NCBI GenBank assembly: GCA_001051155.2
Contig: JYIP02000004.1
Location: forward strand, 4,768,383 to 4,832,382
DNA length: 64,000 bases
Source of the DNA: Chrysoporthe austroafricana
Lineage: Eukaryota; Ascomycota; Sordariomycetes; Diaporthales; Cryphonectriaceae
Reading direction: 5' to 3'
Positions 1 through 64,000 of this stretch are shown here, piece after piece. Within the stretch, counting starts at the first letter, position 1. The number at the start of each line of letters is the position of its first letter. Both the position numbers and the translations under genes were made by a program. Under the pieces are notes generated by a model. The model made no database searches. It had not been told where the DNA came from and saw only the letters and a list, made by a program, of their open reading frames with translations.

Positions 1-3000
1 ATCTAGAACTCTCAACCAGCAAGGCGCCCACTTTGCCACGGCACTTCAGATTCGTTCCTATTGGCCATTCCACGTCCGACGACGTAACGGCTCACTGAAG
101 ACCCTTGAGCTCTGCAGGGGACCTAGTGATCTCTCAGAACCGCGCTGCTGCAGAGCCACGAGCCTAACTACTGCAGAGGCGCCGGCTCGGTGTGGTGAAG
201 ACCGCCACATCACGCTACCATTCCAACCCACAGGAATCGACCAATTGCGGCTGGACGTCCGCGCCCATTTCCAGAACGATAGCCGACGGGGCCTGCCCAA
301 AGTATTCGTCTTTTGGATCCCGGCCTGGTGCTGGGTCTGCAGGGCCTGGTGACAAGCAACGGTGGCGCTGACCCAGCTGGGCGGTTTCGAGGATGGGATG
401 GGGGCAAAACAACAGATCCCATAGTAGATACACAGCAGACAGAAGAACAAAAACTCCTTCCCACCCGGGCGACAATCTTCAGCGCCGGAGACGGCAGAGA
501 CTGCGCCAGCGCCCCAGCAACGTAACGTCACTTGGGTTGCAAGATAGACGGCGGCAACGGTTCTAGTGCTTCTCGAGCGCTTCCAAGATCATCATCCTGC
601 AGAGCGGCAGAACCAATCTCAAAGGCCAGGCCGTCCGGACGGCTCGGGGAAGCCAACGCACTCGTGCTCCCCAGACAGGCATATTCTGGCCGGCGAGCGT
701 GGTGAGGACACAGCGCCGAGCCAGCCTCTCCTCGATGCTGTTGTTCTCCAAGGTCTACCGTACGAGGCAGAGAGGCAGAGGCCATTTCCATACGGATTGC
801 GGGTTGTCCCACCACATCCTCAATGTCCACACCATCTTCCCCACAACGTTAGGGCAACCCTGCCGCCGAGAGAACGTATTGCGGTACTACGGCGCTGCAG
901 GACGGGTTGACCTACGCAGGCCCTATACGTCATTGGCACTGGCCATTATCGAGCCCTAGCGCCACGGTGCCTGTAGGTGTCGTTAAGCGATGGCTGCGAG
1001 GACGTGGGAGCTGGGAGCACTATGATGGCATTGCCGGCCCGCTCATGAGCAATTGAACCTCGCCAAGTCACATTGAAGGTTCGGCCAAGGGAGCATCATG
1101 AGCGCGCAGGGTGGCGGCCCCTGGTGATGGCATAGTAGCGCGCCCAGCCACGTCTGCACACCCATTCCCATCCACCTGCTGCTACTGCGGGCAAGGTACA
1201 TACATACAGTAGGCGGAATTCGGTGAGCAATACCCCATCGCCCGACGCATTTCACATTGACACACAAGCGATCGGCGGCGAGACTGACCTATAATTACCC
1301 TCTGGCCTGTTCACACCACCACCTTCCAGCCGACCCGCACGCGCCGGCAGCCGGTCAGCAAGGACCGTGTGCTATCCAGATCGGGCGGGTTCCAGTCTAT
1401 ATGCTGCACGTTCCTGCACTCTACAGTACGCAGGGCCGGTCTGGTCCGGCCTGTCCGGTGAGCAAGACGGAATCAATCACACACATAGAGGCTCTCGAAT
1501 ACCTGCGGACAGTCAAATGACGTTCAATTGAGACTTCAATTGACCACCGGTCACTGTCCACTATCCGTTCGACCGGGTGTGTCTATTGCAAGGTAATGCA
1601 TGTGTGCATGGTGGCCACATTCTGGGGCTGGGTGCAGCTTGATGAAGTTTCGCACTCAGGTTGCACTCGCACACCACAACGCCTGTGGTCGAGAGAGACC
1701 CAGCCCGTCGGATGATTGGCTGAGGAGCAGATGGCCCCGGGCGATTTTTCTCGCCGCTGAGGTCTGGTTCAATTCTGAGCGTCCGTCTGTACTGTATGCT
1801 GATCTGTTGTGGTTTTCCTCTGCAGATACGATGTGGGTTTATGACGGCGGTGGTGGCGAGACGCTGCATTTCTTGCATGATAGGAAACCCCCCCCCCCAC
1901 CGGGGCACTGAGACCAGTGGCTTTCTCATGTAAAGCGATACAGACTACTGTCTACGATAGCCGAAGATGAATTTGCCAATGCTCGCTGGCATCCGATGTA
2001 TTAGAGCCGGCCAGCCACGACTAACGGCACACAGCAACTTATGAGTGTCAACCCCCGCCCCTACCTATCCACAAAAGATTTAGGAGAGTATCAACGACTA
2101 GTGGCGAGCCAGTAGAGAAGTCACAGACGATGGTCGAGATATGCAGAGGCTAGGTCAAAAGATCATTTCTCGATGATAGGGTCTGGAAACGTCGTTCCAT
2201 CACTCCGGGCACTTCAGAGCGAGCTTTAAGCTTGACTGAGAGGCTGTGGTTCAAGAGAAGCAGCATGGAAGACTAGTGCTGGAGAAATAGATTGAATAGC
2301 ACCTCGAAGACGCCGTAGCTCGAGTGCCGTGTGCACGAGAAGGGAAGATGCTGTGGGAGACAGCAAGATTTAGTGCGTTGGCCCCTTCTAAGTCCCCGAC
2401 CTCTGCTATACCCTGACAGCCTCATGTTCAGCACCGTGTGAACCAACCACGTCGCGCTCAGCAGCCATGAGTGTCAAAATGGTTTTAGTCATAATTTATT
2501 CTCGACTTGAAAAGACTCTTCCCGTCAGGTGAATCAATCTTCACTCTAGGAACGACACTCAAAGTAAGCAAACGAAGGGATGTTCTAGTCTTGAACGCCC
2601 AGCTGTTTCTTCTATTTTCTGTCTACATGTGCCTTCCGATACAAGATCCTCCAGAGATTACAAGCGTCCTTGTTGCCTTTAATCAAATCATTCCTCGTAC
2701 TCAAAAAGAAACGGAAAAGGATGAATATATCATGGTGCTGCTTCTTGCTCAGATCAGCGTCCGACTATAGTCATGCCCTCGGTGCGAAAATCCACCGAAG
2801 AGCAGTGTGTCATTGCATCTCTTCGTGAATGTTTGAATGGGATTGGATGGTGATATGTAAAGAACCGGTATTGTTTCGGAAACCCGCCGGCATCAGCAGA
2901 CCAGCACAGCCGTCTTATAGAGACACCACTGCCCATTAGTCAGACGATTTGGTCTGGTGGATCAGATTGTTTGGCTTGTCTAATCTAGCAAACGAGCTTG

Positions 3001-4609
3001 TTCTTAAATGCATTGGCTCTCTTTTTAACTCAGAAGTCATGAATATGGGCAGATTGATTGCGCAAATCAAGTAGCAGAAAAGAATCTCGTAAACTCGTTG
3101 AGGTCAGGAATTCACAGAATCTAGGTCACGGCCGTTCCGTAACTTTCGACACCAATGCAGCATCACAGTACAAGTACAAGTACCAGCGCAACAAACTGTC
3201 TCTTCTTAAGAAATACCCAGAAGCTGCTAATGAGAGTTCTTCCTAATAGCGGAATGTCTAATTACCTAAACAGTACATCAGACTTGGCCATGCAGAGCAA
3301 GAATTAATTATATACACAAAATGTTTTTGCTAACACATTAGCATACAAGAATTATTCATTACTTCCAGACGTCCATAATAATTTGATCGAGTGAAGCTGG
3401 GTGTCTGACGGACTCACGTGGTAGTTACAAGACACACAATTAAGCACGAAGTCCACACTTCCGTACAGTTAGAATATAAAATTAAAGATTCCTTAGGAAC
3501 CAGAAGCAATCACAAATCTACAATACGCACGTCAAAATTGACAAATTTCAGCCTATGGATATCTAGCAGCTTGGCGGACATAACTATTGCCGGCACAGCC
3601 TCTGGGGCGGCTTCCTCCCTGCAATTCCGAGCCTGACCCCATGACGCACACGGAAGACGATCCCTCGATCAGTGTAATAAACGAACGTCTCAAATGACGT
3701 TTGCCAAGGTTTAGATTCACCTCCAAGACGCTGGCTGGGATGTTCATTGTTATCGTGGCTACTTAGGTACCTGATGGTTTGCGAGCTGCCAGACTGAATC
3801 GGCAATTCGAATCTCGTCGTTAGCGAGGAAATCACCTATACAAACATTGATCTTGTCATACAAGCCCAAGAGTATACGCAACAAGTGACTATGCTCTACC
3901 TTTTTGTCTTCCTGGCTCGCAGGTCCATCAAGATTTACTATAATCACCCTAGAGGTGAAGTCAGTGAAAACGTCTTGAGCGCTTAGTCGTATCTAGTGTA
4001 GGCCCGCGATAACCGGTTCAAGGTAAGAGTCCTTTATGCATTAATCTACTCATAATCGTATCAATAAAAAGGCTCGGCAACTAAGAACGGGATTCGCGCT
4101 TCTTTGGCGCCTCGGCGGGCTCAGCACTACAATTCCATGTCGTCGATGATCTTGCACAGCCTCCCTCCAGGTCTGGGCGCTGGTAGGTTTGGTCATCAGC
4201 TTCCCATGCATTGCATACATTGACCTAGTTATATAAGCGTCTTAATACCATAGTATTGATGTAAAGTTAAGACAAGATGACCAGCCTCGATGGTCAAGCA
4301 ACAAGACACCACCGGCAGTCGCCCCACCTAGGCAGGACGTACACAGCCTCGATCGTCTGCGGTAATTACTGTGTTGGCGTGCAAGCGCTCATTATCATCA
4401 CAGCATATATCTATCCAGCCGATGGTTCGTGTTCAGTTCACGCCTCAAGTACCCGTTCTGTGTCATGTCACCTATCGAGCGTCTACTTTCCTCAGGCCTG
4501 GCACAATTTCGTTCTATGCGCTTCTTAGGGTAACATCCGTCACATATATCTTTTAGACCTCCATTTTAAGACACAAATTCCTAGAAAAGGGGAAAGCGGA
4601 GCAGGTAAT
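1..4609. other. Gene-poor left flank, no supported gene
   Basis: I find no convincing gene here. Open frames on both strands are short (at most about 157 codons), overlap each other, and show no recognisable domain, signal peptide with spliced continuation, or consistent codon bias. Base composition is GC-rich to about 1.9 kb and then more AT-rich. A C11 homopolymer lies at 1888-1898. The last few hundred bases must hold the promoter of the Ca2+-ATPase locus that starts at 4610; I see no clear TATA box. The stretch could be intergenic DNA or sequence too decayed to read. Confidence 0.5.
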
Positions 4610-7600
4610 ATGAAGAAGGACAGGAACGAAGGCACTCTAGAGACTCCGCTCTCCGTTGATACCCAAGTGCATCGTGAATCAGACGTCAGCACATTCGGAT
4701 TATCACCATCTACAGCATCTACTCGGTCAAATCCCTTCTTGACGCCAAAGAGAAGCAGGTCGGGAAGTACCGAGGTACCTCAGGCAGTCCTCTCGACGGA
4801 AGAAGCTCTCGGGCCGGATTCAGGCAACGCGGCGGAGTTCGAGGTCGAAAACAACCCCTTCAATTTCAGCACAGGACATCTGAACAATCTCTTGAATCCG
4901 AAGTCGCTCCCCGCGTACAAGGCACTTGGCGGTCTCAAAGGACTAGAGTGGGGCTTACAAATGGATGTCGATTCAGGCTTGAGCCTTGACGAGACGAATG
5001 CACGAAGAATTACGTTCAAGGATGCACTGGAGCGACACAACAGCGAAACAGAAACTCCAGTAGACTCTGGATGTGAGCCCTTCGCTGATAGAAAAAGAGT
5101 CTACGGCAAGAATGTGCTCCCAGAAAAGCGCGCGACGCCCTTATGGCGACTTATGTGGAACACCTACAACGACAAAGTTCTTATCCTCCTAACCGTGGCG
5201 GCGATTATCTCGCTGGCTCTGCGACTGTACGAGACATTCGGAGTCAATCATTCTCCTGATTCTCCTCCACCAGTTGACTGGATTGAGGGCGTCGCCATCT
5301 GTGCGGCAATCATCATTGTGGTCGGTGTTGGGTCCGTCAATGACTGGCAGAAGGAAAGGGCATTTGTCCGTTTGAACGCGAAGAAGGATGACCGTGAGAT
5401 TAAGGTTATCCGCAGTGGTAAGGCCATCGTTATAAATGTTCAAAACGTCATGGTTGGTGATGTGGTGAACTTGGAGCCTGGCGATCTCGTTCCGGTCGAT
5501 GGTATCTTCATTCAGGGTCACGGTCTCAAGTGCGATGAGTCCTCAGCTACCGGAGAATCCGACGCCATAAAGAAAATACCCGGCGAGCAAGTCTACAAGG
5601 CCCTTGAATCCGGGGCGGTAGCCAGAGACATGGACCCGTTCATCATATCGGGCGCTAAAGTTTTGGAGGGCATGGGTACATTTCTATGCACCTCAGTCGG
5701 TGTCAATTCCAGTTTCGGCAAGATCATGACGTCGGTTCGTATAGAGGCTGAGGTAACATCGTTGTAGAAGAAACTAGAGGGTTTGGCCGGGGCTATAGCC
5801 AAGCTAGGAGCAAATGCTGCTCTGCTTTTATTCTTTGTGCTGTTCGTTCGATTCCTCGCCGCTCTCCCTAACGACACTCGGGATGCCGCTTCAAAGGCGT
5901 CTTCTTTCATGGTGAGATTCCGAATTGATATCAAGAGCCTTCGAGATCTGCTTAACTAATTTTACCTAGAACATTTTCATTGTGGCTATTACAATTATTG
6001 TCGTTGCTGTAAGTTTCGCTGGGAAACTCCCTCCGCCCCTTCCCACGGAGTTTGAGTCTTGAGGCTTGAGATCCGAAGAGATGAAATTTCGTTACTCTTT
6101 GGTTATGTTTTTGGAAATTGCTAATTTGGATACCCTTTGAAGGTCCCAGAAGGTTTGCCCCTAGCTGTAACTCTGGCCTTGGCTTTCGCGACCACACGAA
6201 TGCTAAAAGAAAACAATCTCGTACGGGTACTTCAAGCGTGCGAAACTATGGGCAATGCTACGACCATATGTACCGACAAAACCGGAACACTTACGACCAA
6301 CCAAATGAGTATGTCAATTACATGATTCCAGTTCAAAAGAATACATCCGCAGGGGTAGAGTTGCATTTCATAAGCCGCCTTACTAGTGGTCACCTTAACA
6401 GGAATATAGGCCAGCGCAGGATAACACCCCCCCCCCGAAGCGGATATGTCTTCCCTTTTATATTTCCTTTTGTACATAATTGTGCACCCCGTTGAGAATT
6501 TCGAGCCTTTTTCGATATCAATTTCGTGGCTCCGCTGTTTCTCCACCAGCTACCGCAGAACCTTCAAGGGGGAGCATCTACCAGCAGTGCGAATGCTAAT
6601 ATCTCGCTGTTGATAGCCGTTGTTACTGGCACATTCGGCTCGTCGACCTTCGCCAAAGCTGACAGCCACGTCTCGGGCAAGACGCTCTCTCAGTGGGCTT
6701 CTGAGCTGTCCACGCCGGCTAGAGAAGCTATCATCCAGTCTGTGGCCATCAATACGACAGCTTTTGAGGGCGAAAATGATGGTCAATCTACCTTTATCGG
6801 ATCAAAAACCGAGACGGCCCTTCTTCAGCTGGCTCGGGACCATCTTGGCATGCAGTCTCTTGCACAGACCCGTGCTAATGAGCAAGCGGTGCATATGTTC
6901 CCATTCGACAGTAAGAAGAAGTGCATGGGTGCCGTGATCCAGCTTCGCAATGGTCATTACCGGCTTCTGGTTAAGGGTGCTTCGGAGATTCTCTTGGGAC
7001 TCTGCTCCTTCAAGGCAAGTATCAACGATTTGTCTGTCAGTCCCATAAGGCAGCACGAAAATGAGGCAATCTCATCTGTCATTGATACTTATGCAGGTCA
7101 GTCTCTCCGCACCATTGGCCTTGCGTATCGTGACTATGGCAAATGGCCTCCCGCCAACGTCACTTCAGAAGGTGATCAGTTGGATTTCTCGTCAGTGCTG
7201 CAGGACTTGGTATTTCTGGGCGTCGTTGGTATCCAGGACCCTGTGCGTCCTGGCGTCCCCGAGTCTGTCAAACAAGCCCAACAGGCTGGTGTGATGGTCA
7301 GGATGGTCACAGGCGATAATGCGGTGACTGCCCGTGCCATTGCTAGCGAGTGTGGCATCTTTACAAAAGGGGTGATCATGGAAGGCCCGGTGTTCAGGAG
7401 ACTTAGCTCTGAGGAGATGGATCGCACACTGCCAAAGCTGCAAGTGCTTGCTCGTTCGTCACCTGAAGACAAGAAGGTTCTGGTAAATCGACTTAAACAT
7501 CTCGGCGAAACAGTCGCTGTCACTGGTGATGGCACCAACGATGCCCCGGCACTCAAAGCGGCTAATGTCGGCCTCTCGATGGGTATCTCTAGAACAGAGG

Positions 7601-8785
7601 TTACGAAGGAAGCCTCCGCAATCATACTTGCAAGCAGTCCTTCTTCCCTAATCAGATTCCCCACCTCACTTTCTTTGTGATAATTCTTGAGAGAAAGTAC
7701 TCTATATTCTACAGTCAGATTCTAACACGTAGTAGATGGATGACAACTTCACTTCTATCATTACGGCCATGAAATGGGGGCGTGCCGTGAACGATTCTGT
7801 GCAGAAGTTTCTTCAGATATGTCATTACCCTGCTCTTGAGAATAATTAGCTTCTCTTTCTGACCTGTTCGTAGTTTCAAATTACTGTCAACATTAACGCT
7901 GTTCTCCTTGCTTTTGTCTCCGCTGTTTCCGATCCAGAGATGCGTTCAGTCTTGACAGCCGTTCAGCTTCTCTGGGTAAATTTGATCATGGTGAGAATCT
8001 CGTAAGAGTGGCTCTGCGACGTTTGTTAGGTTACTGAATCAAAGCAGGACACCTTCGCCACCCTCGCGCTTGCCACTGACCCGCCAACGAAAAAGATCCT
8101 CAACCGACCACCACAGCCTAAGCATGCGCCTCTCATCACGATGAATATGTGGAAGATGATCACCGGACAGAGCCTCCTTCAACTAACCATTACATTCATC
8201 CTATACTTCTCTGGCAGCCGGGACTTCCCTAGCTATACTGATGCGGAGCTACGCACAATCATATTCAACACGTTCGTGTGGATGCAGATATTTAATGAGT
8301 TCAATAACCGGCGGCTTGACAACGGCTTCAACATACTCGAGGGCATGCAAAGAAACAGCTTCTTCATCATTATCAATTGCCTCATGGTGGCCCTGCAAAT
8401 TGCTATAATTTTCGTGGGCGGTCAAGCTTTCTCAATTGTTTCCGGTGGGATCAGTGGCCCTCAATGGGCAATATGCCTCGTGCTATCGTTCTTTTCTATA
8501 CCCTGGGCAATGGCTGTTCGATTGTTTCCCGACACAGTGTTCGCCAGGATCAGCAAACTCGTTGGGCATCCTATTATTCTTTTCTTCCGAACTCTTTCTA
8601 AACCAATCCACCGCGTGGGTTGCTTGTTCAACATACGCAGAAAAGACGTTGATGAAGAGGCTCTCGATGGAAGGTCCGGTCTAAAAGATAGCAATACCTC
8701 GGCTGAGGCGCCGATGTCGGCAGAAATCTTTTACGTGGACGCTTCGTCCGGCGGCCCACAGATCAGAGTCGAAGACACTGGTTAG
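4610..8785 (+). pseudogene. PMC1-like P-type Ca2+-ATPase with one in-frame stop
   Basis: Calcium-pumping P-type ATPase of the fungal vacuolar PMC1 / plasma-membrane PMCA class (P2B). Reading gives seven exons: 4610-5911, 5970-6008, 6143-6308, 6617-7629, 7736-7816, 7874-7990, 8048-8785, about 1151 codons, the usual length. The N-terminal region carries the fungal PMC segment LKGLEWGLQMDVDSGL. The actuator TGES is near residues 314-317, the [20 protein letters not shown] membrane helix follows, the phosphorylation motif [11 protein letters not shown] begins near residue 492, VKGASEI marks the nucleotide domain and TGDGTNDAP begins near residue 805. The last exons hold the C-terminal helices with FNNRRLDNGFNI. 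Two defects: TAG at 5765-5767 replaces the Gln expected in the conserved (T)SLQKKLEGLA stretch, and the donor after KFLQ reads ATATGT instead of GTATGT (a GT at 7821 would add one Ile). The intron at 7630 uses a GC donor. Probably a recent pseudogene; a sequencing error at 5765 would make it functional. Confidence 0.85.
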
Positions 8786-10410
8786 GAAGACCATGAGCCT
8801 TGGCAATGGCGAAGTGAGATTCACACAAATCGCACCCACCTTTGGCACAGAAACGGCCTTCCATTTGTAGATGCAATGCTGTGGTTCTATGTTCTCGATT
8901 TATGGATCTCGAAACCGTAGTATTTACCGTCCTTCTACATTAGCTCCTACGCTGACACGGAATACTACGTATTAACTTTGTTACTATACAATCCATCTAT
9001 CCGCTTATATGTAAGGTAAACTCCTACTTCTATGCAGCAATTTTTGCCTTCCGTGAAGAAGATTAGATATTTGGTTCGAGTTTTGCTATATATTAATAAG
9101 CTTCCAGGCCCATATTCCTAATTTGGGTGTTAGCGGTCATTGCTCCCTTTGGGACTGTGATGTTGGCGATCGTCGTCACCCTATCCAAGCATCTGAGTTG
9201 GGCAATTTGAATTAAAGCATGTTACAGGGTACCTCGGCTTCGGGGACTTCATTACTGAACCCGTTGATATTGCTAGGGCCGCGTTATCCGAGAACACATC
9301 AGACCAGGTCGACATCCTGCAGGTGGAAAAGATCAAATCTCGTCCTCCTTCGTGCTTATTTGAGCGAACTAGAGCAACGTATGCTCTCATTGCCACTCTC
9401 ATTGGTGTTTAGATGATCTTTTCGACCCTTGATGAGCCCTGGACAATCCGGTCTGCCTGTAGCCCACAGATCACTCTCGGTTCTCACAACAATCCCGCAT
9501 CGTGACGCAGTGGGATGGCATTTCTTTCGACGCCAATTTCCACAGCTGATCCAGATCCTTGGTTCTGTATACGAGTCTCCACCACAAATACATGGTAATC
9601 TTGTTATGGCCAAAATTGGTTTGTCATGTGTTAATTTACTTAAAGTGATGAAACCGGCGAACGATGCGATGACACGGTATCTTGTTGTTTTAGAGGGAAC
9701 GAACGAGTGTATATTGAAGCTTGACGAGCTGAACTATCTGGAAGGGAGGAAAGCCGCCCTTATATAGAGGGCCCTCTGGCCCCCTAAAGGTCTGGAAAGA
9801 CCGTTTATCTTTCCTTTCGCCCGTTTGCCTTTCCTTTCTACCGATAAGGTTCGTTTGGTATCAATCTATCTTTCCAGAGGCCAAGATGGTTTTCTATTAG
9901 GAAATCAAGATGCTTTCTGGGGGTCAGCAGGCCTGGGAGCGCCTGGGTGCCTGAAGGGTGCCTGAGAGGGTGCCTGGGAGCCTTGTCAATATTCAGCATA
10001 TCCTTAGCTTCAATCAACTGAAAACTTCAAGGCTTCTTCCTCTGCTGCATATTATTGGCATTGTGTATTACCAGACTTGCCCTAGTTCTGGCTTAGACGC
10101 CATGGCTGTGGTCTAATGGATCGGTCCAGGGGCATCGTAATACGGTTCGTAAGCCGTGTAATACCCTGTGTAGGTACTTTAGTCGGGATCACCTCTCCGC
10201 GTTATTTTCACATTGTTCACACGAACCATAATCTATAGTTCTTTCTAAGCGATGCCTATTATAAGTACTCGATGTTCCCCGTTCTTTGCAAATCTCAGGA
10301 GACAGGAGATGAAGATGTTAGCGCCTCGCCCACCGCCTTCCTTCTCACCACTAATTTCACAAGAGATAGCATTCCCTTCTGACTGAAGGACCTCTCCAAA
10401 GACCATCATA
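8786..10410. other. Intergenic with short coding-like blocks
   Basis: No gene can be defined. Two blocks read like decayed protein on the plus strand: 9124-9213 gives a hydrophobic segment (VLAVIAPFGTVMLAIVV), and 9230-9412 opens with GYLGFGDFITEPVDIARAAL and ends at a stop near 9412. A third open stretch (about 9420-9600) is broken by TGA. I do not recognise a family. The interval 9760-9860 is pyrimidine-rich (repeated CTTTCC), and 9790-9803 is a short inverted repeat (GGTCT...AGACC). Confidence 0.35.
9925..9985. repeat. G-rich imperfect minisatellite
   Basis: About five imperfect copies of a unit close to GGGTGCCTGA(GA) lie in tandem (GCCTGGGAGC, GCCTGGGTGC, GCCTGAAGGGTGC, GCCTGAGAGGGTGC, GCCTGGGAGCC). 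It is outside any gene I can support. No function is visible. Confidence 0.6.
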
Positions 10411-11900
10411 GTATCATAGTGCCCAAGACTATTCTTACCGCTCTACTCCTGACGCGCAGAGTGTTGGTCATTGCTCTTCCCTTGGAAAACGGAGCTGACA
10501 TCGCTCTGAATTAACGCGGTGTCAAATATGTGGATGAAATGGAGCCCAGAGAGAAGATTTAGAGAGTCTAACAATGCTTCTCAGGTCGACGTGCCCTACG
10601 AGTTCGTAATGCTTGGTGTGCCCACTTTCAACATTGAGGCTCGTGACAACGATGAGGAGGGGGCCACCAACTAGCATAAGCGTACGTACGCGGGGCGGCT
10701 CTAGACAATCAATGCTCCTCTCCAGACACTGACAAGTGTGAGTCTATAGATAAGAAGGGTAAACACCCCTTGCATCCGAAGGATACGAAGCGAAATGACG
10801 ATGACGATATCAAGCCCATTCTTTCTCCTCTGCCGCCTCCTTCACCAAGGAAGCCTCTGCCTACACCTGAACTACACAACTCGGAGCCACCTAAGCTGTA
10901 GCCGTCCAAGCAGCAGCAGCCTCCTCAGACTCTCAATGAGGTGAACGACAAGGTAGATGAAGTATATGATGACGCACGGAAGGGCCACAGCGCAAGAACA
11001 CGTCTTGGGTGGCTAAAGCTTGAGCGTCCCAATTGACTTCATTTACCAGACAAGACAAACATCCCAAACGCGATGAAAACAAGATTGGGGCTGATGCGAA
11101 TAAGCACTACAAACGTGATACCCTCTTTTTTTTTCCTACCTTAGTATACAAAGACATCAGGCTGACTTATTATAGACGAGAAAGAAAAGCAAGAAAAGCA
11201 AGAAAAGCAAGAAAAAAAAGAAAAGCACCCCAAACGCGACGAGAATGAGCCCGAAGTGGATGAGAACTAGCACCGCAAGCGTCAGATTACATCTTGAAGC
11301 TATTATAGATTCAGAGAATAGGCCAATTTGTTTTCACCCTTCTTTTTTCCCAGACAAGAAGGGAAAGCACCCAAAACACGAAAGCGAAAGCGGAGACTCT
11401 TATCCATGCCGACTCACACAAGAAACACCACAAGCGTAAACTCATTCTTCAAGAACTCCACAGAAAGACAAATATAATGAATATGCAGGGCAGACAAGAA
11501 GGGCAAGTAGCCGAAGCGCAACACCGAATCCGAGATCTCTCGAGTGTTACACGGACGCCTAAGGGTGCCCCACGGAGGGAGAGATATTAAAGCATTGCGA
11601 GTTACGCGCCGTTGGGCATGAAGACCCGCCCGACGGCAGGAAAAGAGGCACCCAACTGCATAAAGGAGGAGGCTGTGCAAAAGATGCCTGAGGCAGGCGT
11701 CGGAACCCAAGGTCTATAAGTACGGCGGGAACGAGCCCGTCGAACCAAGGGTAGACCTGGTTCCTCAGCACTCCTTAGACCACCTTAACAGTTATCGTTG
11801 AATGAAGACCCCTTCCAAGCCCAGAACTCTGCCCTTGCAACATCGAGAAACCGACTCGCCCAAGAAGGGCAAGCCCACTGCCCATAATGGATTCACCGCT
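10411..11900 (+). pseudogene. Decayed gene with repeated lysine-rich exons
   Basis: I do not recognise a family. The stretch looks like the remains of a repetitive, probably secreted, charged protein. A hydrophobic signal-like frame (IVPKTILTALLL) lies at about 10411-10510 but begins ATA, not ATG. A readable block follows at 10587-10674 (DVPYEFVMLGVPTFNIEARD). From 10750 the sequence repeats an exon start close to GACAAGAAGGGAAAGCAC, encoding DKKGKHPK, each directly after a splice-acceptor-like TAG or CAG: at 10749, 11049, 11175, 11353 and 11493. A further KKGK block lies near 11860 without such an acceptor. Between copies lie pyrimidine-rich intron-like tracts (for example 11120-11135 and 11335-11350). 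Stops, frame changes and internal deletions interrupt it, so no intact product is expected. An alternative is a highly intron-rich live gene that I cannot splice. Confidence 0.4.
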
Positions 11901-12366
11901 ACCCAAAGGTCATGGACTCATGCACACCACAGGAAAGGGTAAGGCCAGGAAGCAACACGAGTGGTTCTGAATGGATATTCCTCGGTTCGACATTGGGTCA
12001 GGGGATGCTCTCAAAAGTTTGAGCCCCATGTGATTAATTGCATTCACTCCACCACGAGCGGGATTGTCCGCAATTACCCTTCGTACAATCCCATTCCCCC
12101 TTCCCGACACTGCGGCCAGGTATGCCATCATGCTATCCAACATAGCTTGGCATTTCGACGGGCTCTTTATTAGCATCAATATTCAATTGAATGGATCTGC
12201 GCATGATATTGCCTGGTGCCTCTAAAATGATCAGAGACGCGAATTCATCATCTCGAACTCTTGAGACGGAGAGATTCCATTCAAAATAATCGTATTATAT
12301 TACCATGAAAAGACATACTTCATGTAAGCACCCATGATCTGGAATATTCTATTACTGTTTTTACAC
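11901..12366. other. Intergenic, nothing recognised
   Basis: The interval lies between the decayed repeat gene and the 3' end of the minus-strand GPI-protein gene. I see no coding signal and no structured element. The right part presumably holds that gene's 3' UTR and polyadenylation region. Confidence 0.5.
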
Positions 12367-13074
12367 TCAGTGCCCCATGGCGTATAGAGCCCCAACAGCA
12401 ACAGCTCCGTAGGCAGCGAAATTAGCGGCAGCCGTTGGAGCAGCATTGGACTACGATAAGGGATTTCACGTTAGCAAGACCCATCGTTTGCTCCTCAAAT
12501 TAATGTTGACTTACCGAGGAGCTGGTGCTCGATGCCGAAGCAGAGCTGCTCGCCTCCTGAGCAGCGGTGCATTCCGTAGTGGTATTGCTAGCCGTGATGG
12601 CGGTGCCGACGCTATCCTGAGTGCCACTCTCTGGTGTGACTGAGAAGCCACAAGCTGCTGCGGTAGTGTTCAAATCGGGTCCGTAATACTGCCAGATATC
12701 CTCGTTATCCGGACCAGAGCATTGCAGGCAGTTATCATAGTCCGTGATGAACGTCGTATCATTGCAGACACTGCCGCAATTCTGGATCTCCTCAATCGCC
12801 ATGCCTGTGACGTGTATGAGAATCAGAGCCTAGGAGGAGCAAGGTCGACTACGAGCCAATGAAAGGTGATGCTGCTGTCTTGAGCGTGGAGAAGACACTT
12901 ACCGCAGTTGTCATGGCAATTGTAAAGAGGAGAACCGACCGAGAGGTTTTGGCGCTTCAAGATGCTGAGATCGTCGCGTTCGAGGATAGCAGACGGTATC
13001 AGAGAATCGAACAGATTCGCCGACGCGGAAGAGGCAGCAACGGCCACGCCAATGATCCACCGAAGAGCGACCAT
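12367..13074 (-). CDS. Secreted Cys-containing protein, predicted GPI anchor
   Basis: Small fungal cell-surface protein of unknown function, 181 residues from three exons: 13074-12903, 12804-12515 and 12450-12367. Introns have GTAAGT donors, CAG/TAG acceptors and a GCTAACG branch point, and the phases match exactly. Residues 1-19 form a signal peptide (MVALRWIIGVAVAASSASA). A Lys-Arg at 40-41 could be a Kex2 cleavage site. The core has Cys at 53, 57, 67, 71, 83, 86 and 109 around a NEDIWQYYGPDL segment; one more Cys follows in a Thr-rich stretch. A Ser/Ala-rich linker then leads to a C-terminal hydrophobic tail (AAYGAVAVGALYAM) with an Asn-Ala-Ala before it, as expected for GPI attachment. 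Paired CxxxC spacing suggests a disulfide-stabilised domain. The family resembles uncharacterised ascomycete surface proteins; a role in the cell wall or host contact is inference only. Confidence 0.85.
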
Positions 13075-15112
13075 CGTGAATGAGAGTATCTTTAGAACAA
13101 AAAAGTTCAGAGCCGCAAAACTTGTCTAGCGCAATTGTAGTGAGATTCTTGATAGCGTGGCGAGGGCAAGAAAGAGGGAACCAGCTATGTACGGAGGCAA
13201 TACCATTTATATGAGTGATCCTGCACAAAAGGACCTCCAGTGTGGCAATGTACGAGGTACCCTGGTGCCTCTGGCCTGGTCGGTGAGCCAGCTTTTCTCG
13301 ATGAACCATCGGGCGCGGAACCGAGGCATCCCGAGATGGGGACGCAGAGTTGCTACGGCGGAGACCGTCAGGTTCAAGCCATTGAGGCCGAGACCCCCAG
13401 TGGGCCTAGTACTACTTGACCACAATTTTTCTGCATCCGCTGATCCTTAAAGAATCGAGAAGGCGCCAGCATTTCTGGCTGTTGTTGGGCGAGCCCGCAT
13501 TCGTCTAGTTCCAAAACGACAGAACATTCAAGTCTTGCTCGATCGGGTCCTCCGGAGAAATGCCTCTTCGCGGCCTCGTTCCCGACCCAGCGGGGACCAA
13601 GGTCAAAGTCACCGAGAAGACTTTGTTCAAGTACGCGTGGCTCACCCTTCAATAGGTCTGGAGAGGCTCTTGGCGGCCGAAACAGGACCGACTGGGCGGC
13701 GTACGGAGGGAGCAGAGTGGTATGATCCCGAGATATCCACTTGCGAAGAACCAGCCTGATGATCTGATAAGATAATTCTCGCGATTGACAAGGGTGCTCC
13801 GTGGATTAAGCTCTATTAGCGCCATCAGATAAGAGCAGGCGGAGTACCCATTTACGGTAAGCTGCCTGCCGTGTAACGTCCCCCCGTCACGCGACTGGAT
13901 GATGGCCTCCAACCTAGGCCAGACATATCCGCTAGTGAGAGCCTCTCTTCTGGACAAAAAGTAGGAAAGGGCATCACTCCATGACCGTGTGTGACCTTGG
14001 AGGCGTCGGTAGAGTTCATGGCACGCCGCCCAAGACCGGAAGGCCAAAAGCCAAGGCCTTGGACAACATCGTCCCTTCGCCGGGCCACTTGGCCTCAGCC
14101 CCTGGGGAAGACAGATGCTACCCAGTAATCGTCACAACGATGTTGCTATCCTTGTCGAGGATCCCGCGGGTTGCGACGAGAGGCCAACCCTGGCCGCCGG
14201 GGGTCTCGCCGATCAGTGCGCCAGATCCTGAGGACTTCCAGATAAAAGCTAACTACTGGGTACGCAGCAGCAAGGGAAAATCTTGCAACTTTGGTAGAGA
14301 TCCTCAATGGAAAATCTGTTCGTAGCCGTGGGTGGAAATGACCAGTGAGTACAGAGGTCGCTCGACAGCAACCCACCACCAGGAGAGACATGAAGGCCCA
14401 AGCCAGCGTGCTTGAAAATTTTCTCCCTGCCTTGCCCAAAGCCAGACTACTACCTAATTCATGTGCCGACGAGATTTTGGTAGCATAGCTCGGCTCGGAG
14501 TAAGAACAGGGCAGGTGCCCAGACTTCCTGGCTTCATTGTGGTCATTCGATAATCCGCGATGGGCCGATGCATTCAAGCATGCATGTGATACCTCTTTCC
14601 CACTCCTCCATCAGCATCGTCGGGCCTGGAGCTGCAGAAACTCGGTAGGGTTTCCGAAGAATGAGTGGGCGGCGGGGCCAGCGCCAAGGAAGTAGTTGTT
14701 CGGATCCGGCCCGCCATCGGAACAAGTCGTTCACCATGGCTGGGCTGGCCTCGCTTGCCGTCCAGCCACTGCAGACATCCTGCGACAAAATTGGGTCCCT
14801 TGCACCCTCCACCACCAAGATGCACATACCTAGTACCCACAGAGAGGCCACCTTCCTGCTCGGCCTAGACTTCTCATTGTATCCACCTCGTTCTTCGTTG
14901 TTCGGCGCACGTCAACTTCCGGGCCTCCTCCGTTGTCACCCGCCGTCGAGTACATATCAACGTCTTTGCCCCTGTGTCTTGGCACGATTCCGGATGGGCT
15001 CTTGTTCTCAGGAGCTTTGCAACTCATAAGCCTCGGCCAGCTCTCGAGCTTACCATCAGAGACCTTCCTCCTCTTTGTATCAAGTTCTGCATCTTCTAAG
15101 GTCTCTTCCAAA
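13075..15112. other. Long intergenic region, no supported gene
   Basis: This 2-kb region separates the divergent GPI-protein and BIM1-like genes, so its two ends should carry their promoters. A minus-strand frame at 13649-14047 (132 codons) has fairly fungal codon choice but no recognisable domain, and a short plus-strand frame at 13560-13658 (MPLRGLVPDPAGTKVKV) also reads protein-like. Neither extends through plausible splicing. I treat them as possible relics, not genes. Confidence 0.4.
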
Positions 15113-16186
15113 ATGCGCTTCACTCCAGCACTTACTGCTCTGGCGCTGGCCATGGGCACGCGAGCTGAAACACACGGTGAGGGGGACGAAGGCACGATAA
15201 TGGGTCCGGTTGCATTCCTATGGCCGGATAACCGTAACTGGACGGCGGCTTACGACAATACGGGACCATGTGGCAGCTCTGCCGGCGTCACCAACCGGAC
15301 ACAATTCCCTCTCAGTCAGTTTCAGTGCGCCCACTTAGCCATCCTCACTTTGCTCATATAATCTCTAGCTCAGGGAGAGGTTGCTCTTTCGATTGCTGAC
15401 GACGCCTGGAAGGTCGCCTTCTACATCTCCTTTGACAACGGTAAGATTATGGACTATTCGCTTGAACAGTTACTCCTGGTCTCGACTTACGTATCGCTGA
15501 CGCTCCTGGTGCAGACCCAACGACCCAGAGCGAGTTCACAGAGCAGATCGTGAGCAACGTGACGGAGATTGAGCCTGGACATCAGTGCTACAAGATCGAC
15601 GCCCTGCCTAGCACCGTTGCTGCAGGATCGAACGCTACCATTCAGCTCGAGTATTGGGCGCATTATGAGGACGAGGACAACGGGAATAATGAGACATTCT
15701 ATGTTTGTGCAGACATCGTGAGAATCCCTCCTTCCCTCCCTTCTAACACCAGCTGGCTGCCAGGGGCATGACTAACTAGACTGCGCTGCTGGACAGTACT
15801 TTGTCGAAGCCGCCGATTTCACCGTCGAGGTTCCATGCTTCAACGGTAAGCATATCACCGATTTCTTCCTTCGTAGTCCTGGAATTTTATTGACGAAACC
15901 CGATACAGTGACCGCTGAGGGCTTCGACTCGACCGTGACTGCGACATCATCTGCCGCAACAGTGACCTCGGTCTCTTCCTCTAGCAGCAGCTCGAGCGGC
16001 CTGAGCAAGGGAGCCATTGCCGGTATCGCGGTTGGAACGATCGTTGGCTCCCTGGCCATCGTCGGTGCGGCTGCCTTCATGCTGCTAAAGAAGAGGAGAA
16101 CTGGTGCTGCTCCGTCTGATGTGCCTGCGCAGCAGAACACGACGATGAAGAGCACTGACGCTGCTAGTGTTACCTCAACCCACTGA
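15113..16186 (+). CDS. BIM1-like (X325) domain membrane protein
   Basis: Predicted type I membrane protein of 267 residues with a copper-acquisition-factor BIM1-like domain (an LPMO-related fold). Five exons: 15113-15314, 15369-15440, 15515-15717, 15797-15845, 15909-16186; all junctions are GT-AG and in phase. Order: signal peptide about 1-18; a segment with NTGPCGSSAGVTNRT and FPLTQGEVALSIADDAW typical of the family; DPTTQSEF; EIEPGHQCYKID; FYVCADI; VEAADFTVEVPCFN; a Ser/Thr-rich stalk; one membrane helix (GAIAGIAVGTIVGSLAIVGA); then KKRR and a short cytosolic tail. N-glycosylation sequons are frequent. Family members act at the plasma membrane or wall, and Cryptococcus Bim1 aids copper uptake. 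The predicted mature N-terminus starts Glu-Thr-His rather than His, so a canonical N-terminal copper site is doubtful, and I would not claim copper binding for this copy. Confidence 0.85.
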
Positions 16187-17266
16187 GGGCTGATGAGAAA
16201 CACGCCCGCACTCAGCGGGCTGATTAGTGCTGCGAAGAACCCAAGTTTATGGGATCTGGGTTCTGATGAAGTATCATGGAAAAGATAATGGGGTAGTGGG
16301 CATGAGGTTTATTGTGTTCGAAGAGAGCCAGTGTCGCCTTGTGTTGCAGGCAATGAGGTTCTACTGCCTCTGGTGGATAATGTTTTGTCATGTCTTGAAT
16401 GATTTATGTTGCTTACGGTATGGAGCCAAAACCAATCCTTTCCCCCGACCAGATCATCAACACGGCCAAGTTGATCATTAGCTCCGCCTCACTCTGCAAT
16501 GATGCCTTCCTCCCGCCTTGTTCTGGTCATTTCATGACTACAAGTATAGAGTCTCAATTACACTCTAATAGCAGACCCGATCTTCTAGATGTGATTTATT
16601 AATACAGATCTACAAATGGATACCTCATGGGAAAGTCTGTAGTGGATACCTTACTATGCAACAACTTTCTACGGGTTTACTAACGTGTAGCCTCACTAGC
16701 ACTACAACGTTTGAGGCCTTTTATTGCCGCTACCAGCTTGCTAGCCTCCGCTCTAATTAGTGGAGCGGACGTATTTTAAACTTAGCAAGCCAGCTGAAGC
16801 CCACTTCGTGTCCGTCTGGAAACACCACCGTCAACCTATTAGTGAGAATATCAACTCTTTACGACGTACTATGTCTCCTAGGCTCGACGCCCGGCTTCCG
16901 GTTCCGACTTATTTGGGGCATAGAATACAACGGACAGCATCGTATTCAAAATCGAACATCCATACATTTAGCCCCTGCATATGAGCTGTCGACTGTGCGT
17001 AACTCCTCCGCCATGTGGTTAGAATTCAGAAATGGTGACTTGACCTGTCTCTTAATAGGTTCCTCCGGCGGCTAAGAGGTAATGATATAGCTCTCTTCCT
17101 CGACGAGATGATCGAGGAGTGTCGCATTGTATTTATTCTACACAATTATCAGTCAGGGCTGCCCAGTCTCCTCGCCTCACTTCCCACAATTCTCCACCAT
17201 TGTCGCTGTTAACAGCGTCCCCTCATTTCTCTTCCTCGTCTTAGTGTAATATCTTTTACAGGCGCA
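16187..17266. other. Intergenic, nothing recognised
   Basis: No open frame here exceeds about 85 codons and none shows a domain. The first bases after the BIM1-like stop (16195-16230) contain a possible hairpin around GCCCGC...GCGGGC. The right end is the upstream region of the broken secreted-protein gene, with a C/T-rich tract at about 17220-17245. Confidence 0.5.
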
Positions 17267-18053
17267 ATGAAAGCCATATTCCTGGCCGCCTGTACTCTGT
17301 GTGCCGCTTGGCAAAGCCCGTGACCTCTACTGACCATACGTTGGCTCACGAAGACACTGCAAGTAGTCTCGATGTCTTGCTATCGACTGTCAAAACACAT
17401 AATGCCAATATCAGTAAGTTGTAGTAATACCCAGATCATCTCCCTAGAAGGCCGTCAGGAATACGACTCATCAGAATCGAAAACATTTTCCATTTAGATC
17501 AAACCCAGGCGAGCCTTCCCTCCAACATGAACACATCAGTCGGTAATTCCATCAATTGCAATATCACTAGAGAATTTAACCTCGTCACCATTGCCTTGAA
17601 TACATCATCTACGACCCTATCTGGCAGCATCAAAAAATAGAGCGTACCGTTGTTCGGCCGCGCTGACGATTGTGATACGACATGCCAGCAGACAGCGTAC
17701 AATGAGCTCGACAGCCTGTCTGCCGAGATTGCGTATACCATGGAGAGCTGCATCGAGAAAAATGCAGTTGGTAAGTTTGCCAGATTCTATTGCCGCTTTA
17801 CGCCTCAAGTCCTGTCACGCTAGCAACATCAGGTGGACTGATGAGCTGAACTCCAGTTCATCAAACAGATATATTTACCTCCTCTAGCTTCCTCATCGCC
17901 GTCATGTTGGCTCTCGCCAATGTCACCAACGACCTTGGGAACGTGGTCCGAAGTATGGTCCGCACCGTTGTCGAGACTCTCCAGGCGGCTATGGGCACCG
18001 AGATTGGTGACACTCTGGCGTCAGTCATCTCAGTATCCATAGTGGTAGACTGA
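17267..18053 (+). pseudogene. Broken small secreted protein gene
   Basis: Remnant of a small secreted protein gene of unknown family. Three exons can be read: 17267-17413, 17498-17770, 17869-18053, with good GTAAGT donors and matching phases. A signal peptide begins MKAIFLAACTLC. A one-base shift near 17305 must be crossed before the frame continues as KPVTSTDHTLAHEDTASSL. In exon 2 a TAG at 17638-17640 follows GSIKK and is probably a former CAG. Downstream the frame stays open through DDCDTTCQQTAYNELDSLSA and ends in FLIAVMLALANVTNDLGNVV. The architecture (helical Thr/Ser-rich N-terminal half, DCDTxC motif, hydrophobic C-terminal half) resembles uncharacterised ascomycete secreted proteins. 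Two independent lesions in an otherwise clean gene suggest recent loss. Confidence 0.6.
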
Positions 18054-19172
18054 ATATACTTAGGGTTATTCGAGAAGTATGGGTGTGGCTTTGACCATGT
18101 GTTGTGTCTCGACTTGAGTTTTTGCTGCTGCATTATGAGACTTCAGACTTCGATACCTATACTACCTCTGGGAATAAATCCAGATCAGCATATGATGAAC
18201 AAATCGTATCTCGCTTGCATAGCATGTTTCATGTCCCATGTATATATGGCCGTTGGCTACGTCCGATATAGAAAGGGGACCTTGGATGCACGAAAGGATG
18301 GCCGACAACGAGGCTTTCTGAGCCATATGGGCGTGGAGACAGTATATTAGACCGTGTCGCTCCTACCCTAAATACTGTGAAATATTCAGGCTGTTTTTTC
18401 TCAGAAGTCTCGGCACGTGGGTAGCCCGACGAATATCCAAAGTGCAGGGTGCATTGCCAGCGTTCAAGCTCAGCCAGCACAACATCTCCATAGTCGAGAA
18501 ATGCCCAGATCATATCGACCTGGCTGTGCTTGACGGCAAGCTCAAAGTGAAGGATATCATTATTGGCATGCAATCCGGAGACCATTCCCGTGCCCTGCGC
18601 GAACGTCTCATGGGAAGACTGGTAAAAGCGAACGTGCCGCGCATGGGCCATATATCAAAACGGTCATAAGACCATTTTATTGGATAGAAAGCCCTCTTCC
18701 CGCCTTTAGGATAGATTAAGTAGACGGAGATCCGGCTACTGAAACTATTAAGCCTAAATAGCACGTCCAAAGCTCTTCATACACGATCGGCATGTTCAGG
18801 ACTGTCTGCCCGTGAACAGAGTGAAGCTTTTCTCTTTTAGGCTTTCAAGCTACCATGAGGTGCTAAGCATCTCACAATTGGTATGCTGAGCGTGTTCCAG
18901 GAGGCGCAGCGCAAAGGGACAACGAAGGGGCTGCCGCCGGGGGGGGGGTTTCTAAGCTCGCTCTTGAGATACAAAGCTGAAGCTCTGTATTGAATTTCAA
19001 TTAAGTGCATGCTCCAGCATTTTTTGGAACCGTTCGCGCGGGCCAGTATCATTTCTATCATTTCTACTTCATTCGTCGTTTGTAAATTCAGGGTCGAGCC
19101 TATAATCTGAGTCCCACTTTGTGACTACTTCCAAGCTGTTCACATGCCAATGCTATGTGTCAGGTTTCCATC
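18054..19172. other. Intergenic with one doubtful ORF
   Basis: A minus-strand frame at 18229-18651 (140 codons, starting MAHARHVRFYQSSHETFAQG) avoids A in third codon positions as real genes here do, but a plus-strand frame overlaps it at 18442-18669 and neither shows a known domain. I do not call a gene. A G10 tract lies at 18939-18948. The right end holds the 3' region of the permease gene. Confidence 0.35.
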
Positions 19173-21333
19173 TTACTTCTCCGGTGTAGTCTCACTTTGC
19201 TCTTCTTCAACGTCGTCAACGGTTCTCTTCGGACCTGTGAACCAGTACCGGCCCCCTAAGCCGAAAGGCAGTATCCATCCAACCAGACTGATAACAGTAA
19301 CAATACCAATGCATATTGGAGCATAGTTCAGCGTTTGCTTCGACAGTGTCAGCATTTTTCTTCCGATGTTTCGATATAATGGGGAGCATCTCACAGAGGT
19401 AACGGGATACAATTGTGGTAAGACGAGAACCACTAGTTGGAATGCGATGTACAGACAAGAGATAGTGCCGATGACCACGCTCCATTTTCCAAGATTATAG
19501 TGAGCTGGCTTGAAGTCGTGCCTCCCGATTGTGTGCCTCGCAGCTATCGGGAAAAAGTATGAGACGTTCGTTGCAACCGTCTTGAATTGATCACAGTTAG
19601 TCAATCTCCCGCAAGTTGAGGGTCTGGGCATATGCAGCGGCATAATTCAGGAGGGAAAGACCTCGCCAGAAGAGTTTTCCACCTCCTCGATCATCTCCCA
19701 ACATGTCTAACGAGGTGCCCCCTAATATGGTAGAATGGAAAGTGTTGAATGTGCAAAAGGGTTGCTTACTGCGGTGGCTGTAATGGCGCTGAAAGCAACG
19801 GTGGAGCCGATGACTGCGCAAGTGATCGCCACACTTAGGAATAGTACTAAATATGCAGCGTTGACCGGAACCTTGTTCTTGTTCAGTTTCCTGAAATGCC
19901 TAGAGAAGGGCAGCACGCCATCCCTGGAGATGGCGAAGGTGACCCTCTGTGCCGACATGAAACAACTAGCTGTTGCGCAAGTCGAGTCAACCCAGAGGAT
20001 GACAAGGACAGCTACCGCTGCTTTTTCGCCCAGGAGCTGAATCAAATACTCTGCCCAGTTGTTGGTGTAGTCGGCAGAAACAATTCCGTCAAAGTCTTGC
20101 ATACAGAACAGGACGAGGATCAGAGTCTGCAAGCAGTCAGCCCGGCTCGAAGCCTTGTCAAAGTGAGGAAGATAGGCATACCGGAACAGACAAGGCCCAC
20201 GCGCACAACGTCGCTGCCCACATGCCCTTTGCTACTGTTTCAGACGCGTCGTGTGTCTCCTCAGCGAGATGCGCTGATGCATCGTATCTGCACAATGTTA
20301 GCAAAGGCGTCCTTCAACTTAGTTCTGGTTAAGACCAACCCATAGAATTCCCATGCGCCGAAGAGAATACCAACGACCCAAGCGTATGAGTCAGAAGCCT
20401 GCTTTTCCGTGCCCTCGTTGATGCCGTTGTAGAATTTACCAAAGACGCCCTCTGAAGACTGGAATTTCCCCGCTGCCTTGATAGGAAACCATGTCCAGTA
20501 AAAGGCAAAAAGAACGAAGAAAATGAACACGGCGAAGCGGAAGTACAGCTTCAGCGCCCGCTGGCCCAGGACATTGGGAAGCATGGCCAGAATCATACCG
20601 AGCGCCGTCAGCAGCCACGAGAACCAGCCAGTAGTCACCACGGCCGAGTCTGGGTATTGGATCTCCAAGGCACTGAGAAGGAAATTGGTCGCGCCCTGCT
20701 GAACGCCTGGGACCACACAGACCCAGCCGGCCCAATTCCACCAAGCGGTCATCCAGCTGAGGACACGGCCGTACTTGTGTCCTCCAAGGCGATAGGACCA
20801 GAAGTAAATGCCACCAGCCGTGGGAAAAGCAGCAGCAATCTCTGCCATGGCAAGGGACACGATGAAGGCCAGGCTAGAGATCCGTCAGCATCACCCTCAA
20901 CTTGAGAGCCGTGCTGTGCTCGAGCAACAGATCCCCGTCGCCCTCTGTACGTACCCTCCGATCATGGTCCAGTTTGCGAAGGCCGCCTTTGGTCCGCCGG
21001 TGTACATCGCGAATCCAAAGAGAACCGGCATGCCTACGCTCGGATCTAATCAGCCTGGCATTCGCTAGACAGGGCCGTGCCGACATACCTGAGACGAAGT
21101 TCATCGAGATATACGTTGCGGCCCAATTCTCAAAGAGACCGAGGTGGCGGAAGAACTCTGCCTCGCTGTCAGTATCGCTTCTATTCTTTAAGCCCCGTCC
21201 AATGGAGCGTGCCTTGCTTGTATCCGAGCTTCGCGAGATGCTGTTCATCCCTGGAGAGAATCGCCGTCTCCCCAGCGGCGAAGTCTCCATCACCCGTCGA
21301 TTTGACTTGCGACTCAATCTTTTTTTCTTCCAT
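19173..21333 (-). CDS. Amino-acid/GABA/choline-type permease (ACT family)
   Basis: Plasma-membrane amine or amino-acid permease of the APC superfamily, closest in pattern to the fungal ACT group (GABA permease Uga4 / choline transporter Hnm1). Eight exons: 21333-21213, 21157-21089, 21033-20955, 20873-20340, 20287-20182, 20126-19770, 19580-19395, 19337-19173; the product is 538 residues, the family length. After a polar N-terminus comes KLGYKQEFFRHLGLFENWA, then GMPVLFGFAMYTGG, MAEIAAAFPTAGGIYFWSYR, the conserved HLAEETHDAS loop, FCMQDFDG and SCFMSAQRVTFAISRDGVLP; about 12 membrane helices are readable. Intron 1 has a GC donor (CAAG|GCACGC). Intron 7 (19394-19338, 57 nt) is in frame with no stop, so retention would insert 19 residues in a helical region. 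The substrate cannot be read from sequence. Confidence 0.9.
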
Positions 21334-21891
21334 ACTGGTTGCATGCGTGAGTGGTCTTTGGGGCAGGTAGGAGGGCGGCGAAGAGAGCCAGAACGGTGGC
21401 GGTCGTGGCAAGCTAGATAATTAATTAGAGGCATTTGGGCTGTAGCTCTTTGGTGTGGAATCGGTCTGTCTATACCTAAAATGACATGCATAAGCGAGTT
21501 ATCACTAGTATGTGCCTCGGTCGCGAGAACTGTAAGACGTGCGGCTCCATACTATGTGCCATGGTAGCATCGCTGATAAGAACCGGCGGGCATAGAAGTG
21601 TGGGAGGAGGCGGGGCTGGGATCTAACCAAGGTTGCAACCTCGCAGCCATGGCGGTGAAACGGATGCCATACTCAGTGGCAGCGGACCAATTGATCTAGG
21701 GGCCAACCCTCGAGGCGTACCTAGCAGTAGATCAAGCCGCGTTATCACATCGGAAGCACGTGCGCACCAGATAGAAAGTTTCAGCCGAGATTGCACGGAT
21801 ATCTTATCTATTCAACGCCATCCAAAGGCTATGCTTTCTTGCCTATCTCCTACCACGGGACTAGACTGGGCTGGAGAGCAGGCCGGCGGAC
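21334..21891. other. Intergenic between permease and MFS gene
   Basis: The interval holds the permease promoter on its left and the MFS 3' region on its right; both genes read on the minus strand. I see no other gene and no clear core-promoter motif. Confidence 0.5.
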
Positions 21892-23448
21892 CTAGGCCAG
21901 CGGCTCTTGTGATTTGTGACCCTTGAGAGACATCTCGCCATCGTCTTCATCCTCATCGCTCGAGAGCCGCAGCCCCGCTTCCAGATCATCATCCGACCCG
22001 ATGTCGAAGGCATCAAGCGACCCCCTCGCGGTAGCCGTCCGCTCTATGCCCTTGACAGGTTCGTGTTTGTACAGCTGAATGTTGATAAACATGACAAACA
22101 GCCCAATGTCGTACGCAAGCCGCAGTGCCCCTCCCACTACGAAAGCGATCCAGAACCTGTCATGATCCGCAAGCAAGCCCGTGAAGGTTGGGCCGGTAAC
22201 GTTGGCAAGAGTCCGGAGGGTGCTGGTGATGCCCATGACGGCAGTACGTTCCTCGGGCTTGACGACAGCGGCGATCAGTGCAGCACGCGGTGCCTGGTCC
22301 ATGTTGTTGAGCCCCACCCTAAGGAGGAGGAGGGCGAAGGCGAGGAGCTTGTTCCGCGGGAGAGGAAAGACCAGCACGGCGAGGGAAGACGGGATATGCG
22401 TGAAGACCATGGTGTTGACGAGACCAATGTGCCGCGAAAGGGGCCCTGCGAAGACGGTGGAGCAGGCGGCGAGGAAGTAACTAGCTGAAAGCACGTCGCC
22501 GAGGGTGGACTTGGGCAGGTGGAATTTCTCGTCCATGTAGTACGTCGTCAGGCTCATGGACACCATGCCGTCGGCGAGCGAGTCGACCATGAGCAGGAAC
22601 CACAAGGCGTACATGACATTCAGCGTCTCCTTAGATATCTGGGCAATCTTCCCGGCCTTCTCGGGCTCTGGCCTCGCTTCCCCGGTAGCGCGGTGCCGGC
22701 CGTCCATGGGGCTGAGCTCGTGGTCCTCCAGCAGACCCTGCGCCGCCTCGCCGGTCTCGTCCCCCCTCGCCGGGGCGGGCACCTTCAGCTCGCACCTCGC
22801 GGAGAGCGCAGAGGCCGCCACGAAGGCGAAGCTGCCCATCAGGGCGTAGACCGCGAAACAGACGTGGTACGCGCCGAGGAGCGTCCATCCTTCCTTGGCC
22901 TGGAGCCACGAGACCAGGCGTCCGGCTGCAGCGGTTCCCGAGGCCGAGCCGAGGGCCGCCGTCGTGATGTACCAAGACAGAACGTCAGGGCGTGTCTCCG
23001 GGACAGTGAGCTCCGACAACGTCGACTCCTCGATCGCTCTGAAGGGCCCGGTATCTCCGCCTGTGGCGCTGAGGACACCCACGACGGCGGCGGGGAGCAG
23101 GACCCAATACTGGTCGCTCAGCGCAAAGGTCAAGCCTGCCAAGACCATTAGGCCGGCGCCTCCCAGCAGGGTCCGGCGGCGGCCCACCCTGTCGGCGATA
23201 AGGGAAATGACGAGCGAGAGGACGACATCGCCAACGAGCGTCAAGGTCAGAAACAGGCCGATACGGGCATCTGAGACGTCGAGCTCGTTGAAGAAGAGGG
23301 CGAGGATGAGCGAGCTAGCGCCATAGGCGAACATCCGGCAGCAGCGCGCGAAGATGATCAGCCATGCGTCCCGGCCCGTAGCCCAGAGCGACGCGAGTCC
23401 TGATTCTCGGTAGGCATATCTCTCAACAAAGGCCGCTATTGAAACCAT
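21892..23448 (-). CDS. Major facilitator superfamily transporter
   Basis: Intronless MFS transporter, 518 residues from the ATG at 23448 (MVSIAAFVERYAYRESGL). An in-frame ATG at 23541 would add 31 residues encoded next to a G10 tract; I prefer the inner start because the added part is low in complexity and unlike a membrane protein N-terminus. About 12 helices are readable in two halves. The first half has the MFS motif A-like loop SLIADRVGRRRTLLGG between helices 2 and 3. A long hydrophilic central loop (about residues 225-280 of this form) has DETGEAAQGLLEDHELSP, and the second half resumes at ETLNVMYALWFLLMVDSLAD. The C-terminal tail is acidic (SSDEDEDDGEMS). Substrate is unknown. It lies divergent from the kelch gene across about 1 kb. 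Confidence 0.85.
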   Translation of the reverse strand: MVSIAAFVERYAYRESGLASLWATGRDAWLIIFARCCRMFAYGASSLILALFFNELDVSDARIGLFLTLTLVGDVVLSLVISLIADRVGRRRTLLGGAGLMVLAGLTFALSDQYWVLLPAAVVGVLSATGGDTGPFRAIEESTLSELTVPETRPDVLSWYITTAALGSASGTAAAGRLVSWLQAKEGWTLLGAYHVCFAVYALMGSFAFVAASALSARCELKVPAPARGDETGEAAQGLLEDHELSPMDGRHRATGEARPEPEKAGKIAQISKETLNVMYALWFLLMVDSLADGMVSMSLTTYYMDEKFHLPKSTLGDVLSASYFLAACSTVFAGPLSRHIGLVNTMVFTHIPSSLAVLVFPLPRNKLLAFALLLLRVGLNNMDQAPRAALIAAVVKPEERTAVMGITSTLRTLANVTGPTFTGLLADHDRFWIAFVVGGALRLAYDIGLFVMFINIQLYKHEPVKGIERTATARGSLDAFDIGSDDDLEAGLRLSSDEDEDDGEMSLKGHKSQEPLA

Positions 23449-24424
23449 GACTTGGCTGCCGAGGCACGGTAAGGTGATCCCAAGAGAGTCGCCAGAAGAG
23501 AGTTCATGAAGGGGGGGGGGCTTGAGGGAGTGGGATCGCAATAGGGGACGATGAGATTAGAAGATGTAGTTTCCTCTGCGATGCTGATATTATTATTTTT
23601 ATTATTCCACTTCTTGTTTTTTTTACTTGTTTTGGGGAGGGGGGAGCGGGAGGGGAGGATAGAGAAAGGAAAAGCCAGTCACACGACACATGAGCACGTC
23701 TTGATGATGCGAAGGCCAAAACCAAACCCATCGCGCTTCCCACTGCAACGTACAGTACCGGCGCCGGTGTCGGCAGTGACTGTACGGACGTACTTATCCC
23801 CCGCTCGCCCAAGAGGCGCTATCCGGATCCTCCGGAGCCGGCCCGGCCGGAGCCGAGTACTTGGTCCACTGGCGTGCTTGAGTATGCACCATAGTACATA
23901 AGTAGTATCCGGGGCCCCATCTTTGCGTGTCGGCCCCCTGGACGTGTTCTCCCAGGGGCGTGCTGGTACAGAGCAGACACCCTGGTGCTCATAGCCAATG
24001 ACGTAACGTCGTCGTGCGACAGCAATCAGCGCAGGTGAGCGCGTTCCTGTGTCTGCTAGGCCCTTCACAGTCCTACATAGTACATACGTCATCAATTTGG
24101 GGTGAAAGGGAAGGGGGCCCGTTCATGGTTGTCTTGCTGTACGGGAAGGACGCGACGATGCAATACTCTGGTACGTAGCTCAGCAGACGCCCGCCTCGCC
24201 TATATATGAACAGACTGCTTGCTGGTTCATCATTCAAGGGATCCAGAGCACGGGTCTACTGATCGTTTCCTGCAGCCTGTTCGATACCAACTGCCTCCCC
24301 GACTGCACTGACTACATATTCCCTCTCCCTCGTTCTCCCTCGTTCGCCCTCGCAGTACGCCCCCCCCCCCGGCCCCCAACAGTCCCAGCGCCTCCCTCGT
24401 GGACTGCCTCACCTCGTCTCAACC
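23449..24424. promoter_or_regulatory. Divergent MFS/kelch intergenic promoter region
   Basis: About 1 kb separates the two divergent starts. It contains homopolymer tracts (G10 at 23511-23520, C11 at 24360-24370), a T-rich and G-rich stretch at 23585-23660 and a C/T-rich repeat (CCTCGTT, CCCTCG) at 24318-24355, as often found upstream of fungal genes. A candidate TATA box is listed separately. No other gene is supported. Confidence 0.5.
24201..24207 (+). promoter_or_regulatory. Candidate TATA box of the kelch gene
   Basis: TATATAT stands 218 bases upstream of the kelch ATG and is the only strong TATA-like run in this GC-rich interval. The implied 5' UTR would be long but normal for a filamentous fungus. 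No transcript evidence is available here. Confidence 0.35.
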
Positions 24425-25748
24425 ATGGCCGAAGTTGCTGCGGGTGCCCTCGTGGCCGAGCAGGTCGTATCGACAGGCCTGGAGGTCGGCGCCGCTGCCT
24501 CGGTTGCCAGACCAACACAGCCTCTCAGGGCCTCCCTGACTCAGATTGCCACCTCCCCGCCATCAGATTCCCTGTAAGTGACCGTCTTCTATGCGTCAGA
24601 TCAGGCTGCCCAGCGATGGCCGACTGACCACCTCTAGTCCAGCGCTAGCACGCTCACACCACACCGTCACCGTCATCGGTGACAAGGCGTATATCTTTGG
24701 CGGCCAGCATGCCGGCGGGAAGCTCTGCAATACCGACATCCATGTCTCGTCTCTCCCCTCGGGGGCGGGACCTGCAGCAGACCACACCTGCTACCAAGCG
24801 CTCGCGGTCAAGGACGCCACCACGGGAGAGCTACTGGTCCCTTCTCCCCGCAAGGACCATGCCGCGTGCGCAAGGGGGAGGTATCTCCTGGTCCACGGCG
24901 GCAGCGGCGAGGACGGGATCCCAATAGAAGAGGACGCCTGCATCTGGCTGTGGGACACAGAGACCTTACGGTGGGCCAAGGTCCACGCTGCCACTCAGAT
25001 CAGGCGGACTATCGCCCCGAGGGCGGGGCATGCTACATTCGTGGATGAGAAGCAAGACCTTCTAGTCTTGCACGGCGGGAGGACGGCATCGGGGCAGACG
25101 GGAGAGACGTGGCTCTACGACTTCAACGCCGTCGCCTGGACCCAGTTGCCATCCTGCCCGGCTACCCCGGAGGTCTCTGCCTTTGTTGACGACACACTCT
25201 ACGGCATCAGCACCGACTCGGAGCTCGGCGGCTCTATACACGTTCTCAGGCTCGGGTCAGACGCGGCAGAGCATGCCAAGCCGGACGCGTTGAGATGGGA
25301 CAAGGTGGACTTCCCTACCAACCCGCTGGCCCCAGGGCCAAAATCACGCATCGGTGCTTCCTTGCTGCCCGTATCGACTGGCTACGGCCGACACTACCTG
25401 TTGTATCTACTTGGACGCGAGGCGGGCCAAGACGGGGAGAATGACCAACAGCCGCTCCTCTCTGATGTATGGTCGCTGCAGGTCCCCTCACGTGGCTTCA
25501 GCCCTGCGGCTGTCAAGGATGCTATTCGAGACAAGCTCCCCGGAGGTGTACAGTCGGGAGCTTACAGCTGGGCAGAGGTGGAGATCGTGCCGACAGAGCA
25601 ACTTGAGCACGAGGGAAAAGTGTACCCTGGACCGCGGGGTTTCTTCGGGGCCAGCCCCTGCACCGGTGGAAGGGGCGTTGTGTTCTGGGGAGGGCTGAAC
25701 GCGAAGGGGGAGCAAGAGGCCGATGGCTGGATGATGAGGATTCTCTGA
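24425..25748 (+). CDS. Kelch-repeat beta-propeller protein
   Basis: Soluble kelch-type protein of 419 residues. Two exons: 24425-24573 and 24638-25748, with GTAAGT donor and CTCTAG acceptor in phase (L49-50 junction gives DSLPALARSHH). No signal peptide is visible; the N-terminus is Ala-rich (MAEVAAGALVAEQVV). Kelch blades are marked by GDKAYIFGGQ, GRYLLVHGGSGEDG, QDLLVLHGGRTASGQ with WLYDFNAVAWTQL, HYLLYLLGREAGQ with DVWSLQV, and a final GRGVVFWGGLNAKGE, each with the hydrophobic-GG pattern and a following Trp. Such proteins are usually scaffolds for protein interaction, and no partner can be named. The longer frame opening at 24591 reads through the intron and is not the likely start. Confidence 0.85.
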
Positions 25749-27001
25749 GGCGGGTCTCCCTGGCGAGGCTGGGGCTCGGTAGCTCAGATCAGGCCGCCAC
25801 CGCCTGTAGCATCAGCTCCGGTCCCTGCTCCCCCGAAATTCAAGCTATCATTGTTGCCTACAGGTCGGTCACAACCGGTGTTCCTTCGAGAGCTACTGGT
25901 GTAGCGGTCGGCAAAGGAGCCCAGGTCGTCACTGATGGCATGACCGTCACGAGTCCCAACGGAACAGAACGATCACGTCCCTCTATCTATTGGAGCATGG
26001 GACTCCGGACATGAACGCCTCCCAGGATGCGCTCAGGCCGGTGCTGTGCTTCTTCTAGCTCGAGACAGACGAGGTGATTATTTATGCGAACAATAGCAAC
26101 GTCTCACTGTGCGCGGCCGTCTTTTGTAGCGAGTCCATGTCCATGTCGTGAGTATCGCCGATTGGGTGAAAGCAGGAAGCGGCCATGTGAACGGGCTGAT
26201 GGCAGCAGCGGGATGGCGGGCGTCTGGGCATCAACCACGCAAGGCATCGTCTCTGACGAAATAGGGACAGAAGTACGATCTCTCAGCCGAAGGGAGGCCT
26301 AGGCGCAGGCAAAAGCGCACGGCCTGACCGTGATGCTCCTCGGTCAGACCGAGCTATCCAGACAACGACAGAACGGGGAGCTCACGGCGCGTGCTGGGAG
26401 GAGCTCAACATAGAGAGTCGGTATATAGTAGGGTTAGGGTCAAATCTGAATGTCACTCCGAGCACGTCGCTCCCAGCCCTCGACTAGTACGCCTCCTCAG
26501 GTCTGCCGCCTTTACGCGTCCGATATGTTTTCACAGCCTCGAGACTGGAGAGCTGGCATACAAGACCACGCCCACTTGTCTCCTGAGACCGACTGAGGCC
26601 CACAAGTCACTCGTCTCCCGGCCGTCTCCCGTGGGGGTAAGGCAACCGAGGCACAGGCCTGCCTACAAAGCGGTCCTTTGTTTACCTGCCAGCTGCAACC
26701 TCCATGAAGAACTGAAAGAGGTCGCTATTCGTAGACCCGGCCTTTGAGAGTGGATCTCTTTGAGTTCGGGACGGCCCCTCGATCGGCCACCTTTGGGCTG
26801 CACCATCTCCTGGACTCCACCGCGACCTTCATGCCCAATATCACGAGGCTGACCAAGACCAGTTCACAACTTGAGATCCTTTAAAGGCCACCACCAGTCA
26901 CATAACGTGTATGCCAGGACCAGACCCAAATTTCAGGACGACCACGACGGTTTCACACAGCGCGTCACAATAACTACCCAGACACCCACAGACTCGGCAC
27001 A
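25749..27001. other. Intergenic, possible decayed coding traces
   Basis: No gene is supported. Around 25875-25965 the plus strand reads VTTGVPSRATGVAVGKGAQV, then TDGMTVTSPN, before breaking, which may be a relic. Two telomere-like units (GGGTTAGGGT) occur at 26431-26440. The right end is the upstream region of the DUF2293 gene. Confidence 0.4.
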
Positions 27002-27967
27002 ATGGCAGACGAGCCATCTGTGAGTCTGCGATCCTTGCCCCAGGGCTATTCGTTCGTCCGCAAGGGCAACGTTTACGTCACGGGAAACTGCCGCAGACAG
27101 ACCCGGGTTGCCAGCCACACCATCTACGTTGTTCTTGACGGCAAAGAGAAGCAGGTTGGCATCGCTGTCTCTACTGGCATCCTGCACCGCGTGCGACAGC
27201 AGGAGTCCGAGACACGAGCAGGCCGAGCCGCCAACGTCCAGAAGCGAGACGCATCCATCGAGAAGGAGTTTGAGAAGACCATCCGGAGCGAGTTCCCTCG
27301 GATCCCACCCGCGTCGCTGCCGAAGGTCCTAGAGACGGCACTGCAGAAGGGAAAGCGCAAGGTCGGCAGGACGGGGACGCTCACGAGCCGCGAAAAGGCT
27401 CGTCTAGCTGTGAGGGCCCACATCCGCCATTCCGAGACGAATTACGATCAACTCCTAAGGAGCGGAAGTACAAGAGCTCAAGCGCGCGACATTGTTGGGC
27501 CCGAAATTGAGTCCATCGCTCGCTCCTGGGGCAGGTCCACCCGAGGAGGCCCTTCGACACGACAGAAGCCAGTACGAACAAAGGCAGCAACCGCCAGGCT
27601 ATTAGCCCCAGCGTCGACAGCGATGCTCACAGAAAAATCCCCTGATCCGTCAAAGACGCACCGACGGAATTCTTCTACGCAGCTCCTCATGGGCGTGCCA
27701 CCTCGCCCGTCAGAAGCTGCGAGGGACGGCAACCGACGACACCCCACGTCGCCAGGCCTCATCATCGATCTCACAGGCGATGACTTGCATAGGGAGCCGC
27801 CTCGACGGCAGCTCCTACGGGAGCCTGCGTGGCAGCGGGGGCGCGTGACCAGGTCGATGCAGCGCATCGAGCACTCCGTCCAGGTACTTGCAAAGAGACT
27901 CCCAGACTCGCCTGAGCCGGAACCCTTTCCGCAGCCTGCGATACGAGCCCGGTGGAAGAAGCACTAG
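27002..27967 (+). CDS. DUF2293 domain protein
   Basis: Intronless gene for a basic 321-residue protein with a DUF2293 domain, found widely in ascomycetes and of unknown function. The N-terminal conserved part reads LPQGYSFVRKGNVYVTGNCR (residues 12-31). The DUF2293 core spans about residues 80-178, with FPRIPPASLPKVLETAL, RVGR-like KVGRTGTL and the strongly conserved RLAVRAHIRHSETNYDQLL. The C-terminal half is Arg/Ser/Pro-rich and disordered, and contains LIIDLTGDD at about residues 253-261, a hydrophobic-acidic patch that matches a SUMO-interacting motif. A basic, disordered tail with such a motif suggests a nuclear protein, which is inference. The start context ACAATGGCA is good and no upstream in-frame ATG competes. 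Confidence 0.85.
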   Translation: MADEPSVSLRSLPQGYSFVRKGNVYVTGNCRRQTRVASHTIYVVLDGKEKQVGIAVSTGILHRVRQQESETRAGRAANVQKRDASIEKEFEKTIRSEFPRIPPASLPKVLETALQKGKRKVGRTGTLTSREKARLAVRAHIRHSETNYDQLLRSGSTRAQARDIVGPEIESIARSWGRSTRGGPSTRQKPVRTKAATARLLAPASTAMLTEKSPDPSKTHRRNSSTQLLMGVPPRPSEAARDGNRRHPTSPGLIIDLTGDDLHREPPRRQLLREPAWQRGRVTRSMQRIEHSVQVLAKRLPDSPEPEPFPQPAIRARWKKH

Positions 27968-29121
27968 GTCATCTCATAATCTCCCAGAGAGCGAAGAGAA
28001 TTGTTTGCAGCCTGAAATCCCTCCCGTCGCACGCCGAGTGTTGTCATAAATCACATCAGGGCCATCAACATCCTGATGATCAGACCTCCTGTATCGTTCC
28101 ATTTCAAGGGGTACAGAGAAAAGGACCTGAAAGAGAACCACGCTTCACGTAGAAGCCCTAGATGAGACTCTGCAGCATCACAAGGATGCAGCGACCCTGG
28201 ACAACCGACAGAGAATGGTTAGCAATGAAAAGATAGCGGAGGCAAAACGTTGACGAAGCTGCCGAAAAACCCATCACCCGGTCTAAAGTGCGTTTTCGTG
28301 CAGGTCTGCCAGCCTCATCCACTAGATCTGGTCGTGAAGCACCGCTAGCATGGTGCTAGTCCCACAATCAGAGTCACCTAGCATTGTGACAGAGAGTGAT
28401 GAGACAGTTCCGGCGGCGCTGCTGGGAGGTGTGCTACCAAGGCGGGCTACACATACGCTTCTTGGGAGTCCTTAATCTGATGTAGAGTTTAACAAGGGCA
28501 CTTTAAAGGTGACAGGCCGTCTCCTCTGCTGCCCGAGCCGTATCGCCTCCTCCCCATGTCGTCGAGGCTCCCTCTCTCAAAGATCACAGAATGAATCCTG
28601 GGGGCGCAGGGCAGCTAAGGATTCCGATGCAAAAATGTTTCTCATAGCTGAATCCTAGAGGATAATTTGCGTCAAAATGTAAAATGTAGACGACGATTAT
28701 CTGAATGCTAGGAAACCCAAACAACGAGATCGCATTCGGACCGGGCCGTTGAACACGACTGACCCATGGCTAGAATAGCTACGTGCCCTCAGGGGTCCAC
28801 GGAGGGATGGCAGGCTTTTCTGCACGCAAGACAGCAAGTTCCCTAGTCGGATCGAACACATTCTGGGCGCTCAAGGCCCTACCTTGTCCTATCCGAGCTC
28901 TTTTGCTTGCTGTCTGGAGTCAAATCCCAGTCCGGGCCCGGCGGTCTTGGTGCGCAGTTCCCCAACAACCTCCGGAGGTCCGGGCCCGGTGGTTCAGCAC
29001 AAGATCAGTCGAAATTATTATAAAGAATATTCTTCCCTGCGTTCCAGTATTCTTATTCTACGCGAGAAGTAAATTATTCGCAAGTGTGGTCAAGTTCATG
29101 AACAACCCGCCTGTCGCCAAT
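27968..29121. other. Intergenic upstream of scytalone dehydratase
   Basis: No gene is supported; frames are short and overlap. The last few hundred bases should hold the scytalone dehydratase promoter. The frame that opens at 28783 and runs into the gene is only the upstream extension of exon 1 and has no domain before the ATG at 29122. Confidence 0.45.
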
Positions 29122-29859
29122 ATGGATTCCACGCCAGTTCCTTCAGATGAGATCACGTTCTCTGGCAAGTCAAAAGTCCCTGCTTCTGTTAGAAATCAAT
29201 TGCTCACGGTGTACTTCAGATTATCTCGGGTTGAATGCCGCTCTCTTCGAGTGGGCCGATAGCTACGATGCTAAGGATTGGGAGCGTTTGAGCAAGTGCA
29301 TTGCTCCTACTATTCGAGTAACACCTCCCCCCTTTTCTCAAAAGATTTCATCCCGAAGGGGAAAGAAAAGAAGAGCAAAAAATGGAGGAGGAAATTGAAA
29401 CTTATCGTATCGCAGGTGGACTACCGCTCCTTTCTCGACAAGATATGGGAAGCCATGCCCGCCTCCGAGTTCCTCGCCATGATTAGTGACACCTCTGTGC
29501 TGGGCAACCCGCTGCTGCGCACGCAGCATTTCATCGGTGGTTCACGCTGGGAGAAGGTCTCAGACACCGAGGTCATCGGGCACCACCAGCTGCGTGTGCC
29601 GCATCAGGTCTACGCGGACTCCTCGCTTAGAGAGGTGAAGCTGAAGGGCCATGCACACGGCTACAACAAGCACTGGTACAGGAAGGTGAATGGTGTGTGG
29701 AAGTTTGCGGGGCTGGTTCCAGACATCAGATGGGGCGAGTATGAGTTTGAGAAGATATTTGAGAGTGGTAGAGAGACTTTTGGTGACGGAGAGAAGGTGG
29801 ATGAGAAGACGACGACTGCGGAAGATATCAAAGAGGTGGAGGCTGCGGTAGCCTTTTAG
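29122..29859 (+). CDS. Scytalone dehydratase (DHN-melanin pathway)
   Basis: Scytalone dehydratase dehydrates scytalone to 1,3,8-trihydroxynaphthalene and vermelone to 1,8-DHN in fungal melanin synthesis. Three exons: 29122-29164, 29220-29317, 29416-29859, giving 194 residues. Exon 1 ends at a GC donor (CTG|GCAAGT). The product runs [20 protein letters not shown], then [53 protein letters not shown] and [15 protein letters not shown]. Numbering coincides with the well-studied Magnaporthe enzyme: Tyr30, Asp31, Tyr50, His85, His110 and Asn131 are all present, and Val75, whose change to Met causes fungicide resistance, is unchanged. The exception is position 129, Gly here where the rice-blast enzyme has Ser. 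The C-terminal extension after [10 protein letters not shown] is acidic. It is the last complete gene before the AT-rich block. No other melanin gene is in the window. Confidence 0.93.
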
Positions 29860-30115
29860 ATGCTGCACATAAACTTGTATCAATTTGAATGTCTTCAAAG
29901 CCTTGCCAAGGGTTTCTGAACGGAAAGAATGGAGACAAAAATAGAGAGTAAAACTCCAGCCTTAAAAGAACAAAAATGGCTCCGTGAGATATTGAAGCCG
30001 AGTACAGGGTGGTTGTCATTTCCTTGTCACAATACCTAAGCATATCAAGGCCTTGCTTGAGCATTTCTGTCAATGATCATACATTCGTACCGACACCTTT
30101 CTGTGACAGGCTTCG

Positions 30116-30414
30116 TCAATATAGGGCCTTGGGAAGTACTTCCTCATCGAGAATCGAGGGTTTCCCCTTGAGATCGCTGCTCTTGACAATGCTCTTGGCT
30201 TCCTTGCACGATCCGATAAGAAGTAGTCATTCCATAAGCCGCGAATGCGCTTGAAGTGGCTCGTGCCTGAACTGTCACCAAGGTAGACTTTGTATAAGAC
30301 AGCTGGCGCCGAGTGAGGCAATGGTGTGCTCATGATGGAGATAATCACCTAAGACCCTACCTTGTGCTCCAATGCAAATAGAGTCTCGACCCGCTTGGCG
30401 ATGTGGAAGGATCT
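30116..30414 (-). pseudogene. 3' remnant of an unidentified gene
   Basis: Two exon-like blocks read on the minus strand. The first, about 30414-30361, gives SFHIAKRVETLFALEHK and ends at a GT donor. The second, 30271-30116, follows a GACAG acceptor (intron 30360-30272) in the same phase and gives FRHEPLQAHSRLME, an in-frame TGA at 30229-30227, then LLLIGSCKEAKSIVKSSDLK and DEEVLPKALY before a final TGA. The codon choice is gene-like. The family is not recognised. The 5' part is missing; a transposon-rich block begins about 110 bases upstream, so disruption by insertion is the simplest reading. Confidence 0.4.
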
Positions 30415-30525
30415 ATATGACAATCATTGCATTTCTTCACTTCAGTACGTCCACGCTTGATTGGATTAATCATGTGACGGCTCTCTCCCGTCGACAGGAC
30501 CTTTCTCCATAAGTTAAAGCACCCC

Positions 30526-30554
30526 CTACCTGTCCACCCCCCTACCTGTCCACC
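30526..30554. repeat. Tandem CTACCTGTCCACC at transposon edge
   Basis: Two copies of CTACCTGTCCACC stand at 30526-30538 and 30542-30554, followed by a C9 run at 30561-30569. They sit at the change from ordinary to AT-rich DNA and just outside the transposase remnant, so they may be or adjoin its terminal inverted repeat. The matching terminus is not in the window. Confidence 0.4.
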
Positions 30555-30599
30555 CTGGCGCCCCCCCCCAAATTTCACACACATATTTCACTCCTTCGT

Positions 30600-31881
30600 T
30601 TCTCAACCACCTAAGCAACTATTATACAGTCTCCTTCAGCTACACCTATTTCGACCTCGCTCTCTTTATCTATAGCATTCCCGTCGCGATTGGCCTTGAT
30701 CTGAGCCTTCTGGATAGCTTCGATATTGACAAACTTCGAATTCGGACTAGTATCAACCTTTCTTCTTTTCGACGGCTCTCTAGCTGCATTTTGAGCTTCC
30801 AGAATCTGAATTTTTCGCTGATCCCTTGCCTGTACCAGGTCCCTCTCCTCCTACCCTTTGATTATCTTTCTGAAGAGCGTTCGGGCTATTGGCGTAGGTT
30901 CTGTCAGCCTCTGAATCTCGCGAACTTGGGCCCTCAACTCCATAATCTTCTTAGGGGTCGAATATTTATCTGGATAGCTCGAAATTGCTGGCGATTGATC
31001 TTCCGGAACTGATAAAGGTTCCCAGGCTAATATTGACTGGCTGGGGGGTTACTGACTGGCGCTCGAGACTATAAGAGGGCTTATTATCGGCTTTGCTATA
31101 GAAACTGGCCATAGATTAATAGCCTTCTACCTTAACCGAATATTTCGCTTGGAAAGGCTATTAATGCGTGTTAGGCAATAGTTTTCGAGAAATATTCGCT
31201 TGCTAGCTACGCTAGTATCGTTCCAATCTAGCAAGCCAACCCTTTTTCTATATGCCCTTTTTAAAGACGAGAAGATTCTTAGATTAAGAGGCTGGAGAAC
31301 GTATAAAGCGTGGGGAGGTAAGTAAATCAGCCGAATATTGTTCAGGAAATAAAGCTATATAAACTCTTCAGTTATATGGCTGCTATGGCTATTCAGAATT
31401 AGTAGTCTGATTTCCCTAGAGTCTTTTGGCTAGCTAGCTGGAATAAAGATCTTTTTTAGCTACTTAAAAGCCATATTATTATTCGTCCAGCTATTTTCAG
31501 TAGTAGTAAAATGCTATTCCCTGAAAGGTTCCGTATCGAGAGGAAATTATTATTGCTAGACCGTTTTCCTTTTAAAAATTACGAGAGGGGGTAGATAGTT
31601 GCTTTGAGCCGATATGCATTCGAGAAACGAAATCCAGATACGTGATCCGGGTTATTTTCTCTGTATTGAACGGCTTTGAGAGCTTCCGAGAACCAGGCCG
31701 TTATCTCCTTAGCCTTCCATTATTCTTGCTTCGTCCATATTTTATCTGTTAGCTAGTTTTATCAAGCTTATTTCTGGCTGGTTAAGGAGCTAAAACTAAA
31801 GCCGGATTACTTCTATTGTAGTTCCATTTATACGGTTTGAAGAGATCCGTCTGGCCTTTAGGGTCTTAAGGATCGGATTGC
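30600..31881 (-). mobile_element. Fot1/Pogo-type DNA transposon remnant (3' part)
   Basis: Minus-strand remnant of a Tc1/mariner-superfamily, Fot1/Pogo-type transposase (DDE_1 domain). Reading down from 31881: NPILKTLKARRISSNRINGTT; FSEALKAVQYRENNPDHVSG; the catalytic region LILNSHSSHITEEFI followed by NNIRLIYLPPHALYVLQPLN and SSLKRAYRKRVGLLDWNDTS. In this family the motif is normally (V)DGHxSH, so the catalytic Asp appears changed to Asn. Many stops from TA transitions interrupt the frame. The piece ends exactly at the left LTR of element A, and its continuation lies at 42538-42662. The end near 30.55 kb is a guess. Confidence 0.75.
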
Positions 31882-32088
31882 TGATGGTAAACGTACTGAA
31901 ATATATTATGAAGCATGGTTTTTTCAAGAAAGTGAACTACGCTAAAGCCCATTAGGGCATTATATAGGCCTCCCGGTAAGGGTATAGCATCTACCTGGTG
32001 AATTCACTGCGTATTTATCAGGGGATTCACTATAGATTTACCAGGCGAATCCATTACGAATTCACCTCGTCTATAGGTTTTGCCATCA
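31882..32088 (-). repeat. 3' LTR of element A
   Basis: A 207-bp terminal repeat beginning TGATGGTAAACGTACTG and ending TTTTGCCATCA, an inverted TGATGG/CCATCA terminus. It is preceded by ATTGC, the left target-site copy, and followed by the polypurine tract of the element. Confidence 0.9.
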
Positions 32089-32699
32089 ATTGCCGGCCCC
32101 TTATAACTTTTGTCCATAAAGGAAGCTAACTGTCAGAGACGTTTTGGGTAGCGGTAGTACGATATGGTAGGACTCTGGGTTATACGGCAAGGAAAAGCAC
32201 GACGGTATTATTAGACAAAAGAGATTATATAGGAAATAATAATCGTTTTATAAAGCCGACTCGTACCAGAGTCCTAATAGGTAAACGTACCCATGCTGGG
32301 GACTTGAATAACAAATATGCTTATGCCGGGAACTAAAAGAAAACCTGCCTATACCGGGGGCTTAGAATTGATCTTCTATTACAATCGGTTTATGCTTGGG
32401 GTGGATAAATATATATAATACTTATATATAATAAGGCTGGCCGATATCCAGGTATATTTCGGTAATGCTTAATCGTATTTATTGCCGAAATATTTGGTAT
32501 AGATATAACCAAAAACCAAAATTGCTCGTAAATATTAGTAGAAAGTATAGCTTTCAGATAATGGGATATTAAGTAAATATAATAATAATGAATATAAAAT
32601 AAAGTTACGATAGGATATATTAGTATGCAAAGCCGATAGCCGTATATAGTTATTATATAGCGATATCGTAATTAGTTTTCAATATAAATAGCTAAGTTT

Positions 32700-35166
32700 A
32701 TGAATTATTAGAAGAAAATAGCATTATATGCTACTGATAATATTATATCGATAAATGATAGCTGTATTTATTAATTAGAGGTAATTTCCCGGGCTTTAAT
32801 AGTAGTTTCAAGGTTTAATAAATTGCAAAAGAATATAGCAAATAGTTTTTCTTTTCCGATATAATTGCAAAAGTCAGTATAATTATGGATATCAAGCTGC
32901 AAGGTCTTAACCAGCTTATGCGTTTAGATATAGGACTTAAGGCTTATTATGCGATTTTAGCATTGCAAAGACCGGGCAGCGCTAAAGTAGTTTTTATTTT
33001 CGTTAGCCCATTTCTGAAAAGTAGTATTGAAATCGTAATCTATATTGTTCTTAGTAAAGACAATCTTAATAGCTTTGAAATCGTATTCGAAACGGAAGAT
33101 TTGGTTTATAATAAAATGCAAGCCCGACCGGTTAAATAAGATAATAGGATCGAGATTGCGGAGCTAAGTAACGAATTCGTATATATATTTTCTTATAGTA
33201 AAAGGGAAGAAATACTGAATGCGATTATCGTAAATTCCGATAATACTGAATTTAATATTATTATAAATAGCGAAGCTATTAGTAATATAAGGATAATTAA
33301 TGCCGAAATTGCCTTTCCAAGTAAAATTATAGCATATATATTCTTTGGATATATAAAGGGCTAGCGTACGGTAATATATTGCGATTTCGGCTTTAATAGC
33401 CTTAGATTTGGGATTATATTTGATAAATAAGGCGGGGATAGCGCAAAGCGTAGCCCGCAAGGGTAAGGTATTATTAATACTGGCTCGGGGAGCTTTGCTT
33501 GGTATGGCTAATAGGCTAGCTATGCTCGGTAAGTTATTTTCGGTTAGGTTAATAATATTATTTATAATTCGATAGCGCTTAGCTAGCGTTATAAAATTTC
33601 GCTCTATTATAGCAGATAGGCTTAGATTAGCAATTAGTATAATAGGCTTGGGAGCTTTAAGTTTAGCCAAAACTGGTTTAATATTCTTGGCTGTTTTCTT
33701 TCAGGCAATAAAGGCTATATTACGATTATATTCGTAGATTATAACGATTTCTGCTATATTGGTTGCATAGCGTATGGCATTTATTTCTTTTTTAGTAAGG
33801 TTGCTGCGACTGCTTAATATCGTTTGTTTAGCCTTATTTTTGATATAACGGCTATACTTATCTCGTAAGCAATCGTCTTTCAATATTATAGTAGGAAATA
33901 GGATATAACGAGCTATTAATAGGGTATATAAGGCAAGGATAGGATTACGAACGGTAAGTGAATTCGGAATAAATTCAAGCGATATTCCCTTAATAGAGTT
34001 ATCCGTTAGTCCGTTATTTGTATCCTCGCTCGTAATAGCATTCGCGCTAGTAAGGGTATCTGGATAAAGCTCTTATCTTTCGTAAATAAGGCTGGAACGG
34101 TCGATTTATAATAGCATAAGGTATTATAAAATAAGCTCCTGAGCTTCCTTAATAATTAGCGGCCGACTAATATCGCTACTGCCTAGCTCGGTATTAAGGA
34201 CATAAATATTATATTCGACCTTTCGGTCTATTATATTAGTATAACCCTTATTAATTAGCGCCCGATAAAAGGCTATTGTATAAGCTTCCTGGCAGCAAAG
34301 GAAATCGCTTAAGTAGTTTTTCGTTACGTAAGTATTATAGTAGAAACGGCTTTTGCTATTATATAAGTATATAGCCTACCGATATCCTTCCAAGGAGAGG
34401 CAGTCCTTGAGCGATGCCTTATAGATATACTTGGCATACTGTATAGTCTTGCTTTTTCGGCAAACTTTGGAAGGTTTTTCCTGGAATATAGGGTACGGTA
34501 CCGCATAGAAATTGGGTATAGCTAAACGTACCGTTTCTTATTAATCTTGGTCTTATAGCAAGGCATTTACGGAAGGATATAATTTGATAATCGCGTAATG
34601 CGTTTTAGTTTTGGTAGTATTAATAGCCTTATTAATACGGTCTTTGCAAGTTTATAGAAGCTTAGCGGAATAAAGCGAAATTAATAATAATATTGGCTTA
34701 ATACCCAAAAATAGTATTTAAAAGTATAATGAAAAGTAGTAATAACGGAATAATACGGCTAGCTATAATGAGTAAATAGGAATAGTAATCGTAAGCGCGC
34801 TAGTAAAAAGAAGAAAATAAAGTAAATTTACTAGCAGTTTACGAAATAATAGCCTTTTGCATTTGCCAGAAATTTATTTGCCTTATCCAGCAATTGCCCT
34901 TATCCCAATGCGCGCTTATTGCGTTACGAGTTCTTTCGATTTCTTGGAATAAATAGACTAGCTTGCTCTAATATATTTTCTGTTCGTGGGTTGCGCTTTG
35001 GCTTGCTTCGTTTTTATAAGGCAATTATAACGATATCTCCCGATTCAGGGATTTCTTCCGCTAATAGCCGCTTTCGCTTTATTCTTTCTTGCAGTTCGGC
35101 TATAGTTTCGCGTTTCCGTTCGAAATTACGTATTATTTCGTCCGCATTCAGGGCATTACGGGGCAT
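32700..35166 (-). pseudogene. Extra sense ORF of family 1 element A
   Basis: Degenerate ORF of about 800 codons on the same strand as pol, between integrase and the 3' LTR. The start at 35166 reads MPRNALNADEIIRNFERK, then a coiled-coil-like AELQER segment and a broken basic block. The copy in element D preserves that block as RKRGRPKR, an AT-hook-like motif. Other surviving parts are 33883-33701 (KDDCLRDKYSRYIKNKAKQT) and 33670-33164 (168 codons open), and the frame can be followed past a stop to about 32760 (NFNTT-like region, WANENKNYFSAARSLQ). I recognise no env, chromodomain or known domain. It is absent from element B through a 2.2-kb deletion. Confidence 0.6.
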
Positions 35167-35399
35167 CTATATATTATAATAGCTAGAGTAGTTTATCCAT
35201 TTTACCAGGTATTCAATTCTGCGCGGACTATATTTATATTTTCGCTTATAGCGGCTAATTATCTTTTCCAGCTCGTAATATCGGTAATTTTCCAGATATT
35301 TCTCGATATCCGGATTTTCTGGCATATTTACTAGGTCCTAATATATAGAGTTACGTTTATAGGGATCCGTTTTAGGAAAATTTGCAAGCGTTAATTATA

Positions 35400-38300
35400 T
35401 TATTGAGATTATTAGATAGATATTCATATAGGGAACCAATTTCAATTTATATATTAAGTTTCTTATCTTTCGAATAATTTGGAAAAATCCTATCTTCTAT
35501 TATGAAAATTTCAGAGATAGGTTATTTGGCAATAAATACCTGTAGCCCAAGCGAATATATACCCAATTATCTAGTTCGAAAACTATTTAGCAATAATGCT
35601 TATTATATTGCAATTTGGCTATTATTTGCATTTCGGCAATGAAAAGTTAAGCTTTTTCCTAGAAGATTTTCCTTGCTAAGGGTATTATATCTTCTATTTA
35701 CTAGCCTGATAATAGGTTAAATCCGAATAGCATTTGGCTGGCTGAATATTTTATAGTTCGGTTATATATATTATTTAGGTTAAATTGTAATGCCGGTATT
35801 ATTTCGGTCTATTCTGTATTAGAATAAGCGGTTATGAAATGCCGAATTGCTATTTCAACTATTCGGTTCTTTATTTCAGATTGCCCGTCCGTTTGCGGAT
35901 ACGAGGCGGTAGAGTAAGCAAGTTTCGTTCCGATAGCTTCTTACAAATATTTCCAGAATTCCGATAAGAATTTCGAGTTTCTGTTTGAGATAATCCTTTT
36001 AAGTATTCCCTAGCTAGTAATATAAAGTATCCGTAAGATAAAGGTTGCCCAGTCTGCTGCAATATATACTGCATTGCCTGGTATAATAATCGTAGCTTTG
36101 GAATATTTATCCGTAATCGTAAAAAATATATCCAGGAATAGCATTTTAGCCAGGGCTTATATAGTATTTATGAATAATATTATCGATAGTCCTATAATAA
36201 AGTCTATAATAATAGTATAGAATGGGATTAATAGAGATAATATAGGCTGCATTTCTTCTAAAGGTTGCTATAAATCGTTTTTATTTTCGTTACAAGCTCG
36301 ATATATTAATATATAATTGCGTATTTTGGCATAGCAGTATTTGATAACGAATCGATCCGTTAAGTCGTATTATATGCAATCTATGCCGAAATGGTATTTT
36401 CTATTATAAGTTTCTTTAATAAAATCCAATGCTATTTCATTCGGGATATATAATCGTTATTTCCCGTAATAATCCTTGAGAAATAATAAGCTATTATAAT
36501 CTAATATAAAAAGTAGTCGGGCAACCTTATTTGGGTCTTTCAATTATTCGATTATTTTGGACTATAAAAGGTAATTTTCGTATCCTTTCTTAATACGCCT
36601 TTTCATTTCGCTATTTATGGATATTTTATTAAGAATCTGGATAAATTCGTTTTCCCATATCTTATCTAGAACGCCTTTATTATCGATAGGTTTCTGAGTA
36701 GATAGTAATTTTGATATAGCATTTGCGAGAACGTTCGACTTTCCCAGTATATAGTATGCTTTCAGGTCGAATTGGCTTAAGTATTCCGAAATAAGAATTA
36801 GCCGCACATTTGCCTTAATCTTGTTTACCGTATTTATAAATAACGAATGGATAATGCCAACTGTCGCTATATAGTCGGTAAGGATATGAATTAGCTTAGC
36901 TCAGTTCGATTTTATTATCGTTTGCAATTTTCGTACTAGCCATACCAGATAGGCTATCTCTAGCTTTATAAGCCAGTACTTTCATTCTGTTTCGTTAATC
37001 GTTTTGCTTAAGTAAAGGATTGGTTATACGGCTATGCTTGCTATTGGCAATATTCCGTTCTATATATAATTGTTTGCTAATTGGAAAATAATGCTTGAGA
37101 ATTCTATTTCCTTAAATATATCCAGCTAGATAAAAAGAGGTTTGTCTAGGATATAATAAAATAAAGCATTCTTAGCTTCCAAGGCTATTTTGAGGTTATG
37201 AAAACTATTAATTTCGTCTAGTATTGGGTCGAAAGTAGCTTGCGTAATATAGTTTCGCTATCCTATGCCTGAAAGTAAACGGTTCGATTGGCAAATTTCG
37301 CTTAGCATCCTAGTTTTCCTTTTCTGAAATAAGTTAACTCTATAGCTATATCTAAGAATTAAGTAGCGTAAGTATCCTATAAATCCAATAAACCTTTCCA
37401 GTTGCTAGAATGTTTTAGGGAATTCCAAGTCGCGAATGGCTTGTATCCGGTATTCCGTATTGGAAATTCCGAATCCGTTTATTTTGAATCCTAAGATCTG
37501 GACTGAAGGATATCCAAGAAACGACTTGGGTTTAGCTAGTAAAATATTTTTGCGTAAAAATAGCAAGAAAATAGTTTATAAATATCGCAAATAGTCTTAT
37601 TCTGTAATTGAATGGATAACGATATTATTTATAAAAGCGGAAATAAACTTGTAATATAATTATAGGAATTGATTTATAAAATGCTGGATATAAAATAGTG
37701 AATTTCGAAATCCTATAAATAGAACTTTTATCTTTTCTTAATTACGATAATTGATAACGGTAAATCGGTCTCTATAGTCTGGATATATTAGGAATTAATA
37801 GAAAAATTGCTATATATCTATTATTGTAATATATATTTTTCTTTTTAGCTATCTGATAACTTCTTGCTATAGTAACAAAGGGTAAATATTAGGGATTGAA
37901 ACCTTGTTTAAAGCGCGTAAATCGACTATTATATATCCTTTTTTCTAGCCATTTATATTTTTCCAAATTATAAAGATTGGTAAACCGAATAACGTCGTAT
38001 TTATAACCCATTCAGCTCGACCTTATTAGTATAATTTGTCCAAAATTTCGTTAATTACCTCTTAATCTTCCTTACTTAAATAATATAACTTTTATCCTAT
38101 TTTCTGGTTTTGCTATTTTTCGACTAGATTAACTTTTATTTATTAATCGATTGGCATATTAACGGGATTTATATCTTTAAAAACTTTAGCGTATGCTTGT
38201 ATTAACTCTATAACTTTATAGAGAAATTCCGGTAAATGCTTGCAAACGTATATACTGAAATCAATTTCCGATTCCTTAATAGCTTTATTTTTCCGGATCC

Positions 38301-39600
38301 CTAATTTATTACTATTTTCGAAATAATCTCTTATTTCGGAAGTTTCCATATCCGGGAATCGGTGCTCTTCCAGCTATTTTCTAGTAATTTCTGCAATTTA
38401 TTAGAAAATATATTTAATGAATAATAATTAGTCTGAATTCAGTTTTCCTGAAAGCTATAACCTGTTCTGAATTTGTTAAAAGAGGTATTATTGCGCAATA
38501 TAATAGTAATTATCGTAATTCGCTAGCGGGGTTATATAATCTGTCTGGAATGGTTCGACTGTCTTTAAAAGTTAGTTTTTCTGGATTTTCAAAAGGGTCG
38601 CTGCCTGGTTCGTTACTAGGACTTCCTTAATCTAATGGCCTATCAAGCAATTCATTTACCCTTTCTGTTTCGGCTTAAATAGAAAGGTTACGTTTTTGAA
38701 ATTCACTTAATACTAATAGGGACTAACTTATAAGATCTGGGCGGCATTACTGTAATAGTCGCGGCTTTTGCTTGCCGGGATCGTACTAGCATTCGGGCAA
38801 ATATTTCTACTTTTACCGTAATACTACTAAAATAACTAAATCGTATAAACGATTCTGAATTCAGAATATCCAGTTCGTAAGGAATATTGTATTCCTGTCT
38901 TAGCAAAATGCTTATTTCCAGTCAATCCAATACCCAAGCTCTTATTCGGGTACGAAATATAATTGGGTAGCCGTATTTATTGCCCTAAAAATATAAGTCG
39001 AATTCAGCCTAGCTTTTTGCTAGCGACTAGCTTATGCTTTTAAGCTTGGCCTTTATATTCCAGTCTACTTTCGCCTTAAGGAATTGTACTAGCAATTCCT
39101 TAGCAATAGCATAACGATTAGCGCCTATATCGATATAAACCTTTATATCCGGCTTATTCGGGTATGCTCTAGCTGCAGCTCTTGCGTACGTATAGCTGCT
39201 GCTCTAATAAGGCTTGACCGTAAATATAAGAATATTATATCCTAAGATTTCTCTTTTCTATATATCGACTTTGGGAAAATTCTATAGCTGACTGGATAGT
39301 TATATAGGGTATTTGATATAGAATATGCTTTCGTCTACTAATAGTTTTACCTTTTCGGCTCGAAAAATCCAAATATCGTTTTCGATTATTACGTTTTCCT
39401 TATTAGCCTGTTTTTCCAATTTGTCTTCTTGCCTCTATAGGTTTTCGCTATTTTCGGTCTTTTTATTTTATTTATCGCTATTTGCTATAAACAGATTATC
39501 GTTTACGGGGAAATAGCCTTTTCGAGCTAGCTTATTTTCTTTATCTGGATTATATTATAATTTTCCGTTATCGATATTGAAATTTGCTAGGGTTAACTGG
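35400..39600 (-). pseudogene. Degenerate gypsy pol of element A
   Basis: Pol region on the minus strand. The RT part reads GLPIFIVWK near 37960, IYITIIDI near 37830 and FRNSLFYIQHFINQF near 37700, with the catalytic box as AFINNIVIHS at about 37645-37610, where Ty3/gypsy enzymes have DD. RNase H follows: LSKTINETEKKYW-like text, HILTDYIATVGI and LSQFDLKAYYILGKSNV (36807-36562). Integrase-like text continues to about 35400. The segment 38349-38143 (METSEIRDYFENSNKLGIRK) lies just before RT. Boundaries are approximate because no frame stays open. Confidence 0.75.
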
Positions 39601-42062
39601 ACAAAACGTTCTCTAGCATCTTTTCGTACGAATTAATAGTAAAAGCGCGATTGGAAATTTCGGTTTTTTGAAATTAAACTTTTACTATTATTTATAATAT
39701 TGGTTAATATTTTCCTGGCTATACTAGAAATATTTTGTTATTTGGCTATCCGTTCCCGTAATTAGTTCCGAACGTCTATTAGCTTTCGCTATTATTCTAA
39801 TAAGAGTTTTCGGAATTCGTATTCCGGGATATATCTAATGCTTTTGGATAGATTTGGCTAGTTAAACGTTTTTATCGAACAGGATAAATATTCAGGTCCT
39901 TAAGGCCTGAATCTTCTAGGGCATTCTGGGAATATATTGGCTGGGAAGTAAATATTAATATTGGGAAGATTAGCAGCCGATTGCGTAATTTTCTATACCG
40001 GTTATGCGGGTTTACGAGATAGTCTTATTATGCGGTCTAATTCGAAAATATGCTATATCTCTTATTTCGCCTTAAGACGTTTTTCGAAATCTTTCGCATT
40101 CTTATTTCGATTAGGTCTATCGAAATATCTAGCTATTAATTTTTTATCGATCCGATCCTAGATATTTCTGGCTAAGTACGAGTTTGGGTATTCGGCTAGC
40201 TTGATAAATCGACAGATATAATAAATGAATTCTAGAATATTGCAGTTATTTCGTATATCTTTCCTGGAATATTATTAGGCATTTAGCAAGTCCTTTGCAG
40301 TTTTCTGCAATATAGAGAAATCTCTTCTTAATTATTTCTTCTATTAGCTCTAATTATGCTTACGCAAAGTAAAGTCTTTACGCTTTTAGGAAGATAATAT
40401 AGAATAGAACTAAATATATGCTATCCTAACTAAGCAAGCGGGTAAATAAAAGCTAAGATATTTAGCGCGTTCTGCATTTCTGGCTATATATATCTTATAC
40501 CGGTCTATAAAGGCTTAAGAGTTTTTCCAGATAATAATTTTGCTATCTATAATGAATATAATTATTAAGTTAGCATAATCGTTCTAATTCTCGTAAAATC
40601 GGAATCGCTTTATAACCGTATCTTTGAATTCCTTATTAATGCTAACGGGCAATGCTATAAGTTCAAGTAAATCAGGTTGATATATTCGGGGATTTTTGAA
40701 TTGCTTATAGCCGAATAATAGGTTTCGAAAATTATTACTTTCATTATTGCTGGAATCCGATAAATCCGGTAATCTATCTGGCTTATTAACTAGTTCTTCT
40801 TGGAAATTAGGGTTAATTTCAATATTTAGCTCGGGGCCCGAAAATAATCTTTAGTCTAATTAACTTCCTGCCCCTAATATAAATATCTGCCGGATGCATT
40901 CCCTAATATCAGGAAATGCCGGTCTGGTAGAGCGATATCTGTTATTAGCGTAATATTTCGCGGCCGAAACGGGAAAGGGTTCCTTAATAAGTTCCGATTA
41001 AAGCGCTTGCATATTGAAAGCTTGTTATAATCGGAATATTTTCTTGAACCCAATGCGTATTGCCCTTTCCGAAATAAAGCCGTTTTGGTAGATTGCTTTC
41101 ATTTCGGGTCGTTACAGAAACTGGTCTAATAGGCCAGTAACTGGGAAAGAAAGGATCGGGTATTTCTGAAAGATAATAATGAGATTGTCCGATTTTCTTT
41201 TATCTAATCTTTCTTTTTCATAATCTTCTTCTTTAAGGAATTGCGGATAATCCGATAAACCCGATTGGGGCATTAATATGCTTTTTGCTATAAAGTTTAT
41301 AAGATTGGCCGGGATAGCTGTAATAGAATTTTATCTAGAAGCATTCCGATTCTAGGCTCCCGTTAGGAAGAAAGAAATGCGCTTATTTCCTAGAATTAAT
41401 TATTTTCTTTTATCTTTATCTATTCTTCTTACCGTAATTGAAAAATTCCCGGATTTATTAGTAAATCTGGAATTTGGGTTTTCGGTCGAATATCGTAATG
41501 GATAAATGTATTTGATTCCGCTATTAGTATTAGTATATTCAAGCATATAATGCTTTCGATTTTCGATAGATTATTATTAGGCTAATTTTTCTAACGAATT
41601 TTCCGGGTTATTAGATTAAAAGGTATTTTCGCTCTCGTTTATTTCTATAAGCATTTATTATCGTTCTTTTTCCGTTATCGCCTTAGCAAGCTTTCGAAGT
41701 TTGCAATATTTGGAAAAATCTTCCCAGAACGTATTATTCTTTCTTATTCACTAAGATAGATTCTTATCGAAATTCGACTTTCTTCCCTCTTAAGTCCATT
41801 ATTTAAGCAGTAAAAGCTATCCTTGTTTAATTATCCATGCCTTTACTTTTTGCAAAAGTGCATTAGCTTCCCTAGAATTCTGCTTTGCCTTTTCGTATTG
41901 ATCGGCCAAAAGTTTCCAATCGATAAAAGCGTACGCAATTTCGAGAAAGATCTTGATATCCGATATAACCCAATCCTTCTTTTCAGAATCGTTCAAGGCT
42001 TATATAAACTTGTATACCTGGGCGGAATGCTTAATTTCGATATAATCGATAGGCCGCGGTAA
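39600..42062 (-). pseudogene. Degenerate gag of element A
   Basis: The minus strand from about 42050 reads DSEKKDWVISDIKIFLEIAY and LLADQYEKAKQNSREANALL, a polar helical protein as expected for the start of gag, followed by a long degraded tract with many TAA/TAG codons. The same text, in the opposite orientation, is found in element C (54530-56650). I assign gag from position and homology between copies; no zinc knuckle was identified. Confidence 0.5.
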
Positions 42063-42125
42063 TAAAACGTTATTGCCAGTAATTGCTATAATGAATTGGC
42101 AATGAATTGTCGATAAATAATTATA

Positions 42126-42300
42126 ATATCTCTTACAGGAACGCTACCTCTATAAAGGCCGATATCCTACAGGACCGATATTCTTACAAGAGCCGATACT
42201 TTATAGAGCCGATACCTCTACAGAAGCCGTTATCTTATAGGACCGATATTCCTATAGGAGCCGTTGCTTTACAGAGCCGATAATCGAAACCCGATTACGC
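42126..42300 (-). repeat. Tandem repeats in family 1 leader
   Basis: About eight imperfect 15-19 bp units near CTATAGGAGCCGATAT lie between the 5' LTR and gag. The same array occurs reversed in element C at about 54290-54430, so it belongs to the element. It may be a structured leader or simple tandem expansion. Confidence 0.65.
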
Positions 42301-42330
42301 AGCAAAGGCGTACAAAGCGTAGCTACCAAT

Positions 42331-42537
42331 TGATAGTAAACGTACTGAAATATATTATAAAGCATAGTTTTTTCAAGAAAGTGAACTACGCTAAAGCCTA
42401 TCAGAGCATTATATAGGCCCCCCGATAAGGGTATAGCATCTACCTAATGAATTCATTGCGTATTTATTAAGGGATTCACTATAGATTCACTAGGCGAATC
42501 CATTACGAATTCACCTCGTCCATAGGTTTTGCCATCA
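42331..42537 (-). repeat. 5' LTR of element A
   Basis: The 207-bp partner of the LTR at 31882. It begins TGATAGTAAACGTACTG and ends TTTTGCCATCA, followed by ATTGC, the right target-site copy. It differs from its partner only by transitions. Confidence 0.9.
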
Positions 42538-42662
42538 ATTGCGCCGTAAAAAGCTTGCTAGCTAGTTTTTTCCTAAAGGCTGAGGGTTGCCTTTAATTGT
42601 AAGAATTCGTTAAGCAAAAGCTTTTAACTCTTGATAGGTCGGAGCAAAGCTTATAGCAGCCT
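42538..42662 (-). mobile_element. Fot1/Pogo transposase, upstream piece
   Basis: These 125 bp lie between elements A and B. The minus strand reads FAPTYQELKAFA, then ILTIKGNPQPLGKN and LASFLRR, typical of the CENP-B-like DNA-binding domain of Fot1/Pogo transposases (GNPxPLGKNW pattern). Its last codons join in frame to the NPILK text at 31881 when element A and one ATTGC copy are removed. Its other end is cut by the LTR of element B. Confidence 0.75.
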
Positions 42663-42870
42663 CGATAGTAAACGTACTGAAATATATTATAAAGCATAGT
42701 TCTCTTAAGAAGGTAAATTATGCTAAGAGTATATCAGGGCATTATATAAGCCCCCCGGTAAAAGTATAGCATTTACTTAGTGAATTCATTATATATTTAT
42801 TAAAGGATTTACTATAAATTTATTAAGCGAATTCATTATGAATTTATTACGTTTATAAGTTTTGCTATTA
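42663..42870 (-). repeat. 3' LTR of element B
   Basis: A 208-bp copy of the family 1 LTR with many more TA transitions than the LTRs of A. It is preceded by AGCCT and followed by ATTGCCGGCCCC, which is element-internal sequence, not target DNA. Confidence 0.8.
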
Positions 42871-43872
42871 ATTGCCGGCCCCTTATAACCTTTATTTATA
42901 AAGGAAGCTAATAATTAAGGACGTTTTGGATAGCAGTAATACGATATAGTAAAACTTTAAGCTATACGGTAAAGAAAAGCATAATAGTATTATTGAACAA
43001 AAGAGATTATATAGGAAATAATAATCGTTTTATAAAGCTGACTTATGCCAGAATCTTAATAGGTAAATGTGCTTATACTGGGAACTTAAATAATAAATAT
43101 ATTTATACTAAGAGCTAAAAAGAAAACTTGCTTATACTAGGAACTTAAAATTGATATTCCATTATAATCGGTTTATACTTGGAGTGAATGGATATATATA
43201 GTACTTATATATAATAATACTAGCTTAGTGCTTAAAAATAATATTCAAAAGTATAATGAAAAGTAATAACGATAGGGCAATGCGATTGAATATAATAAAT
43301 AAATAAGGATAATAATCGTAAGCGCGCTAATAGGAAAAGGAAAATAAAATAAATTCACTAGCAGTTTACGAAATAATAGTTTTTAAATTTGCTAGAAATT
43401 TACTTGCTTTACTTAGCAGTCGTTTTTACTTTAATGCGCGCTTATTATATTGCAAATTCCTTCGATTTCTTAAAGCAAGTAAATTAGCTTATTCCAATAT
43501 ACTTTCTATTTATAAAGTGCGTTTTGGCCTATTTCGTTTTCATAAGGCAATTACGATAATATTTCTTAGTTTAAGAATTTTTTCCGCTAATAGCTACTTT
43601 CGCTTTATTCTCTCTTGCAATTCGGCTATAGCTTCGCATTTCCGTTCGAAATTACGTATTATTTCGTCCGTATTTAGAGTATTACGAAATATTTATATAT
43701 TATAATAATTAAAGTAATTTATTTATTTTATTAAATATTTAATTCTGCGCGGTTTATATTTATATTTTCGTTTATAGCAGCTAATTATCCTTTCTAGCTC
43801 GTAATGTTAGTAATTTTCCAAGTATTTTTCAATATTCAGATTTTCTAATATATTTATTAAGTTTTAATATAT

Positions 43873-44321
43873 TATTATAACTTAATAAAAGACTAAGGTA
43901 TGCGAGAGGAAAAGAGAACTAGCCAAGCACTTTACTCTTAGCCCCGCTTAAAGAAGACCCTATAATTGCTTACGTAACCCAGGGTTAGGGTTACGAGGTA
44001 AGGAGGATTTGAGGAATCTGTTCCAAATCTAGCAAATTTAGGATTTATAAATCTGCTCCAGATTTAATAGATTTATACTGAAAAAATGGATATATAAAGA
44101 CGAGACGTTTATTAAATAGATTACTATAGCTTTTCAGTCGTAAATTTAAATATTACTTAGACCTTATAATACTTTCGAATAATAGCTTTATTAACTTATA
44201 AACATTGCGATATTTCATTAACTGTATTTCCAGTATTCAAAGCTATATTTAATATCGCTTTTATTAATATAAACTTCTTGATATTATAATTTATCTTAAG
44301 ATTACTGCAGCATTTATAATA
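43873..44321 (+). repeat. Solo LTR of family 2 (target duplication TATAT)
   Basis: A 449-bp solo LTR, reverse-complemented relative to those of X and W. It begins TATTATAAC and ends GCATTTATAATA, and is flanked on both sides by TATAT (43868-43872 and 44322-44326). Comparison with the uninterrupted sequence in element A near 35340 confirms that it is an insertion. It contains AGGGTTAGGGTTA at 43980-43992, a telomere-like pair that W's LTR also has. Strand is given relative to the minus-strand W and X elements. Confidence 0.8.
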
Positions 44322-44793
44322 TATATAGAATTATATTTATAAGGGTTTATTTTGAAAAGGTTTGCAAGTATTAGTTGTATTACCGAAATTATTGAATAAA
44401 TATTTATATAAAGAACCAATTTCAATTTATACGCTAAGTTCTTTATTTTTCGAATAATCCGGAAAAGTCTTATCTTTTATTATAAAAATTTCAGAAATAA
44501 ATTATTTAGCAATAAATACTTATAACTTAAACGAATATATATTCAATTATCTAATTTGAAAATTATTTGGCAATAATGCTTATTATATTGCAATTTGGCT
44601 ATTATTTACGTTTTAGCAATAAAAAGTTAAGCTTTTTCTTAGAAAACTTCCCTTGCTAAAAGTATTATATTTTTTATTTATTAGCTCGATAATAAGTTAA
44701 ATCCGAATAGCATTTAGCTAGCTGAATATTTTATAGCTCGTATTATAAATGCTATAATAGTCTTAAGATAAACTGTAAGGTTAAAGGGTTTAT

Positions 44794-45238
44794 TATTATA
44801 AACGCTGTAGCAAGCCAAAAAGGTGCCGTAAGGTTAAAGGGTTTATGCTAGCAAGGGCGGTACCAAATATAAGCCTTGAATACTGAAATACGATTTAACG
44901 AGTATCGCAATATTTACAAATCTTATATAACTATTAATAATAGGGTCCAATTAATACTTAAATTGATAACTAAAGAGCTATTGCTATCTATCTGGTAAAC
45001 GTCTAGTCTTTATATATCCAGCTTTTCAGTATAGGATTACTGGCTTATTAAGTAAGCTAGTAAGCTTAACTTACCGGCTCACTTGGTAATCCAATAATCC
45101 TTATCTTATCTAACCTTAACTTTAGCTTATATAAGCATTTATCGGGTTTTGCAGCTAAGCTTGAAAATCCCGGTACTAAATGGGTCGTTTTGAGTAGTTT
45201 TGGTACTGTATCCTGGTTTTGCATATTAGCTTATAATA
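44794..45238 (-). repeat. 3' LTR of element X
   Basis: A 445-bp LTR starting TATTATAAACGC (TG changed to TA) and ending TTATAATA. It matches 51857-52301 over its whole length with scattered differences, mostly transitions. It is preceded by the target copy TTTAT. Confidence 0.88.
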
Positions 45239-45259
45239 TTATCTCCCGTTTTATCGGTT

Positions 45260-45849
45260 AATATCCTTATCAATTTCTGTAAGCTTTCCTAGTCCTTTTT
45301 CTTACTTATCGTGCTTTCCTGATCAGAATATCGGGTAAAGTGCAAAAAAAACGTTTGCTCAAAATCCAGTATCGTAATTCTCTTTTAAAGGCGATTTTCC
45401 AGTATGCCGTTTAAATGCTTTCCTATTCGTTTTGTAAGGATTGCGGTATTCCGGTTTGCTAAGTTTTCGAACGGGATTTCTTTTGTTATTCGGAATGCAT
45501 ACGGCTTAATTATTCCTATTATAATATATTGGGCATTATTCCCGATAAATTGCGTAAGATAGCTTATTATTATAAAAAACTGGAAAATAAACTAGAAATA
45601 ATAGAAGAGAAAGTTTTCTATTTTCGATATTAAAAGCGTATATAGTATAAGAAAATAATACGGGCCGTTTATTAAGGGATTAATAATATAGAAAAGCTAG
45701 AAAAGCTAGAAGCCGAAAAAGCTAAAAAGGAACGTTATAAGGCCGAAGCCGAATATCGTACTATAAAGCTTTTTGTTTTTAAAGGTTCTTTTCCTGAGAA
45801 TTTCGATTTTAAAGCTGCTTTATAGCAATTTAGTTCCGAAATTGATTAA
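45260..45849 (+). pseudogene. Antisense Cys-rich coiled-coil ORF in X
   Basis: Degenerate ORF on the strand opposite pol, between the pol end and the 3' LTR. With frame changes it reads FCKDCGIPVC, then CYSECIRLNYSYYNILGII in place of a C-x2-C-IR...CD pattern, then IAYYYKKLENKLEIIEEKVF, IEKLEKLEAEKAKKERYKAE and FVFKGSFPENFDF before TAA at 45847. The Cys pairs followed by a long charged helix resemble a protein type seen beside retroelements in many ascomycete genomes. Element W carries the same ORF (53050-53330). Its function is not known to me; a nucleic-acid-binding role is inference. Confidence 0.6.
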
Positions 45850-46189
45850 TTTATTGCTATTTCAGAAATTAAGCCTGAAAATGCAGCCGGTTTTTCTAGT
45901 ATTAATTATCTTTCTAATTAATTAGTAAATCTTTTTAATTAATTATTCTTTTATTCCAATACCGAGCGCTAATTAATAATAACGTTTTACTATTTGCAAT
46001 TTTATTTGATTAATTACGAATTTTTCCTTACTAATATAGGTTTGCTTATATTAATATTATAGCAAGCTTCCTGGTTAAATTATTTAACTAGTTAGTCTAT
46101 TTTATTAAGAGAATTTTTATATTCTAATAGCCGCTTTTTCCTAGTAAATCTGGAATGCTTATTTCGCATTAGCCAAATTCTTAATTAAT

Positions 46190-49100
46190 TCTTAATTATT
46201 TTCGCTTAAATAATATCTTTTCTATTTGATTAAATATTTCCTATAGTTTATTAATTCTCGATATTTAAGGATTCGTTCTATTTCGTATTCTGGTTCGTTA
46301 TTTTCTACCCGTACTATATTATTTATTTCGGCTATCTTGAATACGGGTTTAAGAAACGAAATATGAAAGATTGAATGGATTTTTATTCCGTAAAATAATA
46401 TAAATTCAAAATTAATATCTGAGATTTTTTTCAGGATTTTAAATAATCCGAATTTTTTATAATTTAGCGAGTAAAAGGGTTTAGTTATTTTAATATATTC
46501 TTTTTGTCGAACGAAATAAATTTTATTTCTTTCTTGCAAAATTAGTTTTTCAATTTTTTTGGAATTAGCGTATTAAGTTATTCTTTCTTATATAAATTTT
46601 AATTCTTCTTGCAATTCTTTTTGTATTTTCTTAATTTTCTTAATCCGTTTCTTTGCTACTTTTGCATTTGCTTCTAGTAATTCATTATAATAAGCTATCG
46701 GATTATAGCCATATAATATATAAAATAATAATTTCTTTATCGTACTTATATTTGCGCTATTATATACGAATTATATTAAAGGTAATAAGTTAACTTAATT
46801 ATCCTATTTGTAATTTATATAATATTATAAGTATTGCTTAATAATTTAATTCGTTCGTTCTATTTGCCTGTCCGTTTATAAGTGGAATGCTATAAATATT
46901 TTTTATTGCATTCCGAATAATTTCGTAAATAAAATCTAAAAGTTTAATGCAAATTTCCTATCTTTATCGGAAATGATTTCTTTAAGCATACTATAATTAG
47001 CTATAACCGTTCTCAAGAATATATATGCAAGATCTTCTGCTATGCTGCTTTCCTTATAAGGAAAGAAGTAAATATACTTGCTTAGTTTGCAAATTACTAT
47101 TAGAATATTATTATATTGCATTTTAATTAAGAGTTTTCGTAAATAAAATAGCTTAATAATGAAATCCTAGCTAATAAATTGCCAAACTGCTTCTAAAATA
47201 GGAAATAGTTAGAATAATCTATAGGGCTTATAATATTCAATTTTATTTTTCTTGCAGCTATTGCATTCCCGTAAGATATTTTTAATTTTCTTTCTAAAAC
47301 CTAATAAGTTCTAATATTTCTTAATTCTTTCGTATATAGCTCTGATTTCCTAATAGCTATATGCGAATGCATTATATATATTTTTGATATATTCGTCTTA
47401 TTCTTTCGTTATTATATTTTTTAGTTTCTTTTTATTATTAAATATTCTAATAATTGTATTGAATTCCCTAGCTTTATTTATAAGATTGCTATCCTTATTT
47501 TATTGGAAAATATTTTATAGCTCTTTCGGCTTTATATCTTAATAATTTAATCGCTTGCTAAATGCATTTGCTTTGCTATTTTCCGATCCTTTATAATAAA
47601 CGATTTTTAAATTAAATTGTAAAAGGAATTCTGCTTATCTGATTTATCGTTTATTCAGGATTTTCGTTATTATAAATATTATTAAGTTTTTATAATCGGA
47701 ATGCATTATAATCTAATATTTTATTCCGATCAAATAGTGCTGCTATTTTTCGAATGCTTTTACAATTGCTATTAATTCTTTATCCGGGATGCCGTAATTG
47801 AGTTCTGAATCGCTCAGTTTTTTCGAAAAGTTGCTTACGATCTTAAAGCGTCCTTAATCGTCTCGTTAACCGAGCTATCCCCTTAATGCATAGTCTAATA
47901 TATCGGTTTCGATTTCAAATAGTTTGTTTGGATCTATTTCGCAAAATATGGGTTCTGATATTATTTATTTTTTAATTTCGTCAAATGCTTTTTACGCTTA
48001 TATTTATTCGAATTTTCGGTTTTTTTTTGTAAAATCCGTAAAAGAGTATGCAATTCAGCTATAGCCCTGAATGAATTGCCAGTAAAAATTAATATAATTA
48101 AGGAATATTCTAATTTCTTTTATCTTTTCTAATATAAGCTATTCTTTTATTGTTTGGATTTTATCTTTTTATATACTAATCTTGCTTAATTCTATTATAT
48201 AGCCAAAGTAATTAATTTTTTATTAATAGAAACAATACTTGCTTAACTTAATTAAGAACTTATTATCTTATAAAATCTGAAATATTTGCTATATATGCTA
48301 TTTATAGAATTTAAGGTTTTTTGAATAAATAAAGATATTATTAAAGTAAACAATAATAGTAATATTTAAGTATTTGCAGAAAATATTATTAATTATTTCT
48401 TGAAAAGACGCAAGTATATTAATTAATCCAAAAGGTAAGATTACGTATTCGAAATATTTATAATGAATCCTAAATGCTATTTTCCAAATATCGTTTTCTT
48501 TAATCCTAATATAGTAATATCCTTCCTTAAAATCGAATATAATAAATTAATTTATTCCGATTAATCGATCTTATATTTCCCTTATCAGAAATAAAAGATA
48601 GCAGTTTTTTATTATAATATCGTTAAGCTGCTTATAATTTATATAAAGTCGGAATTTACTATTTTTTTTTGGTACGAATAGGATTGGATATCTTGCCGGT
48701 AATTGCGATTTCCGTATATAGCTTCTTTTTAGATTTTCGTTAATATATTCCCTAAATGCTTTAAGTTTCGCTTAATCGAATTTGTAAATAGAGTAATTTT
48801 TAAGCTTTATCCTTTTTTTCAATAGGATTTTATAATCAAAAGGGCCGTATTTTAATAAACCGGTATCAAACTTCCTTTGCTATAGTTTTTTGAATTCGTA
48901 ATACTTTTTTAGTACGTTTTTGAATTCTAGTAACGGTCTTTTTTCGTTTTCTGAGATTTAGAAGAATAAGAGGTACCGTTAAGCGTATTTCCTTTCTATT
49001 ACTTCTTTTCTTCGTCTATATATCCTAGTTTCCGGTAGCCTTAAGTGTTTATTATTTGTAAAGCCAAATTTCTTTTCGTAATTTTCTTATGCTTGCTATA

Positions 49101-50800
49101 CCGGAAGCTGAATTTCCTTATAATTCTATAGTTTATATAGTTTCGTAACGCTCTATACCGGATTAGCCTTTTGCTAACCGCTAATCGCTTGAATTCTCAG
49201 TCCGTTTTTAATTTATGCTTATAGGTTCGAAATATCCGTAACCTTTTTTTATCGTTTAGCAAGTATTTCTGCTTTAAGGGTATATTTAAGCTTATTTGAG
49301 CGCATATTTTTAATATTATCCTCAATAATTAAGTCTTTTCTTATTCCGTTAATTGTAATTATTTCAATAAATATAGCTTATTTCTATAAAATCTGGCTAA
49401 TAGTCTAATTAATATAAGGATTATATTCTTTAAATTAAAATATTCTTAAAATCAATTTATATTATACTGTATTTGTAATATCGAAAATAGTATTTGTTAT
49501 AAAGCTTTGGATCGAAATAAGTAAATAATTAGTTTCTATATCGATTATACTAAAATTATATATAACCGCTTTTCTTTTTACAGTATTGAATCTATAAAGA
49601 TCTTTTTTTTGTATCCAAAGGATTTATTCCTTATTAATAACTTTTGGCAAAATAAAATTTCTTTATACGTTACTATCTAATAACGCGCTATAATATTACC
49701 CGTTTATATATGCATTTAGTATAATATATTCCTTGTCTTTTTTGGTAGTAATATATAAAGACTTCGTAGCCTTAATCGGCTATTATTTTATTATAAACGA
49801 TCTTTCTCTTTTAAAGTATTTTGGGCTTATTTCGCTATTTGCCTTGCTAATCTTCTTGCTTGGCTTTATACGTATTGCTTTGCCTTTTCGGCTTTCTGCA
49901 ATCAGTATTATTCCTTAGCCTTATCTTGTATATAAATAGAATATGCTATAATATAATATTATTCCCAAATCGTTCTTCTCTGAATATATTTCCAAAAGCA
50001 ATTATTTAGTAACTTAATATATGCATTATTATATTCAATATACAAAACTTTTCTGTATTTATTCTGAAATTCTATAATAGGTTAAATTAATTAATCTTAT
50101 TCTCTAATTAAGAATTAATTATATTCGACCTTTTCGCTAAAATATATCTAGCAATTGTAATATATATAATATATCCAGGCAAATTCGTAATATCGAGAGT
50201 ATAAGTAATTAATCCTTTTATTTTCTTAAAGTCTATATCCGCTATTCTGAAACGGAATGCTTTGGAAAAGTTCTTCTAGAATAAATTTGTATACGAAATA
50301 TTCTATTTCCGTATACTTGGTTATCCAATTACGGTTCTTGGGGTAATTCGATTTAATATGCTAAGCAATTAGTTTTCCTATTTTTTCGATAAGTCCCTTT
50401 TCGAATATCTGGGTTAGCAAGTTATCTAGCTATCTGTTTTGTAATATCATTTTGTCGAATATAGTATTGAGTATTAGTACTTATATATTAAATTCTTCTT
50501 TTATTGCCTTTTCCTATCGCTAGTCGAAATATATTTTTAAAGGAAATCTTCTTAAATCCTCTCTTTTAATATATAGCAAGTCGCTTAAGCAATCCGAATC
50601 GCTATCGTTTATAGCCGTATTGTAAAGTAAGCCTTTTCTTTTTATAACAAATTGCTATTATCCTTTAAATTTGCATAAAAATTATCTTAAACTTTCTTTT
50701 GCCGAAAGGTATAATAAATAATAATCTTAGTAGCAAGCTATCCAGCTTACGCTATTATAGTTAGGATTTGCTGCTTATTTCGGTTAGATATTATTGCTTA
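46190..50800 (-). pseudogene. Degenerate pol of chromovirus X
   Basis: RT is marked by YFNNIFIYSKN at about 48360-48317 (normally YLDDILIYS). Integrase core: ILIVICKLSKYIYFFPYKES and EIISDKDRKFA within 47121-46936. The C-terminal end at 46539-46222 reads LNYKKFGLFKILKKISD, IKIHSIFHISFLKP and YEIERILKYR, the typical region before and into a chromodomain. Stops are dense; start and end are estimated. Confidence 0.78.
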
Positions 50801-51800
50801 ACTGATTGGGTTCTTATTGCTAAGCAATATTAATCTGTCTTTCCGGGACTAGTTTCTATTCTTGCTTCTTTTTCTCTTAATAGCAATTGCGAGCAATATG
50901 CCCCTTTTTGCTACAATTATAACAAGTAATTCCCTTGCATTATTCTCGTATAAAGGCATCCAGTTTTATAAGTTCAGCATGCATAATGCCCGAATAAGCT
51001 ATATTATTCCGTTTTTTCTATTAGAACTTGCATTTCTCTGAATTAAATTAATATTTTAAGGCATTGCTATAATTCTTCTATCATTATTAGCGCTACTTAT
51101 AAAATCGATTATTAATACGAACTGCCTTATTGATAAATTCGCTAAATTCTTTAAATCGGTTTTCTTTATAGAATTCGTTCTTAATTTCTTCTTTAAGTCC
51201 TAAATAATAAGCGTTTATAAGAAATTCGTTCTCGTAATCGAAATAAGCGATAATCTATCGGAACTTGGCCGTATAGTTTGCTATTAATCTTGTTTGTCGG
51301 AATGCTTCCAATTGCTGTATTGCAATGCGTTGCTCGTCCGGGTTTCCGAAAATTTTAATAAGGGCTTCTCCGAAATTGGAATAATGCTAGAAAATGCGTT
51401 TGGTATTTTCGGAACGGAATGCGTTATCGTTATCCAAGTAATTACGAAAAGTAAGTTCTTATTATTAGAATGCTATTCTCTCGAATCGGCTTCTTGCAAA
51501 ATCGATCTTATTATAAATAGTCTTAAACTGAATACTATAATGCTTGAAATAAGCTTTGAATTGAATTAAAAAGGCTTGGAGATCCTTGCAAATACTTTTG
51601 TAAGGCCCAGGCTTATCAAGCTTGAAAGCCTTAGTTTGTTAGAAAGCGTTAAAGCGGAAAACCTTATTCTTAATTTCTTCAAGCTGCTAATGTAAGGCTA
51701 TATTTTATTCCTAGAATTATTTATTAGTAAAGATAACTGGGCTTCTTTCCTAAAAGGCTTAATTGCTAGAAGAAAATAAAATCTAAGGCGTTATTATATT
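50800..51800 (-). pseudogene. Degenerate gag of X with CCHC zinc knuckle
   Basis: The minus strand at 50924-50883 reads CYNCSKKGHIARNC, a complete C-x2-C-x4-H-x4-C nucleocapsid knuckle. The upstream part is helical and broken by stops. The plus-strand open frame at 51294-51569 is only a shadow of this region. Confidence 0.75.
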
Positions 51801-51856
51801 TCTGGTATTGCCCAAAAAGTATATATTAAACTGTCCTTAAATAAGAGTTATCAAAA

Positions 51857-52301
51857 TGTTATAAACGCTATAGCAAGCCAAAGAAATGCTATAAAGTCAA
51901 AGGGTTTATGCTAGCAAAGGCAGTATTAAGTATAAGCCTTAAATACTGAAATACGATTTAACGAGTATCGCAATATTTACAAATCTTATATAATTATTAA
52001 TAGTAAGGTCCAATTAATACTTAAATTGATAATTGAAAAGCTATTGCTATCTATCTAATAAATATCTAGTCCTTATATATCCAGCTTTTCAATATAGAAT
52101 TACCGGCTTATTAAGTAAACTAATAAGCCTAACTTACCGGCTTATTTGGTAATCTAATAATCCTTATTTTATTTAACCTTAACTTTAGCTTATATAAGCA
52201 TTTGTCGGGTTTTGCAGCTAAGCCTGAAAATCCTGGCACTGAATGGGTTGTTTTAAATAGCTTTAGTGCCGTATCCTGGTTTTGCATATTGGCTTATAAT
52301 A
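51857..52301 (-). repeat. 5' LTR of element X
   Basis: A 445-bp LTR starting TGTTATAAACGC and ending GGCTTATAATA, followed by the target copy TTTAT that resumes the LTR of W (TTTATGCTAGCAA). Confidence 0.88.
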
Positions 52302-52306
52302 TTTAT

Positions 52307-52699
52307 GCTAGCAAAAATAATATTAAATATAACCTTGAATACCGGAAAACTTATTAACAAGTATTTACAATATTTATAAGCTTGTATAGCTATTACTTGA
52401 ATGTCTAATAGGGTTTAAATAGTACTTAAATTTTCGATTGAAAAGCTATAATAATTTATTTAATAAATATCCTATTTTTATATATCTAGCTTTTCAGTTC
52501 GAAACCGATAAGACTGCTATCGATATTGTTAGTTTATATAAAACCGTTAAAACCGATAGTAATTTTATCGGTCCAACCCCTAACCCTAAATTACGTAATC
52601 CCTGTAAATATTTCTTGATAAAGTCGTTATATATGCTAACTTATTAGCCCTTCCCGCCTTTTAGTATATTAGCAAGCTATTCTATATTGGGTTATAACA
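52307..52699 (-). repeat. Rest of the W LTR
   Basis: Continuation of the LTR begun at 44741, after removal of X and one TTTAT. It diverges from the X LTR after AGCTTTTCAG and carries CCCCTAACCCTAA at 52577-52589. It ends TTATAACA, the intact form of the family 2 terminus. Confidence 0.7.
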
Positions 52700-52739
52700 T
52701 TATTCTTTTCCTATTAATTAGCATCTCTAACAATTTTCC

Positions 52740-53330
52740 GTAAGGCTTTTATTAACCCTTTCTTTTTACTATTCCTTCTTTAATTAGGATATCTTGCAAA
52801 GTCGAAAAACGTTTTTATAAGAAAACGGATTAGAGCAATACTCTTTAGCTTACGGTTTTTTCTCGCTATTCGGAAATGCTTGCATGCTTTTTCTATTCGG
52901 GTCGTAACCTTTTTTATTACGTTTCGGAAAAGAATTCCTCTCGTTATGCCAAATATATTCGCAGCAAGCGTAGCAATTGCGATATAGCGGGCCTTATTCC
53001 CGTTCAGATATAGCGGATTATAAAATAGCATTCTCAAGTTAAAGCGGAATTGGATGCTATTAAAGAAAAAGCGATATTGGCTAATATTAAAGTTTTTCGG
53101 TTACGGAAATAGCGCTATTTATAAGCCGAGAAAATAGCTCGCGCAATATATCGAGGTCTGGATATTATTGAGGAATTAGAACGGCTGGAAGCAGAGGAGG
53201 CGGAAGAAGAGTATTGCAAGGCTGGGACCGAATATCGTATTTCGGGGCCTTTAGTTCCCGAAAGCCCTTTTCCCGAGAGTTTCGATTTAGATATTGCCTT
53301 ATAGCAATTTAATTTTAGTATCAATTAGTC
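52740..53330 (+). pseudogene. Antisense Cys-rich coiled-coil ORF in W
   Basis: Second copy of the family 2 antisense ORF. The plus strand reads SSRYAKYIRSKRSNCDIAGL, where Tyr probably replaces Cys (TGC to TAC), then VKAELDAIKEKAILANIKVF and IEELERLEAEEAEEEYCKAG and ends in ESPFPESFDLDIAL. Order and spacing match the copy in X, which shows that the ORF is part of the element. Confidence 0.6.
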
Positions 53331-54024
53331 TATTATTAATCCGTTTGCAAGGCATAAAGCTATTCCGAGTCCCTTTAATTATTCTTCTAGCTAATTGATT
53401 AGTTATTTTTCTTAATATTTTCTAAGTGCTTATTATGCATTATTTAGGTTGCTAATTAGTTCTTAGCTGTTTTCGCTTGGGTAATATCTTTTCCATTTGA
53501 TTAGGTATTCTTTATATTTGGTTGATTTTCGATATTTAAGGATTCGTTCGATTTCGTATTCTGGTTTGTTAATTTCGATTTATACCGATTTGTCCGTCCT
53601 AATTGCTTTTAATACTAGTTCGAAAAATAAGATATGGAATACCGGGTAGATTTTCATTTTATAAAGTAATATAAATTCAAAATTAATATCCGAGATTTTC
53701 TTTAAGATTCTGAATAAGCTAAGCTTCTTATAATCTAATAAGTAAGAAAGTTTTATTATTCTGATATATTCTTTTCGACAAATAAGATAAACTTTATCCT
53801 TCCTTTGTAAGATTGGTCTTTTAATTCTTTTGGAATTGGCATATCTTATTATTCTTTCTTATACGAATTTTAATTTTTCTTGAAGTTTTTTCTGAACTTT
53901 CTTAATTTTCTTAGTTCGTTTTTCTGCTGCTTTTGTATTTGCTTTCAGTAGCTCGTTATAATAGGCTATTAAGTTATAGTTATAAAGTGCATAAAACGGT
54001 AATTTTTTTATTATACTTATATTT

Positions 54025-54232
54025 TAATAGCAAAACTTATAAATATAGTAAATTTATAATAAATTCGCTTAATAAATTTATAGTAAATCCCTTAGTAAAT
54101 ATATAGTAAATTTACTAAATGAATGCTATACCCTTATTGGAAGGCTTATATAATGCTTTAATAGGCTTTTAGCATAGTTTACTTTTTTAAGAAAATTATG
54201 CTTTATAATATATTTTAATACGTTTATTATCA
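54025..54232 (+). repeat. 5' LTR of element C
   Basis: A 208-bp family 1 LTR in reverse orientation to those of A, heavily TA-shifted. The left flank is TATTT; the partner copy would lie beyond the window. Confidence 0.8.
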
Positions 54233-56671
54233 ATTAATAGCTACGCTTTATACGCTTTTGCTATATAATCGAGTTTCGATTATCGGCTTTATAAAGCAAT
54301 AGCTTTTATAAGAATATCGATCCTATAAGATAACGGCTTCTATAAAAATATCGGCTTTATAAAGTATTAGCTTTTATAAGAATATCGGTCTTATAAGATA
54401 TTAGCTTCTGTAAAAATAGCATTCCTATAGGAAATATTATAATTATTTATCGATAATTTATTATTAATTTACTATAATAATTACTAGCAATAACGTTTTA
54501 TTATTATAGCCTATCGATTATATCGAAATCAAATATCTTGCTTAAATATACAAGTTTATATAAGCTTTGAATAATCCTAAAAAGAAAGATTAAGTTATAT
54601 CGGATATTAAGATCTTTCTCGAAATCGTATGCGCTTTTGTTAACTGGAAACTTTTAGCCGATCGATACGAAAAAGCGAAGCAGAATTCCAGGGAAACTAA
54701 TGCACTTTTGCAGAAAGCAAAGGCATAGGTAATTAAGTAAGGATAGCCTTTATTGCTTAAGCAGTGAACTTAAAAAGGAAGAAAGTCGAATTTTGACGAG
54801 AATCTATTTTAGTAAATAAGAAAGAATAATACGTTTTAAAAGGATTTTTCCAAATATCGCAAATTTCGATAGCTTGCCGAAATAATAATGGAAAAAAAGC
54901 GAAAATAAATGTTTATAGAAATGAATAAGAGCGAAAATACTTTTCGATTTAATAATTCGGAAAATTTATTAAAAAAATTAGCTTAGCAATAATTTATCGA
55001 AAATCGAAAGTATTATATGCTTGAATATATTAATACTAATAGCAAAATCAAATATATTTATTTATTACGATATTCGACCGAAAATTTAAATTTTAGATTT
55101 ATTAATAAATCCGGGAATTTTTCAATTACAGTAAGAAAAATAAATAAAAGCAAAAGAAAATAATTAATTTTAAGAAATAAATATATTTCTTTCCTTTTAA
55201 TAAAAGCCTAGAATCGGAATACTTTCAAATAAAGTTCCATTATAGCTATTCCGGCTAATTTTATAAATTTTATAGCAGAAAATATATTAATGCTTTAATC
55301 AGATTTATCGGATTATTTATAGCTTTTCGGAAAAGAAAATTATAAGGAAAAAAGACTGGATAAAAGAAAATCGGATAGTCTTATTATTATCTTTCAGAAA
55401 TACCTGACTTTTTCTTTCCCAATTACTAACCTATTGGACCAGTTTTTGCAATAACCCGAAATGAAAGCAATTTACCGAAATAGCTTTATTTCGAAAAAAG
55501 TAATACGTATTAAATTCAAGAAAATATTCCGATTGCAATAAGCTTTCAATATATAAACGCTTTAATCGGAACTTATTAAAAAACCTTTTCCTATTTCGGT
55601 TATAAAATATTACGCTAATAACGGATATCGCTTTATTAAACTAATATTTTCTAATATTAAAAAATATATCCGATAGATATTTATATTAAAAGCAAGAAAT
55701 TAATTAAACTAAAGATTATTTTCAAGTTTTAAGCTAAATATTAAAATTAACTTTAATTTCCAAAAAGAATTAATCGGTAAACTAGATAAACTATTAAATT
55801 TATCGAATTCTAGTAATAGTAAAAGCAATAATTCTCGAAACTTATTATTCGGCTATAAGCAATTCAAAAATCCTCGAATATATCGACTTAATTTACCCAA
55901 ACTTATAGTATTGCTTATTAGCATTAATAGGAAATTCAAAAATACGGTTATAAAGCAATTCCGACTTTATAAGAATTGAAATAACTATATTAATTTAATA
56001 GTCGTATTTATTACAAATAGCAAAATTATTATTTGGAAAGACTTTTAAGCCTTTATAGATTAGTATAAGATATATATAGCTAGAAATACAAAATGCGCTA
56101 AATATTTCAGCTTTCATTTACTTGCTTGCTTAATTAAAATAGTATATATTTAATTCTATTCTATATTATTTTCTTAAAAATATAAAAACTTTATTTTACG
56201 TAAATATAATTAAAGCTAATAGAAAAAGTAATTAAGAAGAGATTTCTCTATATTGCGGAAAACTGCAAAAGACTTACTAAATGCCTAATAATATTCCAGA
56301 AAAAATATATAAAATAACCGTAATATTCTGGAATTTATTTATTATATTTATTAATTTACTAAGCTAGCCGAATATTCAAACTCGTATTTAGCTAGAAATA
56401 TTTAGAATCGGATTAATAAAGAACTAATAGCTAAATATTTCGATAGATTTAGTTAAAATAAAAATGCAAAAGATTTCGAAAAATATTTCAAAGCGAAATA
56501 AAAGATATAGCATATTTTCAAATCAGATTGCATAATAAGACTATTTCGTAAACTTGCGCAACCGGTATAGAAAATTATGCAATCGGCTGCTAATCTTCCT
56601 AATATTAATATTTACTTCCCAATTAATATATTCCTAAAATGCTTTAAAGGATTTAGGCTTTAAGGACTTAA
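54025..56671 (+). mobile_element. Gypsy element C, family 1, plus strand, truncated by D
   Basis: Left part of a family 1 element in opposite orientation to A. The 5' LTR is 54025-54232, starting TAATAGCAAAAC and ending TTATTATCA. The primer site ATTAATAGCTACGC, the leader tandem repeats (54290-54430) and gag follow; the sequence is the reverse complement of A from 42537 down to about 39880. It stops at 56671, where the LTR of D begins in the middle of homology, so D inserted here. It is itself inserted in W at 54024. Confidence 0.8.
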
Positions 56672-56878
56672 TAATAGTAAACGTACTGAAATATATTATA
56701 AAGCATAGTTTTTCCAAGAAAGTGAACTACGCTAAAGCCTATTAGGGCATTATATAAGCCCCCCGGTAAGAGTATAGCATCCACTTAATAAATTCATTGC
56801 ATATTTACCAAAGGATTTATTATAAATTTACCAGGCAAATCCATTACGAATTCACCTCGTCTATAGGTTTTGCTATTA
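56672..56878 (-). repeat. 3' LTR of element D
   Basis: A 207-bp LTR starting TAATAGTAAACGTACTG and ending TTTTGCTATTA, preceded by CTTAA, the expected target duplication, and followed by the family purine tract. Confidence 0.85.
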
Positions 56879-57499
56879 ATTACCGGCCCTTTATAACCTT
56901 TATCTACAAAGGAAGCTAACCGTTAGAGACGTCTTGAATAGCGGTAGTACGATATAGTAAGACTCTGGATTATACGGCAAGAAAAAGCATAACAGCATTA
57001 TTGGACAAAAAAGATTATATAAGAAATAATAATCGTTTCATAAAGCCGACTCGTATTAGAATTCTAATAAGTAAACGTGCTTATGCTAGGGACTTGAATA
57101 ATAAATATGCTTATGCCGGGAACTAAAAGAAAACCTGCTTATGCCGGGAGCTTAGAATTGATTTTCCATTACAATCGGTTTATACCTAGAATGGATAAAT
57201 ATATATAGTATTTGTATATAATAAGGCTAGCCGATATCCAAATATATTTCGGTAATGTTTAATCGTATTTATTGCCGAAATATTTAGTATAAATATAATT
57301 AAAAACTAAAATTGCTCGTAAATATTAATGAAAGGTATAGCTTTCAGATAATAGAGTATTAAGTAAGTATAATAATAATAAATATAAAATAAAGTTATAA
57401 TAGAATATATTAGCATGCAAAGCCGATAGCTGTATATAGTCGTTATATAGCAATATTATAGCTAGTCTTTAATATAAATAGCTAGATTTATAAATTATT

Positions 57500-59956
57500 G
57501 GAAGAAAGCAATATTATATATTGCTAATAATATTATATCGATAAATAATAGCTATATTTATTAATTGGGAATAACTTCCTAAACTTTAGTAATAGCTTTA
57601 AAGTTTAGTAAATTGCGAAAGAATATAGCAAATAGTTTTTCTTTTCCGATATAGTTGCAAAAGTCGGTATAATTATAGATATCAAATTGCAGAATCTTGA
57701 CTAGCTTATGCGCTTAGATATAAGATTTGAAACCTATTATACGATTTTAGCATTATAAAAACCGGGTAGCGCTAAAGTAATCCTTATTTTCGTTAGCCTA
57801 TTTCTGAAAAGTAATATTGAAATCGTAATCCATATTATCTTTAATAAAGACGATTTTAATAGCCTTAAAGTCGTATTCGAAATAGAAGATTTAGTTTATA
57901 ATAAAATATAAGCTTAACCGGTTAGATAAGATAATAGGATCAAAATTGCAAAACCAAATAACGAACTCGTATATATATTTTCCTATAGTGAAAGGGAAGA
58001 AGTACTGGATACGATTATCGTAAATTCCGATAATGCCGAACTTAATATTATTATAAATAGCAAAGCCGTTAGCAATATAAGGATAGTTAGTACCGAAATT
58101 GCTTTTTCAAATAAAATTATAGCGTATATATTCCTTGGATATATAAAAGGCTAGCATGCAGTAATATATCGCGATTTCGGCTTTAATAACCTTGAACTTA
58201 AAATTATATTTAATAGATAAGGCGGAAATAATGCGAGGTATAGCCCGTAAGGGCAAAATGCTATTAATATTAGCTCGGAAAGCTTTATTTGGTATAGCTA
58301 ACAAACTAGCTATATTCAGTAAATCGTTCTCGGTTAAATCGATAATATCGTTTATAACTCGATAATGCTTGGCTAGCATTATAAAGTTTCGCTTTATTAT
58401 AGCAAATGGGTTTAAATTAGCAATTAGCATAATAGGCTTGAAAGCTTTAAGCTTAACCAAAACTGGCTTGATATTCTTAGCTATTTTCTTTTAAGCAGCA
58501 AAAGCTATATTATAATTATATTCGTAAATTATAACGATTTCTGCTATATTGGCTGTATAGCGCATAGCATTTACTTTCTTTTTAGTAAGATTGCCGTAAT
58601 TGCTTAATATTATTTATTTAGCTTTATTTTTGATATAACAGCTATGCTTATTTCGTAAGCGATTATCTCTCGATATTATAATAGGAAATAGGACGCGATA
58701 AGCTATTAATAGGGTATATAAAGCAAAGACAGAATTACGAACGGTAAATGAATTCGAAATAAATTCAAGCGATATTTCTTTAATAGAGTTATCCGTTAAT
58801 CCGTTATCTGTATCCTTGTTCGTAATAGCATTTGCGCTAGTAAAAATGCTTAGATAAAACTCCTATCTTTCGTAAATAAAGCTAGAGCGGTCAATCCATA
58901 ACGGCATAAAGTACTGTAAAATAAGCTTTTAAGCTTCCTTAATAGTTAACGGCCGATTAATATTGCTATTGCTTAGCTCGGTATTAGGGATATAAATATT
59001 ATATTCGACTTCTCGATTTACTATATCGGTATAACCTTTACTGATTAGCGCCCGATAAAAAGTTATTGTATAAGCTTCCTAATAGCAAAAGAAATCGCTT
59101 AAATAATTCTTCGTTATATAAATATTACGGTAGAAACGGCTTTCGTTACTATATAAATATATAGCCTACCGATATCTTTTCAAAGAAAGGCGATCCTTAA
59201 GCAATACTTTATAAATATATTTAGCATATTATATAATTCTGCTTTTTCGGCAAACCTTAAAAGGTTCTTCCTAGGATATAAAGTACGGTATTGCATAGAA
59301 ATTAAGCATAGCTAAACGTACCGTTTCTTATTAGTTTTAGTCTTATAATAAAGCATTTATAAAAGAATACGACTTGATAATCGCATAACGCATTTTGATT
59401 TTAATAATATTAATAGCCTTATTAATATAATCCTTACGGGTTTACGGAAACTTAGCAAAGTAAAGCGAAATTGATAATAATACTGGCTTAATACTCAAAA
59501 ATAATATTTAAAAATATAATAAAAGGTAATAATAACGGAATAATACGGCTAGCTATAATAAATAGATAGGGATAATAATCGTAAGCGCATTAGTAAGAAA
59601 AGGAAAATAAAGTAAATTTACTAGCAATTTACGAAATAATAGCCTTTTGCATTCGTTAGAAATTTACTTACTTTACTTAGCAATCGCCTTTATCCTAATG
59701 CGCGCTTATTGTATTGCGAATTCTTTCGATTTCTTAGAATAAATAGATTAGCTTGTTCTAATGCATTTTCTGTTCGTAAATCGCGCTTTGGCCTGCCTCG
59801 TTTTCGTAAGGCAATTATAACGATATTTCCCAATTCAGGGACTTCTTCCGTTAATAGCCGCCCTTGCTTTGCTCTTTCTTGCAATTCGGCTATAGTTTCG
59901 CATTTCCGTTCGAAATTACGTATTATTTCGTCCGCATTCAGGGCATTACGGGGCAT
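57500..59956 (-). pseudogene. Extra sense ORF of family 1 element D
   Basis: Better preserved copy of the ORF between integrase and 3' LTR. From the ATG at 59956 it is open for 88 codons: MPRNALNADEIIRNFERKC, ETIAELQERAKQGRLL, then NIVIIALRKRGRPKRDLRTE with the AT-hook-like core RGRPKR. A second open block is 58460-58107 (MVKLKAFKPIMLIANLNPF), matching 33670-33164 in A. Conservation of start, motif and order in two insertions argues for a real element protein. Function unknown. Confidence 0.6.
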
Positions 59957-60149
59957 TTATATATTATAATAGCTAGAATAATTTATCCATTTCATTAAGT
60001 ATTCAATTTTGCGCGGATTATATCTATACTTTCGCTTATAGCAGCTAATTATTTTTTCTAGCTCGTAATATTAATAATCTTCCAAATATTTCTCGATATC
60101 CGGATCCTCTAGCATATCTATTAGGTCTTAATATATAAAGTTACGTTTA

Positions 60150-63100
60150 TAGAAATCCGTTTTAAGAAAATTTGTAAGTATTAATTATATTACTGAAATT
60201 ACTAAATAGATATTTATATAAGGAATTAATTTCAATTTATACGCTAAGTTCCTTATTTTTCGAATAACTTGGAAAAATCTTATTTTTTATTATAAAAATT
60301 TCAGAAATAAATTACTTAGTAATAAGTATCCGTAACCCAAGCAAATATATACCCAATTATTTAATTCGAAAACTATTTGGCAATAATGCTTATTATATTG
60401 CAATTTAGCTATTATTTACGCTTTAATAATAAAAAATTAAGCTTTTTCCTAGAAAATTTCCCTTGCCAGAAATATTATATCCTTTATCTATTAGCCCGAT
60501 AATAAATTAAATTCGAATAGCATTTAGCTAGCTAAATATTTTATAGCTCGGTTATACGCATTATTTAGATTAAATTATAATGCTAGTATTATTTCGGTTT
60601 ATTCTGTATTAGGGTAAGCGGTTATAAAATGCCGAATTGCTATTTCAACTATTCGGTTTTTTATTTCAGATTGCTTATCCGTTTGCGAATACGAAACGGT
60701 AGAGTAAACAAATTTCGTTCCGATAGCTTTTTATAAATATTTCCAGAATTCCGATAAGAATTTCGAATCTCTATTTAAAATAATCCTCTTAAGTATTCCT
60801 TAACTAGTAATATAAAGTATCCGTAAGATAAAAGTTACCCAGTTTATTATAATATATATTACGTTATTTAATATAATAATTATAGCTTTAGAATATTTAT
60901 CTGTAATTATAAGAAATATATCCAGGAATAGCATTTTAGCTAGAGCTTATATAATATTTATAGATAGTATTATCGGTAATCCTATAATAAAGTCTATAAT
61001 AATAATATAGAATAGGATTAGTAAAAATAATATAAGCTATATTTCTTTTAAGGGTTATTATAAATCGTTTTTATTCTTATTATAAGCTCGATATATCGAT
61101 ATATAATTGCGTATTTTAGCATAGCAGTATCTGATAACGAATCGATCCGTTAAATTATGCTATATACGGTTTATGCCGAAATAATATTTTCTATCGTAAG
61201 CTTCTTTAATAAAATCCAATATTACTTTATTCGGGATATATAATCGTTATTTCCTATAATAATCCTTAAGAAATAATAAGCTATTATAATCTAATATAAA
61301 AAGTAATCGGGCAACCTTATTTAAATCTTTTAGTTATTCGATTATTCTGAATTATAAAGGGTATTTTTCGTATCCTTTCTTAATACGCCTTTTCATTTCG
61401 CTATTTATAGATATTTTATTAAAAACTTGAATAAGTTCGTTTTCCTATATCTTATTTAGAACGCCTTTATTATCGATAGGTTTCTGGGTAAATAGCAATC
61501 TTAATATAGCATTTACGAGAACGTTCGACTTTCCTAGTATATAATATGCTTTCAAGTCGAATTGGCTTAAATATTCCGAAACGAGAATGAGTTATATATT
61601 TGCTTTAATTTTATTTACTGTATTTATAGATAACGAATGGATAATGCCAACTATTATTGCGTAATCGGTAAAGATATAAACTGGCTTAGCTCGGTTCGAT
61701 TTTATTATCGTTTGCAGCTTTCGTATTAGCTATATTAAATAGGCTATTTCAAGCTCTATAAGCCAGTATTTTCGTTCTGCCTTATTAATCGTCTTACTTA
61801 AATAAAGGATTAATTATATAGCTATGCTTGCTATTAGCAATATTCTATTCTATATATAATCGTTTGCTAATTGGAAAATAACATTTGAAAATCCTATTTC
61901 CTTAAACGCATCTAACTAAATGAAAAGAGGTTTGTCTAAGATATAATAAAACAAAGCATTCTTAGCTTCCAAAGCTATTTTGAAATTATAAAAATTATTA
62001 ATTTCGTTTAGCATTAAATCGAAAATAGCTTGCATAATATAGTTTTGCTATCCTATATTTAAAAGTAAATAATTCAATTAGCAAGCCTTGCTTAATATTC
62101 TAGTTTTCCTTCTCTGAAATAGATTAACTCTATAGCTATATCTAAGAATTAAGTAGCATAAGTATTCTGTAAATCCAATAAACCTTTCCAGTTACTAGAA
62201 TATTTTAGGGAATTCCAGATTGCGAATGGCTTGCATCCGGTATTCCGTATTGGAAATTCCGAATCCGTTTATTTTGAATCCTAAGATCTGGACTGAAAAA
62301 TATCCAAGAAACGATTTGAATCTAGCTAGTAAAATATTTTTGCATAAAAATAGCAAGAAAATAGTTTATAAATATTGCAAGTAATCTTATTCTATAATTA
62401 AATAGATAACGATATCGTTTATGAAAGCAGAAGCAAACTTATAGTATAGTCGTAAGAATTAATCTATAAAATGCTAGATATAGGATAATAAATTTCGAAA
62501 TCCTATAAGTAGAACTTTTATCTTTTCTTAATTACGATAATTAATAACGATAAATCGGTTTCTATAATTTAAATATATTAGGAATTAATAGAAAAATTGT
62601 TATATATCTATTACTGTAATATATATTTTTCCTTTTAGTTATTTGATAATTTCTTGCTATAATAGCAAGGGGTAAGTATTGGGGATTGAAATTTTATTCA
62701 AAACGCGTAAATCGATTATTATATATCTTTTCTTTTAGCCATTTATATTTTTCCAAATTACAAAAATTAATAAACCGAATAGCATTGCATTTATAACCTA
62801 TTCAGCTCGACTTTGCTAATATAACTTATTCAAAACTTTATTAATTACTTCTTAATCTTCCTTATTTAAATAATATAGCTTTTATTCTATTTTTTGGTTT
62901 TATTATTTTTCGATCAAATTAACTTTTATTTATTAATCGATTAGCATATTAACGAGACTTATATTTTTGAAAATTCTAATATATGCCCGTATTAATTCCA
63001 TAACTTTATAGAGAAATTCCAATAAATGCTTGCAAACGTATATACCGAAATCAATTTCCGATTCTTTAATAGCTTTATCTTTCCAGATCTCCAATTTATT

Positions 63101-64000
63101 ATTATTTTCGAAATAATCTCTTATCTCGAAAATTTCCATATCCGGGAATCGGTATTCTTCTAGCTATTTTCCAGTAATTTCCGTAATTTATTGGAAAATA
63201 TGCTTAATGAATAATAATTAATCTGAATTCAGCTTTTCTGAAAGCTATAACCCGTTTTAAGTTTATTGAAAAAAGTATTATCGCGCAATATAATAATAGT
63301 TATCGTAATTCGCTAATAGGGTTATATAATCCGTTTAAAATAATTCGACTATCTTTAAAAATTAGTTTTTTTGAATCTTTAAAAGGGTTGCTGCTTAATT
63401 CGTTATTAAAACTTCCTTAATTTAATAGCCTATCAAGCAATTTATTTATTCTTTCTGTTTCGGCCTGAATAAAAAGGTTATATTTTTAGGATTCGCTTAA
63501 TACTAATAGAAATTAGCTTATAAAATCTGGGCAGCATTACTATAATAGTTGCAGCCTTTGCTTGCCGGGATCGTACTAATATTCGGGCAAATACTTCCAT
63601 TTTTACCGTAATATTATTAAAATAACCAAATCGTATAGACAATTCTGAATTCAAAATATCCAGTTCGTAAAGAATATTATATTCCTATTCTAATAAGATA
63701 CTTGCTTTTAATCGATCCAATACTCAAGCTTTTATTCGGGTACGAAATATAAATAAATAGCTATATTTATTGCCCTGGAAATATAAATCGAATTCAGCTT
63801 AGCCTTTTGCTAGTAATTAGCTTACGCTTTTAAGCTTAGCCTTTACATTCCAGTTTATCTTTGCTTTAAAGAATTATATTAGCAATTCCTTAGCAATAAT
63901 ATAATAACTAGCGTTTATATTAATACAGACCTTTATATCTAGCTTATTTGAATATATTCTGGTTATAGCTTTTGCATATATATAGCTATTGCCCTAATAA
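60150..64000 (-). pseudogene. Degenerate gypsy pol of element D, partial
   Basis: Homologous to 35400-39230 in element A on the same strand: integrase-like text near 60150-61300, RNase H text near 61350-61800, and RT text near 62000-62800 with AFINDIVIYL. No frame is open over 70 codons. The N-terminal part of pol lies outside the window. Confidence 0.7.

What the first reader, a model, noticed from the sequence alone, without database searches (positions are those of the whole stretch)
30526..64000. Transposon stack nested several levels deep, resolved from target duplications
Terminal repeats and 5-bp duplications order the insertions: Pogo-type transposon entered by A (ATTGC) and B; B entered by a solo LTR (TATAT) and by W; W entered by X (TTTAT) and C; C entered by D. 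D is therefore younger than C, C and X younger than W, W younger than B, and B and A younger than the DNA transposon. Few windows allow such a full order of events.
Basis: partly seen in the sequence, partly recalled or inferred. Interest (0 to 1): 0.75.

Follow-up and report, generated by a model that had tools for sequence, protein, structure and literature searches.

The report
Five-level transposon stack inside one transposon
A 71,000-base AT-rich block in a fungal chromosome is one small DNA transposon swollen by nine later insertions, seven of them into one another, and the predicted missing halves were found downstream; such stacks are known in fungi, but this one is unusually complete.

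Summary
Confirmed and extended. Reading 50 kb downstream recovered the missing right halves of D, C, W, B and the Pogo-type transposon in the predicted order, with both predicted duplications (C: TATTT exact; D: CTTAA/CTTGA, one base off). Uninterrupted Pogo copies show both sites empty. Two other measures agree with the nesting: mutation load (B > C > E, D) and transversion splits (B,(C,(A,D,E))); F against B does not. All 258 LTR-pair differences in seven elements are transitions, so they measure repeat-induced point mutation (RIP, inferred), and LTR dating fails. The order is partial: A versus B, and X, C, E among themselves, stay unordered. Nested clusters are published for fungi; this is a large, fully accounted member of a known kind.

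The parts
30512..31881 (-). Pogo-type DNA transposon, left piece with a 51-bp terminal inverted repeat; TA duplication at 30510-30511. Right end at 101793, TA at 101794-101795, beyond the window
   Evidence: TIR identical at both ends; DDE_1 transposase domain 87.6 bits on the minus strand at G000:C17:4799602-4800018 = window 31220-31636; flanks read
42543..42662 (-). Pogo-type transposon, middle piece between A and B
   Evidence: contiguous with both other pieces in genomic copies L002, L005, L006 and L008
31877..31881 (.). ATTGC target duplication, left copy (right copy 42538-42542)
31882..42537 (-). A: complete 10,656-bp family-1 LTR element, 207-bp LTRs (coding strand judged from weak or by-eye protein signs)
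   Evidence: self-alignment, LTR pair 16 transitions and 0 transversions in 207
42663..43872 (-). B: family-1 element, first piece; B ends at 101428, AGCCT at 42658-42662 and 101429-101433; about 2.2 kb of its interior is missing within this piece
43873..44321 (+). S: solo family-2 LTR in B, opposite in orientation to W and X, TATAT on both sides
44327..44740 (-). B, second piece, ending at the W insertion (GCTCG 44736-44740)
   Evidence: B resumes at 90867
44741..44793 (-). W: family-2 LTR element, first 53 bp of its LTR, interrupted by X; W ends at 90866
44794..52301 (-). X: complete 7,508-bp family-2 Ty3/gypsy element inside W's LTR, TTTAT on both sides
   Evidence: LTR pair 50 transitions and 0 transversions in 445; RVT_1 fragment over cut-off and SH3_Tf2-1 fragment just under it; RT_RNaseH 75.8 bits at window 47614-47934
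52302..54024 (-). W, second piece, up to the C insertion (TATTT 54020-54024); resumes at 75194
54025..56671 (+). C: family-1 element in the opposite orientation to A, first piece; C ends at 75193
56672..64000 (-). D: complete 10,656-bp family-1 element inside C; ends at 67327 (CTTAA 56667-56671, CTTGA 67328-67332)
35170..35337 (-). stop-free piece of A resembling a chromodomain
   Evidence: Pfam Chromo E 0.001, 19.4 bits, below its cut-off of 25.1

Best explanation
A single Pogo-type DNA transposon sits in gene-rich DNA. LTR retrotransposons of two families then inserted into it and into one another, each copying 5 bp of target, until about 1.85 kb had become 71.3 kb. Shown: the boundaries, the duplications, the nesting Pogo > {A, B}; B > {S, W, F}; W > {X, C, E}; C > {D}, and an assignment of every base to one of ten elements. 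Shown: the family-1 copies and the LTR pairs of both families differ almost only by transitions. Inferred: this is RIP. Inferred with less support: growth stays confined because family-1 elements land in, or survive only in, AT-rich silenced DNA, perhaps through a chromodomain on the integrase.
For: Self-alignment of 114 kb; duplications 7 of 8 exact against 0 of 56 mispaired; both Pogo insertion sites empty, with 5-bp overlap, in copies L002, L005, L006 and L008 of the seven other copies compared; 71,284 bp assigned to ten elements with none left over, counting the left TA. RIP-like load, as the A/T state at columns that differ by a transition: C:D 1122:649, B:D 791:296, B:E 712:333, B:C 593:429, each with the older element higher. 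Transversion splits over columns shared by A-E: B alone 39, BC against ADE 4, C alone 7, six further patterns 1 each. LTR pairs: 258 transitions, 0 transversions over 1,926 columns in seven elements. Long open frames with protein-domain matches lie on both sides of the block. 35 of 36 family-1 edges found elsewhere have 800-base flanks under 40% GC, against 29% of 120 background blocks; 28 of 36 abut family 1, family 2 or Pogo directly.
Against: F, inside B, carries as much RIP-like load as B (264:284, p 0.42). LTR-pair differences rank C (34/208) slightly above its host W (69/444), not significant (p 0.82), and none of the four LTR comparisons tested between older and younger elements is significant (p 0.06 to 0.82). 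D's duplication has one mismatch. The CpA preference is mild (0.43 for CA, 0.27 to 0.35 for the other contexts in the C-D comparison), and several 2-kb blocks and element E fail standard RIP indices (thresholds recalled). The chromodomain match is below cut-off. The 36 edges come from copies chosen for likeness to A.
Confidence: 0.93

Rival explanations
1. The block is a mis-joined assembly of repeats; the nesting is an artefact of collapsing many similar copies.
For: Both LTR families have hundreds of candidate places in the genome (194 and 497).
Against: Exact 5-bp duplications pair across 58.8 kb (B), 46.1 kb (W) and 21.2 kb (C), with 0 of 56 mispairings matching; B, C and W resume at the interrupted position; no N in the 114 kb read.
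Confidence: 0.03
2. The nesting is real, but the load gradient is not a clock: it reflects where each copy lies or which subfamily it came from.
For: B comes from a more distant lineage (39 private transversions); F equals B; A, at the edge of the block, has the lowest load.
Against: D lies in the middle of the block, between two pieces of C, and still has less load than C in each of 11 bins along the element; lineage difference should add few transitions where transversions are so few (C and D differ by 24 transversions and 1,771 transitions).
Confidence: 0.25
3. The stack is part of a centromere, and the elements are centromere-specific retrotransposons.
For: A long AT-rich retrotransposon block in gene-rich DNA; nested clusters are reported mainly in putative centromeres of some fungi (passage in PMC4522978).
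Against: Family 1 occurs at many separate places on the same contigs: four further places on C17 and eight on C1 among the 40 scored rows; 6 of 20 evenly spaced background stretches average under 35% GC.
Confidence: 0.05

Closest known systems
Nested TE clusters of Mycosphaerella graminicola (PMC4522978; passages and the whole of section 8 seen)
   Same: RIP-affected clusters resolved by base element and mostly 5-bp duplications; LTR insertions into a DNA-transposon or unclassified base are reported there too
   Different: There 78 clusters of 7.5 to 63 kb with 2 to 7 different elements; the deepest chain in its Table 4 (LTR-element bases only) is a base plus three levels. Here 71.3 kb, ten element copies of three families, base plus four levels, with every base assigned
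AT-rich isochores and 'fissures' of Pyrenophora teres (PMC5915480, passages seen)
   Same: Variable AT-rich, TE-filled blocks between conserved gene-rich stretches
   Different: That paper removed LTR elements with nested insertions from its detection set; here the nest itself is resolved
[quoted passage not shown] listing of PMC3605345 and others; otherwise recalled)
   Same: Family 1 has LTRs, 5-bp duplications and a weak chromodomain-like piece
   Different: No reverse transcriptase profile hit was obtained for family 1; roughly 3 kb of further sequence lies between the chromodomain-like piece and the LTR

Membership tests
Nested LTR-element cluster | Host sequence continues on both sides of each insert at the interrupted position | tested here: met
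   for F only the right side remains
Nested LTR-element cluster | Matching target duplications at each insert | tested here: met
   7 of 8 exact, 1 of 8 with one mismatch; F could not be tested because its left end is deleted
Pogo/Fot1 (Tc1-mariner) transposon | TA target duplication | tested here: met
   30510-30511 and 101794-101795
Pogo/Fot1 (Tc1-mariner) transposon | Terminal inverted repeats | tested here: met
   51 bp identical at both ends
Pogo/Fot1 (Tc1-mariner) transposon | DDE_1 transposase | tested here: met
   87.6 bits over positions 4-140 of 177, 7 stops inside
Pogo/Fot1 (Tc1-mariner) transposon | CENP-B-type DNA-binding domain | not tested
   no call aimed at it
Ty3/gypsy (family 2: W, X) | Reverse transcriptase and RNase H | tested here: met
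   in X: RVT_1 31.1 bits on a fragment (cut-off 29.6); RT_RNaseH 75.8 bits with 7 stops inside
Ty3/gypsy (family 2: W, X) | Integrase region downstream of RT and RNase H | tested here: inconclusive
   SH3_Tf2-1 match E 3.8e-6, 27.3 bits against a cut-off of 30, in the expected place
Chromovirus (family 1: A-F) | Reverse transcriptase of Ty3/gypsy type | tested here: inconclusive
   the stop-free pieces tried gave no RT or RNase H hit; motifs resembling RNase H and integrase seen by eye only
Chromovirus (family 1: A-F) | Integrase chromodomain | tested here: inconclusive
   Chromo E 0.001, 19.4 bits, below cut-off 25.1
RIP | Divergence almost wholly by transitions | tested here: met
   258 transitions to 0 transversions in LTR pairs; A-D 1,609 to 8
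RIP | CpA preference | tested here: met
   CA highest in all five pairs examined, but mildly; RIP indices mixed
RIP | Dependence on the sexual cycle and RIP genes | not testable with these tools
   needs crosses

The most novel reading that the evidence does not exclude
The stack is a natural time series of RIP. Nesting gives the order of residence, and the load of each layer records how long it was exposed, so such stacks can calibrate RIP per unit of time where LTR dating fails. In addition, RIP-silenced DNA may itself be the landing site of the next family-1 element, so that defence and invasion together build AT-rich isochores from a single transposon.
Probability: 0.4. Interest if true: 0.6.

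Novelty: new member of a known kind. Interest (0 to 1): 0.42.

Why it matters
It shows the full birth history of one AT-rich block in a compartmented fungal genome: one seed of about 1.85 kb, nine insertions, nothing left over. It also gives a caution and a tool. LTR-pair divergence here is entirely transitional; at the rate used in PMC4522978 (1.05e-9 per site per year) it would date these elements to 40 to 101 million years, whereas the absence of transversions over 1,926 pooled columns allows only about 2 million years on average if transversions are a third of ordinary mutations (an assumption). That paper already warned that RIP may inflate LTR ages. Nesting order offers a check on RIP as a clock that needs no mutation rate.

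Tried and rejected
Centromere reading: rejected, because family 1 is dispersed over many places. LTR-pair identity as an age scale: rejected, because none of the four comparisons tested is significant and all change is transitional. Comparing load between W and X: rejected, because they look like distinct subfamilies (280 transversions in 6,486 columns). State of the duplications as a test of RIP before or after insertion: too few informative bases; D's duplication differs by one base between its copies. A homologue for the 178-aa stop-free piece 33167-33700 (minus strand): none scored among 113 candidates. Genome-wide test of host load against insert load at 18 family-1-in-family-1 junctions: dropped, because the letters could not be fetched and the sampled copies were picked for likeness to A, which biases them towards low load. 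Naming the species: not attempted by search; the protein families seen suggest a filamentous ascomycete, which is recalled knowledge.
Full report
Setting. The window is G000:C17:4768383-4832382 of an unnamed 48.15-Mb genome in 22 contigs. Its first 30 kb has 45 to 61% GC per 2-kb block and holds open frames matching a P-type cation ATPase, an MFS transporter, a kelch protein, a DUF2293 protein and scytalone dehydratase. From about 32 kb the GC content falls to 14-34% per 2-kb block and stays low until about 102 kb; then GC rises again (48% and more), with frames matching a Rad5-like helicase, a squalene/phytoene synthase and, below cut-off, an MFS transporter. Coordinates above 64000 continue the window numbering into L009-L013.

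Observation. Self-alignment of the 114 kb and reading of all ends gives: Pogo-type element 30512-101793 (TA); A 31882-42537 (ATTGC); B 42663-101428 (AGCCT; its first base reads C where other copies read T); S, a solo LTR, 43873-44321 (TATAT); W 44741-90866 (GCTCG); X 44794-52301 (TTTAT); C 54025-75193 (TATTT); D 56672-67327 (CTTAA/CTTGA); E 76565-86678 (GATTT); F, its left end deleted, 95319-101198. Nesting: Pogo > {A, B}; B > {S, W, F}; W > {X, C, E}; C > {D}. The assignment leaves no base of 71,284 unassigned (that count includes the left TA). B lacks about 2.2 kb near its start and about 2.1 kb near its end, the latter lost together with the left part of F, most simply in one deletion (inference). 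E lacks about 0.5 kb and C about 0.15 kb relative to A.

Is it chance? Own flanks match exactly in 7 of 8 elements; F cannot be tested. Mispaired flanks match in 0 of 56, though 6 of 56 come within one mismatch, so D's 4-of-5 match alone would be weak; D's two complete ends and C's continuation on both sides carry it. One search found 46 Pogo matches; loci were given for eight, and the seven besides the window's own were compared (L002-L008). In L002, L005, L006 and L008 the three window pieces are contiguous, with 5-bp overlaps, so both sites are empty. L004 looks empty at both sites too but has a family-2 LTR inserted elsewhere in the left piece; L003 has the A site empty and a solo family-2 LTR a few bases from the B site; in L007 the hits stop short of the joins and were not used.

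What the parts are. The Pogo-type element has a 51-bp TIR, TA duplications and a DDE_1 domain. Family 2 (S, W, X) is Ty3/gypsy by RVT_1, RT_RNaseH and a Tf2-1-like SH3 match just under cut-off, all in X. Family 1 (A-F) is an LTR element of 10.66 kb with 207-208-bp LTRs; its only relevant profile evidence is a sub-threshold chromodomain, so calling it a chromovirus is a lead. In the roughly 3 kb between that piece and the LTR, the stop-free pieces tried gave nothing over a Pfam cut-off (the best, E 0.008, was a bacterial propeller far below its cut-off) and the longest gave no homologue.

Order tested by other means. At columns where two copies differ by a transition, the copy with more A or T is taken to bear more RIP-like load. 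Pairs ordered by nesting: B:C 593:429, B:D 791:296, B:E 712:333, C:D 1122:649, all with the older copy higher; B:F 264:284, no difference, which counts against a strict clock. Over 2,026 such columns shared by A-E the A/T share is A 0.27, D 0.43, E 0.48, C 0.58, B 0.66; over 1,223 shared by all six, F has 0.645 and B 0.624. Transversion splits over columns shared by A-E: B alone 39, C alone 7, BC against ADE 4, A, D and E alone 1 each, AE, AD or DE against the rest 1 each. This fits older insertions coming from older source lineages. LTR pairs: A 16/207, B 36/208, C 34/208, D 27/207, E 26/207, X 50/445, W 69/444, all transitions; they rank C above its host W, and none of the four older-younger comparisons tested is significant.

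Mechanism. Shown: transitions only in the LTR pairs and nearly only in the interiors, highest at CpA but mildly so. Inferred: RIP. The standard indices are mixed: several 2-kb blocks have a negative composite index, and E as a whole has (CA+TG)/(AC+GT) of 1.11. The Pogo host, older than A and B by nesting, is less AT-rich (44% GC) than anything inside it, so load cannot be compared across families. Of the 40 family-1 rows scored among 194 candidates, the 39 other than A were examined: the outer edge was found in 36 and not in 3; 35 of 36 have under 40% GC in the 800 flanking bases; 28 of 36 abut family 1, family 2 or Pogo. The background was 20 stretches of 5 kb evenly spaced over 11 large contigs, falling on 10 of them: 29% of 120 blocks of 800 bases are under 40% GC, and 7 of 20 stretches hold pieces of these elements. 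The 39 copies were chosen for likeness to A, flank GC can be lowered after insertion, and at least one edge (L047) looks like an internal LTR junction rather than a fresh insertion. Targeting by a chromodomain and removal of insertions in genes would look alike here.

Known or new. Nested, RIP-affected clusters resolved by duplications are published: PMC4522978 reports 78 clusters of 7.5 to 63 kb with 2 to 7 different elements and itself warns that RIP may inflate LTR ages (section 8 seen whole, passages otherwise). PMC5915480 describes AT-rich TE fissures (passages). PMC9970103, PMC4210507, PMC11540331 and PMC10787394 were seen as passages. In nine paper searches no listed title, opening of an abstract or passage that I saw uses nesting order to check RIP load as a clock. 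That is weak evidence of absence: some lists were cut (12 of 15, 12 of 54, 8 of 17), the search aimed most closely at it returned no paper, and the library is open-licence papers only.

Verdict. The thing is a large, clean member of a known kind; the added value is the complete accounting, the agreement of nesting with two other measures (with F as exception), and the demonstration that LTR divergence here measures RIP-like change, not time.

Noticed in passing
window 33167-33700 (minus strand): 178-aa stop-free frame in the stretch between the chromodomain-like piece and the LTR of element A; no Pfam match and no homologue found. Possibly the remnant of an extra gene in family 1.
   Followed up: partly
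L003 about 2949-3374: Another Pogo copy carries a solo family-2 LTR only a few bases from the position where B entered the window's Pogo copy.
   Followed up: partly
window 30512-30562 (and 101743-101793 beyond the window): The 51-bp Pogo terminal repeat contains a C-rich unit of about 16 bp twice in tandem and is identical at both ends, although the transposase domain inside has seven stops.
   Followed up: no
junction at about 95318/95319, continuation coordinates (L012): B (forward) joins directly to F (reverse) with the left part of F and about 2.1 kb of B missing, best read as one deletion of roughly 7 kb.
   Followed up: partly
window 29275-29859: An open frame matching scytalone dehydratase ends about 650 bp from the edge of the block; the stretch between keeps about 48-51% GC, so no AT-rich leakage is visible.
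   Followed up: no
L047 edge at about 1041: One family-1 LTR start is preceded by family-1 internal sequence, as in copies sharing an LTR in tandem, rather than by a fresh target.
   Followed up: no
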